Part shown: positions 1 through 51,277 of the stretch, piece by piece
Numbering within the stretch: the stretch's first letter is position 1
Layout of the letters: every line of letters begins with the position of its first letter
Origin: Caldifarciminota bacterium
Lineage (GTDB): Bacteria; Hydrothermota; Hydrothermia; Hydrothermales; JAJRUZ01
Assembly (NCBI GenBank): GCA_024277525.1
Contig: JAJRUZ010000039.1
Coordinates: 1-51,277 of the forward strand
Length of the DNA stretch: 51,277 nucleotides
Reading direction: 5' to 3'
The notes under the pieces: generated by a model
Seen by the model: only the letters and a program-made list of their open reading frames with translations
What the model was told of the DNA's origin: nothing
Databases searched by the model: none
Position numbers and translations under genes: made by a program

Positions 1-204
1 AAAGTAAAAAGTCAAAAGTTAAAAGTGAATTTCAGGAATCTTGTAGCCTCGGTATCCTTACCGCGAAATAAAAATTATAGGATTTATGGTATAACGGGAA
101 GAATAATCGCGACTCGGAAGTCGCTCCTGCAGGGAAAATTGAAAAAAGGAATATATTTTATAAAAACAGATAAAAAAACATTTAAGATAATAAAAATAAA
201 ATGA
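1..204 (+). CDS. C-terminal end of a secreted protein with a sorting-type domain (partial)
   Basis: Frame 1 is open from the first base to the TGA at 202-204, giving 67 residues whose gene starts before the window. The end contains IYGITGRII and then GKLKKGIYFIKT, which is the pattern of the C-terminal sorting domain (T9SS type A or FlgD-like fold) also seen at the end of the next gene. Oddly, two REP-like palindromes (43-66 and 107-130) lie inside the frame and code for NLVASVSLPR and ATRKSLLQ. The second falls in the loop between the GR-II strand and the G-LKKGIY strand, where sorting domains vary. The open frame plus the motif order support a real coding end; function of the missing body is unknown. 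Confidence 0.6.
   Translation, partial: KVKSQKLKVNFRNLVASVSLPRNKNYRIYGITGRIIATRKSLLQGKLKKGIYFIKTDKKTFKIIKIK
43..66 (+). repeat. REP-like palindrome with GTAG head, copy 1
   Basis: GTAG is followed by a hairpin with arms CGGTA and TACCG and then GCGA. Head plus hairpin is the layout of REP elements moved by RAYT (TnpA-REP) transposases. It lies inverted relative to the copy at 107-130, so the pair has the layout of a REPIN. Confidence 0.5.
107..130 (-). repeat. REP-like palindrome, copy 2 (inverted)
   Basis: Read on the minus strand it is GCAG, GAGCGACTT, CCG, AGTCGCGA. The arms GCGACT and AGTCGC pair perfectly. It shares the head, GAGCG and CGCGA parts with the copy at 11123-11146, showing a genome family rather than a chance hairpin. 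Confidence 0.6.
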
Positions 205-277
205 AAAAAATTTTTATTTGTTTTATTAAATTGAAAAATACAAAGAAAAATCTTTAAAATAATAAAAGAATAGGATA

Positions 278-292
278 AAGGTTCAAATCCTT
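278..292 (+). other. tRNA T-arm-like hairpin before the next gene
   Basis: AAGG TTCAAAT CCTT forms a 4-bp stem with a 7-base loop carrying the tRNA T-loop sequence GTTCAAATC. It lies about 20 bases before the ATG at 313. No tRNA body precedes it. Similar hairpins precede the starts at 41611 and 50538 on the minus strand. Confidence 0.4.
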
Positions 293-312
293 AAGTTTTT
301 AGGAGGTTTTTT

Positions 313-2616
313 ATGTGGTATAAAATTATAGTCTTGTTTATTATAGCAAAGGTATCAACGGCGGGTGAATTTTTTAAAATTGCACCTGCAAAAAGACTGA
401 CGGGTAAAGGAGAAGTAATTCCACTTCATGTTGAGAGAATAAGGGTTCAGAAATCATGGGGAAATCCTGTTATTCAAAAATGGGGAACAGGGCTTGGTGC
501 AGCAGCAGTTCTTGGGCCCGCAGATACTCCTTTAATTGATTGGTGGACAGAACTCGGGTGGACAGGTGATATTATATTCGGGATCTGGAATATTTATGAT
601 CCTTCCGAATTTGCTTATGTATTAGGAGGAATAGACCCCGGAGATACATTTGTTTCCTATTTTCAACCACCGGTAGCATGCACAATTGTGGCTTTCGGTA
701 TTTATTATTTCAATGATGAAGCTGACCCTTCGGCAAATTTGACTTATTTTGCCTCCTGGACAAGGGAAGGAGTTGCACCTGAGTCCCTCTGGAGTTATGG
801 CAGAGGAACTTATCCAGATACCGAGGCTTCGGGTTTAGGTCGGTACATTGATTATCACTATGGATATGATTATCCAGGTCCTGTGCCTTTTGATAAAAAT
901 AACTGGATTACCGCCCCTACAACAATTTCCGTTCCTTACGATACTCTGAATATTCAATATACCGTATTTTATCCTGATACTGTTATAGATGATTCATTGG
1001 CAGATGAATTCTGGGTTGGTTGGGTGCCTTTGACTGCTGGAGCATCAAATGCAATGCCATGGGTAATTATTACTTCAAATTATGGAACAGGGAACTGGAA
1101 GTGCTGGATTTATCAGCAAGACCTTTCAGGATTCGGAATAAGCCCGGGCTGGTACAATCAATGGCACGGATACTGGATGGACGCATTTGTATGGGTATAT
1201 GAGGACCCTCCTCCTTCAATAATATGGGTTGAGGAGTTGCCGTGGACTTTCTCAACAGGACCTTTCAAAATAAAAATGTATGCAAAGGACATTTTGGGAA
1301 TTCCCTCTGCAAATCAAAGTATCAAAGCATGCACCCTTGAAGTATATGCGATTCCGAGTTCACCAACACCTCAATATATTGAAGGTGTCCCTCTCTCGGG
1401 TGACTCTACAGCTACAGCAGGTCTATGGGAATTTACATTCGGAAATTTTGCCCCCGGCGATACGGTATATTACAGAATTTATTCTGTGTATGATTATTCA
1501 GGTGGAGTCACAAGTGAAGATTCATACCACAAATTTGTGATACTTGAATATAATCCTGATGTTCAATTCCTTTTTGTAGATGAAGACCAGGATGCGTGGG
1601 CTCAATATGCCTATGATATTTTTAATGAACTCGTTGATTATACCGACACTGTTGCCGACGGAACCCCATCTGCATTTTTCTGGGATACAAAAACAATGGG
1701 GTACCTTGATTCGTCCGTTCTTGATGTAAATAAATTTAAAGCAGTTTTCTGGACCGCTTTGGAAGGAGATACTTTTGCTTTCGATACCGTTAATATAAAA
1801 AATTACCTTAATTCAGGGGGCAATCTGTTTGTTTCTTCACAAGATTTCGTTTGCGGAGGATTTGGTATCGGAGATTATACAACGGAAACTTCTATAAAAA
1901 CAGATTTTCCCGGGCATTTTCTTCACACTTATATGAAAATGGATAGGGTCTTGGATGATGCCGGAGGGTTCCCTCCGGGTGCCGGAGTATGGATTTACGG
2001 CTTTCCCGGAGACCCTATTTCTGACCCGCTTCCTACATATTGGATGCGGATGGATTCGTTTTTTTACTCAGGTTATTCAGGTTATGTATTTCCTGATGAC
2101 CTTGGAAATGCAGTTTATGACACAGTATTTCCTTGCTGGTTTTATGGAAAGGTGACCGAAAGGGAATCCGGAACACCTGCGGGTTACTGGTATGACGGAA
2201 CAAATTACGGAGAAGCTTATAAATTGGTATTTTTTTATTTCAACTACCAGTATTTGGATTCCCTTCAAGTAAAAGAACTTACAAAGAGAATCCTTGATTT
2301 CTTCGGATATGAGGTGGTTTCTGTGTCCGAAACACCGAAAATTAAACCCTCCAAAATGAAACTCTCGCTCAAAGCACCTTCAATTGCAGGGCTCGGGAAT
2401 ATTTTTATCTATTACACAATTCCTGAACCGGGAAATGTTAAAATTTCCCTTTTTGATGCATCCGGAAGATTAATAAAAAATCTGTTTAAAGGAAGAAAAA
2501 AAGAGGGTGCCTATACCATTTCCTTCGGTTCAAAAGGACTTAAATCCGGCACATATTTCATAAAGATTGAATGTAAAGGTAAATCAGAAAGTCAGAAACT
2601 GATATTGATAAGGTAA
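313..2616 (+). CDS. Large secreted protein with C-terminal sorting-type domain
   Basis: A 767-residue protein with a signal peptide (about residues 1-18, ending VSTA-GE) and an AGGAGG site 6 bases before the ATG. The body is rich in Trp, Tyr, Gly, Asp and Pro with no catalytic motif I can name; it reads like a beta-rich extracellular protein. The middle (about 415-520) resembles a Rossmann-like segment (VQFLFVDEDQDAWAQ, LNSGGNLFVSSQDF) of the kind seen in surface peptidase-like proteins of these lineages. The last 75 residues have the sorting fold: ISLFDASGRLIKNL, LKSGTYFIKI and a basic tail. It is probably exported and anchored or released at the surface. The same domain type ends the preceding gene. 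Confidence 0.85.
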   Translation: MWYKIIVLFIIAKVSTAGEFFKIAPAKRLTGKGEVIPLHVERIRVQKSWGNPVIQKWGTGLGAAAVLGPADTPLIDWWTELGWTGDIIFGIWNIYDPSEFAYVLGGIDPGDTFVSYFQPPVACTIVAFGIYYFNDEADPSANLTYFASWTREGVAPESLWSYGRGTYPDTEASGLGRYIDYHYGYDYPGPVPFDKNNWITAPTTISVPYDTLNIQYTVFYPDTVIDDSLADEFWVGWVPLTAGASNAMPWVIITSNYGTGNWKCWIYQQDLSGFGISPGWYNQWHGYWMDAFVWVYEDPPPSIIWVEELPWTFSTGPFKIKMYAKDILGIPSANQSIKACTLEVYAIPSSPTPQYIEGVPLSGDSTATAGLWEFTFGNFAPGDTVYYRIYSVYDYSGGVTSEDSYHKFVILEYNPDVQFLFVDEDQDAWAQYAYDIFNELVDYTDTVADGTPSAFFWDTKTMGYLDSSVLDVNKFKAVFWTALEGDTFAFDTVNIKNYLNSGGNLFVSSQDFVCGGFGIGDYTTETSIKTDFPGHFLHTYMKMDRVLDDAGGFPPGAGVWIYGFPGDPISDPLPTYWMRMDSFFYSGYSGYVFPDDLGNAVYDTVFPCWFYGKVTERESGTPAGYWYDGTNYGEAYKLVFFYFNYQYLDSLQVKELTKRILDFFGYEVVSVSETPKIKPSKMKLSLKAPSIAGLGNIFIYYTIPEPGNVKISLFDASGRLIKNLFKGRKKEGAYTISFGSKGLKSGTYFIKIECKGKSESQKLILIR

Positions 2617-2705
2617 AGTCCTATTGTCGGAAAATAACATCTGATTTACCGTTCATAAGTTTATCTTATTGGTTTATGTATTACTTTTAACTTAAAATTA
2701 TAAAC

Positions 2706-3479
2706 ATGGACAAATGGAAGAGAACAAAATTTTTATTATTTATAATGTTTATCCAATGTCCCCTTTTTGGGGATGCACCGGTTGAGTTTATATTTCTAAA
2801 ACACAACGCTCCCCCAATATGGCAAAAAGCTATAGGAATCTTTGTTCAGCAGAGCGGAGACAGTATTTTGGTTGTGTATGAAAAGCCTTATAAGAATTCA
2901 AAAGTAATATTTTCAGGAATCTCCGAAGATACCGCCATATGTCCTTTAAGTGCATTCGGATATTCTCATGAGCCTTTGAAAAAAATGACAAGGAAATATC
3001 CGCTTTTAGATATGAAAAATAAATATGCAAAAATTGTATACAATGTAAACAGTGGACATGTGGGGTGGGTAGAAGTAAAGGAGCAAAAAAGAGAAATAAT
3101 GTTATTTTCAGATTCCTTAAAATTTCGTATGATGGATGCGATATATCTCGGAACCATAGGAAAAAACAAATCTGATACGGTTTTTTATTTTGATAGACCC
3201 GGCGGGAAGTTAATAAAAGCAGAAGAAATTTTCCCGTTCATTCCGGAGATAAGAAAATGCAGATTTGGAGCACAAAAGAAGGGACATGTTCGCGAGGTAT
3301 GGCGCTATTATAAACCAGATTTATTTTTAGGAGTTGTTTTAAAAATGAAAGGAAACTGGGTGCTCATGGGTAAATGTAAGGATTATGAATGTATAAAAAA
3401 GAAGAAAAAAGGTTGGATTAGAATTAAGGACAAAAACGGTAACCTTCTTTTATGGTTCATATGGGTGGATAGATGTTAA
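2706..3479 (+). CDS. Secreted protein of unknown function
   Basis: 257 residues with a signal peptide (KFLLFIMFIQCPLFGDA). I do not recognise the family. The pieces GHVGWVEV and KKKKGWIRIKDKNG resemble SH3-like strands, so a bacterial SH3-type fold is possible. The start follows AT-rich DNA with no clear Shine-Dalgarno site. Its stop overlaps the start of the broken barrel gene at 3473, so the two were probably co-translated. Confidence 0.75.
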   Translation: MDKWKRTKFLLFIMFIQCPLFGDAPVEFIFLKHNAPPIWQKAIGIFVQQSGDSILVVYEKPYKNSKVIFSGISEDTAICPLSAFGYSHEPLKKMTRKYPLLDMKNKYAKIVYNVNSGHVGWVEVKEQKREIMLFSDSLKFRMMDAIYLGTIGKNKSDTVFYFDRPGGKLIKAEEIFPFIPEIRKCRFGAQKKGHVREVWRYYKPDLFLGVVLKMKGNWVLMGKCKDYECIKKKKKGWIRIKDKNGNLLLWFIWVDRC

Positions 3480-4149
3480 TATTTATAATAATTTCCCTTA
3501 ATTTCTATATAGGCGGGGGAATAAAAATAAATAAATTTTTTCAATATGAAGACCAGGGAAACGGATTTTTTATTATGTCCGAATTTTTATTTGCGAGCAG
3601 GAAGTTTTATACTCTTTTTATTTAACAATTAATAAAAATATATCAAAAGGCACAGTTCCTCTTATATATTTTTATGTTATTGACCCTATGAATCCGGAAA
3701 GAGAATTATACGGAAAACTCAAAAGAGAGGAAGCTTCTCTGAATCTGGGTTTTTCTTTCGGATTCAAAGTGAATGAAAAAACATTTTTTAAATTAATTTC
3801 CGGAATAAGCTATTTAAATATGAAAATAAAAGTTCATTCAGAAAATTATTTTACCTGGTTCGGGTTCGGCGGAGACACTTTTGAAGTATATGCAAAGGTT
3901 TATTGTGACCCTGTAAATGTCTCCTCCTTTTATCCCTCATTTTATTTCGGCTCACAAATAAATATTTTTAAGAATGTCTTTCTTGATATTATGACAGGCT
4001 GGATGTTCGGAAATACCATTAAATATTTCCATTTTATGATTGAACCGGTTAATGATACCCCGGGTATAGGGGCAGATTTTTCTCCGGTCCCGATTTCCCT
4101 TTCCCTGAATAAAATGGAAATCTTCGGAAGTATAAAATTGAAATTCTGA
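3473..4149 (+). pseudogene. Outer-membrane beta-barrel-like gene broken by a one-base frameshift
   Basis: An ATG at 3473 overlaps the preceding stop and opens a frame to TAA at 3623-3625. The continuation lies in another frame: from about 3613 the frame of the 153-residue piece that begins at 3688 is open upstream and reads YLTINKNISKGTVPLIYFYV. Adding one T to the T5 run at 3615-3619 joins both into one protein of about 225 residues with alternating amphipathic strands, as expected for a small barrel (SFGFKVNEKTFFKL, SFYFGSQINIFK). It may be a true pseudogene or an assembly indel; the downstream 153-residue piece could be annotated alone. Confidence 0.6.
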
Positions 4150-4168
4150 AGAAAAAGGATTTGTTTTT

Positions 4169-4918
4169 GTGATTTCCTTATATTATCATATTATTATAAT
4201 GAGTATCTTTTTTTTAATATTAATTTCTTTAAATGCTGATGAAATTATTAAAAATGTTGAAGACCTCTTAAGAAGCAATAATTCTCACGGAATTTATGAA
4301 ATGCAAATCATAAGACCTGATTTTCAGAGAAAAATAGTTTTTGAATTCTGGGATGAAAGAAAGGAGGATAAAAGTCTTGTTCTGATAATTGAGCCGAAAA
4401 AAGATAAAGGAACTGTATTTTTAAAATCAGGAACAAACCTTTATATGTATATTCCGAGAGTAAGAAAACAGATAAGAATTCCGCCTTCCATGATGCAGAA
4501 TTCATGGATGGGAAGCGATTTTACAAATGATGATATTGTGAAAGAATATTCTATATCAAAGGATTATATGCCTGAAATTATATCTCAAAAAGGTGATACT
4601 GTAACTTTGAAACTTGTTCCGAAACCTGACAGGGAAATTTTATGGAGTTATGTAAAATTCAAAGTTCTTCTTCCGAAGTATCCCCTTTCCGCAATTTATT
4701 ATGACGAAGATGGAAATCCTGTAAGAAAGGTCTCTTTTAAAGATTATAAAATTATCAGGGGAAGAAAATTACCTTCTGTATGGGAACTTGAGGTTCTGCA
4801 TAAAAAAGGAAATAAAACAATTCTGATTCTCAAAGACATACAATTTGATATATCATTTCCTTCGGGACTTTTTTCTCTTCAGAATCTTGATAAGATTTCA
4901 AAAAAAGCTTTTAAATGA
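4169..4918 (+). CDS. LolA-like outer-membrane lipoprotein-sorting protein
   Basis: 249 residues from a GTG; an ATG at 4199 (residue 11) directly before the hydrophobic signal core (MSIFFLILISLNADE) is the more likely start. After the signal peptide the protein follows the outer membrane lipoprotein-sorting family (PF17131-type LolA-like fold): LYMYIPRVRKQIRIPPSMMQNSWMGSDFTNDD is the typical core and PLSAIYYDEDGNPVRKVSF follows. Known members sit beside FtsX-like permeases and are thought to carry lipid or lipoprotein across the periplasm. Here it is followed by an unknown gene and two permeases, overlapping by ATGA, which supports one operon. Confidence 0.85.
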   Translation: MISLYYHIIIMSIFFLILISLNADEIIKNVEDLLRSNNSHGIYEMQIIRPDFQRKIVFEFWDERKEDKSLVLIIEPKKDKGTVFLKSGTNLYMYIPRVRKQIRIPPSMMQNSWMGSDFTNDDIVKEYSISKDYMPEIISQKGDTVTLKLVPKPDREILWSYVKFKVLLPKYPLSAIYYDEDGNPVRKVSFKDYKIIRGRKLPSVWELEVLHKKGNKTILILKDIQFDISFPSGLFSLQNLDKISKKAFK

Positions 4919-5613
4919 ATAATCTATTTTTAACATTATTTTTGATAAATGCTGCAACCGGCATATGTGTATGGAATTTTAATTTTTTTAAAGCAGAATT
5001 TTACACTTCTTTCGGACATGGATTTGAAGAAAAATTTGTTAAAAGGATTTATATCAGAACAGTTTATCTTCTGAATATATATGAAACTTTTAAAGAAAAT
5101 AAAATATTTCCGAGATTTTTATGGTTTGAAAGATATTATAAACAACCTGAATCATACAAAATTTCTAATGATACTATTTATGTCAGAAGTTTAAAAGACA
5201 CATTTTTAATTAAAGAAATATTCCGGGAACTTTTCAATATTAAGATAAAAAATTTTAAGAGATTTGAAAAGGAACCTTTTTATGTATTTTCCCTGCATAT
5301 TGCATGTGCAAGTAATCCTTTTGAGTTGAAGAAGGTTTTAAGAAAAAGAGATACCTTATTTAATTGTTATGGAAGAGACTCCAAAAAATCAGATAAGAAT
5401 GAACTTTTTATATACCCTTGTTCGGACTATATACACCCCCTCTCTTTTTATCAGCATGAAAAAGACGGATACTGGCATTTTTATACAGGTTTTTACTTAA
5501 AACTTCAAAATGTTAGAAAAGCTAAGAAAATATGGGAAAAATATTTTAAAAATGTAAGTATCGTAAGTTTTCCTCTTACATATGATTATATTGCAAAATA
5601 TTTAGGAACATGA
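4915..5613 (+). CDS. Unknown exported protein of the Lol-like operon
   Basis: 232 residues, rich in aromatic and basic residues, with a hydrophobic N-terminus (NNLFLTLFLINAATGICVW) that may be a signal peptide. I do not recognise the family. It overlaps the LolA-like gene by ATGA and the first permease by 4 bases, so translation is coupled and it probably serves the same export system. In related operons this slot often holds a periplasmic or outer-membrane accessory protein. Confidence 0.75.
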   Translation: MNNLFLTLFLINAATGICVWNFNFFKAEFYTSFGHGFEEKFVKRIYIRTVYLLNIYETFKENKIFPRFLWFERYYKQPESYKISNDTIYVRSLKDTFLIKEIFRELFNIKIKNFKRFEKEPFYVFSLHIACASNPFELKKVLRKRDTLFNCYGRDSKKSDKNELFIYPCSDYIHPLSFYQHEKDGYWHFYTGFYLKLQNVRKAKKIWEKYFKNVSIVSFPLTYDYIAKYLGT

Positions 5614-6818
5614 AATTTCTTTTAAAGTTTTCTCTCAGAAACCTTTTAAGACACAGGGCAAGAGCGGTATTCACCTTTGTTGCAGTATCAATGGGAGCAA
5701 TGTTTATTTTTGCAAACTTCACACTAATTGAAGGAAGTCATTATTACATGCTTGAATATTCTTTAAAGGCAATTTTTAAAGGTAACTTCAATGTTTATCA
5801 TAAAAAATTTAAAGATGAACCAGCAATTTATAACTCATTCAGATTTGATGAGGAATTAAAGAAAAAACTTGAAAATGATAAATATGTTGAGCTTTATTTT
5901 GCAAAGGTGGAAACAGGCGGACTTTTAAGCTATAAAGATGAAACAATAGGAGTTATAATCGAAGGTGCAAATCTTGATGAATTATTCGGTGAAAAATCCT
6001 TTTTTAAATTAATAGAAAAAGGAAATAATGAAGGCATTTACATAAGCAAAACCCTTTCCGAAAGATTAAATATAAAAATAAATGATTCCCTTTTAATTTT
6101 AACACAGGATTATTACGGCTCAATTTCAGCTGATATATTTAAAATTAAAGGAATTTTTGTTTCAAAAAATCCTGAATTTGACAAAAGGGGTGTTATCTTT
6201 GATTTAAAGGATTTACAGAATTTCTTAACACTTGGGAATAAAATCACGGAACTCTCAATATTTACAAAAAATCTTGATGTTTCCGAAAAAATAAGAAGAG
6301 AACTTAAAAATATTTTACCCGAAAATACCGTAATTTTCTCGTGGAAGGAGGATATGCCGGGTCTTAAAAATGCTCTTGAGCTCGATTCAGGAAGTGCCTG
6401 GGTAATGATTTATACTTTTCTCGTTTTAATACTTCTTATCATTTTTGCAACCTTTTATATGAATATCACAGAAAGAACAAGGGAAAATGGAGTAATACTT
6501 GCAATCGGCTCAAAACCTTCCTTTTTATTCAAATCAATAATACTTGAAGCCTTGATTCTTTCCCTCTTTGCTTCTGCATTCGGTTCTTTACTGGGCTTTT
6601 TGCTTTCATTCATTCTTTATGTAAAACCCATAACAATTAAATTTGAGGCTTACAGTTCTCTTTTAGGAACAGAGGAATTTTATATTAAAACAAGGTATCT
6701 TTTCAGTCATTTTGTTTACACATATATTCTTACAATTATCATGTGTATAATCGGTGCTTTCTTTCCTGCAAGAAGAATAAGAAAAATAAAGCCTCAGGAG
6801 GCATTGAGACATGTTTAA
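5610..6818 (+). CDS. FtsX/LolE-type ABC transporter permease (first copy)
   Basis: 402 residues with MacB/FtsX topology: a first membrane helix at about 18-40, a large periplasmic domain (about 45-260), then three C-terminal helices (about 265-385). The segment NITERTRENGVILAIGSKPSFLFKSIILE is the usual coupling-helix region of LolC/LolE permeases, and the end (PARRIRKIKPQEALR) is typical. It overlaps the preceding gene by 4 bases. No ATPase gene lies in this operon; the only candidate in the window is the frameshifted gene at 17069. Confidence 0.9.
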   Translation: MKFLLKFSLRNLLRHRARAVFTFVAVSMGAMFIFANFTLIEGSHYYMLEYSLKAIFKGNFNVYHKKFKDEPAIYNSFRFDEELKKKLENDKYVELYFAKVETGGLLSYKDETIGVIIEGANLDELFGEKSFFKLIEKGNNEGIYISKTLSERLNIKINDSLLILTQDYYGSISADIFKIKGIFVSKNPEFDKRGVIFDLKDLQNFLTLGNKITELSIFTKNLDVSEKIRRELKNILPENTVIFSWKEDMPGLKNALELDSGSAWVMIYTFLVLILLIIFATFYMNITERTRENGVILAIGSKPSFLFKSIILEALILSLFASAFGSLLGFLLSFILYVKPITIKFEAYSSLLGTEEFYIKTRYLFSHFVYTYILTIIMCIIGAFFPARRIRKIKPQEALRHV

Positions 6819-6839
6819 CCCAAATTTAACATTTGGGTT
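6817..6839 (+). terminator. Hairpin at the end of the first permease gene
   Basis: AACCCAAAT and ATTTGGGTT form a 9-bp stem with a 5-base loop, overlapping the stop codon. No T run follows, so it is not a standard intrinsic terminator; it could attenuate or stabilise the mRNA between the two permeases. Confidence 0.35.
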
Positions 6840-7040
6840 TAAAAATATTACTGTGGTAAAGAACATTTTAACATTAAAGGAGTATTGTGTTGGTCTATAC
6901 CCCCCTGATTTCCTGTTTCTTTCATTTCTTAATTACAGAGATAACTTCGTTGTCTTGGTGGCTCATACCTACAAACCCCTTTTTATTGTAGGAAAGCCTA
7001 AATGGATGAAATTCCCTACGCATTTTTATCAGGATAAATA
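6819..7040 (+). other. Unexplained spacer between two permease genes
   Basis: 222 bases interrupt an otherwise overlapping operon. A 76-residue frame beginning at 6811 runs through it but has no recognisable domain. A shorter frame (GTG at about 6888, after AAAGGAG) gives a hydrophobic 34-residue peptide. Neither is convincing. It may be an inserted or decayed segment. Confidence 0.3.
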
Positions 7041-8261
7041 ATGATTGCGTATGCACGCCTTGCGTGGAGAAATCTCTGGAGATTCAAAAGAAGAAATTTA
7101 TTTGCTATTTTTCTTGCGGGAGCAGGTTTCTTTCTTTTCCTCTTTTATTATGCTTTTATGATGGGATATACGGAAAGCTTTAAAAATTCAATGCTTGAGT
7201 CAATATATTCGGATATTTTAATATCACACAAAAATTATGACGAAAATTTTCCCTTTAAAAATCTTATCAATTTTGATGAAAAGTATATTGAAAAAATAAA
7301 GAAAATTGAAGGTGTAAAAGAAGTTTCTGCCAGATTGATTTTTTCCGGAACTGTTTTTTCTGCTTACAGAACAGAGCCTTCATTAATCATAGGAATTATT
7401 CCGGAGAGGGAAAAGGACATTTCAAACTGGTATGAGAGTATAGTTGAAGGTGAATATTTAACTTCAAATGACAGATTTTATGCTCTTGTTCCCAAAGAAT
7501 TTGCTGATAAGGCAAAACTCAGAAAAGGTAAAAGAATATCGGTGATGATTAAAAATTACAAAAATGAGATTGAATCAAAAATTTTCAAAGTTAAGGGGAT
7601 ATTACAAGCGCCTTTTATAAATGAAGGTATTATTTTTGTGAACTTAAAAGACCTTCAGGAAATAACGGGTTATAAAAATAAAATTTCGGGGTATTATGTC
7701 AAGGTTAAAAGGGAGAGTTATTTAGAAAGTGTTAAGAAAAAAATTCAGGAAATAGCAGGAAGTGAACTTTCCGTTAAAACATGGAGTGAGAGAATTCCGT
7801 ATTTAAAAGGTCTTTACAATTTATCAAGATGGATAATGTTTATTTATCTTTCCTTTCTATTCATTGCAGCAGCAATCGGGATTTTAAACATATTTTATAT
7901 GAACATGTCCGAAAGAACGAGGGAATTCGGGCTTTTGCTTTCAATAGGTGTGACACCGAGAAGGGTATTTTATCTTATTTTAATTGAAAGTTTTTATATA
8001 ACAACTCTGGGAATAATTGCCGGGGGGATTTTAATAAGTGTGGTATATCCGATATGGTCAAAATTCGGGCTTGATTTATCCCTGTTTGAAAAAGGGCTTG
8101 AGTATCTCGGAGTTTCAAAATATGTTTATCCTTTCATGGATATATACGGAATAATTTTTTCTCTTGTGCTTATTTACTTTTTCGGTATTCTTGCATCGGT
8201 TTATCCTGCAATAAAGGCATCCAGATTATCCCCTGCAAAAGCAATGCGATTTGTGAGATGA
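7041..8261 (+). CDS. FtsX/LolE-type ABC transporter permease (second copy)
   Basis: 406 residues with the same topology as the permease at 5610: helix at about 20-42, periplasmic domain, and three C-terminal helices. MNMSERTREFGLLLSIGVTP is the conserved coupling segment and the end ASRLSPAKAMRFV matches the family. Two different permeases probably form the heterodimer of a LolCDE- or MacB-like exporter. The gene begins one base after the spacer frame; its first residues (IAYARLAWRNLWRFKRRN) are typical of the family, so this start is good. Confidence 0.9.
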   Translation: MIAYARLAWRNLWRFKRRNLFAIFLAGAGFFLFLFYYAFMMGYTESFKNSMLESIYSDILISHKNYDENFPFKNLINFDEKYIEKIKKIEGVKEVSARLIFSGTVFSAYRTEPSLIIGIIPEREKDISNWYESIVEGEYLTSNDRFYALVPKEFADKAKLRKGKRISVMIKNYKNEIESKIFKVKGILQAPFINEGIIFVNLKDLQEITGYKNKISGYYVKVKRESYLESVKKKIQEIAGSELSVKTWSERIPYLKGLYNLSRWIMFIYLSFLFIAAAIGILNIFYMNMSERTREFGLLLSIGVTPRRVFYLILIESFYITTLGIIAGGILISVVYPIWSKFGLDLSLFEKGLEYLGVSKYVYPFMDIYGIIFSLVLIYFFGILASVYPAIKASRLSPAKAMRFVR

Positions 8262-8291
8262 AATGGTCCGAAGTTTTTTCCTGCAGAATTT

Positions 8292-8321
8292 TTGATTTTA
8301 TTTACAAATCCGGATTATAAT
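8292..8321 (+). promoter_or_regulatory. Promoter of the first PD-(D/E)XK paralogue, leaderless layout
   Basis: TTGATT (8292-8297), 18-base spacer, TATAAT (8316-8321). Only 7 bases separate the -10 box from the ATG at 8329, so transcription would begin at or just before the start codon. Confidence 0.6.
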
Positions 8322-8328
8322 ACATTCT

Positions 8329-9087
8329 ATGAACAGAAAAACATTGACCGAAAAAGAGATAATTGCAATTATTGAGAAAAGATTGCCAAAAATTATTGAA
8401 AAACATCCGGAGGTAAAAAGGAAAATAGAAGAAATACTTGAAAAAAAAGCGGCAACAAAGGATGATATAAAGGCGATATTGCTTGAACTTCAAAGACAGA
8501 GGGAGGAGGCAAATAAGAGATTTGAGATGCTTGAAAGGGAGAATGCCAAAAGATTTGAGGCAATGGAAAGGGAGAATGCCAAAAGATTTGAGGCTATTGA
8601 AAGAAGATTTGAAACAATGGAAAGAAGATTTGAGATTCTTGTGAAAGAGATGAGGGCGGGTTTTGAAGCCCTTGACAGAAAGATTGAGACAAGGATATCC
8701 GCGCTGGGTTCAAGATGGGGGATATACGCTGAGGATGCATTCAGAAAAACCTTTGAGGAGTTGCTTCCCGGATTGGGATATAAGGTAATAAAATGGAAAA
8801 AAATAGACGAAAAGGGAGTAATTTTTTCAAGACCAAGACCCGTTGAAATTGACATTCTTATAAAAAATAAAAAGAGAATAGCAATAGAGATAAAATCTTC
8901 ATTAACTATCGGGGAGCTCGAGATTTTTGAAAAGAGTGTGAAGTTTTATGAAAGGGAGGAGAGGGAAAAAATTACCGAAAAGATAGTTGTGACCCTGTTT
9001 CCTTATCCGGGTGTTGAGGAGTATGCAGGGGAATTGAAAATAAAGGTGATAAAGAGTGAAAGAGAAGCGGAAAATTATTTGAAATAA
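8329..9087 (+). CDS. Coiled-coil PD-(D/E)XK nuclease-like protein (DUF3782-type), paralogue 1
   Basis: 252 residues in three parts. Residues 1-50 form a helical head (TEKEIIAIIEKRLPKIIEKHPEVKRKI). About 52-120 is a coiled coil of 11- and 7-residue units built on RFE (AKRFEAMEREN, ERRFETM). About 125-250 is a PD-(D/E)XK-like domain: SALGSRWGIYAEDAFRK, then VEID and, after a hairpin, AIEIKSSL, giving the D...ExK pattern of restriction-type nucleases. Family members have no proven function that I know. Close paralogues lie at 11284 and 46867, a distant one at 30423. The promoter predicts a leaderless mRNA. Confidence 0.85.
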   Translation: MNRKTLTEKEIIAIIEKRLPKIIEKHPEVKRKIEEILEKKAATKDDIKAILLELQRQREEANKRFEMLERENAKRFEAMERENAKRFEAIERRFETMERRFEILVKEMRAGFEALDRKIETRISALGSRWGIYAEDAFRKTFEELLPGLGYKVIKWKKIDEKGVIFSRPRPVEIDILIKNKKRIAIEIKSSLTIGELEIFEKSVKFYEREEREKITEKIVVTLFPYPGVEEYAGELKIKVIKSEREAENYLK

Positions 9088-9289
9088 TTTTTTTTATAAT
9101 TTTTCACATTTTCGTAAAAGTGAAAGTTTAAGTAAAGTTTTTAGGTTTTTACTCTGTTAATTTGGTATTTCGTGATTGTTGTAATAATGAAATAAGGGCT
9201 TTATATCATTTTTGCTTCTGAGTTTTAATTTTTGACTTTATCTTCTTATGTTCTTATATCCGGGTTTTTGTCCTTTTGCGGTTTCAAAT

Positions 9290-9318
9290 TTGAATTCTCC
9301 TATTGTTGACTTTATAAT
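9290..9318 (+). promoter_or_regulatory. Promoter of the DUF433/PIN toxin-antitoxin pair
   Basis: TTGAAT (9290-9295), 17-base spacer, TATAAT (9313-9318), then 9 bases to the ATG at 9328. Leaderless layout again. Confidence 0.55.
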
Positions 9319-9327
9319 TAAAACATT

Positions 9328-9558
9328 ATGAAATTCAAACGGATTACAGTAAACCCTTCCGTATGTACGGGTAAACCGTGCATAAGAGGGCTACGTTTCC
9401 CTGTCTCAAGAATTTTGGGCTTACTTGCAGCGGGTGAGACAAAGGAGAACATTCTTAAAGCATATCCTTACCTTGAGCCGGGGGACATAGAAGAAGCTTT
9501 ACGTTTTGCCGCTTCTCTTGCAGAAGAAGAAACCATTGAATTTGTGAGCAAAGGGTGA
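9328..9558 (+). CDS. DUF433 antitoxin-like protein
   Basis: 76 residues with the DUF433 pattern: ITVNPSVCTGKPCIRGLRFPVSRILGLLAAGET, then ILKAYPYLEPGDIEEALRFAA. DUF433 proteins are small winged-helix or HTH proteins usually encoded just before a DUF5615 PIN-like protein and taken as antitoxins that also repress the operon. The next gene is exactly such a partner. The ATG lies 9 bases after a TATAAT box. Confidence 0.9.
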   Translation: MKFKRITVNPSVCTGKPCIRGLRFPVSRILGLLAAGETKENILKAYPYLEPGDIEEALRFAASLAEEETIEFVSKG

Positions 9559-9564
9559 AATTTT

Positions 9565-9936
9565 TTGGTGGATATGCCTGTTTCTCCCCGAATTGCTGAA
9601 TGGCTACGAGAGGAAGGGCATGATGCTATACATGCCTGGGAAGTGGGATTAGAAAGAGCAACTGATGAGAAAATCTTAAATTTTGCAATCGAAGAAAAAA
9701 GAGTGATAATAACAGCGGATTTGGATTATAGCCGTTTAATCGCTATTTCCTTTACAAAAGAACCCGGGATAATCCTTTTCAGAAAAGGAGATTACTCCGA
9801 AAAAGAATTAAAGGAAAGATTAAAACATGTATTAGAAATAATTCCGGAAAAAGAATTTTATTCTTCAATTACTGTTGTAGAGAAATTCAGAATCAGAAGA
9901 ACAAAGCTTCCCCTTCTCAAAAAAGATAGATATTAG
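9565..9936 (+). CDS. DUF5615 PIN-like toxin candidate
   Basis: 123 residues: PVSPRIAEWLREEGHDAIHA, then ATDEKILNFAIEEKRVIITADLDYSRL, the acidic PIN-like core (D in VDMP, D in TADLDY). Such proteins are predicted ribonucleases paired with DUF433. The open frame needs a TTG start at 9565. Family members usually begin MKFLVDMPLSP, and a GTG at 9555 overlapping the antitoxin stop would give MKFLVDMP if the T6 run at 9561-9566 had five Ts. Either the gene uses TTG or the run carries an extra base. Confidence 0.85.
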   Translation: MVDMPVSPRIAEWLREEGHDAIHAWEVGLERATDEKILNFAIEEKRVIITADLDYSRLIAISFTKEPGIILFRKGDYSEKELKERLKHVLEIIPEKEFYSSITVVEKFRIRRTKLPLLKKDRY

Positions 9937-10246
9937 TTAAAAAGATTTTGAGGAAGGGTCTTTAAAACGGATAAGCAATATTCGCCCCAATCGGTTGTTT
10001 AGAGCTGTTCGCAATATAATTTTGTGTAAAGTGAAGCATCGGAGAAAAGAGAAAATGAAAGAAGTTATATTTACTGTTTCTATTTTAAAAATTTTAATTT
10101 TGTCATTTTTACAATTGTAAAAGTGAGGAAGTGAGGTTGTGAAAAAAGAAGGGTTCTTCCTTCTCCAAAGGGAAAATTTCTTATTTCCCTATTTCGGGGT
10201 TTGACCCGTTATCCCCTCTCTATATAATGCTCTTTATAAAGTTTCT
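9937..10246. other. Intergenic stretch with hairpins and a stray promoter
   Basis: No convincing gene. It holds short hairpins (AGAAGG...CCTTCT near 10150 and GGGAAA...TTTCCC near 10170) and a plus-strand promoter at 10201-10228 pointing towards the antisense strand of the lipoprotein gene. Confidence 0.4.
10201..10228 (+). promoter_or_regulatory. Promoter-like sequence antisense to the lipoprotein gene
   Basis: TTGACC (10201-10206), 16-base spacer, TATAAT (10223-10228). No plus-strand gene follows; a transcript would run antisense through the gene at 10247-10645. Could be chance in AT-rich DNA. Confidence 0.35.
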
Positions 10247-10645
10247 TTACGGCGGTGAAGGGCCATACCATACTCCAATTGTATCTGCGGCAATGTTATC
10301 ATGATTATCATACGCAATAGCTATAATGTATACATACGATGTTAAATTCTCACGGTGAGAAGCAGTGAATGTAACTTCCCAAGGCTCGGAATAGTCGACA
10401 TAACTATTCCAACTATAGCCTCCATCATCGTCATAAAAAATCACTTTAAAAATACCACTTTCATCAGTAGCTTTTGCTTTTACCACGAATGACGTACCGT
10501 TGAAATTTTGACCGGGAGATGGAGGAATGATTTCTATTTTTGGCGGTGTAGTATCTACTTCTTCATGCTTAATAGGCTCTTTACACATTAAAAATATTAT
10601 ATGCACACTTAGTATTATTAAACTTTTACAACAACAGTCCTTCAT
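10247..10645 (-). CDS. Small lipoprotein with an Ig-like domain
   Basis: 132 residues. The N-terminus has a hydrophobic stretch ending in a lipobox-like IFLMC (Cys about residue 21), so it is probably lipidated and periplasmic or outer-membrane attached. From about residue 32 the TTPPKIEIIPPSPGQNF start, SFVVKAKATDESGIFKVIFY and YIIAIAYDNHDNIA are the strands of a bacterial Ig-like (Big-type) domain. A GGAGGAGG-rich site precedes the ATG. It stands alone; its binding partner is unknown. Confidence 0.75.
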   Translation of the reverse strand: MKDCCCKSLIILSVHIIFLMCKEPIKHEEVDTTPPKIEIIPPSPGQNFNGTSFVVKAKATDESGIFKVIFYDDDGGYSWNSYVDYSEPWEVTFTASHRENLTSYVYIIAIAYDNHDNIAADTIGVWYGPSPP

Positions 10646-10921
10646 TTTATGCCTCCTCCTACGTTAAAATTAGTCACGAAAACAACCTTTAGAGTCAGAG
10701 CCGGACATAAGGATATAACCGCTTTTTTATTTTTATCCATAAATTATACTCCTCCTGCCCCTGCGCATCTTCCCAGGGCGGGTTTTTCTCATTTCGGGCC
10801 GGTGCCGCCATACACGGATTTGAACCTTTTTATATCCCATCACCTTAAATATATGCAAATTTTGTGCCAGAAAAGAAATATACGAAAATTAAAGGATTTT
10901 TAAAGATATTTTTTTAAGGGT

Positions 10922-11025
10922 GTAACAAAAATGCTACTTTCAAAAACCGAAAATACAGGAATGCCAAGAAATATAAGGGATTTTTCGGTGTAACAAAAAT
11001 GTTATATGTGTAGCAAAAATGCTAC
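10922..11025. repeat. Three copies of a GTAGCAAAAATGCTAC-type palindrome
   Basis: Copies at 10922-10937 (GTAACAAAAATGCTAC), 10990-11005 (GTAACAAAAATGTTAT) and 11010-11025 (GTAGCAAAAATGCTAC). The third is a perfect 6-bp inverted repeat around AAAA. Copies two and three are 4 bases apart. Each is preceded by GT or GGT. They could be operators for a dimeric repressor or a small dispersed repeat. Confidence 0.6.
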
Positions 11026-11122
11026 TGTTAAAAATCTGGTTCCCTCGCCGTATGGATACTACATGATTCTGGCTTCTTAACCGTGCTTTTTCAATCCCCC
11101 TTCTCCAAGGGGAGTTTTAAAA

Positions 11123-11146
11123 TCGCGGTTGGGAAACCGCTCCTAC
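11123..11146 (-). repeat. REP-like element with GTAG head
   Basis: On the minus strand it reads GTAG, GAGCGGTTT, CCC, AACCGCGA; arms GCGGTT and AACCGC pair perfectly. The head and hairpin match the layout of REP elements and the copy at 107-130. Confidence 0.65.
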
Positions 11147-11161
11147 GAATTTGCTCATTTT

Positions 11162-11184
11162 CGCAGGCTAAAGCCTGCGGCTAC
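11162..11184 (-). repeat. Second REP-like palindrome with GTAG head
   Basis: On the minus strand: GTAG, CCGCAGGCTTT, AGCCTGCG; arms CGCAGGCT and AGCCTGCG pair over 8 bases. It has the same orientation as the element 16 bases away. Confidence 0.6.
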
Positions 11185-11283
11185 AGCTTTTCAATCCCTT
11201 TTAATCCCCCTCTCCGATAATTATAATTTTTTGGGATTCTGGGAAATAATTATAAGGGAAATTCCGGGATATTGTCAAGGATT

Positions 11284-12090
11284 TTATCTCTGCCTCAAAA
11301 GGTATTCCTTTGCGGATTCCCCGCTCTCTATAACCTTTATTTTTAATGATTTTGCATACTCCTTTACACCCGGATAGGGGAAAAGTGTAACCATTATCTT
11401 CTTATCCACCTTCTCCTTCTCAATCTTCTCATAAAACCTGATACTCCTTTCAAAAATTGTAACATCCGCACAGGTGAGGGAGGACTTTATCTCTATTGCT
11501 ATCCTCTTTTTGTTTTTTATTATTATATCAATCTCAACAGGACGGGGACGGAGGAAAATCTCACCCTTCTCATCCATCTTCCTCCATTTTATTACCTTAT
11601 ACCCGAGATCAGGCAAAATCTCCTCAAACCCCTTCCTGAACGCATCCTCTGCAGAATAACCCCATCTTGAACCCAGAGCATCTATCTTCCTGTCCAGCCT
11701 CATAAAACCTTCTTTCATTTCCTCAAATCTTCTGTTTATTTCCTCAAATCTTTTGTCCATTTTTTCAAACCTTCTGTTTATCTCCTCAAACCTTTTGTCC
11801 GTTTTCTCAAATCTTCTGTTTATTTCTTCAAACCTTCTGTTTATTTCCTCAAACCTCCTGTTTGATTCCTCGGTGTGTCTGTGAAAATCTTCCCTGAGCT
11901 TTATGAGCTCCTCCCTCTGCCTTGCAAGCTCCTGAAGTACCGCCTTTATGTCATCCTTTGTTGCGGATTTTTTTTCAAGGATTTGCTCTATTTTCCTCCT
12001 TACCTCCGGTCTTTTCTCTATTATTTCGGGAAGTTTTTTTTCTATAATCTGAATTACATCTTTTTCTGTCAGAATTTTTTCGGTTTTCAT
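11284..12090 (-). CDS. Coiled-coil PD-(D/E)XK nuclease-like protein (DUF3782-type), paralogue 2
   Basis: 268 residues with the same plan as the gene at 8329: head (TEKDVIQIIEKKLPEIIEKRPEVRRKI), coiled coil from about residue 55 to 135, and nuclease-like domain (SALGSRWGYSAEDAFRKGFEE is the family pattern; here DALGSRWGYSAEDAF). The catalytic pattern is VEID...AIEIKSSL. The coiled coil here is almost pure 7-residue units of RRFEEIN/KRFEKMD, eight in a row, encoded by 21-base near-repeats. The gene lies 18 bases after the response regulator on the same strand but has its own consensus promoter inside the end of that gene, so it need not belong to the operon. Confidence 0.85.
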   Translation of the reverse strand: MKTEKILTEKDVIQIIEKKLPEIIEKRPEVRRKIEQILEKKSATKDDIKAVLQELARQREELIKLREDFHRHTEESNRRFEEINRRFEEINRRFEKTDKRFEEINRRFEKMDKRFEEINRRFEEMKEGFMRLDRKIDALGSRWGYSAEDAFRKGFEEILPDLGYKVIKWRKMDEKGEIFLRPRPVEIDIIIKNKKRIAIEIKSSLTCADVTIFERSIRFYEKIEKEKVDKKIMVTLFPYPGVKEYAKSLKIKVIESGESAKEYLLRQR

Positions 12091-12099
12091 GATGTTTAT

Positions 12100-12128
12100 A
12101 TTATAAAGTCATTTTTTATCTTTTTCAA
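12100..12128 (-). promoter_or_regulatory. Promoter of paralogue 2, leaderless layout
   Basis: On the minus strand TTGAAA (12123-12128), 17-base spacer, TATAAT (12100-12105), then 9 bases to the ATG at 12090. The -35 box and spacer overlap the last codons of the response regulator. Confidence 0.65.
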
Positions 12129-13458
12129 AATTTATCTCCCTTAAAAGCCTCTGAAGATGGACGCGGTGAATCCCGAGTTTTTTCGCGGTGAGCGTTATGT
12201 TGCCCCCGCTTTTTTTGAGAACATCAAGGATATAATTCCTCCTGAAATCCTTTATCGCCTCTTTCAAAGGTTTTATTTCCGCATCCTTTTCCGCCGTATC
12301 CTGTCCTTCAATCACCATTTTTAATTCCTCACCCGTTATGATTCTTCCCTGCTGTTTGATTGCCACAAGCTTTTCAATTATATTTTTTAACTCCCTTATA
12401 TTCCCCGGGAAATCATAATTTAAAAGGAATTCAAGTGCGGATTTTGAAAATTCATAATAGGGTTTGTTGTTCTCCTCACAGAATTTCCTTAAATAATATG
12501 TTGCTATCGGTTCTATGTCCTCCCTTCTCTCCCTCAGAGGCGGGATATGAAGCCTCAATACATTCAATCTGTAATAGAGGTCTTTTCTGAAATTCCCTTT
12601 TTTAACCTTTTTTTCTATATCCTTATTCGTTGCAGAGATTATTCTTACATCCACCTTTACCCCTTTTTCCGAACCGAGCGGGAATATTTCCTTATTTTCT
12701 ATAACATCAAGGATTTTCGCCTGAAGCCCTTCCGGCATATCGCATATTTCATTGAGAAATAATGAGCCCTTATCCGCAAGTTCAAATTTACCTTTTTTAT
12801 CCCTGTATGCTCCTGTGAATGCACCCTTCCTGAAACCGAAGAGCTCGCTCTCAAGCAGTTCACCGGGTATTGACGCACAGTTTACATGCTGAAAGGGGAA
12901 ATTCCTTCTATTTCCTGTATAATGAAGGAGTCTTGCAACCACATCCTTCCCGACCCCTGTTTCCCCTGTTATGAGAACCGGAGAAGCGGATTTTGAGAAA
13001 ATCTCTATTTTCCGGAGAATCTCTTTATAGATACCCGATTTCCCTATGAAAGGTATCTCCCTTCTTATCTCCGATGCCAGTCTCTCTATGATTTCTTCCT
13101 TTTCAACCCTGTTTAATATGCTTTCCGCGACTATCCTTATTTTTTCTTTATTTAACGGTTTTTCAAGGAAATCGCAGGCACCGGTCTTCATCGCCCTGAC
13201 AATGAGTTCTGTTGTTCCGTAACCGGTAATCACACATACAGGGGTTTTGTCCCTCCCTGCTATTTTTTCAAGAAGTTTTATACCGTCACCATCAGGCAGT
13301 TTCACATCAAGGAAGATGAGGTCAAATTTTTTATTTTTTAATTTCTCCTCCGCCTCCCTGAGCGTTCCGGCAAATTCAGGTTCCGCAAAACCCTCAAATG
13401 CTTTAAGAAAAAGATATTTTATCTCATAATCGTCGTCAATTATAAAAATTTTCTTCAT
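12109..13458 (-). CDS. NtrC-family sigma-54 response regulator
   Basis: 449 residues: receiver (1-120, phospho-Asp in LIFLDVKLPDGDG), AAA+ sigma-54 activation domain (about 130-365) and a Fis-type HTH (about 400-445, NITLTAKKLGIHRVHLQRLL). Walker A is GETGVGKD, and the sigma-54-contacting GAFTGA loop is intact. Walker B reads LFLNEICDMP, with Asn (residue 236, codon AAT) where the family has the Mg-binding Asp of LFLDE. It overlaps the sensor kinase gene by 4 bases, giving a two-component pair. Targets would be sigma-54 promoters; none is obvious in the window. Confidence 0.92.
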   Translation of the reverse strand: MKKIFIIDDDYEIKYLFLKAFEGFAEPEFAGTLREAEEKLKNKKFDLIFLDVKLPDGDGIKLLEKIAGRDKTPVCVITGYGTTELIVRAMKTGACDFLEKPLNKEKIRIVAESILNRVEKEEIIERLASEIRREIPFIGKSGIYKEILRKIEIFSKSASPVLITGETGVGKDVVARLLHYTGNRRNFPFQHVNCASIPGELLESELFGFRKGAFTGAYRDKKGKFELADKGSLFLNEICDMPEGLQAKILDVIENKEIFPLGSEKGVKVDVRIISATNKDIEKKVKKGNFRKDLYYRLNVLRLHIPPLRERREDIEPIATYYLRKFCEENNKPYYEFSKSALEFLLNYDFPGNIRELKNIIEKLVAIKQQGRIITGEELKMVIEGQDTAEKDAEIKPLKEAIKDFRRNYILDVLKKSGGNITLTAKKLGIHRVHLQRLLREINFEKDKK

Positions 13459-15449
13459 AAGGGCAATTTTATCTTAAAGGTTGTCCCTTTACCGGGCTCT
13501 GATTCCACATCTATTTTACCTTTCAGCGATGTGATTATGCTCTTTACCGTATATAAGCCCAGCCCGAGATGCCCTTCCTTTGATGTGTAAAAGGGAGCAA
13601 AGATTTTCCCGATTTTCTCCTTTTCAATTCCTTCTCCTTCATCCTTTATAATTATCTCCACGGATTTTCTCCTTTTACGGGTTTCAATATATATTTCTCC
13701 CTTTTCCATTGATTCAAGTGCATTCTGAATTAAATTTTTCAACACGGTCTCCATCTTCTCCCTTGAAACCCTTATTTTACCGATCCTTTTATCAAGATTT
13801 TTCTTAAAGGAAACCTCACCGGGAGATATCTTACCGAACCTTTCAATAATTTCATCAATCAATTCATTGAGCTCTGTTTCCCCTTCTTTTAATCCCGTCA
13901 TTTTTATATGAGTATTTAAAAAGAAAATTATTTCCTCAATTTTTTTGCATTTTTTTATAACATTTTCATCCCCTGTTTTCAGTATAAAGGAGCTCAATTC
14001 ATTCATTAGATTTTTTATTTCATGGAAGGATTCGTAGAAAAGGGTTAAATCGGGTGATTGAGTTTTTTGCTTTCTTATAAGCATGCCCGTTTTTAAGCCG
14101 GAGTAGAATATCCCGAGTATTATCAGGATAATTGCAGGAATTAAAAAAAGCAGAAGATTTATTTTCTTTTTGAATCTGAATGAATAAATTATGAATTCCC
14201 TTTTTATTTTCCCCTTATAAAGAAGGACGGATTTTGAGTTCCGGTCGGTGAGGAAGTTAGAAAAGATGTTCCAGTCCGCAGGAGGGAGGAAATCACCAAT
14301 TTCTTCACCCGCAAGGAGTTTGAAATCCCTGTCATAAATCTCCAGTTTACCCGGTCTTGTGATCACTATCTCATCATCTCCGTCAAGGTCAAGGTCCTCT
14401 GCCTGAATGGAATGTATCCCTTTCCCCATTTCAAACTCTTTTAATGTATTAAGGTTTCCATCAAGAACCAGCAATCTGCCGGAAAATAAAAGCAGAAGGA
14501 ATTCTTTTTTGCCGTCATTATTTATATCAGCGGGCTCAAATTTTGAAATCCCCTCATAAAATTTCCTCTTTTTTATTATCTCACCGGTTTTGCCGTTGAT
14601 GAGGTATAAAAATCTCTCCCTTTTTTCCTTTACTCCTCCGCATTCCGCAACATATATATTTTTTACTCCTTCAGGACCCGGGTCTCCTATTATAAACCTT
14701 GCGGATGTGGAATAGGAGCCGATTGTATGATTAAAAAGCATTTCTCCTTTTAGATTGAAGACAAAGAGATAGGAGGAATAATCATCAAACCCGTTGAAAT
14801 CACTTCCGTTACAGGGTGCGAAGCTCCCGATTATTATCTCCGGAACCCTGTCTCCGTTTATATCCTCAACCTCCCTGTAAGCAGGCTGGGCACCGCTTAT
14901 GAATTTCCACAGGATTTCTCCTGTTTCCGCATCAATCACAAAGAATCCGCGGGGGTAAAGATCAAAGCCGGTTATTACAAATACAATTAAAAGACACCGG
15001 TTCTCACAATCCACAAGAAAGACCCCTTTCCTTGGGATATGCCCTATCCAGCCCTCGGGAGGGCACATATCCCTGACCTCTGTGATAAAATACCTCCATC
15101 TCACGGGGTTCCTTATTCTCTCTATCACAAGAAACAGACTGTCATTTTTCAGGTAAGAAAAGGCGATTTCCTTATCCTCTCCCCCGTTAAGATTTATCAT
15201 TGAGGAAAAGCGTGTTTCCGCGTCAGGGAAATTGATCTGCCTTATGTATTGACCCCTCTGCGTCTTTATATGATATGCGGTCATTTTACCTTCCGCGGGG
15301 TAGGAAAGCACAATCTCGGAGATGTGGTCATAATTATAATCAATAATCGCGGGCGGTTCATCCGAAAATCCCCTTAAAGAGGGGTGAATCTCAATTTTTG
15401 TATTGAAGAATATACCGGAAAATAGAATAAAAGGAAACATCACTGCCAT
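13455..15449 (-). CDS. Sensor histidine kinase with periplasmic FG-GAP-type sensor
   Basis: 664 residues. A hydrophobic N-terminal segment is followed by about 400 extracytoplasmic residues with several FG-GAP/VCBS calcium-loop motifs (DINGDRVPE, DINNDGKKE, DLDLDGDDE), suggesting a beta-propeller sensor. One membrane helix at about 432-455 (INLLLFLIPAIILIILGIFY) leads to the kinase: H-box FHEIKN with His476, N-box NLIQNALESM, G1 DEGEGI, F-box FAPFYTSK and G2 GLGLYTVK. All key residues are present. It overlaps the NtrC-type regulator gene, its likely partner. The signal is unknown; a calcium- or carbohydrate-bearing surface ligand is possible. Confidence 0.9.
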   Translation of the reverse strand: MAVMFPFILFSGIFFNTKIEIHPSLRGFSDEPPAIIDYNYDHISEIVLSYPAEGKMTAYHIKTQRGQYIRQINFPDAETRFSSMINLNGGEDKEIAFSYLKNDSLFLVIERIRNPVRWRYFITEVRDMCPPEGWIGHIPRKGVFLVDCENRCLLIVFVITGFDLYPRGFFVIDAETGEILWKFISGAQPAYREVEDINGDRVPEIIIGSFAPCNGSDFNGFDDYSSYLFVFNLKGEMLFNHTIGSYSTSARFIIGDPGPEGVKNIYVAECGGVKEKRERFLYLINGKTGEIIKKRKFYEGISKFEPADINNDGKKEFLLLLFSGRLLVLDGNLNTLKEFEMGKGIHSIQAEDLDLDGDDEIVITRPGKLEIYDRDFKLLAGEEIGDFLPPADWNIFSNFLTDRNSKSVLLYKGKIKREFIIYSFRFKKKINLLLFLIPAIILIILGIFYSGLKTGMLIRKQKTQSPDLTLFYESFHEIKNLMNELSSFILKTGDENVIKKCKKIEEIIFFLNTHIKMTGLKEGETELNELIDEIIERFGKISPGEVSFKKNLDKRIGKIRVSREKMETVLKNLIQNALESMEKGEIYIETRKRRKSVEIIIKDEGEGIEKEKIGKIFAPFYTSKEGHLGLGLYTVKSIITSLKGKIDVESEPGKGTTFKIKLPL

Positions 15450-15646
15450 TTCTTTTTGCTCTCAGGAGGAAAAATTTGCAGACCCTGAAGAGAGAAAAAA
15501 ATTCTCATGTTCTAATTCTAAAAATTTTAAAATAAAATTTTCAACTTGTTTCTGCAATTTTACAGACCGAAGGGTTGTATTTTAGATTCCTCAGGGTTAG
15601 AGCAGGGTCAATTCAAAAAGGCGGAAATATGAAATAAAAACTGCAT

Positions 15647-17047
15647 TTAAACATAATTTTTAACCTCATATATCCATCTTTTCGCATTTAATTTTTCAAA
15701 TATTTGTTTTGATTTCAAAAGGTATTTTTCCGAATTCCGGAAGCTCGAAGCAGGATTTAATTGCTTTATTCTCTCAATTGCAAGACCGTAGTAAAAATAT
15801 GCAAGAGCAAGTTCAAAAGGTCTTCTCATTTTTTGAAAATCCCTGATTGCTTTTCTGAATATATTACTTATCCTTTTCCACTCCCGCCTGTTAAAGTATT
15901 GGAGACCCTGGGAATATGCCCTTGCTTTTAAAAGTGCTGTATATGCTTTATAATATTTTGAACCCGTTTCTTCTGCAATCTTAGATGCTTTTTCAGCATA
16001 TTTCTTTGCTTTTTCAATGTCTCCCTCCAGCAATTTTAATTCGCAAAAGGATATATAAAATGTTTCAAGTGCACTTTTATTTTCTCTTTTCCCGAGATTT
16101 TTCCTTGCCTTTAAAAGGTATCTTTTAGCCCTCTGTATTTCTTTTTTATCCAGATATAATCTTCCAATATAACTTAAAGTGAAAACCTGTCCACTTTTAT
16201 CCTTCATATCTTTCTGAATTTTTAATGCCTTTTCATAACATTCAAGTGCCCTGATATAATTACCGGAGAGAAGGTAAATATGTCCCATAAAATTAATGAT
16301 AAGTGCCGATGTCAGCCTATCCTTCATTTCCCTGCATAGTTTCAGTGCTTGTTTGAAGTTTCTCTCTGCTTCAGGATAGTTTCCAAGCGCATGATTTATT
16401 ACTCCCATACTGATAAGACTCCAAGCCTGTCCTTTTTTCTCATTTATTTCACTGGAGAGTTTTAATGCCTTCTTAAAGTACCCGAGAGCTTTTGTGTATT
16501 CACCCACTAAATAATAAAGGGAACCGATATTATCCAATGTCGTCTCCTCTCCCCTTTTATCTCCGATTTTCCTTCTTATATTAAGTGCCTTTTTATAATA
16601 CTCAATTGCTTCCCTGTAATTTCCGATGGTATGTAGAACAACTCCTATATTGTTTAAACTCTGTGCCTGGGTTCTTTTGTCTTTTAATCTTTTTCTTATT
16701 TTCAATGCTTTCCGGAAATACATAAGTGCGAGTGAATATTTCCCCATCAGTAAATTTGCCCATCCTATATTATTAAGAGAATATGACTCTCCCTCTTTAT
16801 TTCCCATTTTCCTGTATAAAAGAAATGCCCTTTTTGAATGCTCAAGCATTCTCTGCGGTTCCCCCATAGAATAATTAATTTCGCTCAGCATCAGGAGACA
16901 TTTTGCTGCAAGTTCCGTTCTTTTCAATTTCTGTGAAAAAATGAAACCTTTCCTGCAATCCCTCAGAGCTTTTAAAGTTTCACCTATGAAATTATAAACC
17001 TCTGCTCTTTTTACCAGAGCAATTATGTAAAGTTCTCTTTTATCCAT
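15647..17047 (-). CDS. TPR-repeat protein, possibly lacking an N-terminal domain
   Basis: 466 residues made almost wholly of tetratricopeptide repeats of the TPR_12 kind (NNIGWANLLMGKYSLALMYFRKALKI and about nine more). TPR arrays bind peptides and act as scaffolds. The C-terminal part (LALAYFYYGLAIE...YLLKSKQIFEKLNAKRW) resembles the ends of long regulators that carry a kinase, cyclase or AAA domain before the TPRs, so this may be a shortened form. It is divergent from the ABC ATPase gene with only 21 bases between the starts, and the -10-like TATATT sequences are shared. Confidence 0.8.
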   Translation of the reverse strand: MDKRELYIIALVKRAEVYNFIGETLKALRDCRKGFIFSQKLKRTELAAKCLLMLSEINYSMGEPQRMLEHSKRAFLLYRKMGNKEGESYSLNNIGWANLLMGKYSLALMYFRKALKIRKRLKDKRTQAQSLNNIGVVLHTIGNYREAIEYYKKALNIRRKIGDKRGEETTLDNIGSLYYLVGEYTKALGYFKKALKLSSEINEKKGQAWSLISMGVINHALGNYPEAERNFKQALKLCREMKDRLTSALIINFMGHIYLLSGNYIRALECYEKALKIQKDMKDKSGQVFTLSYIGRLYLDKKEIQRAKRYLLKARKNLGKRENKSALETFYISFCELKLLEGDIEKAKKYAEKASKIAEETGSKYYKAYTALLKARAYSQGLQYFNRREWKRISNIFRKAIRDFQKMRRPFELALAYFYYGLAIERIKQLNPASSFRNSEKYLLKSKQIFEKLNAKRWIYEVKNYV

Positions 17048-17068
17048 TTTTTATTTTAATATATATTA

Positions 17069-17760
17069 ATGAAAGAATTAATTGTTAAAACAGAAAATTT
17101 ACATAAGGTTTATATAACAGGAAAAGGTGTTGAAACTCATGCATTGAGAGGTGTTAATATTGAAATTGAAAAAGGAGAATTTATATGTGTTGAAGGTCCT
17201 TCGGGTTCAGGAAAAACTACTCTTTTGAATTTAATAGGAGGTCTTGATTACCCGACTGATGGCAAGATTTTTGTTATGGGCAAAGAAATAAGTTCAATGA
17301 ATCAAAATGAACTTGCAGAATTCAGGTTAAAAAACCTCGGTTTTATCTTTCAGGAATACAATTTAATTCAGGTGTTATCAGCCCTTGAAAATGTTGAATT
17401 TCCTTTAATATTGCAGGGTGTGCCTGAAAAAACCGCAAGGGAAAAAGCTATGGAGATCTTATCTGCGGTGGGTTTAAAAGACAAGGCAAACAAAATGCCG
17501 ACAGAGTTATCAGGAGGTGAACAGCAGAGAGTTGCTGTTGCAAGGGCCCTTGTCTCAGACCCGAAACTTGTGCTTGCAGATGAACCGACAGCAAACCTTG
17601 ATTCAAAAAACGCCCTTAATTTAATTGACTGATGAGGAAATTAAACGAAGAAAAAAAAGTTACATTTATATTTTCAAGCCATGATAAAAAAGTAATAGAT
17701 TCAGCAAGGAGAGTTATAAGATTGAGGGATGGGATGGTGGTGGAGGAGGATAATGCATAG
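17069..17760 (+). pseudogene. LolD/MacB-type ABC transporter ATPase broken by a frameshift
   Basis: The first frame (17069-17632, 187 residues) has Walker A GPSGSGKTT, Q-loop FQEYNLI, signature LSGGEQQRVAVARAL and Walker B LVLADEPTANLD, then stops with TGA. The rest lies in the next frame from ATG 17632: MRKLNEEKKVTFIFSSHDKKV includes the H-loop and ends at TAG 17758-17760. One missing base at 17627-17629 would give NLIDLMRKLNEEKK, the normal family sequence. As read, the protein lacks the switch histidine and should be inactive. It is the natural partner for the permeases at 5610 and 7041, 9 kb away, although nothing links them directly. A sequencing indel is equally possible. Confidence 0.8.
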
Positions 17761-17764
17761 TTGC

Positions 17765-17863
17765 TTATCTTATAAATTTCAGATTTAATTTCTTTAACTT
17801 GGGTTTAATCTTCTGCCATTTTCTATCAGCTGATGCATCCAACACACAAACTCTTTCAGCCAT
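17765..17863 (-). pseudogene. Internally deleted VapC-type PIN toxin remnant
   Basis: An ATG at 17863 overlaps the AbrB antitoxin stop by 8 bases, the usual coupling of antitoxin and toxin. The 32-residue product begins MAERVCVLDASA, the PIN start with its first acidic residue, and then jumps to ADRKWQKIKPKLKKLNLKF, which resembles the C-terminal ADxKW...VKFL strand of PIN toxins. About 100 residues seem to be missing between them. The nuclease would be dead. Confidence 0.6.
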
Positions 17864-18134
17864 CTTTATATTCTTTTTCAGCTTCCTTTCTTCTTTCTTC
17901 CAAAAGCTCCTCTGCTAAGCTCCCTTTTACTTTCTCAAATTTTTTCCATATTTTCTCTTCCAGCTCATTTAAAGAGACAAATTGAAGAAAAATTTTATTT
18001 CTTTCAACTTTTATTTTTACTGTGTCTCCCTTTTTTAATCCAAGTTTTTTCCGCAATTCAGAGGGAATGACTATCCTTCCCTCCCTTCCTATCCTTACCG
18101 TATATTCATTTTTATCAACTTTTAATATTGCCAT
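17856..18134 (-). CDS. AbrB/SpoVT-type antitoxin
   Basis: 92 residues. Residues 10-50 form the swapped-hairpin AbrB DNA-binding domain (YTVRIGREGRIVIPSELRKKLGLKKGDTVKI). The C-terminal tail (ELEEKIWKKFEKVKGSLAEELLEERRKEAEKEY) is helical, as in VapB antitoxins that wrap a PIN toxin. The partner gene overlapping its end is an internally deleted remnant, so the antitoxin is now orphaned. It probably represses its own promoter. Confidence 0.85.
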   Translation of the reverse strand: MAILKVDKNEYTVRIGREGRIVIPSELRKKLGLKKGDTVKIKVERNKIFLQFVSLNELEEKIWKKFEKVKGSLAEELLEERRKEAEKEYKDG

Positions 18135-18139
18135 ATTAA

Positions 18140-18168
18140 ATAATATGACAGATTTATTTAAATATCAA
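18140..18168 (-). promoter_or_regulatory. Promoter of the AbrB-type antitoxin
   Basis: On the minus strand TTGATA (18163-18168), 17-base spacer, TATTAT (18140-18145), then 5 bases to the ATG. Leaderless layout. Confidence 0.5.
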
Positions 18169-18296
18169 GAAATACTTAATTATTCCCCCTGTTTAAAAGA
18201 TCATATATAAACTTTTCTATTTTATCAATCAACTTAATTCTCATAAGAAGCTGGTTAAAATCGTTTCGGGAGCCATATTTCCTTTCATATGAAGGG

Positions 18297-18510
18297 TCCC
18301 CTTAAATTGGACAAAATTAAGATTATGGTTATAAAATAAAAAGGGAGGAAAAAATGGGAAGAAAATATAAAAATAGACTGAATAAACTCCTTTCAAAATA
18401 CACCCTGTTCTATAACTCAAAAAGATCTCATTCAAGCCTAAACTTTAAAACTCTAATGAGGAATATTTTTAATAAAAATACTAACTTTAAACCTGTCCAA
18501 AAATAGGAGG
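18297..18510 (+). mobile_element. MITE-like, internally deleted IS3/IS481-type element, copy 1
   Basis: The left end contains TTAAATTGGACA and the right end TGTCCAAAAATAGGAG; TTGGACA/TGTCCAA are inverted. Between them lies only a 50-codon frame. A second element at about 38372 shares the stretch from AAAGGGAGG through the transposase tail, including the same junction, so both derive from one deleted parent. Confidence 0.6.
18354..18506 (+). pseudogene. Transposase remnant (integrase C-terminus fused to a short start)
   Basis: ATG after AGGGAGGAAAAA opens a 50-codon frame. MGRK looks like the start of an IS3-type orfA, joined in frame to the end of an rve integrase domain: LNKLLSKYTLFYNSKRSHSS is the YNxxRPHSSL motif. 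The DDE catalytic residues are gone, so it cannot transpose by itself. Confidence 0.65.
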
Positions 18511-18564
18511 TATATCAAGTAAAACTTATCGCCTAAATATATCCTCTTTTAAGACAAAAAGTAT

Positions 18565-19500
18565 TCAGAAATATTCTTTGAAAGCAAATACACTGAAAAT
18601 TCCTCCGGTGTGCAAAAATAAAGAATTATTAAAATTCTTTTTTTCTTTTAAAAAACCATGAAAGGCTTTCCCGGTGTATACAGGATCCAAAATTATCCCC
18701 TTTTTTGATAATTTTTTTATTAACTCTATTTCTTCATTATAAGGAATTGCATATCCCTCTCCGATATAATTTTCATAAAGTATAAACTCCGTACTGTCAA
18801 ATTTTACAGGTAAATTGTATTTTTCTATTGTCCTTTCCAAAATATTCTTAATCTTTTTTGTAAAATATTCTTTATTTCTTGTAACAAGTATACCACAAAT
18901 TTTTAAATTCAACCCAAGAAGTTTTGCTCCTAAGAAAAGTCCTGCATAAGTGCCTCCTGAACCGACTGCACAAAAAATGGAATCAATTTTCTTTTCAATG
19001 ATGAAATTTTCCATTTCAAACAAGGCATCAACATATCCCCACAGACCGATCTCATCAGAGCCACCTTCAGGAATCACAATAACCCTCTCACCCCTCTTTT
19101 CACAATAATTTTTGTATTCTTCCATAATTGTGTCAATTTTTTTATATTGCTCACTGTTTACAAAATGAATTTCCGCATCAAAAAGATAATTAAGAAAAAG
19201 GTTTCCATCATAAGGTTTTTCGGACTCTCCGCGAAGAAAAAGCACGGGTTTAAATCCTAATTTTCTTGAAAGATAAGCAGTTGCCCTTGCATGATTGGAC
19301 TGAATTCCCCCGCATGTTACCACTTTCTCACATTTTTCTTCTTTTGCTTTAAAGAAAAAATATTCCAATTTTCTTATCTTATTCCCTGATGCAAGGAGCT
19401 CGGTTAAATCGTCCCTTTTTATAAATATTTTTTCTCCTTCAAGGTCGAATTCCTCAACAGGAGTAGGTGTTAATGCGAGATTAATTTTTTGCGGTCTCAT
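18565..19500 (-). CDS. PLP-dependent D-cysteine desulfhydrase / ACC deaminase family enzyme
   Basis: 311 residues of fold-type II PLP enzyme. TPTPVEEF near the start, KRDDLTELLASGNKIRKLEY with the PLP-binding Lys in GNK, TCGGIQSNHARATA for the phosphate and carboxylate site, and GSGGTYAGL for the PLP phosphate are all present. Family members deaminate D-cysteine to pyruvate, sulfide and ammonia, or ACC to 2-oxobutanoate; the sequence alone does not decide. It stands alone, divergent from the V-ATPase A gene. Confidence 0.88.
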   Translation of the reverse strand: MRPQKINLALTPTPVEEFDLEGEKIFIKRDDLTELLASGNKIRKLEYFFFKAKEEKCEKVVTCGGIQSNHARATAYLSRKLGFKPVLFLRGESEKPYDGNLFLNYLFDAEIHFVNSEQYKKIDTIMEEYKNYCEKRGERVIVIPEGGSDEIGLWGYVDALFEMENFIIEKKIDSIFCAVGSGGTYAGLFLGAKLLGLNLKICGILVTRNKEYFTKKIKNILERTIEKYNLPVKFDSTEFILYENYIGEGYAIPYNEEIELIKKLSKKGIILDPVYTGKAFHGFLKEKKNFNNSLFLHTGGIFSVFAFKEYF

Positions 19501-19559
19501 GTTATTGATTTTTTATATTAAATGAACTTAAAATTAAGTTTCAAAAAGGAGGAAAAAAT

Positions 19560-21320
19560 ATGGAAAAACCTATAATTTCACGAATTTCCGGTGCTCTGGT
19601 GGTTGCCAAAAATATGAGAGGTGCACGAATGAATGAAATTGTTCGCGTAGGAAAAGAGGGACTTGTGGGCGAAGTAATTAGATTACAGGGAGACCTTGCT
19701 TACATACAAGTATATGAAGATACATCCGGTCTATTTGTGGGTGAGCCAATTGAAAGAACAGGAGAATCCTTAACTGTGGAACTCGGTCCCGGACTTTTAT
19801 ACACTGCTTTTGATGGTGTTCAGAGACCTTTGCAAGTTTTAAGAGATAAAGCAGGAGATTTTATCACACGGGGAATTGTTGCAAGTGCACTTCCCAGAGA
19901 AAAGAAATGGGACTTTGAACCGGTCTTAAAGAAAGGGGATATTGTAGAACCCGGAGCAATAATAGGTGAGGTTCAGGAGACAAAAAGTATAAGACATAAA
20001 ATTCTTGCTCCCCCGAATATAAAACCATCTAAAATTAAAGAAATTAAAAAGGGAACATTTACGGTTGAAGATACCATCTGTATTCTTGAAGACGGAACCG
20101 AACTTAAACTTTATCATAAATGGCCTGTAAGGGTTCCGAGGCCTTTTAAAAAGAGATTGGGACCCGAGAAGCCACTCATAACAGGACAGAGAGTGCTTGA
20201 TTTCTTCTTTCCCATTGCCTTGGGCGGAAACGCTGCTATTCCCGGAGGTTTCGGGACAGGTAAAACGGTTACAGAACAAACACTTGCGAAGTGTTCACTT
20301 GTGGACATTGTAATTTATATAGGTTGCGGAGAAAGAGGAAATGAAATGACAGAAGTCCTTGTTGAGTTTCCCCATCTGGATGACCCTTTTCATGAAGGTG
20401 CTCCTTTGATGGATAGGACGATTCTTGTTGTTAATACATCAAATATGCCCGTGGCAGCAAGGGAGGCATCAATTTATGTCGGAATTACACTTGCTGAATA
20501 TTACAGGGATATGGGATATAATGTTTTGCTCCTTGCGGATTCAACATCAAGGTGGGCTGAAGCATTAAGGGAAATCTCTTCAAGATTGGAAGAAATGCCC
20601 GGAGAAGAAGGTTATCCTCCTTATCTTGCTGCAAAACTTGCAGCATTCTACGAAAGAACAGGAAGGGTAATTCCCCTTGCCGGAGAAAAATACGAAGGTT
20701 CTGTTACAGCAGTGGGTGCTGTTTCACCGCCCGGAGGTGATTTCTCCGAGCCGGTGACCCAAAGCACATTAAGGGTTGTAGGAGCTTTGTGGGCATTGGA
20801 TACAGCACTTGCTTACAGAAGACATTATCCTGCAATAAACTGGCTGAGGTCCTATACCCTCTATTTTGAATTGATGGAAAAATGGTTTAAAGAGAATGTT
20901 GCAGAGGATTATCCCGAGTTGAGAAGAAAAGCAAGAGAAATCTTACAGAAAAATGCGGAATTAGAAGAAATTGTCCAGCTCGTAGGACCTGATGCACTTG
21001 ATGACCATGAGAGATTACTCCTTGAGGTGGGTAGATTGATAAGGGATGGATTTCTGCAACAGAGTGCATTCGACCCTGTTGATTATTCCTGTCCTATCGA
21101 AAAACAATATGAAATGATGAAGGTTATTATAAAATACCTGGATATGGGAGAAAAAGCACTCAAAAACGAGATTGAAATTGAAAATATAATTAAACCCGAA
21201 CTCATTGATAGAATTATACGATTGAAGGAAAAACCTCTGGATGAATTCAGAAAGGAAAAGGAGGAGGTTGAAAAAGAAATTGAGAAAATATTAAAACCTG
21301 CTGAAGAACCGGTAGGCTGA
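19560..21320 (+). CDS. atpA: V/A-type ATP synthase catalytic subunit A
   Basis: 586 residues, the usual length. N-terminal barrel, then the non-homologous insert (about 115-190) that marks A subunits, Walker [10 protein letters not shown], Walker [21 protein letters not shown], and the C-terminal helical domain. A GGAGG site lies before the ATG. The protein hydrolyses or makes ATP in the V1 head with subunit B. No other subunit (B, D, E, F, C, I, K) is beside it: upstream is a divergent enzyme and downstream the ribosomal alpha operon with its own promoter. V-ATPase genes normally form one operon, so this isolation is unusual. Confidence 0.95.
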
Positions 21321-21330
21321 ATTTATCCAC

Positions 21331-21359
21331 TTGATTTTTTTACTTTATTATAGTATAAT
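21331..21359 (+). promoter_or_regulatory. Promoter of the ribosomal alpha operon
   Basis: TTGATT (21331-21336), 17-base spacer, TATAAT (21354-21359), about 35 bases before rpmJ. It would drive rpmJ to rplQ and possibly the K+ transporter. Confidence 0.6.
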
Positions 21360-21394
21360 TGTATTACCCTTTTATAAAATCTTAAAATAATATT

Positions 21395-21508
21395 ATGAAA
21401 GTGAGAAGCTCGGTTAAAAAAATCTGTGCAAAATGTAAAATAATCCGCCGAAAAGGGCGGGTGCGTGTTATTTGTGAAAATCCTAAACATAAACAAAGGC
21501 AGGGATGA
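21395..21508 (+). CDS. rpmJ: Ribosomal protein bL36
   Basis: 37 residues: [20 protein letters not shown], then [16 protein letters not shown]. The C-x2-C...C...H pattern is the zinc-binding form of L36. It lies 3 bases before rpsM, its standard place at the head of the alpha operon. infA, map and secY, which often precede it, are absent here. Confidence 0.95.
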
Positions 21509-21511
21509 AAT

Positions 21512-21892
21512 ATGGCAAGAATTGCAGGTGTTGATTTACCCAAAAATAAAAGAATTGAAATAGCCTTAACCTATATTTACGGAATAGGACTTTCAACTTC
21601 TAAAAAGATACTCCAAGAGACAGGGGTTAATCCGGATAAAAGAGTTAAAGATTTGACTCCTGATGAAATAAGTAAATTACAGTCTGCTGTTGAAAACAGG
21701 AAGGTTGAGGGTGCTCTTCGTATGGAGATCCAGAGAAATATTAAAAGATTAATTGATATAGGATGTTACAGGGGAATCAGGCATAAGATAGGTTTACCTG
21801 TCAGAGGTCAGAGAACAAGGCACAATGCAAGGACAAGGAAAGGACCGAGAGGGAATATTTTCAGAAAACTCAAAAGAAGGGGTGAAAAATAA
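21512..21892 (+). CDS. rpsM: Ribosomal protein uS13
   Basis: 126 residues: [20 protein letters not shown], the helix-two-turn-helix [11 protein letters not shown], and the C-terminal RNA-binding tail [17 protein letters not shown]13 sits in the 30S head and contacts the P-site tRNA and the 50S subunit. Its stop overlaps the rpsK start (TAATG). Confidence 0.97.
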
Positions 21893-22281
21893 TGGCTAAA
21901 AGAGGACCGAGAAAAAAGAAAAAGGAAAAAAAGATTGTTCCTTTTGCAATCGTATACATTCAATCCACTTTTAACAACACGATAATAACCGTGACTGATG
22001 AAAAGGGAAATACATTATGCTGGGCTTCTTCCGGAAGTGTGGGTTTTAAGGGCACAAGGAAGGGGACCCCTTATGCTGCTTCAAAGGCAGCCGAGGATGT
22101 GGTAAAAAAAGTGAAAGAATTCGGTGTTGAAGAAGTGGAGGTAAGGCTGAAAGGACCGGGACAGGGAAGGGAGGCAGCACTGAGAACCCTGCATGCTCAG
22201 GGTCTTAAAATTGTCGCAATAAGAGATATTACACCCATTCCGCATAACGGATGTAGACCCCCAAAAAGAAGGAGGGTGTAA
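21892..22281 (+). CDS. rpsK: Ribosomal protein uS11
   Basis: 129 residues with the S11 core ([44 protein letters not shown]) and end ([18 protein letters not shown]). It lies in the 30S platform near the 3' end of 16S rRNA. One-base overlap with rpsM and 2-base gap to rpsD. Confidence 0.97.
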
Positions 22282-22283
22282 GC

Positions 22284-22913
22284 ATGGCAAGATATACCGG
22301 ACCTAAATGCAGATTATGCAGAAGGGAAGGAATGCAATTGTTTTTAAAATCCGAAAAATGTTTAACAGAAAAGTGCCCCCTTAAAAGAAGACCTTATCCC
22401 CCCGGAATTCACGGTCCCAGAAAAAAACCGCGTCTTTCAATATACGGAATGCAGTTAAGGGAAAAGCAAAAAGCGAAGAGAATTTACGGAGTATTGGAAA
22501 AACAATTCAGAAGATACTTTCACATGGCAAGAAGAATGGCGGGTAATACAGGAGAAAATTTACTTTCCATACTTGAAAGGAGACTGGATAATGTGGTTTA
22601 CAGATTAGGTTTTGCAACATCAAGGGCTCATGCAAGACAGCTTGTTTCTCACGGTCATGTTCTTGTAAACGGTAAAAAGATTGATATACCTTCCTATCTT
22701 GTTAAAGAAGGGGATGAAATAGGCTTAAAAGAAAGAGCAATTGAAAATCCCTTTGTAAAACTATCTTTACAAAAAAGGGATTCAAGAACGATACCGGATT
22801 GGTTATCTTTTGATGAAAGTAAAAAAGTCGGTAAAGTTTTAAGATTACCCGAAAGAAAAGATATAACCTACCCGATTCAGGAAAGCTTGATTGTTGAGCT
22901 TTACTCAAAATAA
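22284..22913 (+). CDS. rpsD: Ribosomal protein uS4, zinc-binding form
   Basis: 209 residues. N-terminal CRLCRRE and later [11 protein letters not shown] give four Cys for zinc, as in thermophile-type S4. The S4 RNA-binding domain follows ([41 protein letters not shown]). S4 starts 30S assembly and in many bacteria represses the alpha operon by binding its leader; the leader here is only about 30 bases, too short for the E. coli-type pseudoknot. Confidence 0.97.
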
Positions 22914-22955
22914 TTGGAAGGTTCCATTCCTTCTTGAATTAAATTAAAAAATAAA

Positions 22956-23957
22956 ATGTATAGAGTAAATTTAACCTTACCCGAAGGAATTAAAATTTTA
23001 CAAAAAACCGAAAACAAGGGGCTTTTTGAATTGTCCCCTCTTGAAAGAGGTTACGGAGTTACACTCGGTAACTCTTTAAGAAGAGTTTTGCTGTCAAGTA
23101 TAAAAGGTGCCAGCATCTTTGCGGTCCATATTGACGGTGTATCCCACGAGTTTTCCACCATTGAAGGAGTGAAGGAAGATGTTCCTCATATTGTTTTAAA
23201 TTTGAAAAAAATAAGAATAAAATTTGAAGGGGATGTTCCTTATAAATCAATGGTTTTATCCAAGCAAGGAAAGGGAGAAGTTAAAGCTTCTGATTTCCGA
23301 ACCCCACCGGAAATTAAAATTTTAACCCCTGAACAAAAAATCGCGGAATTAACAAGTGATAAATCAAGAATAGCAATAGAGGCGTTTGTAACAAGAGGGA
23401 GAGGTTATTTGACTGTAGAGGAGATGAAGTATGTGATGAAATCGGATAAAACATTTGCTCCTATTTTACCTCATGATGCCTTTTTGGTTGATGCCGACTT
23501 TTCTCCTGTAAGATTTGTGAATTTCTGGATAGAGAATATGAGAGTCGAATACAGGACGGATTTCGAGAAGCTCTTTATTGAAATTGAAACCGATGGCTCT
23601 ATTTCTCCTTATGATGCATTAATTGAGGCGCAGGAAATTCTGCTTGACCACTTCTCAAAAATAAGAACAATTTATACACCCGAAATTGCCGAAAAAACTG
23701 TTAAAAAAGAAGTAATTACGGAGGAGGCTTTGGAGAAGCTTGATGAAGATATATCTTACTTAGAGCTCTCCAAGAGAGTAAGGGAGGCACTTGAGGAAAG
23801 CGGTATAAAAAAAGTAAGTGACCTGGTATCCCTTAAAAAAGAAGAACTTCTTAAAATAAAAAATCTCGGAAAAAAATCCCTTGAGGAAATTGAAAATAAG
23901 CTACAAAAAGCAGGTTTATCTCTGGGCATGGAAATAAAAGAATTGTCAAAAAAATAG
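22956..23957 (+). CDS. rpoA: RNA polymerase alpha subunit
   Basis: 333 residues. N-terminal assembly domain (LSPLERGYGVTLGNSLRRVLLSSIKGASI) and C-terminal DNA- and activator-binding domain (about 250-325, two helix-hairpin-helix parts with LKIKNLGKKSLEEIENKL). The preceding 40 bases lack a clear Shine-Dalgarno sequence. It stands in the standard place between rpsD and rplQ. Confidence 0.97.
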   Translation: MYRVNLTLPEGIKILQKTENKGLFELSPLERGYGVTLGNSLRRVLLSSIKGASIFAVHIDGVSHEFSTIEGVKEDVPHIVLNLKKIRIKFEGDVPYKSMVLSKQGKGEVKASDFRTPPEIKILTPEQKIAELTSDKSRIAIEAFVTRGRGYLTVEEMKYVMKSDKTFAPILPHDAFLVDADFSPVRFVNFWIENMRVEYRTDFEKLFIEIETDGSISPYDALIEAQEILLDHFSKIRTIYTPEIAEKTVKKEVITEEALEKLDEDISYLELSKRVREALEESGIKKVSDLVSLKKEELLKIKNLGKKSLEEIENKLQKAGLSLGMEIKELSKK

Positions 23958-23969
23958 GAGGATTTTGAA

Positions 23970-24320
23970 ATGAGGCACTTAAAAAAAGGGAAAAAACTCG
24001 GTAGAACTGCTTCCCACAGAAAGGCTCTTTTGAGAAATCAGGCAATAAGCATGTTCTTGAACGGAAGAATAAAAAGCACGGTCCCGAAATTGAAGGAAAC
24101 AAGGAAACTTGTTGAAAAACTCATAAATATTGCAAAAACGGACAATCAATCAACAAGAAGGCTTGTTTTTTCTTATTTAAATCATAAGGAGGCATCACAA
24201 AAGGTATTTGAAATAGCAAAGAATTTTAAAGATAGAAACGGCGGTTTTACCAGATTGATAAGATTGGGTTTCAGGAAAGGAGACGGGGCTGAGGAAGGTG
24301 TCTTAGAGTTCGTTGAATAG
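23970..24320 (+). CDS. rplQ: Ribosomal protein bL17
   Basis: 116 residues: MRHLKKGKKLGRTASHRKAL, then the family end with RLGFRKGDGAEEGVLEFVE. AGGAGG lies 6 bases before the ATG. It ends the alpha operon; the K+ transporter overlaps its last codons by 8 bases, so that gene is probably read from the same mRNA. Confidence 0.97.
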   Translation: MRHLKKGKKLGRTASHRKALLRNQAISMFLNGRIKSTVPKLKETRKLVEKLINIAKTDNQSTRRLVFSYLNHKEASQKVFEIAKNFKDRNGGFTRLIRLGFRKGDGAEEGVLEFVE

Positions 24321-25635
24321 ACCCCAGTTTTTAATTTTATTCGGATATTTTTTTATATCTTTTTTATTCTCCCTTCTTTTGCTTTTACCCTTTACTCATA
24401 AAGGGAATTTGAGTTTTATTGATGCACTTTTTACATCCACATCTGCTTTATGTGTTACGGGTCTCATTGTAAAAGATACAGGAGTTTTCTGGACACCATG
24501 GGGAAAACTTTTAATCCTTTTTTTAATACAAATAGGTGGTTTGGGTTACATGACCTTAATTTCCTATTTTTTCCTTGTTTTAAAAGGAGGGGTTCCTATT
24601 TCAATGAGGGTCATGACAAAAAGAACACAGAGTTTTTTAAAAGGCATTCCTGTAAAGAATTTGATATTGAAAATTTTAATTTATACTTTCTTTATTGAAC
24701 TGTTCGGTTTCACTTTCTTATTTCTTTTTACAAACGGCACTTTAAAAGATAAACTTTTCCATTCTCTATTCCAAAGCATTTCTGCTTTTTGTAATGCAGG
24801 TTTTTCTTCTTATTCCCGAAATTTAGAAGTTTATAAAAATTCCCCTTTTTACTTACTCACAATATCCTTTTTATTCATAATCGGGGGTTTAGGTTTTTTT
24901 GTTTTGGATGACTTATACAATTTTTTTGTAAAAAAAAGAAAAATCTCATACCATTCAAAGGTTGTTTTAAAAACCACAACATTCCTTATCTTTTTTTTCG
25001 GCTCCATTTTTTTTCTGATTGAATGGAAAAATTCCTTAAAAAACTTAAATTTTTCCCTTAAAGTTGTTCATTCCTTTTTTCATGTCACAACTCCGAGAAC
25101 CGCGGGTTTTAATTCCTTAAATGTTTCAAATTTTCTATTACCTACAATTTTCATACTCATTTTCCTCATGATAATAGGGGGTTCGCCGGGCGGTACTGCA
25201 GGAGGCATAAAGACAACAAACTTTGCGGTATGGGCTGCTTTTTTAAGAAGCATATTAAAAGGAGAAGAGGAAGTACATCTTGCCAAAAGAAGAATTGACC
25301 CTTCCTTCTTGATTCAGTCAGCGATGATAATAACACTTTACATCTTTTTAACAGGCATATCCGTATTTCTTATACTCATTTATGAAGGTAATAAATTTTC
25401 TTTTGTCGAGGTTCTTTTTGAGGTAATATCTGCCTTTTCAACGGTCGGACTCTCTTTCGGTTCAAAAATTCATCCGAATGTGAGTTTATCTGCCGATTTT
25501 TCCCTTTTTTCAAAATGCATTGTAATTTTACTCATGATAATAGGAAGAATCGGAGTATTTACGGTTTGGAGTATTCTTGTTGTAAGAAAAAAGACTTTAA
25601 GAAAATATCCGAGAGGAGAATTTATGCTTGTATGA
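24313..25635 (+). CDS. TrkH/KtrB-type potassium uptake channel subunit
   Basis: 440 residues, a fourfold M1-P-M2 membrane protein. The four selectivity-filter glycines lie in TSALCVTGL, SAFCNAGFSSY, TPRTAGFNS and SAFSTVGLS. The intracellular-loop region GGSPGGTAGGIKTTNF between repeats is typical of KtrB. It uses a TTG start overlapping rplQ. A regulatory TrkA/KtrA protein with RCK domains is expected as partner but is not in the window. Coupling a K+ channel to the ribosomal operon is uncommon but the overlap is clear. Confidence 0.93.
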   Translation: MNRPQFLILFGYFFISFLFSLLLLLPFTHKGNLSFIDALFTSTSALCVTGLIVKDTGVFWTPWGKLLILFLIQIGGLGYMTLISYFFLVLKGGVPISMRVMTKRTQSFLKGIPVKNLILKILIYTFFIELFGFTFLFLFTNGTLKDKLFHSLFQSISAFCNAGFSSYSRNLEVYKNSPFYLLTISFLFIIGGLGFFVLDDLYNFFVKKRKISYHSKVVLKTTTFLIFFFGSIFFLIEWKNSLKNLNFSLKVVHSFFHVTTPRTAGFNSLNVSNFLLPTIFILIFLMIIGGSPGGTAGGIKTTNFAVWAAFLRSILKGEEEVHLAKRRIDPSFLIQSAMIITLYIFLTGISVFLILIYEGNKFSFVEVLFEVISAFSTVGLSFGSKIHPNVSLSADFSLFSKCIVILLMIIGRIGVFTVWSILVVRKKTLRKYPRGEFMLV

Positions 25636-25681
25636 AATATTTTATAATTAAAAATGAAGTATCTTAAAATAGTTTGATTAA

Positions 25682-26983
25682 ATGGAATATATAAAATCTT
25701 TTATTCTCATTTTCTTTTTGTCTTCCTGTATAGCATTTAAGGCATATTTTAACACTGTATACAATGCAAAGAAATATTTCAGAATGGCTGAAAAAAAATA
25801 TTTTAGCAAAGAAGAAAGAAAACTGACGCAAGATGTTAAATCCCTTTATGAAAAGGCGCTCGAAAAGTATTTAAGGGTGATAAAATATTTTCCGAATTCC
25901 CCTTTTCTTGATGATGCTATCTTCTATTCGGGTTTAATATATATAAGATTAGAAGATAAGCCAAATGCTATAAGAAAATTTGAGGAAATTTCGAAATATT
26001 TTCCCAAGAGTCATTTCACCCGTATGCTCTCGGATTCGCTCCTTGAGTTTCTTTTAGAAAGAGAAGATGTGGAAAATTCCTTTTACATATTGTCAATTTA
26101 TCCCCGTGTCAATTCCCGAAAATTTTATTTTTATAAAGCAAAATTATTTGAGATTACAGGTGAATATGATTCCGCACTTGTTTATGCTAAAAAAGTTTTG
26201 AATTCGGGAGATTATCTGAAGAGGAAAGTTTTGCCTGTATATGTAAAAGCAGCTTTAAAACTCGGGTTCACCGATTCCGCACTTTATTACCTTGAAACCT
26301 CACGGGAAAAAGACCCAGAGCTTTCCCTTCTTCTGGCAGAAGCACATAAAGAAAAGGGTGACTATGTAAAAGCAGAAGAAATAATAAATTCATTTGATCC
26401 CGAAAATACCGATTTTGACGCAGTGAAAAGTCTTTTAGAGATTTATAAAAAATCGGGAGATACTTCCAAAATGAAAAAAGTCATAAGAAATTTTATAGAA
26501 AAAGGGGAAGATGCTTATGAAAAGCAGGAACTTGCTTATGAACTTGCGTTGATTCTTTTTAAACAGGACAGTTTATCTGCTTTGAAAAATGTTCTTTCAG
26601 AGGTCAAAAAGTTTTCTCCATCCACAAAATACGGAATGAAAGCATCAAAGTGGTTAAATTTAATAGACAAAGAAGAAAAACTGAAGGAAAAAAAGGAAGA
26701 AGAGCAAAAGCAAGCGCTTTTGGAAATTGCGGAAAGTTATTATGTTGATATAGGGCTTTATGAGAAAGGGGTTAAATTACTGGATGAATTTATAAGAAAA
26801 TTTCCTGATGCTGAAGAAAGACCCAGGGTGCTTTATCTTATCATTTTTATATATAAGAATTTTTTGAAAGATTCCGTGAAAACAAATGAATATTTTGAAA
26901 TTTTAAAAAATGAATATAAAGGGAGTTTTTACTATGACCTGGCCAGAAATTTACTTGAACCCGGTTCAGGGAGAAATCCTTAA
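25682..26983 (+). CDS. TPR-repeat outer-membrane lipoprotein
   Basis: 433 residues with a signal peptide ending in lipobox LSSC (Cys about residue 16), so it is probably lipidated. AYFNTVYNAKKYF, then a YLRVIKYFPNSPFLDDAIFY TPR and more degenerate repeats to the end resemble BamD/YbgF-like lipoproteins that support outer-membrane assembly. Its end overlaps the start of pyrK by about 50 bases, an unusual arrangement for such different functions. Confidence 0.8.
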   Translation: MEYIKSFILIFFLSSCIAFKAYFNTVYNAKKYFRMAEKKYFSKEERKLTQDVKSLYEKALEKYLRVIKYFPNSPFLDDAIFYSGLIYIRLEDKPNAIRKFEEISKYFPKSHFTRMLSDSLLEFLLEREDVENSFYILSIYPRVNSRKFYFYKAKLFEITGEYDSALVYAKKVLNSGDYLKRKVLPVYVKAALKLGFTDSALYYLETSREKDPELSLLLAEAHKEKGDYVKAEEIINSFDPENTDFDAVKSLLEIYKKSGDTSKMKKVIRNFIEKGEDAYEKQELAYELALILFKQDSLSALKNVLSEVKKFSPSTKYGMKASKWLNLIDKEEKLKEKKEEEQKQALLEIAESYYVDIGLYEKGVKLLDEFIRKFPDAEERPRVLYLIIFIYKNFLKDSVKTNEYFEILKNEYKGSFYYDLARNLLEPGSGRNP

Positions 26984-27719
26984 TAATATTGACCTAGGGG
27001 ACGGGATGTTTCAACTTGTTGTTTCTGCCCAGGAAATTGCTGATAGGGTAAAACCCGGACAGTTTGTAAGTATAAAAGTTCAGGAGGGATTTCATCCTTT
27101 AATCAGAAGACCCTACAGTGTATGGAACGCAGAGGAGGGCACACTGGAATTCCTTATAAAAGTTGTAGGAACCGGCTCAAAAATTCTCTACGGAAGAAAA
27201 AGAGGGAAAATTGATATGTTAGGTCCTTTGGGTAAACCTTTCCCCGAGCCTCCTTATGACACCGATGTCGTAGTAATCGCAGGAGGAACCGGAATTGCTC
27301 CTTTAATGTTTTATCTCAAATACCATTCAATTCCGAAAAGTATTTTAATCTACGGAGCAAAAACTTCTCCATCCGATTATTTATATTCAAGGATGCAAGA
27401 AGTCTGTGATAATATATTTATATCAACCGAGGATGGTTCTTTCGGGTATAAGGGACTGGTAAGCGAACTTGTTGAAGAATTAATAAAAACAAAAGAAGTT
27501 GTCCCTGAAAAATCAATTTTCTTTTTATGCGGACCTCATGGTATGTTAAAGTCGCTTGATTTTCTCCCTCATGAAAGGACATATGTTTCAATGGAAGGGG
27601 TAATGGCATGCGGATTCGGAATATGTATGGGTTGTGCAGTAAAGAAAAGAAATAAAAAGGGATACTTCAGAACATGTGTCGAGGGACCTTTATTTAAACT
27701 GAAAGATATAGAATTATGA
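26934..27719 (+). CDS. pyrK: Dihydroorotate dehydrogenase electron-transfer subunit
   Basis: About 261 residues from ATG 26934; an upstream ATG at 26910 in the same frame is possible, but 26934 follows AAAGGGAG and removes extra overlap. FAD site RRPYSVWN, NAD-binding GGTGIAPL and CGPHGML, and the 2Fe-2S cluster loop CGFGICMGC...C are all present. It moves electrons from class 1B dihydroorotate dehydrogenase to NAD+. It overlaps pyrD by ATGA. Confidence 0.93.
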   Translation: MTWPEIYLNPVQGEILNNIDLGDGMFQLVVSAQEIADRVKPGQFVSIKVQEGFHPLIRRPYSVWNAEEGTLEFLIKVVGTGSKILYGRKRGKIDMLGPLGKPFPEPPYDTDVVVIAGGTGIAPLMFYLKYHSIPKSILIYGAKTSPSDYLYSRMQEVCDNIFISTEDGSFGYKGLVSELVEELIKTKEVVPEKSIFFLCGPHGMLKSLDFLPHERTYVSMEGVMACGFGICMGCAVKKRNKKGYFRTCVEGPLFKLKDIEL

Positions 27720-28639
27720 ATCTCGAAGTTGATCTTGCGGGTTTAAGGTTAAAAAATCCTTTTATGGTTGCGTCAGGGACTTTTGCTTATGGCATAGAGC
27801 TGGGTATTCATTTACCGGTAGAAAAATTCGGAGCGATAGTCACGAAGGGGATAAGTGTGAATGAGAGGGAAGGGAATCCACCCGAGAGGATTGCGGAGAC
27901 TCCCTGCGGGCTTTTGAATTCTATCGGACTGGAAAATGTGGGTTTAAAGAGATTTCTCAAAGGAAAATGGAGTAAATTGAAGACAATCGGAATACCTGTA
28001 ATAGTAAATATCTTCGGAGAAAAAGAAGAAGATTTTGAGGTCCTTGCGGAAGAACTGGAAAAAGCAGGAGTCGATGCTCTTGAAATAAATTTATCCTGTC
28101 CCAATGTAAAAAAAGGGGGCATGCAGTTCGGGCAAAATTCAAAAATTGCAGGTAGAATTGTAGAGATTGTGAAAAAGAAATTTAAATCGGGTCCTGTTTT
28201 TGTAAAACTTGCTCCGAATTTTGTAAACATTATTGATGTTGCAAAAGAATGTGAGAAAAAGGGAGCGGATGGTCTTACTCTCATAAATACTCTCATGGGT
28301 ATGGCGATTGATGTAGAGAACAAAAGATTTAAAATTCCTTCCGGTGTTGCAGGGCTTTCGGGTCCTGCAATTCATCCTGTTGCACTTTATATCGTTTACA
28401 AAGTATATCAGGAAGTGAAAATTCCGATCATAGGGGTCGGAGGGATTTACGATTATGCTTCCGCTCTGGAATTTTTAATGGTAGGAGCAAAAGCTGTTCA
28501 AATAGGGACAATGCTGTTTGTCAACCCTCAAATAATATTGGAAATAATTGACAAAACAAAAGAGTACATGAGGAGAAAAAACATTTCTGATATAAATCAA
28601 ATAATAGGCTGCATGCAAATAAGAAAATACAGACGGTAA
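27716..28639 (+). CDS. pyrD: Dihydroorotate dehydrogenase, class 1B
   Basis: 307 residues. LKNPFMVASGTFAYG at the start, NLSCPNVKKGGMQFGQ with the catalytic Cys of class 1, VKLAPNF, GLSGPAIHPVAL and GVGGIYDYASALEFL with the FMN phosphate site. It oxidises dihydroorotate to orotate in UMP synthesis. The adjoining pyrK confirms the NAD-linked 1B type. Confidence 0.95.
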   Translation: MNLEVDLAGLRLKNPFMVASGTFAYGIELGIHLPVEKFGAIVTKGISVNEREGNPPERIAETPCGLLNSIGLENVGLKRFLKGKWSKLKTIGIPVIVNIFGEKEEDFEVLAEELEKAGVDALEINLSCPNVKKGGMQFGQNSKIAGRIVEIVKKKFKSGPVFVKLAPNFVNIIDVAKECEKKGADGLTLINTLMGMAIDVENKRFKIPSGVAGLSGPAIHPVALYIVYKVYQEVKIPIIGVGGIYDYASALEFLMVGAKAVQIGTMLFVNPQIILEIIDKTKEYMRRKNISDINQIIGCMQIRKYRR

Positions 28640-28724
28640 GGTAAATTTAATGATTTACTTCAGAAAAGTCAAAAAATAGATATTGATACATTGAAAAGAT
28701 TAAAATTAAATCTGGAGGTTTAAT

Positions 28725-29426
28725 ATGAGTGAAATAATCATTGCTCTTAACACAATGGATAAAAAAGTTGCAAATGAATGGGTTGATAAATTTTTGCCTT
28801 ATGTGAAATGGTTTAAGGTCGGTTATCCCCTGTATATAAATGCAGGAAACGATTTTATTCGCGAATTGAAAAATAAAGGCACCAAGGTATTTCTTGACCT
28901 TAAATTTTTTGACATTCCCTCTGTTGTTTCACTTGCGGTAAAAGCAGCTTCGGAGCTTGAAGTGGACATGCTTTCAATCCACACCCTCGGAGGATTTGAA
29001 ATGCTTGAAAATGCATGCAAATCATTATGGGATGCAGAAAGAGAAAAAGGCAAAAGACCACTTTTGATAGGTGTAACAATTTTAACAAGCATGTCAGAAG
29101 CAACTTTAAAGGACGTATCAGGTGCAAAAAAAGAAATGGAGGAAGAAATAGAAACACTCTCAAGAATGGCTAAATCTGCGGGACTTGACGGAGTTGTGGT
29201 TTCCGGAAATGAGATAGAGATGGTAAAAAATGCGTGCGGTAAAGATTTTATAACAGTGGTTCCAGGAATCAGATTAAAGGAAGACCTTGCTTTTGACCAA
29301 GAAAGGGTAATAACTCCTGAAGAAGCAAAAAGAAAAGGTGCAGATTTTCTTGTCATAGGAAGACCGATTACACATGCAGAAGATCCGATTTCAAAAGTTA
29401 AAAAATATATTGAAAAAATAAGCTAA
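28725..29426 (+). CDS. pyrF: Orotidine 5'-phosphate decarboxylase
   Basis: 233 residues. The catalytic DxKxxD motif is FLDLKFFDIP, SIHTLGG and GVTILTSM follow, VVPGIRL and ADFLVIGRPIT bind phosphate. It makes UMP from OMP, the last step after the orotate made by pyrD. GGAGG lies before the ATG. The 85-base gap after pyrD shows no clear terminator, so the three genes may be one unit. Confidence 0.95.
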   Translation: MSEIIIALNTMDKKVANEWVDKFLPYVKWFKVGYPLYINAGNDFIRELKNKGTKVFLDLKFFDIPSVVSLAVKAASELEVDMLSIHTLGGFEMLENACKSLWDAEREKGKRPLLIGVTILTSMSEATLKDVSGAKKEMEEEIETLSRMAKSAGLDGVVVSGNEIEMVKNACGKDFITVVPGIRLKEDLAFDQERVITPEEAKRKGADFLVIGRPITHAEDPISKVKKYIEKIS

Positions 29427-29430
29427 ATTC

Positions 29431-30384
29431 TTGGAAAAACTTCCTATAAGTAAAACAAAATCAGAATATATAAGAATTGTCTTTCCGGAGCACGCGAATT
29501 CAATCGGAACCTTATACGGAGGATATATGATGAGATGGATTCTGGATGCAGGAATGCTCACAGCAACAAGGTTTACAAAGGGTCCGTGTGTTATAGGTTC
29601 AATGGATTCCATCGATTTCATAAGACCCGTCAGAATAGGAAATATTGTTAAAATTGAGTCTTTTGTGGAATATGTAGGAAATACGAGTCTGGAGGTGGGA
29701 TTAAAAGTATTTTCAGGAGAATTCGGAGATGAAAAAATTGCCTGTACATCTCATCTTTCGTTTATTGCAATGAATGAAAAAGGAGATAAAAGAGAAATTG
29801 AAACAAAAGTTTTCCCGGATAATGAGGAAGAAAAAATATTTTATGAAGAAGCAATAAAAAGAAGAAATAAAAGGAAGGAAAGAATAGAAGAATGGAGAAA
29901 AAATCCTCCTGAGTTTGAGATTATTCCCTCAAAATGGTCAATAACTACCGAAAGGGTGGTATTTCCTGAGGACACACTCTATCTTAAAAGGGTTTATGGT
30001 GGAAAAGTATTAATGATAATGGACGAATTAGCCGCGATACTTGCCAGAAAATATGCAAAAGGGATTTGTGTGACCGCTTCACTTGATGAAATGGATTTTT
30101 TTGCACCTGCTTATATAGGGGAAATACTTCATATTCAGGCGACAATTTCTGCTGTTTTCAGAACGAGCATGGAAATTTTTATAAAGGTATTTGCAGAAAA
30201 TCCGGAAAAAGAGGAGATAAGAAATGTTGTCACCTCTTTTATGGTTTTTGTTCATCTTGATGAAAACGGAGAGCCGAAATCCCTTCCCGAATTTCATTAT
30301 CAAAAATTGCTTGAAAGTGCCCTTGAGAGAAAAAGGATGAGAATTGAGAGAAGAAAGAGATTAGATATTTCAAATAAAATTTAA
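29431..30384 (+). CDS. Double-hotdog acyl-CoA thioesterase
   Basis: 317 residues with two hotdog domains. The first has GTLYGGYMMRWILDAGMLTA, GSMDSIDFIRPVRIGNIV; the second has KRVYGGKVLMIMDELAAILA, SLDEMDFFAPAYIGEIL. This tandem is the ACOT/BFIT-like arrangement that hydrolyses acyl-CoA to free acid and CoA. A TTG 4 bases after pyrF is the only good start. Its place behind pyrF is probably transcriptional convenience. Confidence 0.88.
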   Translation: MEKLPISKTKSEYIRIVFPEHANSIGTLYGGYMMRWILDAGMLTATRFTKGPCVIGSMDSIDFIRPVRIGNIVKIESFVEYVGNTSLEVGLKVFSGEFGDEKIACTSHLSFIAMNEKGDKREIETKVFPDNEEEKIFYEEAIKRRNKRKERIEEWRKNPPEFEIIPSKWSITTERVVFPEDTLYLKRVYGGKVLMIMDELAAILARKYAKGICVTASLDEMDFFAPAYIGEILHIQATISAVFRTSMEIFIKVFAENPEKEEIRNVVTSFMVFVHLDENGEPKSLPEFHYQKLLESALERKRMRIERRKRLDISNKI

Positions 30385-30387
30385 ATA

Positions 30388-30416
30388 TTGACAATCCTGT
30401 ATTCAGATGTTAAAAT
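30388..30416 (+). promoter_or_regulatory. Promoter of the fourth coiled-coil paralogue
   Basis: TTGACA (30388-30393), 17-base spacer, TAAAAT (30411-30416), then 6 bases to the ATG at 30423. Leaderless layout. Confidence 0.65.
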
Positions 30417-30422
30417 TTAAAC

Positions 30423-31340
30423 ATGAAAACCCTTGAAGAAATAATAAAAGAACTTCCCGAAAATATAAGGCTTCCGATTTATGAAGCATTCCAAGTGTTT
30501 CAAAAGGACATTGTGCACAGGGACCTTTCGGAAATAAAAGAAGAAATCAAAAAGGTATGGGAGGCAATAAACAGTCTTACCGAAGCTCAAGTGAGAACAG
30601 AAGAAAGGGTGAATGAACTTGCGGAGGCACAGAAAAAGACAGAAGAAAGGATGAATGAGCTTGTGGAGGTTCAAAAGAAAACAGAATAAAGGGTGAGTAA
30701 GCTGGAAAAGGTGGTCAAGGAGCTTGCGGAAGCCCAAAAGAAGACCGAAGAAAGGGTAAATGAGCTTGCCGAGGCGCAGAGAAAAACAGAAGAGAGGGTA
30801 AATGAACTTGCCGAGGCGCAGAGAAAAACAGAAGAGAGGGTAACCAAACTGGAAAAGGTGGTCAAGGAGATTGCAGAGGCCCAAAGAGAGACCGAGAGGG
30901 AACTCAGAAAGCTTGCCGAGTCCCATTATAAACTCGTGGAAGAGCACAGGAAAACGAGACAAAAACTTGAAGGTCTTTCCGATGCTTTCGGATATACCCT
31001 TGAGGACAGGGCTATAAAGTCCCTTCCTGTTATTCTTTCAAAGGATTATAAAATAAAAGTTATAGGTAAACTCAAAAGGACATACCTGAAAGTAGGGAAA
31101 GAATATATAGAGGTTAACATCTATGGTAAAGCAAGAAAAGATGGTAAGGAATATGTAATAATAGGGGAGTCAAAGTCAAGGGTTTCAAAGAAAGAGGTTG
31201 ACAGGTTTATTTCAAAATGTGAAAAAATATCAAAGAAATCAATAAGAATCCTTATATCATATCTTTTTACTCCTCAGATTGAAGAATATGCAAAGGAAAA
31301 AGGGATTATACTCATACCTTCCTATGAGCTTTCCCTGTAA
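30423..31340 (+). pseudogene. Coiled-coil nuclease-like protein (distant paralogue) with an internal stop codon
   Basis: Reading one frame gives 305 residues with a TAA at codon 89 (30687-30689). The repeat KKTEERVNEL is coded AAA ACA GAA GAA AGG elsewhere and here AAA ACA GAA TAA AGG, so one G to T change made the stop. The head (LEEIIKELPENIRLPIYEAF) is followed by a long coiled coil of 14-residue units and a C-terminal PD-(D/E)XK-like domain with EVNIYGKAR and IIGESKSRVS. The ExK is kept; the Asp of related genes is Asn. A GTG at 30693 could restart translation of the second half (215 residues). Confidence 0.7.
30756..30839 (+). repeat. Two 42-base tandem repeats in the coiled-coil region
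   Basis: Units 30756-30797 and 30798-30839 differ at one base (GAG versus GAA). Each codes for a 14-residue VNELAEAQRKTEER unit. More diverged units flank them, so the array probably grew by slippage or unequal crossover. Confidence 0.8.
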
Positions 31341-31355
31341 TTACAGAAGTTTAAA

Positions 31356-31904
31356 GTGAATCTCTTGGTGATTGTATCAGGTTTTACAGGTGCAGGTAAA
31401 TCTTTTGTTGCGGATATTATAAAAAAACAGGGTGATTTTATTGTTTTAAAATCCGATGTTATAAGAAAAGAACTTGCGGGAATCAACCCTTACATGCATG
31501 TTTATGCTGATTTTGAGAAGGGATTATACAGTAAAGAAATGACCGAGAGAGTTTATGATGAGCTTTTTAAAAGAGCAGAAAAATATTTAAAAAGAAGAAA
31601 AAATGTAATAATAGATGCAAGTTTTCTTGATAAAGGGAAAAGGGATAGAGCAAGGGAACTTGCAAAAAAATTAAATGCGAATATTCTTATATTATGGGTG
31701 GAGACGGATGAAAAATTAATAAAAGAGAGACTCGAAAAAAGAGAAAGTGATGTTTCGGACGGAAGATGGGAAATATATTTGAAGCAAAAAGAGAAATATG
31801 AAAAACCCTGTGAAAAGGACATTATTTTTTTGAAAAATGAAAAAAGTGAAGAAGTAAAGAAAGAAATAGAAAATATATTGGAAAGGTTCACGAAACATTT
31901 TTGA
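31356..31904 (+). CDS. AAA_33-type P-loop kinase
   Basis: 182 residues. Walker A GFTGAGKS at the N-terminus, VLKSDVIRKELAG for the substrate side, NVIIDASFLDKGKRDRA like the lid-preceding strand, and RLEKRESDVSDGRWEIY. This is the family found alone or fused to aminoglycoside phosphotransferase-like domains, near gluconate and zeta-type kinases. The substrate is unknown. A GTG start 15 bases after the preceding gene. Confidence 0.8.
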   Translation: MNLLVIVSGFTGAGKSFVADIIKKQGDFIVLKSDVIRKELAGINPYMHVYADFEKGLYSKEMTERVYDELFKRAEKYLKRRKNVIIDASFLDKGKRDRARELAKKLNANILILWVETDEKLIKERLEKRESDVSDGRWEIYLKQKEKYEKPCEKDIIFLKNEKSEEVKKEIENILERFTKHF

Positions 31905-31929
31905 TTTTTTTCTCTTCTTTTTATATAAT
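31901..31929 (+). promoter_or_regulatory. Promoter of the alpha-2-macroglobulin gene
   Basis: TTGATT (31901-31906), 17-base spacer, TATAAT (31924-31929), 11 bases before the ATG at 31941. The -35 box overlaps the stop of the kinase gene. Confidence 0.55.
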
Positions 31930-31940
31930 TTAATGAACTT

Positions 31941-33608
31941 ATGTTGTTGTTACTTTTCTTAATATCGGTTAATTCTTTAAAAATAGACAATAAAAAAATT
32001 CTGATTTGCTCCGAGGATAAGGAAGTGAAGGTGTGTGTATTCATTAAAAATTTGAATAAAAGAGAAGTAAAAGCAAATATAAGCGTCATAATTTTTAATT
32101 TAGAGGACAAAATTATATTTTCAAAAAAAGAGCATTTAAATATTCCTCCTTCCGGCTGTTATTTTGATTTTAAATTTAAATCCCGGGAGCCGTTATATTT
32201 GTTGAGAGCGAAAATTAAAGTAGATTATGAAAAAAATACTTTGATCAAAACCGTATATTTTGCAAAATATTATAAACCCATGCAATTTTTGATTTACTAC
32301 CCTTACGATATTTTAAGAAATGTTCCAACTCCTTTTTATGTAAAAGTATATCGAGGAAGCCCGGATAAGCCGGTTAAAAATGCTCAGATAAAGATTTTTC
32401 TCAATAACCGACTCCTTTTGAAAGGACTCACCGATCACAGAGGGGAATATAAAACACCTTTATATGTAAAAGAAGAGAAAAGCGGTAAAATGAGGATTGA
32501 AGTGGAGAAGGGAGCTGAAAAACTGGAGACCGAATTTTTTGTGAGAGTGAAGGGAAAAGAAGAGAATATGGATGTGTATATAACAACGGATAAACCGATT
32601 TATTTACCCGGACAGGAAGTTCATATAAAAATAATGGTTCTGCAAATTCCCGAATTAAAGCCTGTAGAAAATAGAAAATTGTTACTAAGAGTAAGTGACC
32701 CGCATGGAAATGTTATTCTGAAAGATACTTTATATACAAATGAATTCGGCATCGCATATAAAAAATTTAAACTCGCAGATGATATAAGAACGGGTTTTTA
32801 TCACATAGGAGTAAAAGGGGAAAATATTTGGCAATGGCATAGAATAGAAGTTACAGAATATGAACTGCCGAAGTTCGGTATAAATATAGTGTTTGACAAA
32901 GAATATTATACACCGAATGAAAAAGTGGAAGGCAGAATTGAATGTCAATATATCACAGGAGAGCCTGTTGCGGGTGGGATTGTTGAGTTAAAAGTTCTGG
33001 AAAGATGGCAGAATGAAACCTCAAAAATTACAGGACATACGGATAAAGAAGGAAAATATAAATTTTCATTTACTTATCCCGAAGATTATTACGGTGTAAT
33101 ATTAGAACTTACGGTTAAAGATAGTAGTGGATTTGTGGTAACAAAAACTCTACTTGTTCCTTTTCCGAGAATCAAAATTTTACCTCAGGGAGGAAAATTT
33201 GTAAAGGGTTTTAAGAACAAATTTTATGTGCTTTTTAAATCTGTGCCGAATACACCGATAAGCACCGATTTAAAGATAAAAGTTTTAGGTAAAGAATTTA
33301 CCGTTAGGACTGATTCTCTGGGGATAGGAGAAGGTGAAATTTTTATCGGTGAAGATGTTGAAAAAATTGTTTTTGAAATTTCCGACAAAGAAGAAAGATT
33401 TAAGAAAACCTTGCGGTTCAATACTTATGAAGGAGCAACATATACGGTTCTCAAAAAAAGAATATACGGTAAAGGAGAAAAAATACGATTTAAAATACAT
33501 CTTCTTGACCGGAGTGTAAATACAATATTGCTTGCTGTTTCGGAGGCAAAAAGGCTTTATAAAAGAGGAAATATACATATTATATCTTATGATAACTTTG
33601 AAAAGTGA
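31941..33608 (+). CDS. Alpha-2-macroglobulin, N-terminal part
   Basis: 555 residues with a signal peptide (LLLLFLISVNS). MG-type domains follow: MG2 at about 208-300 (VYITTDKPIYLPGQEVHIKI, RVSDPHGNVI) and MG3 at about 305-400 (VTEYELPKFGINI). The frame ends inside the bait-region domain (GKGEKIRFKIHLLDRSV...). The stop overlaps the next frame by GTGA. One extra A in the A4 run at 33601-33604 would fuse the two frames into one 1600-residue protein reading NFEKVIEDSIS. Bacterial macroglobulins trap proteases in the periplasm. Confidence 0.85.
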   Translation: MLLLLFLISVNSLKIDNKKILICSEDKEVKVCVFIKNLNKREVKANISVIIFNLEDKIIFSKKEHLNIPPSGCYFDFKFKSREPLYLLRAKIKVDYEKNTLIKTVYFAKYYKPMQFLIYYPYDILRNVPTPFYVKVYRGSPDKPVKNAQIKIFLNNRLLLKGLTDHRGEYKTPLYVKEEKSGKMRIEVEKGAEKLETEFFVRVKGKEENMDVYITTDKPIYLPGQEVHIKIMVLQIPELKPVENRKLLLRVSDPHGNVILKDTLYTNEFGIAYKKFKLADDIRTGFYHIGVKGENIWQWHRIEVTEYELPKFGINIVFDKEYYTPNEKVEGRIECQYITGEPVAGGIVELKVLERWQNETSKITGHTDKEGKYKFSFTYPEDYYGVILELTVKDSSGFVVTKTLLVPFPRIKILPQGGKFVKGFKNKFYVLFKSVPNTPISTDLKIKVLGKEFTVRTDSLGIGEGEIFIGEDVEKIVFEISDKEERFKKTLRFNTYEGATYTVLKKRIYGKGEKIRFKIHLLDRSVNTILLAVSEAKRLYKRGNIHIISYDNFEK

Positions 33609-36600
33609 TAGAAGATTCAATTTCTCTCCCGGAAGAAATAAAAGGCTATGCAGAAATAAATATTTTTTCTATTCTTTCTGACGGAACGATAAAAAGGGAA
33701 GGGAAAATAATATATGTTGAACCGAAAGAAAGTGTTGATATAATTATTGAACCTGATAAAGCTGAATACGAACCCGGTGAAGAAGGAATTGTTAATATAA
33801 AAGTCAGAAAAAACGGAAAGAAAATAAGGGCATGTTTGGGAGTTTCCATTGTTGATAGTTCGGTATTTAGTCTTTTAAAAGATGCTCTAATTGACGAGGA
33901 AATATATTTTAAAGGCAAACTCTTCATACCCGGTTATTTTATAAGTCCCTATTATTTTAATAAAAAGCTTACACTCTCCAAAATAATTAGAAAAAAAAGA
34001 AAAAGAATTACGGATATAATTTTTTCAGAAAAAGAACAAGATTATCGTTTCAGAAGCAGTCTGAAAGGCAGAAAAGTAGAACACCGATATTCTCATGAAT
34101 TTGCTGAAAAAATAGAAACAAAAATAAAGAAAATCGGAGAACGGATTAAAGATTTTATAGAAAATAATAAAGAAATACCTGATTCTCTTTTAATTGATCC
34201 TTTCGGAGATACCTTAGAGTATACGGTTTTTGGTAATTTGTTGTTTTTAAATTCCAAGGGAATAGACAGGATAAAAAACACATATGATGATATTTCCGTT
34301 TCAATTAGATTCAGTGAAGAGTATATAGCTGCTAAAGGCACGGGAATAATAAAGGGAAAGGTGATAGATGCTGTTACCGATGAAGGACTACCCTTTGCGG
34401 TTGTTAGAATAAAAAATACTCGGATGGGAGCTTACACTGATGATAGGGGATTTTACACTATCTATAACGTCCCTGTAGGAGTCTATGAAATTACAGTTAG
34501 TTACACAGGTTATAAATCCTTAACAATAAAAAATGTCATTGTAGAGAAAGGTAAAACCGTGGAAGTTAACTTTGCATTAGAACCGACCGTTTCAGAGGTT
34601 GAACCTATAATTCTTGAAGCAAGAGCAAAAGCCGGCGCTGAAATTCCGCCCCCAGACATCAAAATAAGAAAATATTTTCCTGAGACATTTATTTTTATTC
34701 CCTCTTTGATTACCGATAGGGACGGAAATGCGAAGTTGAGTTTGAAGTTCCCTGATAATATTACTGTCTGGAAGATGAAAACCGTTGCAATTACAAAAGA
34801 AGGTCTTTTAAATGTTGAATATTCTCCTATAAAGGTTTTTAAGAGTTTTTATCTGGATTTAAATATTCCTCAAATTTTGACACAGGGAGATGAAGTATAT
34901 GTGCCCGTGAGTATCCATAATAACACTACTCAGGATATAAAGTGCAATATTAAAATTGAAACTTCTGCCGAAATAAAAGTTGATGATGATATTTTAAAAA
35001 CAGCAGTTGTAAAAAGCAAAGAGATAAAGACGGTATATTTTAAAATAAAAGCAATTAAATCAGGTCTCGGTATAATAAGGGTATATGCATGGAACGGAAA
35101 GGAAAAGGATGCCATTGAGAAAAAAATAAAAATAAGATTTTACGGAAAAGAGGAGAAGTTTATTAAGAGTGGAATGATAAAGGCGGGGGAGGGAAAAAGT
35201 ATTGATGTTGATATAAAAAGTGATAACATAGAATATTTTTATTTCAAAATCTATAAAAACAATCTCGGATTAACGATTAAAGCCTTTGAGTCGCTATTGA
35301 TAAAACCTCACGGTTGTTTTGAACAGGTTTCCTCCATCCTTTATCCCGAAATTCTTATTTTTAACATTATTAAAAAACAAAAAATAAAAGATGAGAATTT
35401 AAAAAGAAAAATCTCAGAATATATATCACTCGGTTATCAGAAGATACTTAAATATGAAGTCAAAGGAGGGGGATTTTCCTGGTATGGAAAAAAGCCTGCT
35501 GATTTATTTTTAACCGCTTACGGACTCATGGAGTTAAATGATTTGAAAAAAGTTTTCCCTGTTGATGAGTATCTCATTGATAGGACAGTAAGATGGTTGT
35601 TATCTCAGCAGAATAGGGACGGAAGTTGGACATCAATGAGGAAGTTTCATTTCTTAAAAAATAAAAAATATTCAAAAATATTGACTACTGCTTATGTTTT
35701 ATGGGCACTTATAGAGGCAGGGACGAAGGATAGAAAAATTAAAAAAGGTATAAGATTTTTAAAAGAAAATATAAATGATGTAAAAGACCCTTATGTTCTC
35801 GGAATATTACTTAATTGTTTTGCTTCCTATAATCCTGAATCGGAGGAGACAAAAAGGATTGCTTCCTTGGTTGTAAAATTAGGAAAATACAGTGAAAAGG
35901 GAATTTTCTGGGATTCGGGAATTCCTTCTTTTACTTACAGCACGGGATATTTTCGTAAAATGGAAACTGTTTCCCTTATTGGGCTGGGACTTTTAAAGGC
36001 AAATCTCTATAAGGAAGTAGTTTTTAATTCAATAAGATTTATTTTAAATAATAAGAAATATGAAAATACATGGGGCACAACACAGAGCACAGTTCTTATT
36101 CTTAAACTTTTAAATGAATGTTATAATGATTTCTTTTCTGTGCCAAAGGGGTATACCGAAATTGTTGTAAATAATAAAAAAATAAAAACATTTGATTTAA
36201 GTGAAATAAAAAATAATGTGATTGTTTTTGATATTAAAAAGTATCTGAATAAGGCGAAAAATAACATTAATATTAAGTTTAAAGGGAAAGGGTATATAAT
36301 ATATGAATTCGCGGGGAAATATTATAAAAATTGGAGAGCCGTGAGAGAAAGGGAAAGTTCAATTGCATTGGATATAAAATATACAAAATTGAGAAAAGGG
36401 AGCAATAAGTATGTGAGGGTGAAATGTTCTGTAAAAAATTTGAATTCAAATCCCTTTTATTTCGGTATACTGGAGGTAGGATTGCCTCCGGGTTTTTATG
36501 TGTCAAAAAGTGAGTTTCAAAAATTAATGGGAAGCAAGTCAGTTATAAAAAATTTTGAAATAAGAAAAGACAGAATTATTTTGTATTTAAAGAATTTAGA

Positions 36601-36742
36601 ACCTTACGAAGCCTCAAGATTTTCTTTCAACATTTATCCTAAGTTTAAAATGAAGGTTAAAACTTTTCCTTCTTTTATTTATGAGTATTACAGCCCTGAC
36701 AATTTTGCATTTGTCAGACCGGTTGTTTTAAAAACAGACTGA
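33605..36742 (+). CDS. Alpha-2-macroglobulin, thioester-containing part with inserted TonB-receptor-like module
   Basis: 1045 residues from a GTG that overlaps the preceding stop. Order: rest of the bait-region domain (LGVSIVDSSVFSL, about 77-90), a basic linker, a carboxypeptidase-regulatory-like domain (about 245-325: IIKGKVIDAVTDEGLPFAVV, GAYTDDRGFYTIYNVPVGVY), the A2M/MG7 domain (IRKYFPETFIFIPSLITD), then the thioester domain with PHGCFEQ (Cys571) and C-terminal receptor-type domain. The GCxEQ thioester is intact, so covalent capture is possible. The inserted module sits where the protease bait belongs. No pbpC gene is nearby. Confidence 0.88.
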   Translation: MIEDSISLPEEIKGYAEINIFSILSDGTIKREGKIIYVEPKESVDIIIEPDKAEYEPGEEGIVNIKVRKNGKKIRACLGVSIVDSSVFSLLKDALIDEEIYFKGKLFIPGYFISPYYFNKKLTLSKIIRKKRKRITDIIFSEKEQDYRFRSSLKGRKVEHRYSHEFAEKIETKIKKIGERIKDFIENNKEIPDSLLIDPFGDTLEYTVFGNLLFLNSKGIDRIKNTYDDISVSIRFSEEYIAAKGTGIIKGKVIDAVTDEGLPFAVVRIKNTRMGAYTDDRGFYTIYNVPVGVYEITVSYTGYKSLTIKNVIVEKGKTVEVNFALEPTVSEVEPIILEARAKAGAEIPPPDIKIRKYFPETFIFIPSLITDRDGNAKLSLKFPDNITVWKMKTVAITKEGLLNVEYSPIKVFKSFYLDLNIPQILTQGDEVYVPVSIHNNTTQDIKCNIKIETSAEIKVDDDILKTAVVKSKEIKTVYFKIKAIKSGLGIIRVYAWNGKEKDAIEKKIKIRFYGKEEKFIKSGMIKAGEGKSIDVDIKSDNIEYFYFKIYKNNLGLTIKAFESLLIKPHGCFEQVSSILYPEILIFNIIKKQKIKDENLKRKISEYISLGYQKILKYEVKGGGFSWYGKKPADLFLTAYGLMELNDLKKVFPVDEYLIDRTVRWLLSQQNRDGSWTSMRKFHFLKNKKYSKILTTAYVLWALIEAGTKDRKIKKGIRFLKENINDVKDPYVLGILLNCFASYNPESEETKRIASLVVKLGKYSEKGIFWDSGIPSFTYSTGYFRKMETVSLIGLGLLKANLYKEVVFNSIRFILNNKKYENTWGTTQSTVLILKLLNECYNDFFSVPKGYTEIVVNNKKIKTFDLSEIKNNVIVFDIKKYLNKAKNNINIKFKGKGYIIYEFAGKYYKNWRAVRERESSIALDIKYTKLRKGSNKYVRVKCSVKNLNSNPFYFGILEVGLPPGFYVSKSEFQKLMGSKSVIKNFEIRKDRIILYLKNLEPYEASRFSFNIYPKFKMKVKTFPSFIYEYYSPDNFAFVRPVVLKTD

Positions 36743-36747
36743 TAGAT

Positions 36748-36777
36748 TTGAAATTTTCAAATTAAGTTTCTTATAAA
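36748..36777 (+). promoter_or_regulatory. Promoter of the symporter operon
   Basis: TTGAAA (36748-36753), 18-base spacer, TATAAA (36772-36777), 6 bases to the ATG at 36784. Leaderless layout. Confidence 0.5.
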
Positions 36778-36783
36778 ATACTT

Positions 36784-36888
36784 ATGAAATTATTAAGGGA
36801 TTTAATTTTATTTATTATTTTCATAGTTATTCCCTGTTTTTTGATGTGGTATTCTGTTTATAAATACATGAAAGGAGAAGGAAAATGA
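36784..36888 (+). CDS. Small single-helix symporter accessory protein
   Basis: 34 residues: MKLLRDLILFIIFIVIPCFL then MWYSVYKYMKGEGK. One membrane helix with a short basic tail. It overlaps the sodium:solute symporter gene by ATGA, so translation is coupled. NCBI-type annotations list small accessory proteins of this size before SSS symporters; the sequence and layout fit that role, perhaps stabilising the transporter. Confidence 0.7.
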   Translation: MKLLRDLILFIIFIVIPCFLMWYSVYKYMKGEGK

Positions 36889-38327
36889 CAGCACATGAGA
36901 TTGCAATATGGGTGACCTTCGGTGTTTATCTTATTCTCCTGATTCTGATAGGAATTTTCGGAGAAATGAAATTCTCAAAAACCTATGAGGATTTTGTTGT
37001 TGCGGGAAAAGGGCTCGGAAAATGGGTTACCGCAATTTCCGCCTCCGCTTCTGCTGAAAGCGCATGGCTTATTTTAGGGCTCTCGGGTTTGGGTTTTTCC
37101 AAAGGATTTGCTGCTTACTGGATTGCACTCGGAGGAATACTCGGATACTGGTTTAATGCCCTTTTCATAATTGTTCAGTTGAAAAAAGAAGGAGATAGAT
37201 TGAAAAGCGTGACCCTTTCGGATTATGTTGAGTATAAATTGAAGGATAAAACCCACATATTCAGGGTTCTCTCCGCTCTTATAATTGTCTTTTTTATGAC
37301 CGCGTATGTTGTTGCCCAGTTTACAGGTGCGGGAAAACAACTTGAAGGAATGGGTTTAACAACCTATAAACAGGGAGTTCTTATAGGAGCAATTATAATT
37401 GCCTTTTATGTTGTTATGGGAGGTTATGCTGCTGTTTCATATACTGATTTAATCCAGGGAATTGTAATGGTTTTCGTTCTGACAATTTTTCCGATAATTG
37501 CAATTTTCATTGCAGGCGGTCCCTTTGAATTTCTCAGAAAAGCAGGAGAACTGGGACTTACCCATCTGTGGGGACCCGAAAGTTTCACCTTTTTTGCTCT
37601 CGGTTTCATAATAGGTGAAGCAATAGGGATTGCTTTCGGTTACCCGGGAATGCCTCATGTGATTATAAGGTATTTTACTGTTAAGGATGAGGATGAGGGT
37701 AAGAAAGCAGGATTCATTGCGATAACATGGGGAATTTTTGCCTATTTCGGTGCTGTAACTCTCGGAATAGCGGGAAGGGTTCTTGTGGAATCAGGTAAAT
37801 TGATTCACCCCGCGGATGCAGAAAAAATATTACCCGTTTTTACAAAAGCTTTTCTTCATCCCGTTCTTGCAGGAATTGTTCTTGCAGCGGTAACAGCAGC
37901 AATAATGTCAACAGCGGATTCACAGCTTATGTATTCCTCAACAACCCTTATTAATGATTTATTTCTTGCTTTTAAAGGGAAAAGACCGACACAAAAAATA
38001 CTTGTATGGGGAACAAGGACAGTTATAGCAATACTTTCCCTTATTGCCCTTTTCCTAGCTTATAAAAATGTCAGGTTTATTTACAGATTTGTCCTATATG
38101 CCTGGAGCGCTCTCGGAGCAGCCTTTTCACCCGTCATAATTCTTTCCCTTTATGATAAAAAGTTCAACAGATACGGAGCCCTTGCCTGCCTTATAACGGG
38201 TCCTCTTGTAACAATCCTATGGAAAGATATTTTTAAACTGACAAAATATCTCTATGAACTCTTTCCTGCTTTTATAATAAGTTTGATTCTGGGGGTCATA
38301 ATAAGCAAAATCTTTGCAAAAAAATAA
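36885..38327 (+). CDS. Sodium:solute symporter (SSS family, PutP-like)
   Basis: 480 residues with about 13 membrane helices. SISASASAESAWLILGLSGLGFSKGF-like segment near 47-75 and the sodium-site region VTAAIMSTADSQLMYSSTTLINDLF are typical of PutP/PanF relatives, as is GYPGMPHVIIRYF. It takes up a solute with Na+; proline is the best guess from the closest motif set but not certain. Preceded by a GGAGAAGG site within the accessory gene and followed by an intrinsic terminator. Confidence 0.92.
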   Translation: MTAHEIAIWVTFGVYLILLILIGIFGEMKFSKTYEDFVVAGKGLGKWVTAISASASAESAWLILGLSGLGFSKGFAAYWIALGGILGYWFNALFIIVQLKKEGDRLKSVTLSDYVEYKLKDKTHIFRVLSALIIVFFMTAYVVAQFTGAGKQLEGMGLTTYKQGVLIGAIIIAFYVVMGGYAAVSYTDLIQGIVMVFVLTIFPIIAIFIAGGPFEFLRKAGELGLTHLWGPESFTFFALGFIIGEAIGIAFGYPGMPHVIIRYFTVKDEDEGKKAGFIAITWGIFAYFGAVTLGIAGRVLVESGKLIHPADAEKILPVFTKAFLHPVLAGIVLAAVTAAIMSTADSQLMYSSTTLINDLFLAFKGKRPTQKILVWGTRTVIAILSLIALFLAYKNVRFIYRFVLYAWSALGAAFSPVIILSLYDKKFNRYGALACLITGPLVTILWKDIFKLTKYLYELFPAFIISLILGVIISKIFAKK

Positions 38328-38340
38328 AAACTTCTAAAAC

Positions 38341-38364
38341 ACCGTTGGATAAAAACGGTTTTTC
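38341..38364 (+). terminator. Intrinsic terminator of the symporter operon
   Basis: ACCGTT (38341-38346), 7-base loop, AACGGT (38354-38359), then TTTTTCT. It lies 13 bases after the symporter stop. Confidence 0.75.
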
Positions 38365-38371
38365 TAACAAA

Positions 38372-38535
38372 AAGGGAGGTTAAAAAATAGAAATAAAATA
38401 TAAAAAGAACTGAATAAACTCCTTTTAAAATATACTTTGTTTTATAACTCACAAAGACCACACTCAAATCTGAACTTTAGAACATCGGATGAAATATTTT
38501 ATAATAAAGACGCTAATTTTAAATTTGTCCAAAAA
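38372..38535 (+). mobile_element. MITE-like IS3/IS481-type remnant, copy 2
   Basis: From AAAAAGGGAGG the sequence follows copy 1 (18341-18510). Reading from about 38409 it gives ELNKLLLKYTLFYNSQRPHS, then NLNFRTSDEIFYNKD, the integrase C-terminal motif. The ATG of copy 1 is ATA here. Both copies carry the same deletion junction. The left terminal sequence of copy 1 (TTAAATTGGACA) is missing. Confidence 0.6.
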
Positions 38536-38652
38536 AGGGATATATTACTACATTATACCATAACGTTGATGTGAATTCAAATAAAAGTAAAACCCTTTAT
38601 AATTTATCCTGCATATGCACAAATTAAACAATTATTATCTCTGAAATTTTAT

Positions 38653-38682
38653 TTGACCGAACTTATTAAAGAAGTGTAAAAT
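38653..38682 (+). promoter_or_regulatory. Promoter of the HicB-like gene
   Basis: TTGACC (38653-38658), 18-base spacer, TAAAAT (38677-38682), 5 bases to the ATG at 38688. Leaderless layout. Confidence 0.5.
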
Positions 38683-38687
38683 TAAGC

Positions 38688-38867
38688 ATGAAGTTTTATA
38701 ATCTTACTGTAATTATTTTTAAAGAAGGTAAATACTATGTCTCAAAATGTCCTGAACTGGAAGTAGTAAGCTGTGGTGATACACCTCGGAAAGCTCTGAA
38801 AAATCTAAAAGAAGCTGTTGAACTCTATATAGAGAATGCAAAAATATTGGGAATAATAAATTTTTAA
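38688..38867 (+). CDS. HicB-like antitoxin without HicA
   Basis: 59 residues: FYNLTVIIFKEGKYYVSKCP, then ELEVVSCGDTPRKALKNLKEAVELYIENA. This is the HicB partial RNase-H-like fold (YxVxCPELxVxSxGDTxEEAxxNLKEAVELYLE). HicA, the small mRNA interferase, normally lies beside it; no such frame is found on either side. It may regulate a distant HicA or be a relic. A MITE copy lies about 150 bases upstream. Confidence 0.85.
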   Translation: MKFYNLTVIIFKEGKYYVSKCPELEVVSCGDTPRKALKNLKEAVELYIENAKILGIINF

Positions 38868-38881
38868 ATATTTTATAAAAA

Positions 38882-39850
38882 ATGAAAATTCTCATCACAG
38901 GAGCAGGCGGTTTTATAGGAAGTCATTTAGTTGAATACCTGGGTGAAAAACATAAAATATTTGCCTTTTTAAGATATAACTCACAGGGGAATATCGGAAA
39001 TTTAAAGTTTGTTAACAAAAAAAACTTCAAAAATATAGAGATAATATTCGGGGATTTAAGGGCAAGGGAAGAAGTGGAAAAAATTGTAAGAAAATCTGAC
39101 CTGGTGATAAACCTTGCAGCCAATATCTCTGTAAAAAGGTCCTTTGAAAACCCTGAAGAGGTTTTTTTTAACAATATTTTAATAACATTCAATATTTTGC
39201 ATGCTCTGAAAAATAAAAAAATTCCATTAATTCATTTTTCAACCTCAGAGGTGTATGGCAAACCTGAAAAACTGCCTATAAAAGAGAATTATTTAAAAAA
39301 AGCTGCTTCTCCCTACGCTGCATCTAAAATTGCCTCGGATGAACTCGTGAGGTCTATATGTTCGTATGAAAACATTCCTTTTTTAATTCTCAGACCCTTT
39401 AATACATACGGTCCCAGGCAATCAATAAGATCTCTCATACCGTGGATAATATATGAAATATTAAATTCAAAAGAAATAAGAATCGGGAATATTAACACAA
39501 AAAGGGATTTTATTTATGTAAAGGACATGGCAAAGATACTGGAACTAATAATAAGAAAAGGGAAATATAACGGTGATGAGATAAATATATGTTCAGGCAA
39601 ATCCTATTCTGTAAAGGAAATTATTAAAATGCTTTTTGAAATTGCAGGTGTAAACAAAAAAATAAAAGAAATAAAAAAAAGGAAAAGACCTTTAAAAAAC
39701 GAAATACTGGAATTAAGGGGTGATAATAAAAAACTTGAAAAATTAATAGGAAAAATAAAATTAACCGACTTCAAAAGGGGATTGAAAGAAACCTTTGAAT
39801 TTTATAAAAAATTCGGTTTTGATTCCCCTGAAAATTTCAGTATACTGTGA
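38882..39850 (+). CDS. NAD-dependent sugar epimerase/dehydratase
   Basis: 322 residues of the extended SDR family. GAGGFIGSHLVEYL binds NAD, FSTSEVYG is the catalytic Ser/Thr strand, YAASK gives the Tyr and Lys, and RPFNTYGPRQS and RDFIYVKD follow. It modifies a nucleotide-activated sugar, such as a 4-epimerase or 4,6-dehydratase. It overlaps the GT9 glycosyltransferase by 4 bases, so a role in surface polysaccharide is likely. Confidence 0.9.
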   Translation: MKILITGAGGFIGSHLVEYLGEKHKIFAFLRYNSQGNIGNLKFVNKKNFKNIEIIFGDLRAREEVEKIVRKSDLVINLAANISVKRSFENPEEVFFNNILITFNILHALKNKKIPLIHFSTSEVYGKPEKLPIKENYLKKAASPYAASKIASDELVRSICSYENIPFLILRPFNTYGPRQSIRSLIPWIIYEILNSKEIRIGNINTKRDFIYVKDMAKILELIIRKGKYNGDEINICSGKSYSVKEIIKMLFEIAGVNKKIKEIKKRKRPLKNEILELRGDNKKLEKLIGKIKLTDFKRGLKETFEFYKKFGFDSPENFSIL

Positions 39851-40737
39851 ATATTATAATTCTAAGATTTTCCTCAGGCGGAGATTTAATTCTCATAACA
39901 GGAATTATAGATAAGCTTTTAAAAAAGAACTTAAATGTTACACTTGTTGTAAAAAAAAGATTTAAGGAAATCTTTGAAGGATTTAAAAACCTGAGAATAA
40001 TAGAGTTTGAAGAGCATGAAGAAATTTTAGGCAAAGAATATGATTATGCTTTTGACCTTCAGAAAAATTTGAGAAGTTTTTTTATGATGAGAAAAATAAA
40101 GGCAAAGAGAAAGTTTTTTGCAAATAAGAGAAGTATTAAAAGAAGGATACATCTTTATTTCAGATTTCCTTTAAGGGAAAAATCTTTTATAAAGATATTT
40201 GCAGAACCCTTTGAAAGAGTATTCCAGGAAAATTTTTATTTAAGACCTGTTTTAAAATCAGAAAAAGAATTTAAAGGACTTCCTGAAAAATACATTTTAA
40301 TTGCCCCATTCTCTTCAAAACCGAAAAAAGATCTTTCGCATAAAGTCTTAAAAAAAATATTGGAAAATGAAAGCAAAGATAAAATATGTATAATTGTAGG
40401 TGATAAAAAGAGTAAAGAAAAAAAATTGCCTTTAATTAATAAAAATATTATAGATATAAGGGGAGAAACAAGTTTGAGGGAACTTTTTTATGTAGTAAAA
40501 AAGTCTTCATATATAATTACCGTGGACTCAATGATTTCACATATAGCAAGTGCTTATGAAAAAGAAGGCTTTGTAATTTTCGGTCCAACTACTCCTTTAT
40601 ACGGTTTTTATCCTTACGGAGATAAATTAAAAGTAATTCACAAAAAAATTCCCTGTTCTCCCTGCTCTCTACATGGAGAGGGAATTTGTTTGTTTAATAA
40701 AAAATGTTATGAAATAAATTTCAATTTTAAAATTTAA
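39847..40737 (+). CDS. Glycosyltransferase family 9 (heptosyltransferase-like)
   Basis: 296 residues from a GTG overlapping the preceding stop. IIILRFSSGGDLILITGIID at the start, YDYAFDLQKNLRSFFM, and the donor site TVDSMISHIASAYEKEGFVIFGPTTPLYGFYPYG match GT9. The end CSPCSLHGEGICLFNKKCYE is the usual Cys-rich tail. Such enzymes add heptose or similar sugars to lipopolysaccharide core. Convergent with the barrel gene, overlapping it by 11 bases. Confidence 0.9.
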   Translation: MNIIILRFSSGGDLILITGIIDKLLKKNLNVTLVVKKRFKEIFEGFKNLRIIEFEEHEEILGKEYDYAFDLQKNLRSFFMMRKIKAKRKFFANKRSIKRRIHLYFRFPLREKSFIKIFAEPFERVFQENFYLRPVLKSEKEFKGLPEKYILIAPFSSKPKKDLSHKVLKKILENESKDKICIIVGDKKSKEKKLPLINKNIIDIRGETSLRELFYVVKKSSYIITVDSMISHIASAYEKEGFVIFGPTTPLYGFYPYGDKLKVIHKKIPCSPCSLHGEGICLFNKKCYEINFNFKI

Positions 40738-41611
40738 AAATACCTTTTAAAGTAAACCCGAATCTTGTTACATAATCATTTTTACCAGCTATTGAAAATC
40801 CATAGGGTAGGTACTCTTCGGTAACTGCAAAATCAAGACCCAAGCTTAAAGGAAAAGCAGGTAAAGAAATTCTTACATAAGGATAAATTGATATATGATT
40901 ACCATCAGAATCTTTCTCTTCTGTACCATTTATTTTAATTGCTGTTCTTATCTTATATAAAAAAGAAAGTCCTATGGTACCGAAAGGAAATTTATATCCT
41001 GCCTTCAGAATTAGACCAAAATGGTCTCCACAATCATATTTAATTTTCGTGGTATCACCAAAAGGATTCCATATGGTAGGAAGGGGAGATTCTTTTTCAA
41101 GTGTTAAAAAGTACATTATTCCTCCCTTGAGATCGATTACAGGATTCGGAAGATTTCCGCAGATTTTAACAAAGATCGCGTTTTGTCGATCCGAATTTCC
41201 AATCTTATCGTTTGCTAAGTCAAATTCAGGACCCAAATCCGCCATAAATCCTACAATACTCTTCAAAAAAGCAGCTTTCATTCCTATAAAAAAAGAAATA
41301 TTTTGAGGAGAAAAACCACTTGATAGATTTTCTTCATAGGTGGTTCCTAAGATTGTATAAGAATAATTAAATGAAGCATTCACAACTCTTAAATTAAGTC
41401 CCCCAAACATATCAAAGGCAGGCAGTTTATAGAAACTGTATATTCCACCAAGATCAAGTGTCAAAATAGAAGCTTTGCCATTTAAAAATAAGGTTGTATC
41501 TTTTCCATCTTCATTATACCATTTATCACTTGTACCATATCCTATTTTCATCCAAGCTTTTCCCCCTGCGAAAAGGGGAATTGCTATGAGCAAGGGTAGT
41601 ATTTTTTTCAT
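40727..41611 (-). CDS. Outer-membrane beta-barrel protein
   Basis: 294 residues with a signal peptide (KKILPLLIAIPLFAGG). The mature part alternates polar and hydrophobic residues in strands (FGLILKAGYKFPFGTIGLSFLY, PYVRISLPAFPLSLGLDFAV) and ends in a strand with terminal Phe (YVTRFGFTLKGIFKF), the BAM recognition signal. Specific substrate unknown. AGGAG lies before the ATG, and a T-arm-like hairpin lies about 23 bases further up. Confidence 0.85.
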   Translation of the reverse strand: MKKILPLLIAIPLFAGGKAWMKIGYGTSDKWYNEDGKDTTLFLNGKASILTLDLGGIYSFYKLPAFDMFGGLNLRVVNASFNYSYTILGTTYEENLSSGFSPQNISFFIGMKAAFLKSIVGFMADLGPEFDLANDKIGNSDRQNAIFVKICGNLPNPVIDLKGGIMYFLTLEKESPLPTIWNPFGDTTKIKYDCGDHFGLILKAGYKFPFGTIGLSFLYKIRTAIKINGTEEKDSDGNHISIYPYVRISLPAFPLSLGLDFAVTEEYLPYGFSIAGKNDYVTRFGFTLKGIFKF

Positions 41612-41633
41612 TTTTAACTCCTTTTAGCATTGG

Positions 41634-41648
41634 AGGGAATTGAACCCT
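41634..41648 (-). other. tRNA T-arm-like hairpin before the barrel gene
   Basis: On the minus strand AGGG TTCAATT CCCT, a 4-bp stem and T-loop-like 7-base loop, followed by CCAATGCT. No tRNA body precedes it. Confidence 0.4.
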
Positions 41649-41652
41649 TGAT

Positions 41653-42224
41653 TTACTCATTAACAGGTATTCTATATTTAATACCGAAAACCAAATACTG
41701 ATTTTTTATATCTCCGGTAAAAATATTATAATAAGAAAAGTTTAAGGCGATAAGGGAAATATAAAAACCGAAATTCAGTCCGAGTGCAAATTTTGCACCT
41801 GAAATTTTCTTCTCCTCTACTCTCACAGAATCAGGAGAAATCAATACTTCATTTTTTAAATGAGTTCTAACAAATGCAAAACCGAATCTTATCCCTGTAT
41901 AAGGAGAAAAGGTCTTTTTAAATCCCAGAACCGAATAAGTCGCGCCGATAAAAAAAGGAATATTTGAATAATTATATTTTACTTTTAAATTTACGGATTC
42001 GGTCTGTTTCGGCACAAAATAATTATATCCTGTTTCAAAATCAAATCCCAGGTAAGGATTGACACGGACTTTATAATTTATATCAAAAAATCCTATACCC
42101 GGATTTGAAACATCGGAAAAATCGGAAACAGGCAAAAGAAAAGAGGGTAAACCAAGTGTAATTTCGTGGACAGGATAATCTGCCAAAAGGGATAAAGATA
42201 AAAAATTAATAAGATTTTCTTCAT
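41653..42224 (-). pseudogene. Outer-membrane barrel gene with a frameshift in its signal peptide
   Basis: The long frame (from TTG at 42186, 177 residues) begins at LADYPVHEITLGLP, the end of a signal peptide. An ATG at 42224 opens MKKILLIF in another frame. Adding one base to the A6 run at 42200-42205 (T run on the coding strand) joins them as MKKILLIFLSLSLLADYP, a perfect signal peptide. The body is strand-rich (FAFVRTHLKNEVLI, FKYRIPVNE-like end) as in small barrels. The product as read would not be exported. Could be an assembly indel. Confidence 0.7.
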
Positions 42225-42273
42225 TTTTAAATTAAAAGAGAAAATAAAGAAAAAAATCAAATAAAAAAGAAAA

Positions 42274-42294
42274 GTTGGGTATATCCCGGAGGAT
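42274..42294 (-). other. 3' arm of the 16S processing stem
   Basis: This 21-base stretch is perfectly complementary to 43907-43927 on the other side of the 16S gene. The arms would form the long helix cut by RNase III to release pre-16S. Confidence 0.85.
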
Positions 42295-42305
42295 ATTGTT
42301 CCTTA

Positions 42306-43882
<1,577 letters not shown>

Positions 43883-43906
43883 AATTAATTTTCAACTCAA
43901 AGTTTC

Positions 43907-43927
43907 ATCCTCCGGGATATACCCAAC
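43907..43927 (-). other. 5' arm of the 16S processing stem
   Basis: Perfect 21-bp complement of 42274-42294. It lies about 25 bases before the mature 5' end. Both arms close around 16S alone. Confidence 0.85.
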
Positions 43928-43961
43928 CCGATTTTCAAATACCAAAATTTTTATCTATTAT

Positions 43962-43990
43962 ATTATACCATCCAAAAAAAAATTTGTCAA
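43962..43990 (-). promoter_or_regulatory. 16S rRNA promoter
   Basis: On the minus strand TTGACA (43985-43990), 17-base spacer, TATAAT (43962-43967): a perfect sigma-70 consensus. Transcription would start near 43955. The -35 box overlaps the stop codon of the DtxR gene. Confidence 0.8.
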
Positions 43991-44625
43991 GTCCTTTTAA
44001 CAAAAATTTTCTCTGCTATTTTTTCCTCCACCGAAAAAACACTCCCGTCCATCTCTATTAAAAAAACGGGTCTTCTTTTTTTAATTTTAACACAAACACC
44101 CGGAATTAATCCAAAAGATGCCATCTTATGCTTTATTCTTCTATCATCAATATTTATGGAAATTATCTTCGCACTCTCATTCTCCCTTAAATGATAAAGC
44201 GGAAGTAAAAAGGGCTTCAAATCCGTCTTCTGCTTTCCGCAACATTTTCCCCTGGGAATCGGCTTTCCGTGAGGACAAACCCTCGGATGACCGAACAATA
44301 TACAAATCCTCTCCGTAGCCTCCTCGGTCAAAATATGTTCCAGCCTGCAAGCAGCTTCATTTGAAAATCTGCTATCGGTTTCAATTATTTCCGAAAAAAG
44401 CCACTCAGCCAATCGCAACCTCCTTATAATCTCTGAACCGATATGCCTCCCCTGATCGGTTAAAACCCATCTTCCGTCTTTCTCCTCAGCATAACCTTTT
44501 TTTACAAGCTCCCTGTAATCCCTTTCATTTATGGAATACTTGTTTATGGGCGCAAGCTCCCTTTCATCCCAGCCCTCCTCCCTCAACCACAGGAGCTTGA
44601 TTGCTTCTTCAAGTCTTATATCCAT
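43987..44625 (-). CDS. DtxR/MntR-type metal repressor with C-terminal FeoA domain
   Basis: 212 residues. Winged helix (about 1-65, ELAPINKYSINERDYRELVKKGYAEEKDGRWVLTDQG), dimerisation/metal domain (EAACRLEHILTEEATERICILFGHPRVCPHGKPIP), then an FeoA/SH3-like domain (about 140-210, ESAKIISINIDDRRIKHKMASFGLIPGVCVKI). The protein probably senses Fe(II) and represses the feo operon. It lies directly after feoB and the zinc ribbon on the same strand, and no separate feoA gene is seen. Confidence 0.9.
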   Translation of the reverse strand: MDIRLEEAIKLLWLREEGWDERELAPINKYSINERDYRELVKKGYAEEKDGRWVLTDQGRHIGSEIIRRLRLAEWLFSEIIETDSRFSNEAACRLEHILTEEATERICILFGHPRVCPHGKPIPRGKCCGKQKTDLKPFLLPLYHLRENESAKIISINIDDRRIKHKMASFGLIPGVCVKIKKRRPVFLIEMDGSVFSVEEKIAEKIFVKRT

Positions 44626-44626
44626 T

Positions 44627-44845
44627 TTATTTTTTCAAAATTTTTTTAATTTTATTCCACAATTTCAAAAATAAATTTTCATAATCTTTCATCATTATAT
44701 TATCATACCCGCAATTCGGACATTTTGCAAAATTACAACCCTTTTTCAATTCAAAAACAGGACATTTTTCACACACCGGAGAATCATAATCCGGTTCAAA
44801 TTCAAATCCGCAAACCGCACATTTTATCTTATTTATACCGGCCAT
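44627..44845 (-). CDS. FeoB-associated zinc-ribbon protein
   Basis: 72 residues. CAVCGFEFEP, CEKCPVFELKKGCNFAKCPNCGY give three Cys pairs and an extra Cys, enough for two metal sites. A basic tail follows (LWNKIKKILKK). It overlaps feoB by 13 bases and ends 1 base before the DtxR gene. It is the kind of small Cys-rich FeoC-like partner found in feo operons; whether it binds zinc, iron or a cluster is not known. Confidence 0.8.
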   Translation of the reverse strand: MAGINKIKCAVCGFEFEPDYDSPVCEKCPVFELKKGCNFAKCPNCGYDNIMMKDYENLFLKLWNKIKKILKK

Positions 44846-46803
44846 TTTTCAAGTATAATCCTTATTATAAAGCCGATAAACACCGCATAAGGGATAATAA
44901 ATAAGGAAATATAAACTGCTGTTTTCAATCCCCTTTCTTTTATTATAATAAGGAAATTCGCAATACAGGGTATAAAGAGTGTAATTGTGACCATACTCAC
45001 AATCAATTGAGAAACATTCAAAAGACCCATTTCTTTTAAACGATAAAACCCGGCCGCACCGTAATCCCTTCTCAAAAACCCCATTATAAAGCCTATTGCC
45101 GCTTCTTTCGGAAGCCCGAGTATATTCTTAACAACGGGTTTGAAAAGGTCCTCCAACCGGGCAAGTATGTGCGTTTTATCCATAATAAAAAGAATAGCTG
45201 TTCCGAGTATAAAAATCGGAATTACTTCTTTTAAATACCATTCAAGACGAGCCATTGTTTTAAATAAAATGTTTTGAAAAGAAGGAACCCTTAGAGGAGG
45301 AATTTCCATAAGAAAGAAACTTTCTTTTCCTTTTATGATTTTTGAAGCAAGAAATCCTACAAGAAGAATATTAAAAGAAATCGCAAAAGCCCATATTAGA
45401 AATGCGGAAAAGGAAACACCGGACATCAATGCCATTATCACTCCCATTTGAGCAGAACAGGGAATTCCCAAAGCAAGCAAAAAGGTAACTATTATTTTTT
45501 CTTTTTTTGTCTCAAGGGTTCTTGTGGTAACCGTAGCCATTGTATCACATCCCAATCCGAGAAGCATGGGTAAGACCGCCCTACCCGAAAGCCCGATTTT
45601 TTTGAAAAAATTGTTAAGTAATGTAGCAAGTCTGGGAAAATATCCGGAATCTTCAAGAATTCCGAAGGCTATGAAAAATGTAATAATGACAGGAAAAATT
45701 ATTGCAAGACCGTATGTCAGAGCCATTGTAAAAACCCCGAATTCTCCCACAAAAAACTCCTTTATGACCGAGGGAAGGGGCAGTAAATTAAAAATTTTGA
45801 TTATAAAAGGATTTATAAATTTACCGAAAACTTTATTTTCCAAAAAATCAACAAATACTCCTGCACCCAATACACCGACAAATTCATACAAAAGGAAAAG
45901 CACAAATCCCAAAAAAATATAACCCCAGAAGGGATGAATCATAAATTTATCAAGAAATTCCGTGATTTTGTTTTTGTAAATTTTCTCCCTTTTTACAATA
46001 ACTCCATCCAAAATTTTCTGAACATTTTTATTTATATCGGAAATTAAAACAAATTCAATCGGTTCGGGTAAAATCTTTTCCAAGTCTTCCCTTATTTTCA
46101 AAATTCTTTTAAAATCTTTTTCTTTTAATTTATTTTTCAATCTTTCCTCTGAGATTTTTTCACCCGAAAGAAAGAGATGAAGAATACCCCTTTCCCTTTC
46201 AATCGGCTCTTTTATAATTTTTTTAATATCTTTAATTACCTTTTCTATTTTTTTGTCAAAAGAGAAATCAATTTCCGGGACAGAAGCCTTTTCAACGCTC
46301 ATAAAAAGTTCCCTTATTCCCCTTCCGTGAATTGCAACCGTCTTAATTACAGGGATACCGAGCAATGAACTCAATTTTTTCTCATCAATCTCAATACCCC
46401 TCATCTTTGCCTCATCCCACATATTTAATACCAACACCGTAGGAAAATTGAAGAGTTTTAACTCAAATAAAAGCAAAAATGCCCTCTTCAAATTCTTTGC
46501 ATCAGCAATTAAAACAACAACATCCGGGTCTTCCTCTAACAATATTGAAACCGTTACCTTCTCGTCTTCGGTTCTTGCAAGCAAACTTTGAACACCCGGA
46601 GAATCAATTACAAGCACATTTTCTCCCGAACCTTTTAAAAATCCCCTGTAAATTTCAACCGTTGTTCCGGGATAATTTGATACGGTTACATATTTTCCCG
46701 TTAAATGATTAAAAATTACGGATTTCCCCACATTCGGATTCCCGACAAGCACTATCTTTTTCTTGATTTTTTCGGTTTTCAAAGGTAAACCGTGATTATG
46801 CAT
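44833..46803 (-). CDS. feoB: Ferrous iron transporter FeoB
   Basis: 656 residues. Small GTPase domain first: G1 GNPNVGKS, G3 DSPGVQS, G4 LNMWDEA. Helical GDI-like domain at about 170-250, then about 8 membrane helices with two Gate-type domains (GLGCDTMATVTTRTLETKKEK with Cys, and RRDYGAAGFYRL). It imports Fe(II). The ATG sits 5 bases after a TATAAT box (leaderless). First gene of the feoB-zinc ribbon-DtxR/FeoA operon. Confidence 0.96.
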   Translation of the reverse strand: MHNHGLPLKTEKIKKKIVLVGNPNVGKSVIFNHLTGKYVTVSNYPGTTVEIYRGFLKGSGENVLVIDSPGVQSLLARTEDEKVTVSILLEEDPDVVVLIADAKNLKRAFLLLFELKLFNFPTVLVLNMWDEAKMRGIEIDEKKLSSLLGIPVIKTVAIHGRGIRELFMSVEKASVPEIDFSFDKKIEKVIKDIKKIIKEPIERERGILHLFLSGEKISEERLKNKLKEKDFKRILKIREDLEKILPEPIEFVLISDINKNVQKILDGVIVKREKIYKNKITEFLDKFMIHPFWGYIFLGFVLFLLYEFVGVLGAGVFVDFLENKVFGKFINPFIIKIFNLLPLPSVIKEFFVGEFGVFTMALTYGLAIIFPVIITFFIAFGILEDSGYFPRLATLLNNFFKKIGLSGRAVLPMLLGLGCDTMATVTTRTLETKKEKIIVTFLLALGIPCSAQMGVIMALMSGVSFSAFLIWAFAISFNILLVGFLASKIIKGKESFFLMEIPPLRVPSFQNILFKTMARLEWYLKEVIPIFILGTAILFIMDKTHILARLEDLFKPVVKNILGLPKEAAIGFIMGFLRRDYGAAGFYRLKEMGLLNVSQLIVSMVTITLFIPCIANFLIIIKERGLKTAVYISLFIIPYAVFIGFIIRIILEKWPV

Positions 46804-46808
46804 ATTTA

Positions 46809-46837
46809 ATTATAATTCAAAAATTTTACTAATTCAA
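46809..46837 (-). promoter_or_regulatory. feoB promoter, leaderless layout
   Basis: On the minus strand TTGAAT (46832-46837), 17-base spacer, TATAAT (46809-46814), 5 bases to the ATG. An inverted repeat that might be a DtxR operator was not clear. Confidence 0.6.
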
Positions 46838-46866
46838 AATTTATTCTTTTTTTAACTTCAGTTTTA

Positions 46867-47724
46867 TTATTTCAAATATCTTTCTGCTTCACTTTCGCTT
46901 TTTATAATTTTAACTTTGAGTCGTTTTGCATAACTTTCAACGCCGGGATAAGGGAAAAGGGTAATTATTATCTTTTTATCTATTTTTTCCTTTTCTTCCT
47001 CTTCGTAAAACCTTACGCTTCTTTCAAAAACTTCCAATTCTCCGAGAGTTAAAGAAGACTTTATCTCTATTGCTATTTTCTTTTTATCTCTTATTAATAT
47101 ATCAATTTCCGCGGGTCTTGGTCTTAAGAATACCTTGCATGCTTTATCCATCTTTCTCCATTTTATTACTTTATAACCGAGTTCGGGTAAAAGTTCTTCA
47201 AACCCCTTTCTGAATGTATCCTCCGCGAAAATTCCCCATCTTGAGCCGAGTGCCGAAATTCGTGAATCAATCTTTTTATCAAGCATTTCAAATCCTTTCT
47301 TCATTTCATTTATAAGTGCTTCAAATCTTTTATCAATAGACTCAAATCTCCTTTCAATCGTCTCAAATCTTTTTGCATTTGCCCGCTCCATCGCTTCAAA
47401 TCTTTTATCAATTGCCTCAAATCTTCTTTCGATTGCCTCAAATCTTTTCGCATTCTCCCTCTCAAGCATTTCAAACCTCTTTTCAATTGCCTCAAATCTC
47501 TTTGCGTTCTCCCTCTCAAGCATTTCAAACCTCTTGTTTGTTTCTTCCCTCTGTTTTTGAAGTTCAAGAAGTATTGCTTTTATATCATCCTTGGTTGCTG
47601 TTTTCTTTTCAATTATTTCTTCTATTTTCCTTTTAACCTCAGGGTGCGTTTCAATAATTTCGGGAAGTCTTTTTTCAATTATTTCAATTATTTCATCTTC
47701 GGTTAAAACCTTCTTTGTTTTCAT
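46867..47724 (-). CDS. Coiled-coil PD-(D/E)XK nuclease-like protein (DUF3782-type), paralogue 3
   Basis: 285 residues, the longest of the three close paralogues. Head TEDEIIEIIEKRLPEIIETH and EVKRKIEEIIEKKTATKDDI; coiled coil at about 52-150 with mixed 11- and 7-residue RFE units (AKRFEAIE, KRFEMLEREN); nuclease-like domain with SALGSRWGIFAEDTFRKGFE, AEID and AIEIKSSL. Compared with the gene at 8329 only the coiled coil differs much in length; the head and nuclease parts are close. Own promoter, not part of the feo operon. Confidence 0.85.
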   Translation of the reverse strand: MKTKKVLTEDEIIEIIEKRLPEIIETHPEVKRKIEEIIEKKTATKDDIKAILLELQKQREETNKRFEMLERENAKRFEAIEKRFEMLERENAKRFEAIERRFEAIDKRFEAMERANAKRFETIERRFESIDKRFEALINEMKKGFEMLDKKIDSRISALGSRWGIFAEDTFRKGFEELLPELGYKVIKWRKMDKACKVFLRPRPAEIDILIRDKKKIAIEIKSSLTLGELEVFERSVRFYEEEEKEKIDKKIIITLFPYPGVESYAKRLKVKIIKSESEAERYLK

Positions 47725-47730
47725 AAAAAA

Positions 47731-47760
47731 ATTATAAAATGTAAATTTTCATTCCTTCAA
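47731..47760 (-). promoter_or_regulatory. Promoter of paralogue 3, leaderless layout
   Basis: On the minus strand TTGAAG (47755-47760), 18-base spacer, TATAAT (47731-47736), 6 bases to the ATG. Confidence 0.5.
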
Positions 47761-47786
47761 ACCGGTATTGAGTTTTTACGGTTATA

Positions 47787-48566
47787 TCAGGATTTAAAAA
47801 TATCAAGCAAAAAATCATGGGCATGGGGATTACCTGCTATTATGTTCCCTGTTTTAAGATGATTTCTTTTTCCTTTCATATCACTTGTCTTACCTCCTGC
47901 TTCCTCAATAATTAACACTCCTGCAAGGATATCCCATGGAGAGAGTCCGAATTCAAAGAATCCGTCATATCTTCCGCATGCAACATAGGCAAGGTCCTGA
48001 GAGGCGGAACCGGGTCTTCTTAAATCATCAACATTTTCAAAAATTTCCTTTAATTTTTTGTAATAAGTTTCCCAGTATTTTCTCTTTCTGAAGGGGAAGC
48101 CCGTTCCTATTAAAAAGCCGTCCTCTTTTTTCTTTGAAGATACTTTTATCCTTCTTCCGTTTAAATAAGCTCCTTCACCTTTTACTGCCCAGAAGAGTTC
48201 ATTTAAAAGGGGAATATAAACGAGTCCAACATAAGGTTCTCCTTCTTTAACATAGGCAATTGAAAAGGCAAAAAAGGGAATTCTCTGGACAAAATTTCTT
48301 GTCCCATCAAGAGGGTCACATATAAATCCTTCTTTTAAAAAATTTCCGCCCGTTTCCTCTCCGAGAAAGGGTATTTCTTTAAAATCTTTTTTAAGAATCT
48401 TTTTAACCTTTCTTTCAACCTTAAAATCAACCTCACTTACATAATCACTTTTTGATTTTATTTTGTATTCTGTAAACTCTTTTTCATATTCCTCTTTTAA
48501 AATTTTTCCTGCCTCTTCGGCACATAATTTGAAGGTATCAAGAATTTTTAAAAGTTTATCCTTCAT
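47787..48566 (-). CDS. Inositol monophosphatase-family phosphatase
   Basis: 259 residues. Metal sites: LGEETGG, CDPLDGTRNFVQ and SPWDILAGVLIIEEAGG, the three IMPase motifs. Members dephosphorylate inositol phosphate, fructose bisphosphate or related sugars, or PAP. It overlaps the mannose-1-phosphate guanylyltransferase gene by one base; in thermophiles inositol phosphatases can serve osmolyte synthesis, and the neighbour makes a mannosyl-solute role worth considering. Confidence 0.9.
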   Translation of the reverse strand: MKDKLLKILDTFKLCAEEAGKILKEEYEKEFTEYKIKSKSDYVSEVDFKVERKVKKILKKDFKEIPFLGEETGGNFLKEGFICDPLDGTRNFVQRIPFFAFSIAYVKEGEPYVGLVYIPLLNELFWAVKGEGAYLNGRRIKVSSKKKEDGFLIGTGFPFRKRKYWETYYKKLKEIFENVDDLRRPGSASQDLAYVACGRYDGFFEFGLSPWDILAGVLIIEEAGGKTSDMKGKRNHLKTGNIIAGNPHAHDFLLDIFKS

Positions 48567-49606
48567 TAAAAATATTTTTTATTCAATTTCTTCTTTAAAA
48601 TCTTCAACAACTCCTTTATACCCTGTGATTCTGATTTCGGAAAAACAAGTGTTATATCATCAGTATCAACAATAACAAGATCTTCTGTTCTGAAAAATAT
48701 TATCTTTTTATTTTTTGAAAATCCTATATTGCCCTTTGAATCAACAAAAATCACATCACCGACTTTTGAATTACCATTTTTATCCCTTTCAAGCACATTT
48801 TCAAAGGAAAGGAAAGAGCCCAGGTCTTCCCACATAAATTTTGATACAGCACATCTTATTTGAGCTGTTCTCTCAAGAACCGCATAATCAACGGAGGTTT
48901 CGGGAATCCTTTTAAAAAATCCCTTTACATCTTTCTTTTCAAGATATTTCAAATTTTTATAAAAATCCTGATTTGAATCCCTTAAAATTTCAAGAAAACT
49001 CTCTGCCTTCCATACAAACATTCCTGAGTTCCACAAAAAATTTCCCTTTTTCAAATACTTTATTGCAAGTTCCTTTTCGGGTTTCTCATGAAATTTTATA
49101 ACATTTCTCATCTCAAGCCCGTCTTTTTTCAATATTTTTTCTCCTATTTCTATATAACCGTAACCTGTTTCAGGTCTTGAGGGTTTTATACCGAAGGTGA
49201 CTATATCATTATCCGCATTTTCAAAGGCAAATAAAAGTGTTTTTTTAAAAACATCCTCTTTACTTATCACATGGTCTGCAGGAAAGATACCTATAACAGC
49301 ATTTTTATTCTTCCTGAAAAAATGATATGTTCCGTAAACGCATGTGGCTGCTGTATTTTTAGGAGCGGGTTCAACAAGTATTTTCACCTTCGGAAGTGTT
49401 CTTTTTACAAGAGTTTTTAAATAAGAAGGTACTATAACAGCAATATTTTCCTCGGGAATGACCTTTTTCAATCTCTTATAGGTCAATTTAATAAGGGGTT
49501 CACCGAGTATATCAATAAAGGGTTTCGGATTTTTTGTCCTTGAAAGGGGCCAGAGTCTTTCTCCTTTACCGCCTGCCATTATAAGGGCATAATAATTTTC
49601 TCTCAT
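48566..49606 (-). CDS. manC: Mannose-1-phosphate guanylyltransferase
   Basis: 346 residues, the short form without the isomerase domain. Nucleotide-binding MAGGKGERLWPLSRTKNPKPF-like start, FPADHVI with the metal Asp, GYGYIEIG, FHEKP and WNSGMFVWK are all present. It makes GDP-mannose for glycans or compatible solutes. GGAGGAACAAA precedes the ATG, and its start overlaps the end of the SPFH gene. Confidence 0.93.
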   Translation of the reverse strand: MRENYYALIMAGGKGERLWPLSRTKNPKPFIDILGEPLIKLTYKRLKKVIPEENIAVIVPSYLKTLVKRTLPKVKILVEPAPKNTAATCVYGTYHFFRKNKNAVIGIFPADHVISKEDVFKKTLLFAFENADNDIVTFGIKPSRPETGYGYIEIGEKILKKDGLEMRNVIKFHEKPEKELAIKYLKKGNFLWNSGMFVWKAESFLEILRDSNQDFYKNLKYLEKKDVKGFFKRIPETSVDYAVLERTAQIRCAVSKFMWEDLGSFLSFENVLERDKNGNSKVGDVIFVDSKGNIGFSKNKKIIFFRTEDLVIVDTDDITLVFPKSESQGIKELLKILKKKLNKKYF

Positions 49607-50538
49607 TTTGTTCCTCCTCTTTGCGGTATTTGAATAAGTGGAGTCAATCTTTGATCAAAGGGAAGCACAACCACCGTATTATTCGGAGAGTTTATAAGTT
49701 CTTTAAGTGTATTTATATAATACCATTGCAAATAATTTGAAGTAAGCGAATTGGCTATGATTCTCTGTGCATCAGCAATGCCTTCTGCTTCAACCCTTTT
49801 TCTTTCCGCCTCCCTTTTTTCCTTCTCAAGAACAAACCTCATTTTTTCTGCTTCCTGTTCTGCTTCCAGTTTTGCTTCAATTGCGGCTTTGACTTTGGTG
49901 GGCAAATCAATATTTCTTACGAGAACCTTCTCAAGAACTATACCCCTTTCCTTAAGTTGAGGTTCCAAGATTTCTGCAATTTTATTCGAAAACTCCTGTC
50001 TTTTCTCGGAATATACCGAAACCGCGTTATAAAGGGCTGCTGCGTCCCTTATTGCGGTTCTTATAGCCGGTCTCACAATTTTATATACATAATATTTTCC
50101 TATTTTTCTGTACACTTCAACTGCCCGGGAGGGGTCAAGTCTGAACCACACGGTTATGTCAAAAACAAGTTGAAGACCGTCCTTTGAAAGAGCTCTTATT
50201 GCGTCATCGCCCTTTATCTGACCTTCATATGTTCTTTTACTCATTGTATAAGCCTGTGTTCTTATATCCATCTTCACAACCTTTACAAACGGATTTTTAA
50301 TATGGAACCCCTCGGTAAAAATCTCTTTTTTAAGTTTACCGAAAAGTATCTGTAGCCCGATTTCACCCGGATTAATTATTACAAAAGAATTAAGAGCTAT
50401 TATGAGTCCTCCGAAGGTGCAAAGTCCACCGGATATAAACTTTGCTATTTTCCTGTCTGAATCAGCTGTAAACAAATAACCCCCGAACACTAAACCAATA
50501 ACGCCTATTATTAAAATAATTAATGCAAATATAACCAT
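49603..50538 (-). CDS. SPFH/prohibitin-like membrane protein
   Basis: 311 residues. Two hydrophobic segments near the N-terminus (about 1-25 and 35-55), then the Band 7/SPFH domain (INPGEIGLQILFGKLKKEIFTEGFHIKNPFVKVV...) and an Ala/Glu-rich coiled coil (about 215-265, AKLEAEQEAEKMRFVLEKEK). Prohibitin-like proteins form membrane rings and control FtsH-type proteases or lipid domains. First gene of the run to manC and the phosphatase, with a 4-base overlap. Confidence 0.9.
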   Translation of the reverse strand: MVIFALIILIIGVIGLVFGGYLFTADSDRKIAKFISGGLCTFGGLIIALNSFVIINPGEIGLQILFGKLKKEIFTEGFHIKNPFVKVVKMDIRTQAYTMSKRTYEGQIKGDDAIRALSKDGLQLVFDITVWFRLDPSRAVEVYRKIGKYYVYKIVRPAIRTAIRDAAALYNAVSVYSEKRQEFSNKIAEILEPQLKERGIVLEKVLVRNIDLPTKVKAAIEAKLEAEQEAEKMRFVLEKEKREAERKRVEAEGIADAQRIIANSLTSNYLQWYYINTLKELINSPNNTVVVLPFDQRLTPLIQIPQRGGTK

Positions 50539-50555
50539 GATTTAACCGGTATTAA

Positions 50556-50570
50556 AGGGATTTGAACCCT
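50556..50570 (-). other. tRNA T-arm-like hairpin before the SPFH gene
   Basis: On the minus strand AGGG TTCAAAT CCCT, with T-loop-like sequence, then TTAATACCGG and the ATG 17 bases later. No tRNA body upstream. Confidence 0.4.
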
Positions 50571-50838
50571 GTTTTTGATAATAATAAATTTTATTTTAAA
50601 ATCATAAAATTTTTCCTTAAAATGCATTGATTATGTAATTTTTGGATTTTTATATGCTCTTTTACGTATTGCCTCGTTGTAAGCAAAAAATATTTAACCC
50701 ATGTTTGCCATTTTTTTGAATAAAAATTTGTAGATTTTTGGTTTTTCAATTTTTAAAGTCCTTGATTTTCAACAATTTTCTTTTTTCATGGTTTTTGATT
50801 CTTAAATTTTTGTGGGGACAAATTTTTAGAATAAATAC

Positions 50839-50867
50839 TTGAAATTTTTATAAAATTCTTGTATAAT
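50839..50867 (+). promoter_or_regulatory. Strong promoter with no gene after it
   Basis: TTGAAA (50839-50844), 17-base spacer, TATAAT (50862-50867). The plus strand downstream has only very short frames. A small RNA or an IS remnant is possible. Confidence 0.5.
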
Positions 50868-51066
50868 TACACACAAACCCCAAGTCTCCTAATTTTTAAG
50901 ATATCTGGTGTGGAAATTCCGAAGGCAAAAGAAGTGGGGACAAACTAAAAAATGAAGTTATTGTCTCCCAACAACTTTCTAATTCAAATGGCAAAGATGG
51001 GGTAATATTTGCACCCGCCAAATTTTTTTATGAGATGTTTTCTATACTCTACCTTCATTGTAAATA

Positions 51067-51277
51067 TCAAATTTTTAAAGAAATAGTCAAAGTGTAATCC
51101 CTTTTATATGATTTCATTTTTAAATCCTCATTGTTTTTATAATTAAAACTGAAAATTAAGGGATTAATTATTAAATTTAAATTAAATCCGTAATTTCTGA
51201 CAGCATAAATGTTTTTGCCGATACTCCTCTCCTCTGTTAAAAATAAGTTTAAATTAAAGTTCTTTAAATTCACACCA
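51067..51277 (-). CDS. C-terminal end of a probable outer-membrane protein (partial)
   Basis: The frame is open to the window edge and ends at 51067; about 69 residues are visible. Alternating strands (NLNLIINPLIFSFNY) and a final strand YKRDYTLTISLKI resemble the last strands of a large barrel, though the final residue is Ile rather than Phe. The gene continues beyond the window. Confidence 0.55.
   Translation of the reverse strand, partial: GVNLKNFNLNLFLTEERSIGKNIYAVRNYGFNLNLIINPLIFSFNYKNNEDLKMKSYKRDYTLTISLKI

Follow-up and report, generated by a model that had tools for sequence, protein, structure and literature searches.

The Sorting-Domain Coding End

The window, that is, the whole analysed stretch of 51,277 nt, is contig C29 from its first base in a draft genome of 2.34 Mb (102 contigs, 96.47% complete). 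Because it opens at base 1 of this contig, the 5' part of its first gene is missing. In frame 1, positions 1–201 of the forward strand form 67 open codons followed by TGA at 202–204, and both other forward frames contain stops. The translation reached 23.8 bits against the profile TIGR04183 (T9SS type A sorting domain), barely exceeding the cut-off of 23, and 18.3 bits against Pfam Por_Secre_tail, which is under the cut-off of 27. By the profile match above its cut-off, positions 1–204 are the C-terminal coding end of a gene with a T9SS type A sorting domain, whose protein would be a T9SS cargo. This stretch has 18 DNA matches in its own genome, itself included, the closest other full copy being C102:206–404 (89%; 33.1 bits against TIGR04183), and 79 sorting-domain matches of the TIGR04183 type were found genome-wide at E up to 0.1. 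The gene that follows in the window (313–2616) also has a T9SS sorting domain at its end, free of REPs and with 36.2 bits against TIGR04183.

The first-pass annotation had pointed to two REP-like elements in opposite orientation at 43–131, read in frame within a sorting-domain coding end, and its bounds were right to one base: REP1 occupies 43–66 of the forward strand (3 mismatches to the family consensus) and codes for VASVSLPR, while REP2 occupies 107–130 of the reverse strand (1 mismatch) and is read on the forward strand as (I)ATRKSLLQ, the 67 codons being open through both. Between them lies the native strand of the sorting domain, NKNYRIYGITGRI (67–106, forward), the first 6 bases of which (67–72) are an extra peculiar to the C29 copy in the alignment of five copies. 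Behind REP2 the native domain end GKLKKGIYFIKTDKKTFKIIKIK and the stop follow at 131–204 of the forward strand, as indicated by the open frame, the alignment of copies, and a match reaching the end of the profile. A third REP of the same family lies at 11123–11146 of the reverse strand with 0 mismatches, and the longest open frame across it has 98 aa, with no long gene. A structure model of the window domain, made from the single sequence, has a mean pLDDT of 60.7 and a short helix at residues 39–44 over the REP2 part, and is too weak to support the surface loop that the first-pass annotation had proposed.

The first 26 bases of the window (1–26, forward) belong to a separate dispersed repeat, an octamer of the AAAAGTCA type coding for KVKSQKLKV. 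Dispersed matches lie at C54:362–525, C40:19527, and C69:1684. The octamer also stands in the linker of the C102 copy and at the corresponding place in L064, the homologue in genome G004; homologous proteins of two families share it at a matching linker. The linker of the C55 copy contains a CCCGATTC-like repeat.

The REP Family in the Genome

The consensus GTAGGAGCGRYNTCCNNRYCGCGA was found at 73 sites of the genome at up to 3 mismatches, while a reversed-pattern control gave 0 sites, so the family that the first-pass annotation had proposed to look for does exist. Among these sites all 6 stem pairs are formed in 50, 5 in 18, and 4 in 5, and alternative stems (GCGGTT, GCGATT, GCGGTA, GCGACT, and GCCGTA) occur with complementary partners. 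The 89-base fold that spans both REPs of the window is not strong (z = −1.39); therefore the evidence for the REPs rests on the family and not on the joint fold. Neighbouring sites form 21 pairs, and in 7 of them the two REPs are inverted with their GTAG heads on the outer sides. With at most 1 mismatch allowed, the consensus was present in 1 of 41 genomes, its own, and was absent from the 40 relatives searched, among which there is no genome of the same genus.

GTAG REPs have been described as having a GTAG head, an unpaired dinucleotide, a short loop, and a stem of mostly 6–9 bp that varies between sub-families by compensatory changes, with many families numbering 20–100 units and some units located inside ORFs of known proteins (Di Nocera, De Gregorio, and Rocco 2013, PMC3733652). 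The present consensus has the GTAG head and an unpaired GA dinucleotide before the stem, and with its compensated 6-bp stem, short loop, and copy number the family matches the GTAG-1 type of that study. Another hairpin family headed by GTAG, GTAGCGGTGCGATTTATCGCAC, is frequently a neighbour of the first one (L003, L004, L005, L031, L048, L126, and L143).

A RAYT gene, also suggested by the first-pass annotation as a search target, did not emerge: the profile PF01797 of RAYT-type (Y1) transposases had 0 matches in this genome of 96.47% completeness on 102 contigs, and the same profile matched in 5 of 14 control genomes. Mobilisation of the REPs by a RAYT-like transposase, none of which was found in the assembly, may nevertheless be supposed.

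REPs Translated in Other Genes

All 73 sites were placed in their longest open frame, and the long frames were read. By this reading at least 17 of the 73 are in frame in genes whose homology extends to either side of the REP, or in copies of these genes, and they fall into five gene families: sorting domains (C29 and C67 with two each, C102, C8, and C55 with one each), PQQ-propeller genes (three in C7, two in C22), a LutB-like gene (three in C69), KdsB (one in C21), and a TauE-like gene (one in C47). At C29:107 and C8:41 the longest frame is on the opposite strand, yet the domain frame is open through both. The first-pass statement that REPs normally lie outside genes is accordingly only partly true, the more so as intragenic GTAG REPs are described in PMC3733652. 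Two further in-frame cases are probable, one in a long esterase-like ORF (C7:17937) and one in the tail region of a protein resembling retropepsins (C32:4657). Four REPs are located in gene fragments (C83, C84 twice, and C67:443). Among the remaining 50 sites, some are found immediately ahead of a probable start codon (C32:6290, C10:58729, and C56:39242), and C92:5641 could lie in a signal peptide. In the coding REPs the GTAG strand is read in two phases, and the opposite strand is read as well; as far as alignments show, those that survive are located in loops or linkers.

Copies and Empty Sites

Both REPs are present in the sorting domains at C29, C102:206–404 (where REP1 begins with GCAG), and C67:4041–4223. 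The copy at C8:8–139, on a contig edge, keeps REP2 together with a truncated end of REP1, and C55:2409–2539 has both REPs in a diverged state, with broken stems and a frame that is still open. The outer pair of REP1 is also broken in the window and C67 copies. C67:368–469 is a sorting-domain fragment that starts at REP2 behind another gene. C102 and C55 are FG-GAP paralogues of one another (65% identical), the FG-GAP matches of C102 being weak and under the cut-off. Compared by codon position, the C102 copy differs from that of C29 at 4, 3, and 9 places, a weak bias.

A REP-free paralogue on contig C67 (2034–3350) allows an empty-site comparison. Once the 24 bases that make up REP2 are deleted from C102, an 8-residue gap against this paralogue closes and the score rises from 82 to 91; a further 2-residue gap downstream is present with or without REP2. 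By this comparison REP2 is an exact insertion of 8 codons. The earlier proposal that the REPs had entered the coding end is therefore supported for REP2 (ATRKSLLQ); REP1 (VASVSLPR) is a candidate insertion only, being situated at the end of a linker that could not be aligned with homologues.

Outside the sorting domain an empty site is seen for the PQQ gene of C7, where the siblings G001 and G003 lack precisely VGAVSEPR and a target duplication is not apparent; deletion of these residues closes the gap against G001 and raises the score from 75 to 84, with the same spacing in G003, and this REP is likewise an insertion of exactly 24 bases. Two other REPs of this gene correspond to about 6 (PQQ-B) and 18 (PQQ-C) additional residues counted by eye, the latter including a CCCGAATC-type repeat beside the REP. 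The LutB-like gene has three REPs and a 15-base relic in a linker that is, by eye, 14 residues shorter in G001 and G003; the protein had no match among solved structures. The C22 PQQ copy has a REP shortened by 9 bases with the frame maintained, and another relic of this kind lies in the C69 gene.

KdsB, in which the REP codes for VGAISKSR, appeared as a clean insertion against solved structures and against 22 of 25 relatives, which are 7 or 8 residues shorter at the REP, and was rejected as such, since three genomes of the same family are equally long without a REP. Insertion is therefore not universal across the sites, and the KdsB alignment would be compatible with a replacement of sequence, a parallel insertion, or a REP that entered long ago and has decayed.

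In the TauE-like protein the central loop of both the own genome (L234) and G004 (L235; 75% identical) contains another palindromic repeat, NPPxPLHQG, whose palindrome CCCCTTCACCAAGGGG codes for PLHQG and which is absent in G003 of the same family; in the own genome the REP follows behind it. This may point to transfer and to a single loop having been hit more than once.

Interpretation

Taken together, the REPs are, with high probability, tolerated, translated, and frame-neutral 24-base insertions in loops or linkers, which later decay like ordinary coding sequence. Single REPs of the GTAG-1 type would each have entered the 3' coding end of one cargo gene of the T9SS, coding for an FG-GAP protein in the copies with a visible body, before copying spread this end to five or more places. 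The unit of 24 bases is a multiple of three, and its consensus is open in 5 of 6 frames and closed only where the GTAG head reads TAG; landing without target duplication in a loop or linker, it would add 8 residues and keep the frame. The length, the five open frames, and the lack of duplication together make the REP frame-neutral. The additional residues would be tolerated by the protein, and the hairpin would no longer be maintained, with the REP decaying as coding DNA. The stages of decay argue for this: the broken stems of C55 with an open frame, the in-frame loss in C22, and the relic in C69. On the other side stand the missing PF01797 match, the unaligned REP1, the KdsB segments of equal length, the PQQ-B, PQQ-C, and LutB-like differences of not exactly 8 residues, the weak codon-position bias between copies, and the location of the window copy at a contig edge. 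The REP-bearing proteins are presumably made and working.

A REPIN consists of two inverted REPs with a spacer that move as one unit, and the window pair, in opposite orientation with GTAG outside and 40 bases apart, resembles it, as do the 7 similarly oriented neighbouring pairs of the genome. The first-pass annotation had described an inverted REP pair that seemed to have entered the coding end. The spacer, however, codes for a strand native to the sorting domain (YRIYGITGR in the window and YKIYNITGR, against YKIFNISGQ in the REP-free paralogue), and the extra sequence at REP2 is its 24 bases only; the candidate of a single unit was thereby ruled out, and the entry of a REPIN with its own spacer is very improbable. 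The pair is instead two single REPs flanking a native strand, which, together with the negative Y1 transposase search of the genome, distinguishes it from REPINs with RAYT.

Quite unlikely is the explanation that the REPs reside in decaying gene remnants whose open frames are left over from recent gene death. The stops in the C83 and C84 PQQ fragments, the fragment C67:368–469, and the window gene without a visible start would agree with it, but the C22 PQQ copy keeps an open frame of at least 625 codons and C55 one of 443 codons through diverged REPs, and KdsB reaches 199.6 bits against TIGR00466, above the cut-off, with no second match of this kind at E up to 1e-20 in the genome. That 3'-end REPs are conserved for a role at the level of RNA or DNA (as mRNA stabiliser, terminator, or gyrase site), their coding being incidental, would suit a pair within 162 bases of the stop codon and the frequent position of REPs near gene 3' ends elsewhere (PMC3733652); nevertheless it is distinctly improbable in view of the decayed stems of C55, the broken outer pair of REP1, and the REPs deep within PQQ, KdsB, and TauE genes. 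An assembly artefact, with repeats misjoined at a contig edge, is scarcely credible: the window does start inside a repeat in which other contigs also start or end, but the same arrangement is internal to C102, with the gene body upstream, and to C55.

The REPs of the sorting-domain ends might also serve as recombination joints by which tails are moved or trimmed between T9SS cargo genes, a reading that seems unlikely, with hints in the start of C67:368–469 at REP2, in the PQQ fragments of C83 and C84, which switch after a REP, and in the sorting-domain matches near contig ends. If it were true, the REP family would help to spread the export tag. In the broken PQQ fragments (C83:17772–17795 and C84:4721–4744) the same downstream sequence, AATAGTTT.TTCAGAAATTCGG, directly follows different REPs of the gene, as if recombination had occurred at the REPs.

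Relation to Known Elements and Significance

Translated intragenic hairpin repeats are a known phenomenon, of which the tolerated REP insertions described here are a further, well-documented example with good empty-site evidence. As with the GTAG-1 REPs of PMC3733652, there are a GTAG head, an unpaired dinucleotide, a short stem-loop, a conserved tail, single and dimeric units, and some intragenic ones; unlike in that account, as far as its excerpts go, exact 24-base insertions are identified here by empty-site comparison, and the sorting-domain, KdsB, TauE, LutB-like, and PQQ genes are unnamed there. Rickettsia palindromic elements (RPEs), whose presence in coding frames has been known for longer than that of intragenic GTAG REPs, are likewise palindromic mobile repeats translated in frame in unrelated conserved genes and apparently tolerated (PMC2229807, PMC10969869). 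By published lengths alone they are larger, with 105–146 bp, or about 150 bp according to the 2024 review, against 24 bp here, and they carry their own ORF. An open-access search returned no relevant literature linking REPs with sorting domains, and for REPINs, RAYTs, and intragenic REPs from 2013 onward only PMC3733652 seemed relevant.

The repeats in sorting-domain ends are also a warning, since they break assemblies. A hand count covering only contigs of established length placed no fewer than 14 of the 79 matches to the sorting domain 300 bases or less from where a contig ends, against 2.1 expected (P(13 or more) 1.4e-7), and the assembly was thus broken at shared sorting-domain ends. C76 and C32 both open with a sorting-domain tail, equal in score and in position (29–121), and these coding ends behave as assembly-breaking repeats.

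In summary, the empty sites indicate that coding DNA can take up a 24-bp REP exactly, in frame, and without target duplication, and the combination of several gene families, stages of decay, and REP-free orthologues makes the fate of translated REPs testable.

What the first reader, a model, noticed from the sequence alone, without database searches (positions are those of the whole stretch)
8329..47724. Four-member family of coiled-coil PD-(D/E)XK-like proteins scattered in 40 kb
Genes at 8329(+), 11284(-), 30423(+) and 46867(-) share a helical head, a coiled coil of variable length and a C-terminal D...ExK domain. The three close ones keep VEID/AEID and AIEIKSSL almost unchanged while the coiled coil is remodelled (11-mers, 7-mers or mixed). 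No modification enzyme or shared partner lies beside them. Variable spacer length with constant ends suggests a ruler-like or self-assembling nuclease, perhaps in defence or DNA repair. Function is inference.
Basis: partly seen in the sequence, partly recalled or inferred. Interest (0 to 1): 0.7.

Follow-up and report, generated by a model that had tools for sequence, protein, structure and literature searches.

The report
Coiled-coil nuclease family with swappable tips
A probably heat-loving bacterium carries about a dozen stand-alone copies of a probable DNA-cutting enzyme mounted on a rod-shaped stalk; the enzyme family is known by sequence, but the stalk changes length in place between sister species and the cutting tips are exchanged between stalks, which argues against the stalk being a precise ruler.

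Summary
Three genes (8329+, 11284-, 46867-) are clear members of a described family: Pfam DUF3782 stalk plus PDDEXK_10 (DUF1626/COG5493) nuclease domain. The fourth (30423+) is a related second type: its C-terminal domain is not PDDEXK_10, has Asn where the motif-II Asp should be, and the gene is cut by an in-frame TAG at codon 89. The genome holds 7 type-A and 5 type-B copies, with no shared partner. Predicted structures of both tips are PD-(D/E)XK folds. New here: (1) stalk length changes in place between sister species (exactly 5 heptads, 105 bp, at a syntenic locus) while the ends stay under purifying selection, which argues against a ruler; (2) tips are exchanged: one relative carries A and B tips on the same head and stalk, and the window genome holds a clear chimera; (3) nearly every copy has its own promoter with the -10 box a few nt before ATG: solitary, probably leaderless units. 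Trimer-type stalk signatures suggest three tips on one rod. Most likely function: a self-assembling orphan nuclease in defence or genome conflict, working like Rpn proteins; function is inferred. Known family; new variation.

The parts
8329..9087 (+). P0001, type-A coiled-coil PD-(D/E)XK protein, 252 aa (head 8329-8502; beta-layer motif AATKDD 8449-8466; stalk about 8467-8670; tip 8707-9084 with E135, E173/D175, E187/K189)
8316..8321 (+). TATAAT -10 box ending 7 nt before the P0001 ATG (probable leaderless mRNA)
11284..12090 (-). P0002, type-A, 268 aa, stalk mainly heptads
12100..12105 (-). TATAAT -10 box 9 nt before the P0002 ATG
30423..31340 (+). type-B relative: head + stalk + PD-(D/E)XK-like tip with motif II Asn; split by TAG at 30687-30689 into ORFs 30423-30689 and 30693-31340
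30388..30416 (+). TTGACA - 17 nt - TAAAAT promoter, -10 box ending 6 nt before the type-B ATG
46867..47724 (-). P0004, type-A, 285 aa, stalk of mixed 11- and 7-mers with six R-h-x-x-h-E motifs
47731..47736 (-). TATAAT -10 box 6 nt before the P0004 ATG

Best explanation
Each gene is a solitary, self-promoted unit encoding a self-assembling nuclease of the DUF3782-PDDEXK_10 family. The N-terminal head, which contains a beta-layer motif typical of trimeric alpha/beta coiled coils, and the repeat stalk bring several (probably three) chains together in parallel, so that several metal-dependent PD-(D/E)XK domains sit at the C-terminal end. Stalk length is tolerated over a wide range and changes by whole repeat units; head and tip are constrained. 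The stalk also serves as a recombination hinge through which tips (A1, A2, B) are exchanged. The patchy distribution, copy-number turnover, decay of copies and lack of partners fit a role in defence or genome conflict, working like Rpn proteins, where the number of helical repeats sets which chains pair. Shown: family, predicted fold, motif conservation, purifying selection, in-place stalk change, tip exchange, promoter layout. Inferred: oligomer number, catalysis, target, defence role.
For: Family: PF12644+PF07788 over cut-off in all three. Fold: AlphaFold2 models; Foldseek matches EndoMS/NucS, Can2, MspJI. Catalytic residues E, D, E-x-K invariant in type A from Odinarchaeota, Poribacteria, a gammaproteobacterial symbiont and delta/Myxococcota records. 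Selection: dN/dS 0.02 (head) and 0.08 (tip) between syntenic orthologues; 0.05-0.16 between paralogues where calculable. In-place stalk change: G003:C12 vs G001:C1 105 bp = 5 heptads; G003:C14 vs G001:C4 147 bp and G003:C9 vs G001:C11 54 bp. Tip exchange: in G039 A and B tips sit on heads and stalks that match at about 70-90% DNA identity, with no DNA match in the tip; G000:C79 is a chimera, nt 7-219 matching P0002 at 79% and nt 421-965 matching G003 A2 copies at 75-78%, with incongruent head and tip trees. Trimer signs: ATKDD motif vs the eLife 2016 consensus; R-h-x-x-h-E 4 and 6 times in P0001 and P0004 vs about 0.2-0.3 in shuffles. Turnover: 6 of 147 genomes of the phylum, up to 7 copies. 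Analogy: Rpn.
Against: No defence-system model matches beyond coiled-coil noise, and no consistent defence neighbourhood was found. P0002 and several relatives lack the R-h-x-x-h-E motif, so a trimer is not proven; the beta-layer consensus wants an aliphatic first residue and P0002/P0004 have Ser/Thr there. Fold-search TM-scores are only about 0.4-0.6. No intragenic antitoxin like RpnS was demonstrated; the Met just before the tip is conserved only among close relatives. No type-A homologue was found in phage, plasmid or viral collections.
Confidence: 0.42

Rival explanations
1. Housekeeping DNA repair or recombination nuclease (EndoMS/NucS-, Hjc- or RmuC-like), with the stalk holding several nuclease domains on branched or damaged DNA.
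For: Best structural matches are EndoMS/NucS, a repair endonuclease; type A has the Hjc-like set E, D, E-x-K; RmuC also joins a coiled coil to a PD-(D/E)XK-like domain (own knowledge).
Against: Found in only 6 of 147 genomes of the phylum, 2-7 copies in same-family genomes, several copies decayed; the RmuC Pfam model reaches only 16.3 of 26 bits and only in the coil.
Confidence: 0.2
2. Selfish or mobile-element-derived genes: the nuclease promotes its own spread as a solitary gene.
For: Dispersed copies, head/tip recombination, copy C79 beside an IS110 transposase, two G003 copies at synteny breakpoints relative to G001, dispersed repeats in flanking intergenic DNA.
Against: Flank similarity between paralogues covers only about 30-65 bp of promoter region and is essentially absent after the stop codon, so no terminal repeats; three loci are syntenic between sister species, i.e. 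stably inherited; purifying selection.
Confidence: 0.13
3. The stalk is a molecular ruler: its length sets the distance between two cut or binding sites.
For: Constant ends with variable spacer.
Against: Orthologues at the same locus in sister species differ by 35 residues (roughly 5 nm of helix) with unchanged ends; stalks of intact copies range from about 33 to 193 residues.
Confidence: 0.05
4. The tips are no longer nucleases but DNA- or protein-binding platforms; this may hold at least for type B.
For: Motif II Asp is Asn in all aligned type-B tips; the 2007 paper notes that the motif III Lys is often Thr in DUF1626.
Against: Type A keeps E, D, E and K invariant from Odinarchaeota to bacteria under strong purifying selection; E-x-K is still kept in nearly all type-B tips.
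Confidence: 0.15

Closest known systems
DUF3782-PDDEXK_10 family (PF12644 + PF07788; DUF1626; COG5493), PMC1913061 and PMC4786415
   Same: Domain order, invariant active-site motif, coiled-coil stalk, and the ATK beta-layer motif described for the crenarchaeal members
   Different: These are bacterial members that carry the beta-layer motif, which the 2016 paper said bacterial nuclease members lacked; in-place stalk change and tip exchange are not described in the papers I could read
Rpn (YhgA-like, recombination-promoting nuclease), PMC10327210, PMC5350276
   Same: Orphan PD-(D/E)XK genes, variable copy number, a helical oligomerisation region whose repeat number varies between strains, patchy horizontal distribution
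   Different: No Pfam similarity; in Rpn the variable helix is C-terminal and also made as a separate antitoxin; here the stalk is N-terminal and no internal product is shown
EndoMS/NucS repair endonuclease
   Same: Among the closest solved folds for both tips
   Different: Sequence identity 13-16%, no stalk, different architecture
Thermosinus Tcar0761 (stalk without nuclease), PMC4786415
   Same: MATKDD-type beta-layer coiled coil, solved as a trimer
   Different: No nuclease tip; 14 consecutive nonads versus a single motif here

Membership tests
DUF3782-PDDEXK_10 (type A) | Both Pfam models above curated cut-off | tested here: met
   PF12644 58-75 bits (cut-off 24.4), PF07788 47-58 bits (cut-off 21.2) for P0001, P0002, P0004
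[quoted passage not shown]
   predicted model and fold search
DUF3782-PDDEXK_10 (type A) | Conserved motif I E, motif II D, motif III E-x-K | tested here: met
DUF3782-PDDEXK_10 (type A) | N-terminal coiled coil with beta-layer motif [aliphatic]-A-T-K-[polar]-[DE] | tested here: met
   first position is Ala in P0001 but Ser/Thr in P0002/P0004
Trimeric alpha/beta coiled coil | Three parallel chains | not testable with these tools
DUF3782-PDDEXK_10 (type B, gene at 30423) | PF07788 match | tested here: not met
PD-(D/E)XK superfamily (type B) | Fold | tested here: met
PD-(D/E)XK superfamily (type B) | Acidic residue at motif II | tested here: not met
   Asn invariant in 13 rows
Rpn / YhgA-like | Sequence membership in the Rpn Pfam family | tested here: not met
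   no such family among the hits shown for P0001 and P0004
Rpn / YhgA-like | Separately translated antitoxin from the variable region | tested here: inconclusive
   Met before the tip nearly invariant among close relatives but absent in L027-L029; no translation data
RmuC | PF02646 above cut-off | tested here: not met
   16.3 bits vs 26, coil only
Restriction-modification | Methylase or specificity partner next to the nuclease | tested here: not met
   no shared neighbour
Insertion sequence | Terminal repeats bounding each copy | tested here: not met

The most novel reading that the evidence does not exclude
The stalks are a recombining scaffold on which active (A) and motif-II-altered (B) nuclease tips are mounted; in genomes such as G039, where A and B tips share nearly the same head and stalk, the two co-assemble, with the B tip restraining or aiming the A tip, and stalk length and register deciding who pairs with whom.
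Probability: 0.1. Interest if true: 0.8.

Novelty: new variant of a known kind. Interest (0 to 1): 0.45.

Why it matters
DUF3782-PDDEXK_10 proteins occur in archaea and bacteria, yet I found no reported function in the papers I could search. The sister-species pairs here are natural experiments showing that stalk length is free while head and tip are not, and the tip exchange shows that the head and stalk work with different nuclease domains. Both give direct, cheap tests: does adding heptads change self-pairing or activity, and do A and B tips co-assemble?

Tried and rejected
Ruler idea: rejected by in-place stalk change. Recoding of TAG in the fourth gene: judged unlikely, because the sister copies are intact and TAG ends 2 of 38 window genes; a nonsense mutation is simpler. 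Phage or plasmid gene: no hits in phages, plasmids or viral contigs for type A and no PHROG match; one viral contig carries a type-B tip. Shared partner: clustering of neighbours found none beyond synteny; nucleotidyltransferases recur near a few copies but not consistently. Insertion sequence: no shared ends. The first genome-contig scan with a single protein found nothing; the alignment found seven loci. PDB search by sequence gave only coiled-coil or insignificant hits. Literature by Pfam accession found only the 2007 paper.

Full report
What is there. The window is a whole contig (C29) of a 2.34-Mb genome in 102 contigs. It carries a bacterial 16S rRNA gene (42308-43879) and a bacterial ribosomal-protein cluster. 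The three genes at 8329(+), 11284(-) and 46867(-) encode proteins of 252, 268 and 285 aa that match DUF3782 and PDDEXK_10 well above cut-off. This is the family predicted as PD-(D/E)XK in 2007 (PMC1913061) and whose stalk was discussed in 2016 (PMC4786415). Genome-wide there are seven type-A copies.

The fourth gene. The frame from 30423 is stopped by TAG at codon 89. Its C-terminal domain is not PDDEXK_10 but belongs to a second family with five copies in this genome and further copies in ten of the relatives searched. Type-B tips align to type-A tips by profile comparison (96.5%, E 8e-10) and are predicted to have the same fold, but the motif-II Asp is Asn in all 13 aligned rows. It is therefore a relative, possibly without catalysis, and this copy is probably broken or split.

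Fold and active site. The type-A tip model (pLDDT 80, pTM 0.72) has the order helix, three strands, helix, strand. The best PDB matches are EndoMS/NucS; Can2, Bax1 and MspJI follow among weaker unrelated ones. In ten divergent sequences, including Odinarchaeota, Poribacteria and a gammaproteobacterial symbiont, the E of R-W-G-x-x-x-E, the D of E-x-D and E-x-K are invariant, the E of E-x-D nearly so.

The stalk. P0001 and P0004 carry four and six R-h-x-x-h-E motifs, against 0.2-0.3 in shuffled coils; this is described as a trimerisation motif (PMC6173795). All type-A heads of this genome carry ATKDD, the beta-layer core that forms trimers in solved constructs. The 2016 paper states that bacterial nuclease members lacked such periodicities, so these bacterial proteins are an exception. 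A trimer is likely but unproven; P0002 lacks the R-h-x-x-h-E motif.

Stalk length changes in place. In two sister genomes (G001, G003) three type-A loci are syntenic. At one, head and tip are nearly identical while the stalk differs by exactly 105 bp, five heptads; dN/dS is 0.02 in the head and 0.08 in the tip. At the two others the stalks differ by 147 and 54 bp, and the G001 copies have acquired stop codons in the tip. Paralogue dN/dS, where calculable, is 0.05-0.16. A ruler should hold its length at an orthologous locus; this one does not.

Tips are exchanged. In G039 similar heads and stalks (about 70-90% DNA identity in the matching stretches) carry either A or B tips, with no DNA match in the tip; a Poribacteria protein (L031) also joins a B-like head to an A tip, judged by eye. 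In the window's genome the copy on C79 has a head like its sister copies (nt 7-219 79% identical to P0002) and a tip like the A2 tips of G003/G001 (nt 421-965, 75-78%). Head and tip trees disagree accordingly (head with G000 copies, 100/99; tip with A2, 95/96). Gene conversion of heads would look similar; either way the switch lies in the stalk.

Solitary units. Of 18 type-A copies examined, 14 have TATAAT and two TACAAT 5-9 nt before the ATG, and two a weaker match; B-headed copies mostly have TAAAAT 3-10 nt before it; only 7 of 62 other genes at the copy-bearing loci have a perfect TATAAT 4-12 nt upstream (starts of those other genes were called mechanically, so the contrast is approximate). 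The mRNAs are thus probably leaderless. Paralogues share only this promoter stretch upstream and almost nothing downstream. No neighbour is shared except by synteny.

Distribution. Type A occurs in 6 of 147 genomes of the phylum, with 2-7 copies in each of the four same-family genomes, and in scattered records elsewhere; none were found in phages, plasmids or viral contigs.

Function. Family and fold are well supported. Oligomerisation is likely. Catalysis is expected for type A. The role is inferred: the closest behavioural analogue is Rpn, orphan PD-(D/E)XK proteins whose helical repeat number varies between strains, determines which chains interact, and which act against phages (PMC10327210). 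Membership in Rpn fails by sequence. Repair or recombination cannot be excluded, since the best structural matches are EndoMS/NucS.

Noticed in passing
9328-9936 (+): A DUF433 gene followed by a DUF5615 (PIN-like) gene, a probable toxin-antitoxin pair, directly after P0001; its promoter has the same TTTATAAT-near-ATG layout.
   Followed up: partly
L036 1899-5150 (G000:C45): Topoisomerase plus helicase protein of 1083 aa, consistent with reverse gyrase, directly upstream of a type-A copy; suggests a hyperthermophile.
   Followed up: partly
L033 3-1046 (G000:C79): IS110-family transposase next to the chimeric type-A copy.
   Followed up: no
window 10177-10221, 11087-11155, 11213-11279: Intergenic stretches near P0002 that recur in other contigs of the genome; in G001/G003 the intergenic DNA near type-A copies is a mosaic of dispersed repeats.
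   Followed up: partly
L179 7456-8473; L177 1880-2335; L027, L028, L051: A HepT/nucleotidyltransferase pair and DUF2204/DUF6036-type nucleotidyltransferases recur within a few kb of some copies; the HEPN survey PMC3710099 also mentions DUF1626 in operons with such genes.
   Followed up: partly
L125 1-603: A viral contig (IMGVR_UViG_3300002510_000021) has a type-B tip at its left end beside phage-like genes.
   Followed up: no
G002:C10 and G002:C1 (L103, L046): Decayed type-B and type-A copies with frameshifts and stops, part of the birth-and-death pattern.
   Followed up: partly

What the first reader, a model, noticed from the sequence alone, without database searches (positions are those of the whole stretch)
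34330..34640. TonB-receptor-like module in place of the macroglobulin bait
Between the bait-region domain and the A2M domain lies GKVIDAVTDEGLPFAVVRIK through FALEPTVSEVEPIILEA. This copies the carboxypeptidase-regulatory domain plus the linker that precedes the plug in TonB-dependent receptors. It sits where a protease should cut to spring the trap. The trap may be triggered differently or docked to an outer-membrane partner. Related insertions exist in some FCB macroglobulins.
Basis: partly seen in the sequence, partly recalled or inferred. Interest (0 to 1): 0.6.

Follow-up and report, generated by a model that had tools for sequence, protein, structure and literature searches.

The report
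TonB-receptor module inside bacterial macroglobulin bait
A bacterial protease-trapping protein carries, in the segment that proteases cut to spring the trap, a piece copied from the same lineage's nutrient receptors; surveys show that this slot has taken up parts of other cell-envelope machines more than once, which seems not to have been described.

Summary
In an alpha-2-macroglobulin (A2M) split over two overlapping ORFs (31941-33608, 33605-36742), a CarboxypepD_reg domain (34349-34603; E 2e-18) plus the TonB-receptor linker lies between the linker helix and the alpha'NT motif IRKYFPET, where human A2M has its bait and complement C3 its anaphylatoxin domain. The module groups with TonB-dependent receptors (TBDTs) of the same bacterial family (58% identity to one in this genome, beside tonB).

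"In place of the bait" is only partly right. The slot already held another domain: orthologues carry a type II secretion pseudopilin (GspG/T2SSG) domain there, and the window keeps a decayed copy. The linker after the module still occupies the bait's C-terminal position, and thioester and alpha'NT are intact, so ordinary protease triggering remains most likely.

It is not unique. Another A2M subfamily of the phylum and Bacteroidota A2Ms carry CarboxypepD_reg, TonB-box and even plug segments in the bait. The AU test rejects one shared origin of the modules (p 0.024), so recruitment was probably repeated. No paper found describes it.

TonB docking or pulling is untested. The reading frame is broken, so expression of this copy is unproven. 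New variant of a known kind.

The parts
31941..33608 (+). ORF1, N-terminal half of the A2M (555 aa; short hydrophobic N-terminus MLLLLFLISV; MG2 at aa 211-294, MG3 at aa 306-378, ends inside MG5)
   Evidence: ORF list; Pfam MG2 6e-26, MG3 5e-9
33600..33608 (+). Frame break between the halves: GAAAAGTGA; ORF2 GTG overlaps ORF1 TGA (GTGA), -1 frame; protein homology runs on without loss
   Evidence: sequence; alignment with unbroken relatives
33605..36742 (+). ORF2, C-terminal half of the A2M (1045 aa): rest of MG5, MG6 with the bait slot, MG7, CUB/TED, receptor-binding domain
   Evidence: AlphaFold model pLDDT 77, best Foldseek matches human A2ML1 and CD109
33857..33901 (+). Helix after the first MG6 strands (aa 85-99), equivalent of the LNK helix where the bait slot begins
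   Evidence: DSSP on model; LNK helix described in PMC9352918
34061..34309 (+). Decayed pseudopilin (T2SSG/GspG-like) domain in the bait slot (aa 153-235)
   Evidence: profile of relatives scores 17.8 bits vs best of 2000 shuffles 9.2; long helix plus strands in model; Pfam T2SSG in 24 of 26 baits of the family set
34259..34291 (+). GIDRIKNTYDD, altered form of the pseudopilin calcium motif GxDGxx[GN][TN]xDD (aa 219-229)
   Evidence: motif scan; motif described in PMC3396595
34349..34603 (+). CarboxypepD_reg module of TBDT type (aa 249-333)
   Evidence: Pfam E 2.3e-18; 58% identity to own-genome TBDT, clade support 95/99; PDB relatives carboxypeptidase D and a TonB-linked receptor
34598..34621 (+). 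TonB-box-like string VEPIILEA (aa 332-339; VEPIVVEA in family TBDTs, AETIVVEA in the own-genome one)
   Evidence: sequence comparison
34604..34660 (+). Flexible linker between module and alpha'NT (aa 334-352), likeliest scissile bait segment
   Evidence: pLDDT below 50 over 314-345; position equals C-terminal end of human A2M bait
34661..34687 (+). alpha'NT 'plug' motif KIRKYFPET (aa 353-361; equivalents of human R732 and F735)
   Evidence: invariant R355, F358, P359, E360, T361 in 50 sequences; aligned to human VRKYFPETW
34685..34954 (+). A2M domain PF00207 (aa 361-450)
   Evidence: Pfam E 4.6e-19
35312..35326 (+). Thioester motif GCFEQ (aa 570-574)
   Evidence: invariant in 50 sequences
35255..36112 (+). 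Thioester domain (TED, aa 551-836)
   Evidence: Pfam E 3.5e-27
36467..36709 (+). Receptor-binding domain (A2M_recep, aa 955-1035)
   Evidence: Pfam E 1.2e-13

Best explanation
It is a thioester-type bacterial A2M protease trap of a WOR-3-type bacterium whose bait slot is a landing site for foreign envelope domains. Ancestrally the slot holds a pseudopilin (GspG) domain and a flexible tail; in this lineage the pseudopilin decayed and the N-terminal module of a TonB-dependent receptor (CarboxypepD_reg plus pre-plug linker) was copied into the tail. Shown: domain content, position, source clade, intact thioester and alpha'NT. Inferred: a protease cuts the exposed linker after the module (or a loop of it), alpha'NT pulls back through its channel, and the thioester captures the protease, as in other A2Ms. 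The folded modules act as a periplasm-proof spacer and presenter of the scissile segment, as the anaphylatoxin domain does in the same slot of complement C3/C4/C5. The broken reading frame means that expression of this particular copy is not established.
For: Module and A2M domains at high significance. Slot placed by the model (linker helix 85-99, MG6 resumes at 354-369), by Foldseek to native A2ML1/CD109 and by alignment to human A2M, whose bait lies just before VRKYFPETW; PMC9156758 states that LNK plus bait form one insert in MG6 and that complement has an anaphylatoxin domain there. Ancestral T2SSG domain; decayed copy in the window. Module from own-family TBDTs. Conserved trigger parts (R355, F358, GCFEQ): with the trigger mechanism in PMC9352918. 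Recurrence in other A2Ms; one origin of all A2M-borne modules rejected, p-AU 0.024.
Against: No biochemical data. The gene is split by a frame shift, and ORF2 alone has no signal peptide. The A2M core is on a very long branch, so function may have drifted. The module itself is modelled poorly (pLDDT 24-63, no module homologues in the alignment). Cleavage inside the module or the pseudopilin remnant, not the linker, is equally possible.
Confidence: 0.6

Rival explanations
1. TonB-coupled trap: the TonB-box-like linker in the bait binds the C-terminal domain of TonB, which docks the A2M at the inner-membrane TonB-ExbBD complex or pulls the bait so that alpha'NT leaves its channel without proteolysis.
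For: The linker keeps the pattern of the family's TBDT linker (VEPIILEA vs VEPIVVEA). The genome has TonB, and the nearest TBDT lies beside exbD/tonB. In related A2Ms TonB-box-like EVVV strings occur in 12 of 33 baits against 0.35 in shuffles and 0 of 95 windows elsewhere in the same proteins, and some persist where no CarboxypepD_reg or plug is evident (e.g. L249, L251, L278).
Against: No binding test. Two of the WOR-3 A2Ms with the module (L203, L204) have lost the box. The baits are related to each other, and an unremoved remnant explains the motif as well. Pulling from the N-terminal side is opposite to the natural direction of alpha'NT retraction.
Confidence: 0.1
2. Substrate mimicry: the bait copies envelope segments that hostile or the cell's own periplasmic proteases attack (receptor N-terminus, pseudopilin), so the trap is tuned to those proteases.
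For: Both recruited modules come from periplasm-facing parts of envelope machines (TBDT N-terminus, GspG). The linker is unstructured in the model.
Against: No protease known to prefer these segments was examined. GspG and CarboxypepD_reg are compact folds, usually poor substrates. Some Chloroflexota-type baits carry hydrophobic helices instead, which fits a permissive slot better.
Confidence: 0.12
3. Decaying gene: the A2M of this genome is a recent pseudogene (frame shift) on a fast-evolving branch, and the module is a neutral insertion.
For: Frame break in an A4 run with no classical slippery heptamer. No orthologue in the same family, order or class. Very long branch. A second, intact A2M is present in the genome.
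Against: Both halves are otherwise open over 555 and 1045 codons, and the family's invariant residues, including the thioester and alpha'NT, are kept. A single missing A in a metagenome assembly is also a common artefact.
Confidence: 0.18

Closest known systems
WOR-3 and other A2M orthologues with a T2SSG domain in the bait (L035-L070, L073-L150)
   Same: Same A2M subfamily (30-35% identity in the phylum), same slot, same alpha'NT and thioester
   Different: They keep a recognisable GspG domain with calcium-type loop and an A/P/K/E-rich tail; they have no CarboxypepD_reg or TonB-box linker
A2M WP_309942313.1 of Aureibacter tunicatorum (Bacteroidota) and kin (L242, L253, L255, L277, L279)
   Same: CarboxypepD_reg module, in several with TonB box, in the bait slot just before the A2M domain
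   Different: Different A2M subfamily (mostly NETAFF type) with SusC-type modules; L253 and L255 also carry the plug domain
A2M subfamily of WOR-3 with module in bait (L187, L203, L204, L266)
   Same: Same phylum, same slot, TBDT-type module
   Different: Different A2M subfamily; modules group elsewhere than with the window's own-family TBDTs (p-AU 0.046 against one clade with the window)
Own-genome TonB-dependent receptor at G000:C32 (L033, 1096 aa)
   Same: 58% identical module, same linker layout
   Different: Full receptor with plug and barrel beside exbD and tonB
Complement C3/C4/C5 with anaphylatoxin domain
   Same: A folded domain occupies the A2M bait slot, with cleavage on its C-terminal side releasing alpha'NT
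   Different: Unrelated domain, furin-cut at its N-terminal side, released as a signalling fragment
E. coli/Salmonella A2M (ECAM, SaA2M; YfhM)
   Same: Periplasmic bacterial protease trap, bait in the equivalent MG domain
   Different: 10 MG domains, lipoprotein, short disordered bait, weak sequence similarity (E 3e-9)

Membership tests
Alpha-2-macroglobulin superfamily | MG domains, A2M (PF00207), TED and receptor-binding domain in order | tested here: met
   Pfam; Foldseek to A2ML1/CD109 E 5e-44
Alpha-2-macroglobulin superfamily | CXEQ thioester motif | tested here: met
   GCFEQ at aa 570-574, invariant in 50 sequences
Alpha-2-macroglobulin superfamily | Bait insert in MG6 followed by alpha'NT RxxF | tested here: met
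   IRKYFPET aligned to human VRKYFPETW; model
Alpha-2-macroglobulin superfamily | One exported polypeptide | tested here: inconclusive
   Two ORFs with a -1 frame break as assembled; N-terminus of ORF1 only weakly signal-like. May be an assembly error
Alpha-2-macroglobulin superfamily | Protease trapping | not testable with these tools
   Needs protein
TonB-dependent receptor | N-terminal CarboxypepD_reg module | tested here: met
TonB-dependent receptor | Plug and beta-barrel | tested here: not met
   No Plug or barrel match in ORF2; only the module and linker were copied, so it is not filed as a receptor
TonB-dependent receptor | TonB box | tested here: inconclusive
   VEPIILEA resembles the family's linker VEPIVVEA but lacks the classical ETIVV form
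T2SS pseudopilin G (T2SSG) | Pfam PF08334 over cut-off in the window itself | tested here: not met
   No match for the window bait even at E 10
T2SS pseudopilin G (T2SSG) | Homology through the family's own baits | tested here: met
   17.8 bits vs shuffle maximum 9.2, 0 of 2000

The most novel reading that the evidence does not exclude
FCB-group macroglobulins have repeatedly taken TonB-box-bearing receptor segments into the bait because TonB acts on them: the trap is docked to, or mechanically set off by, the proton-driven TonB complex, which would be a natural non-proteolytic trigger of an A2M.
Probability: 0.07. Interest if true: 0.92.

Novelty: new variant of a known kind. Interest (0 to 1): 0.55.

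Why it matters
The bait is usually pictured as a short disordered stretch, with complement's anaphylatoxin as the exception. Here the same slot holds pseudopilin domains across many phyla, TonB-receptor segments in at least two A2M subfamilies, and in some Chloroflexota-type baits about six predicted membrane helices. The anaphylatoxin insertion would then be one case of a general tolerance of the slot. It makes two questions testable: what a folded domain in the bait does to triggering, and whether TonB can act on proteins other than receptors.

Tried and rejected
DNA-level copying from the own receptor: only 69 bases at 80% identity, so the copying is not recent. One origin for all A2M-borne modules: rejected, p-AU 0.024, though the tree has few strongly supported branches. 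Pfam T2SSG in the window itself: none, hence the family-profile test. CAP18_C match to the bait helix: a 20-residue cationic helix, treated as chance. A -1 ribosomal frameshift: the site GAAAAGTGA is no X XXY YYZ heptamer, so an indel is likelier. The first regular expression for classifying baits failed to sort the proteins; the baits were re-extracted. The core tree placed the window on a very long branch next to another long one, so its exact placement and any transfer history are left open. Literature: searches joining macroglobulin with TonB, plug, TonB box or pseudopilin found no description; only open-licence PMC papers are held.

Full report
Observation. ORF 33605-36742 (1045 aa, GTG start) contains the quoted peptide, and ORF 31941-33608 (555 aa) lies directly upstream. 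Pfam gives MG2 and MG3 in ORF1, and CarbopepD_reg_2 (aa 249-333, E 2.3e-18), A2M (361-450), TED (551-836) and A2M_recep (955-1035) in ORF2. The two ORFs overlap by GTGA with a -1 shift at 33600-33608. Unbroken relatives align across the break without missing residues, so a one-base deletion (real, or from assembly) is the simplest reading. ORF2 on its own would start with MIEDSISLPEE and lacks a signal peptide, so two separate chains would hardly work in the periplasm. This last step is inference.

Where the module sits. An AlphaFold model of ORF2 (50 aligned relatives, mean pLDDT 77) has the last MG6 strand before the slot at 76-84, a helix at 85-99, a long helix at 153-187 with strands up to 235, a low-confidence region over the module, and MG6 resuming at 354-369. 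Foldseek finds native human A2ML1 and CD109 as best matches. The family profile aligns residues just after the module (IRKYFPETFIF) to human A2M VRKYFPETWIW, the alpha'NT segment. PMC9352918 describes how this segment, with conserved R732 and F735, threads a channel and is released by bait cleavage. PMC9156758 states that LNK and bait are one insert in MG6 and that complement carries an anaphylatoxin domain there. The module is therefore inside the bait insert. It does not remove the scissile end: residues 334-352 remain as flexible linker, and R355, F358 and GCFEQ are invariant in 50 sequences.

What was there before. Orthologues occur in 32 of 147 genomes of the phylum (WOR-3 by the titles of matching records; the count includes the window's own genome), but in none of the same family, order or class. 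Their baits carry a T2SSG domain: Pfam in 24 of 26 members of a cross-phylum set, profile match to pseudopilin 3g20 at E 2e-10, model confidence 90-98 and Foldseek best match 3g20 at E 1.8e-3. Most show the GPDGxxxTxDD loop that PMC3396595 describes as calcium-binding in pseudopilin. The window's bait matches that family profile at 17.8 bits against a best of 9.2 in 2000 shuffles and reads GIDRIKNTYDD at the loop; Pfam's T2SSG model does not see it.

Where the module came from. The best matches in 60 related genomes are TBDTs of the same genome and family, covering module and linker. In a tree of 25 modules the window's groups with the four family TBDTs at 95/99, nearest the own-genome receptor at 58% identity. 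That receptor follows exbB/exbD-like genes (recognised by eye) and tonB (Pfam) on contig C32. DNA similarity is limited to 69 bases at 80%, so the copying is old.

How widespread. A different A2M subfamily of the same phylum carries a TBDT-type module in the bait (L187, L203, L204; L266). In the phylum of G208, unnamed but with SusC-type sequences typical of Bacteroidota, several A2Ms carry CarboxypepD_reg, a TonB-box string or a plug segment in the bait (L253, L255, L280, L283 among others). A named Bacteroidota example is Aureibacter tunicatorum WP_309942313.1, with CarbopepD_reg_2 at 1132-1214 and A2M at 1303-1389. Holding all seven A2M-borne modules of the tree in one clade is rejected at p-AU 0.024, and the WOR-3 ones with the window at 0.046; with few well-supported branches this favours, without proving, repeated recruitment.

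The TonB box. EVVV-type strings occur in 12 of 33 baits of the module-bearing subfamily, against 0.35 expected in shuffles (maximum 4) and 0 of 95 windows elsewhere in the same proteins. These proteins are related, so the count is not of independent events. In L249, L251 and L278 the string stands without an evident module, which could be retention under selection or an eroded remnant. The window has VEPIILEA where family receptors have VEPIVVEA.

Mechanism. Best supported: an ordinary A2M trap with folded spacer domains in the bait and a cut in the linker before alpha'NT, with the anaphylatoxin domain as the structural parallel. TonB docking or pulling, and substrate mimicry, are open rivals without direct evidence. 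A decaying gene is a live alternative for this copy alone, given the frame break and the very long branch; it does not touch the finding in the relatives.

Novelty. Searches of open-licence papers joining macroglobulin with TonB, plug domain, TonB box or pseudopilin found no description. The architecture is visible in database annotation (PGAP calls the Aureibacter protein 'carboxypeptidase-like regulatory domain-containing'), so it is a new variant of a known kind and not a new kind.

Noticed in passing
L109:1581-2642, L125:3241-4344, L129:3235-4308, L142:3235-4311 (Chloroflexi/Anaerolineae records); L131:3092-3760 (Omnitrophica): A2M baits that hold six or seven (L131: two) strongly hydrophobic segments, as if the bait crossed a membrane several times between the two halves of the trap.
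   Followed up: partly
L073-L150 bait segments (coordinates): A GspG pseudopilin domain in the bait of an A2M subfamily spread over Armatimonadota, Poribacteria, Hydrogenedentota, Planctomycetota, WOR-3 and others; apparently undescribed.
   Followed up: yes
L253, L255, L254, L280, L283: A2M baits that contain a plug segment of SusC-type receptors (LYVVDG... LKG..AT.IYG....NGVI), not just the N-terminal module.
   Followed up: partly
L034:1746-6305 (G000 contig C100): A second A2M of the same genome, unbroken (1520 aa), with a short conventional bait.
   Followed up: partly
window 33600-33608: One-base frame break in the A2M gene at an A4 run; assembly error, mutation or split gene not decided.
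   Followed up: partly
L269:247-3001 (G000 contig C32): Two exbD-like genes, tonB and a TonB-dependent receptor in a row, preceded by an exbB-like end; likely home operon of the module's nearest relative.
   Followed up: partly
window 30693-31340: Coiled-coil protein with repeats (LAEAQRKTEERVN) and a C-terminal part of unknown family; no Pfam match.
   Followed up: no
window 40727-41611 (-): Probable exported barrel-like protein without a Pfam match.
   Followed up: no
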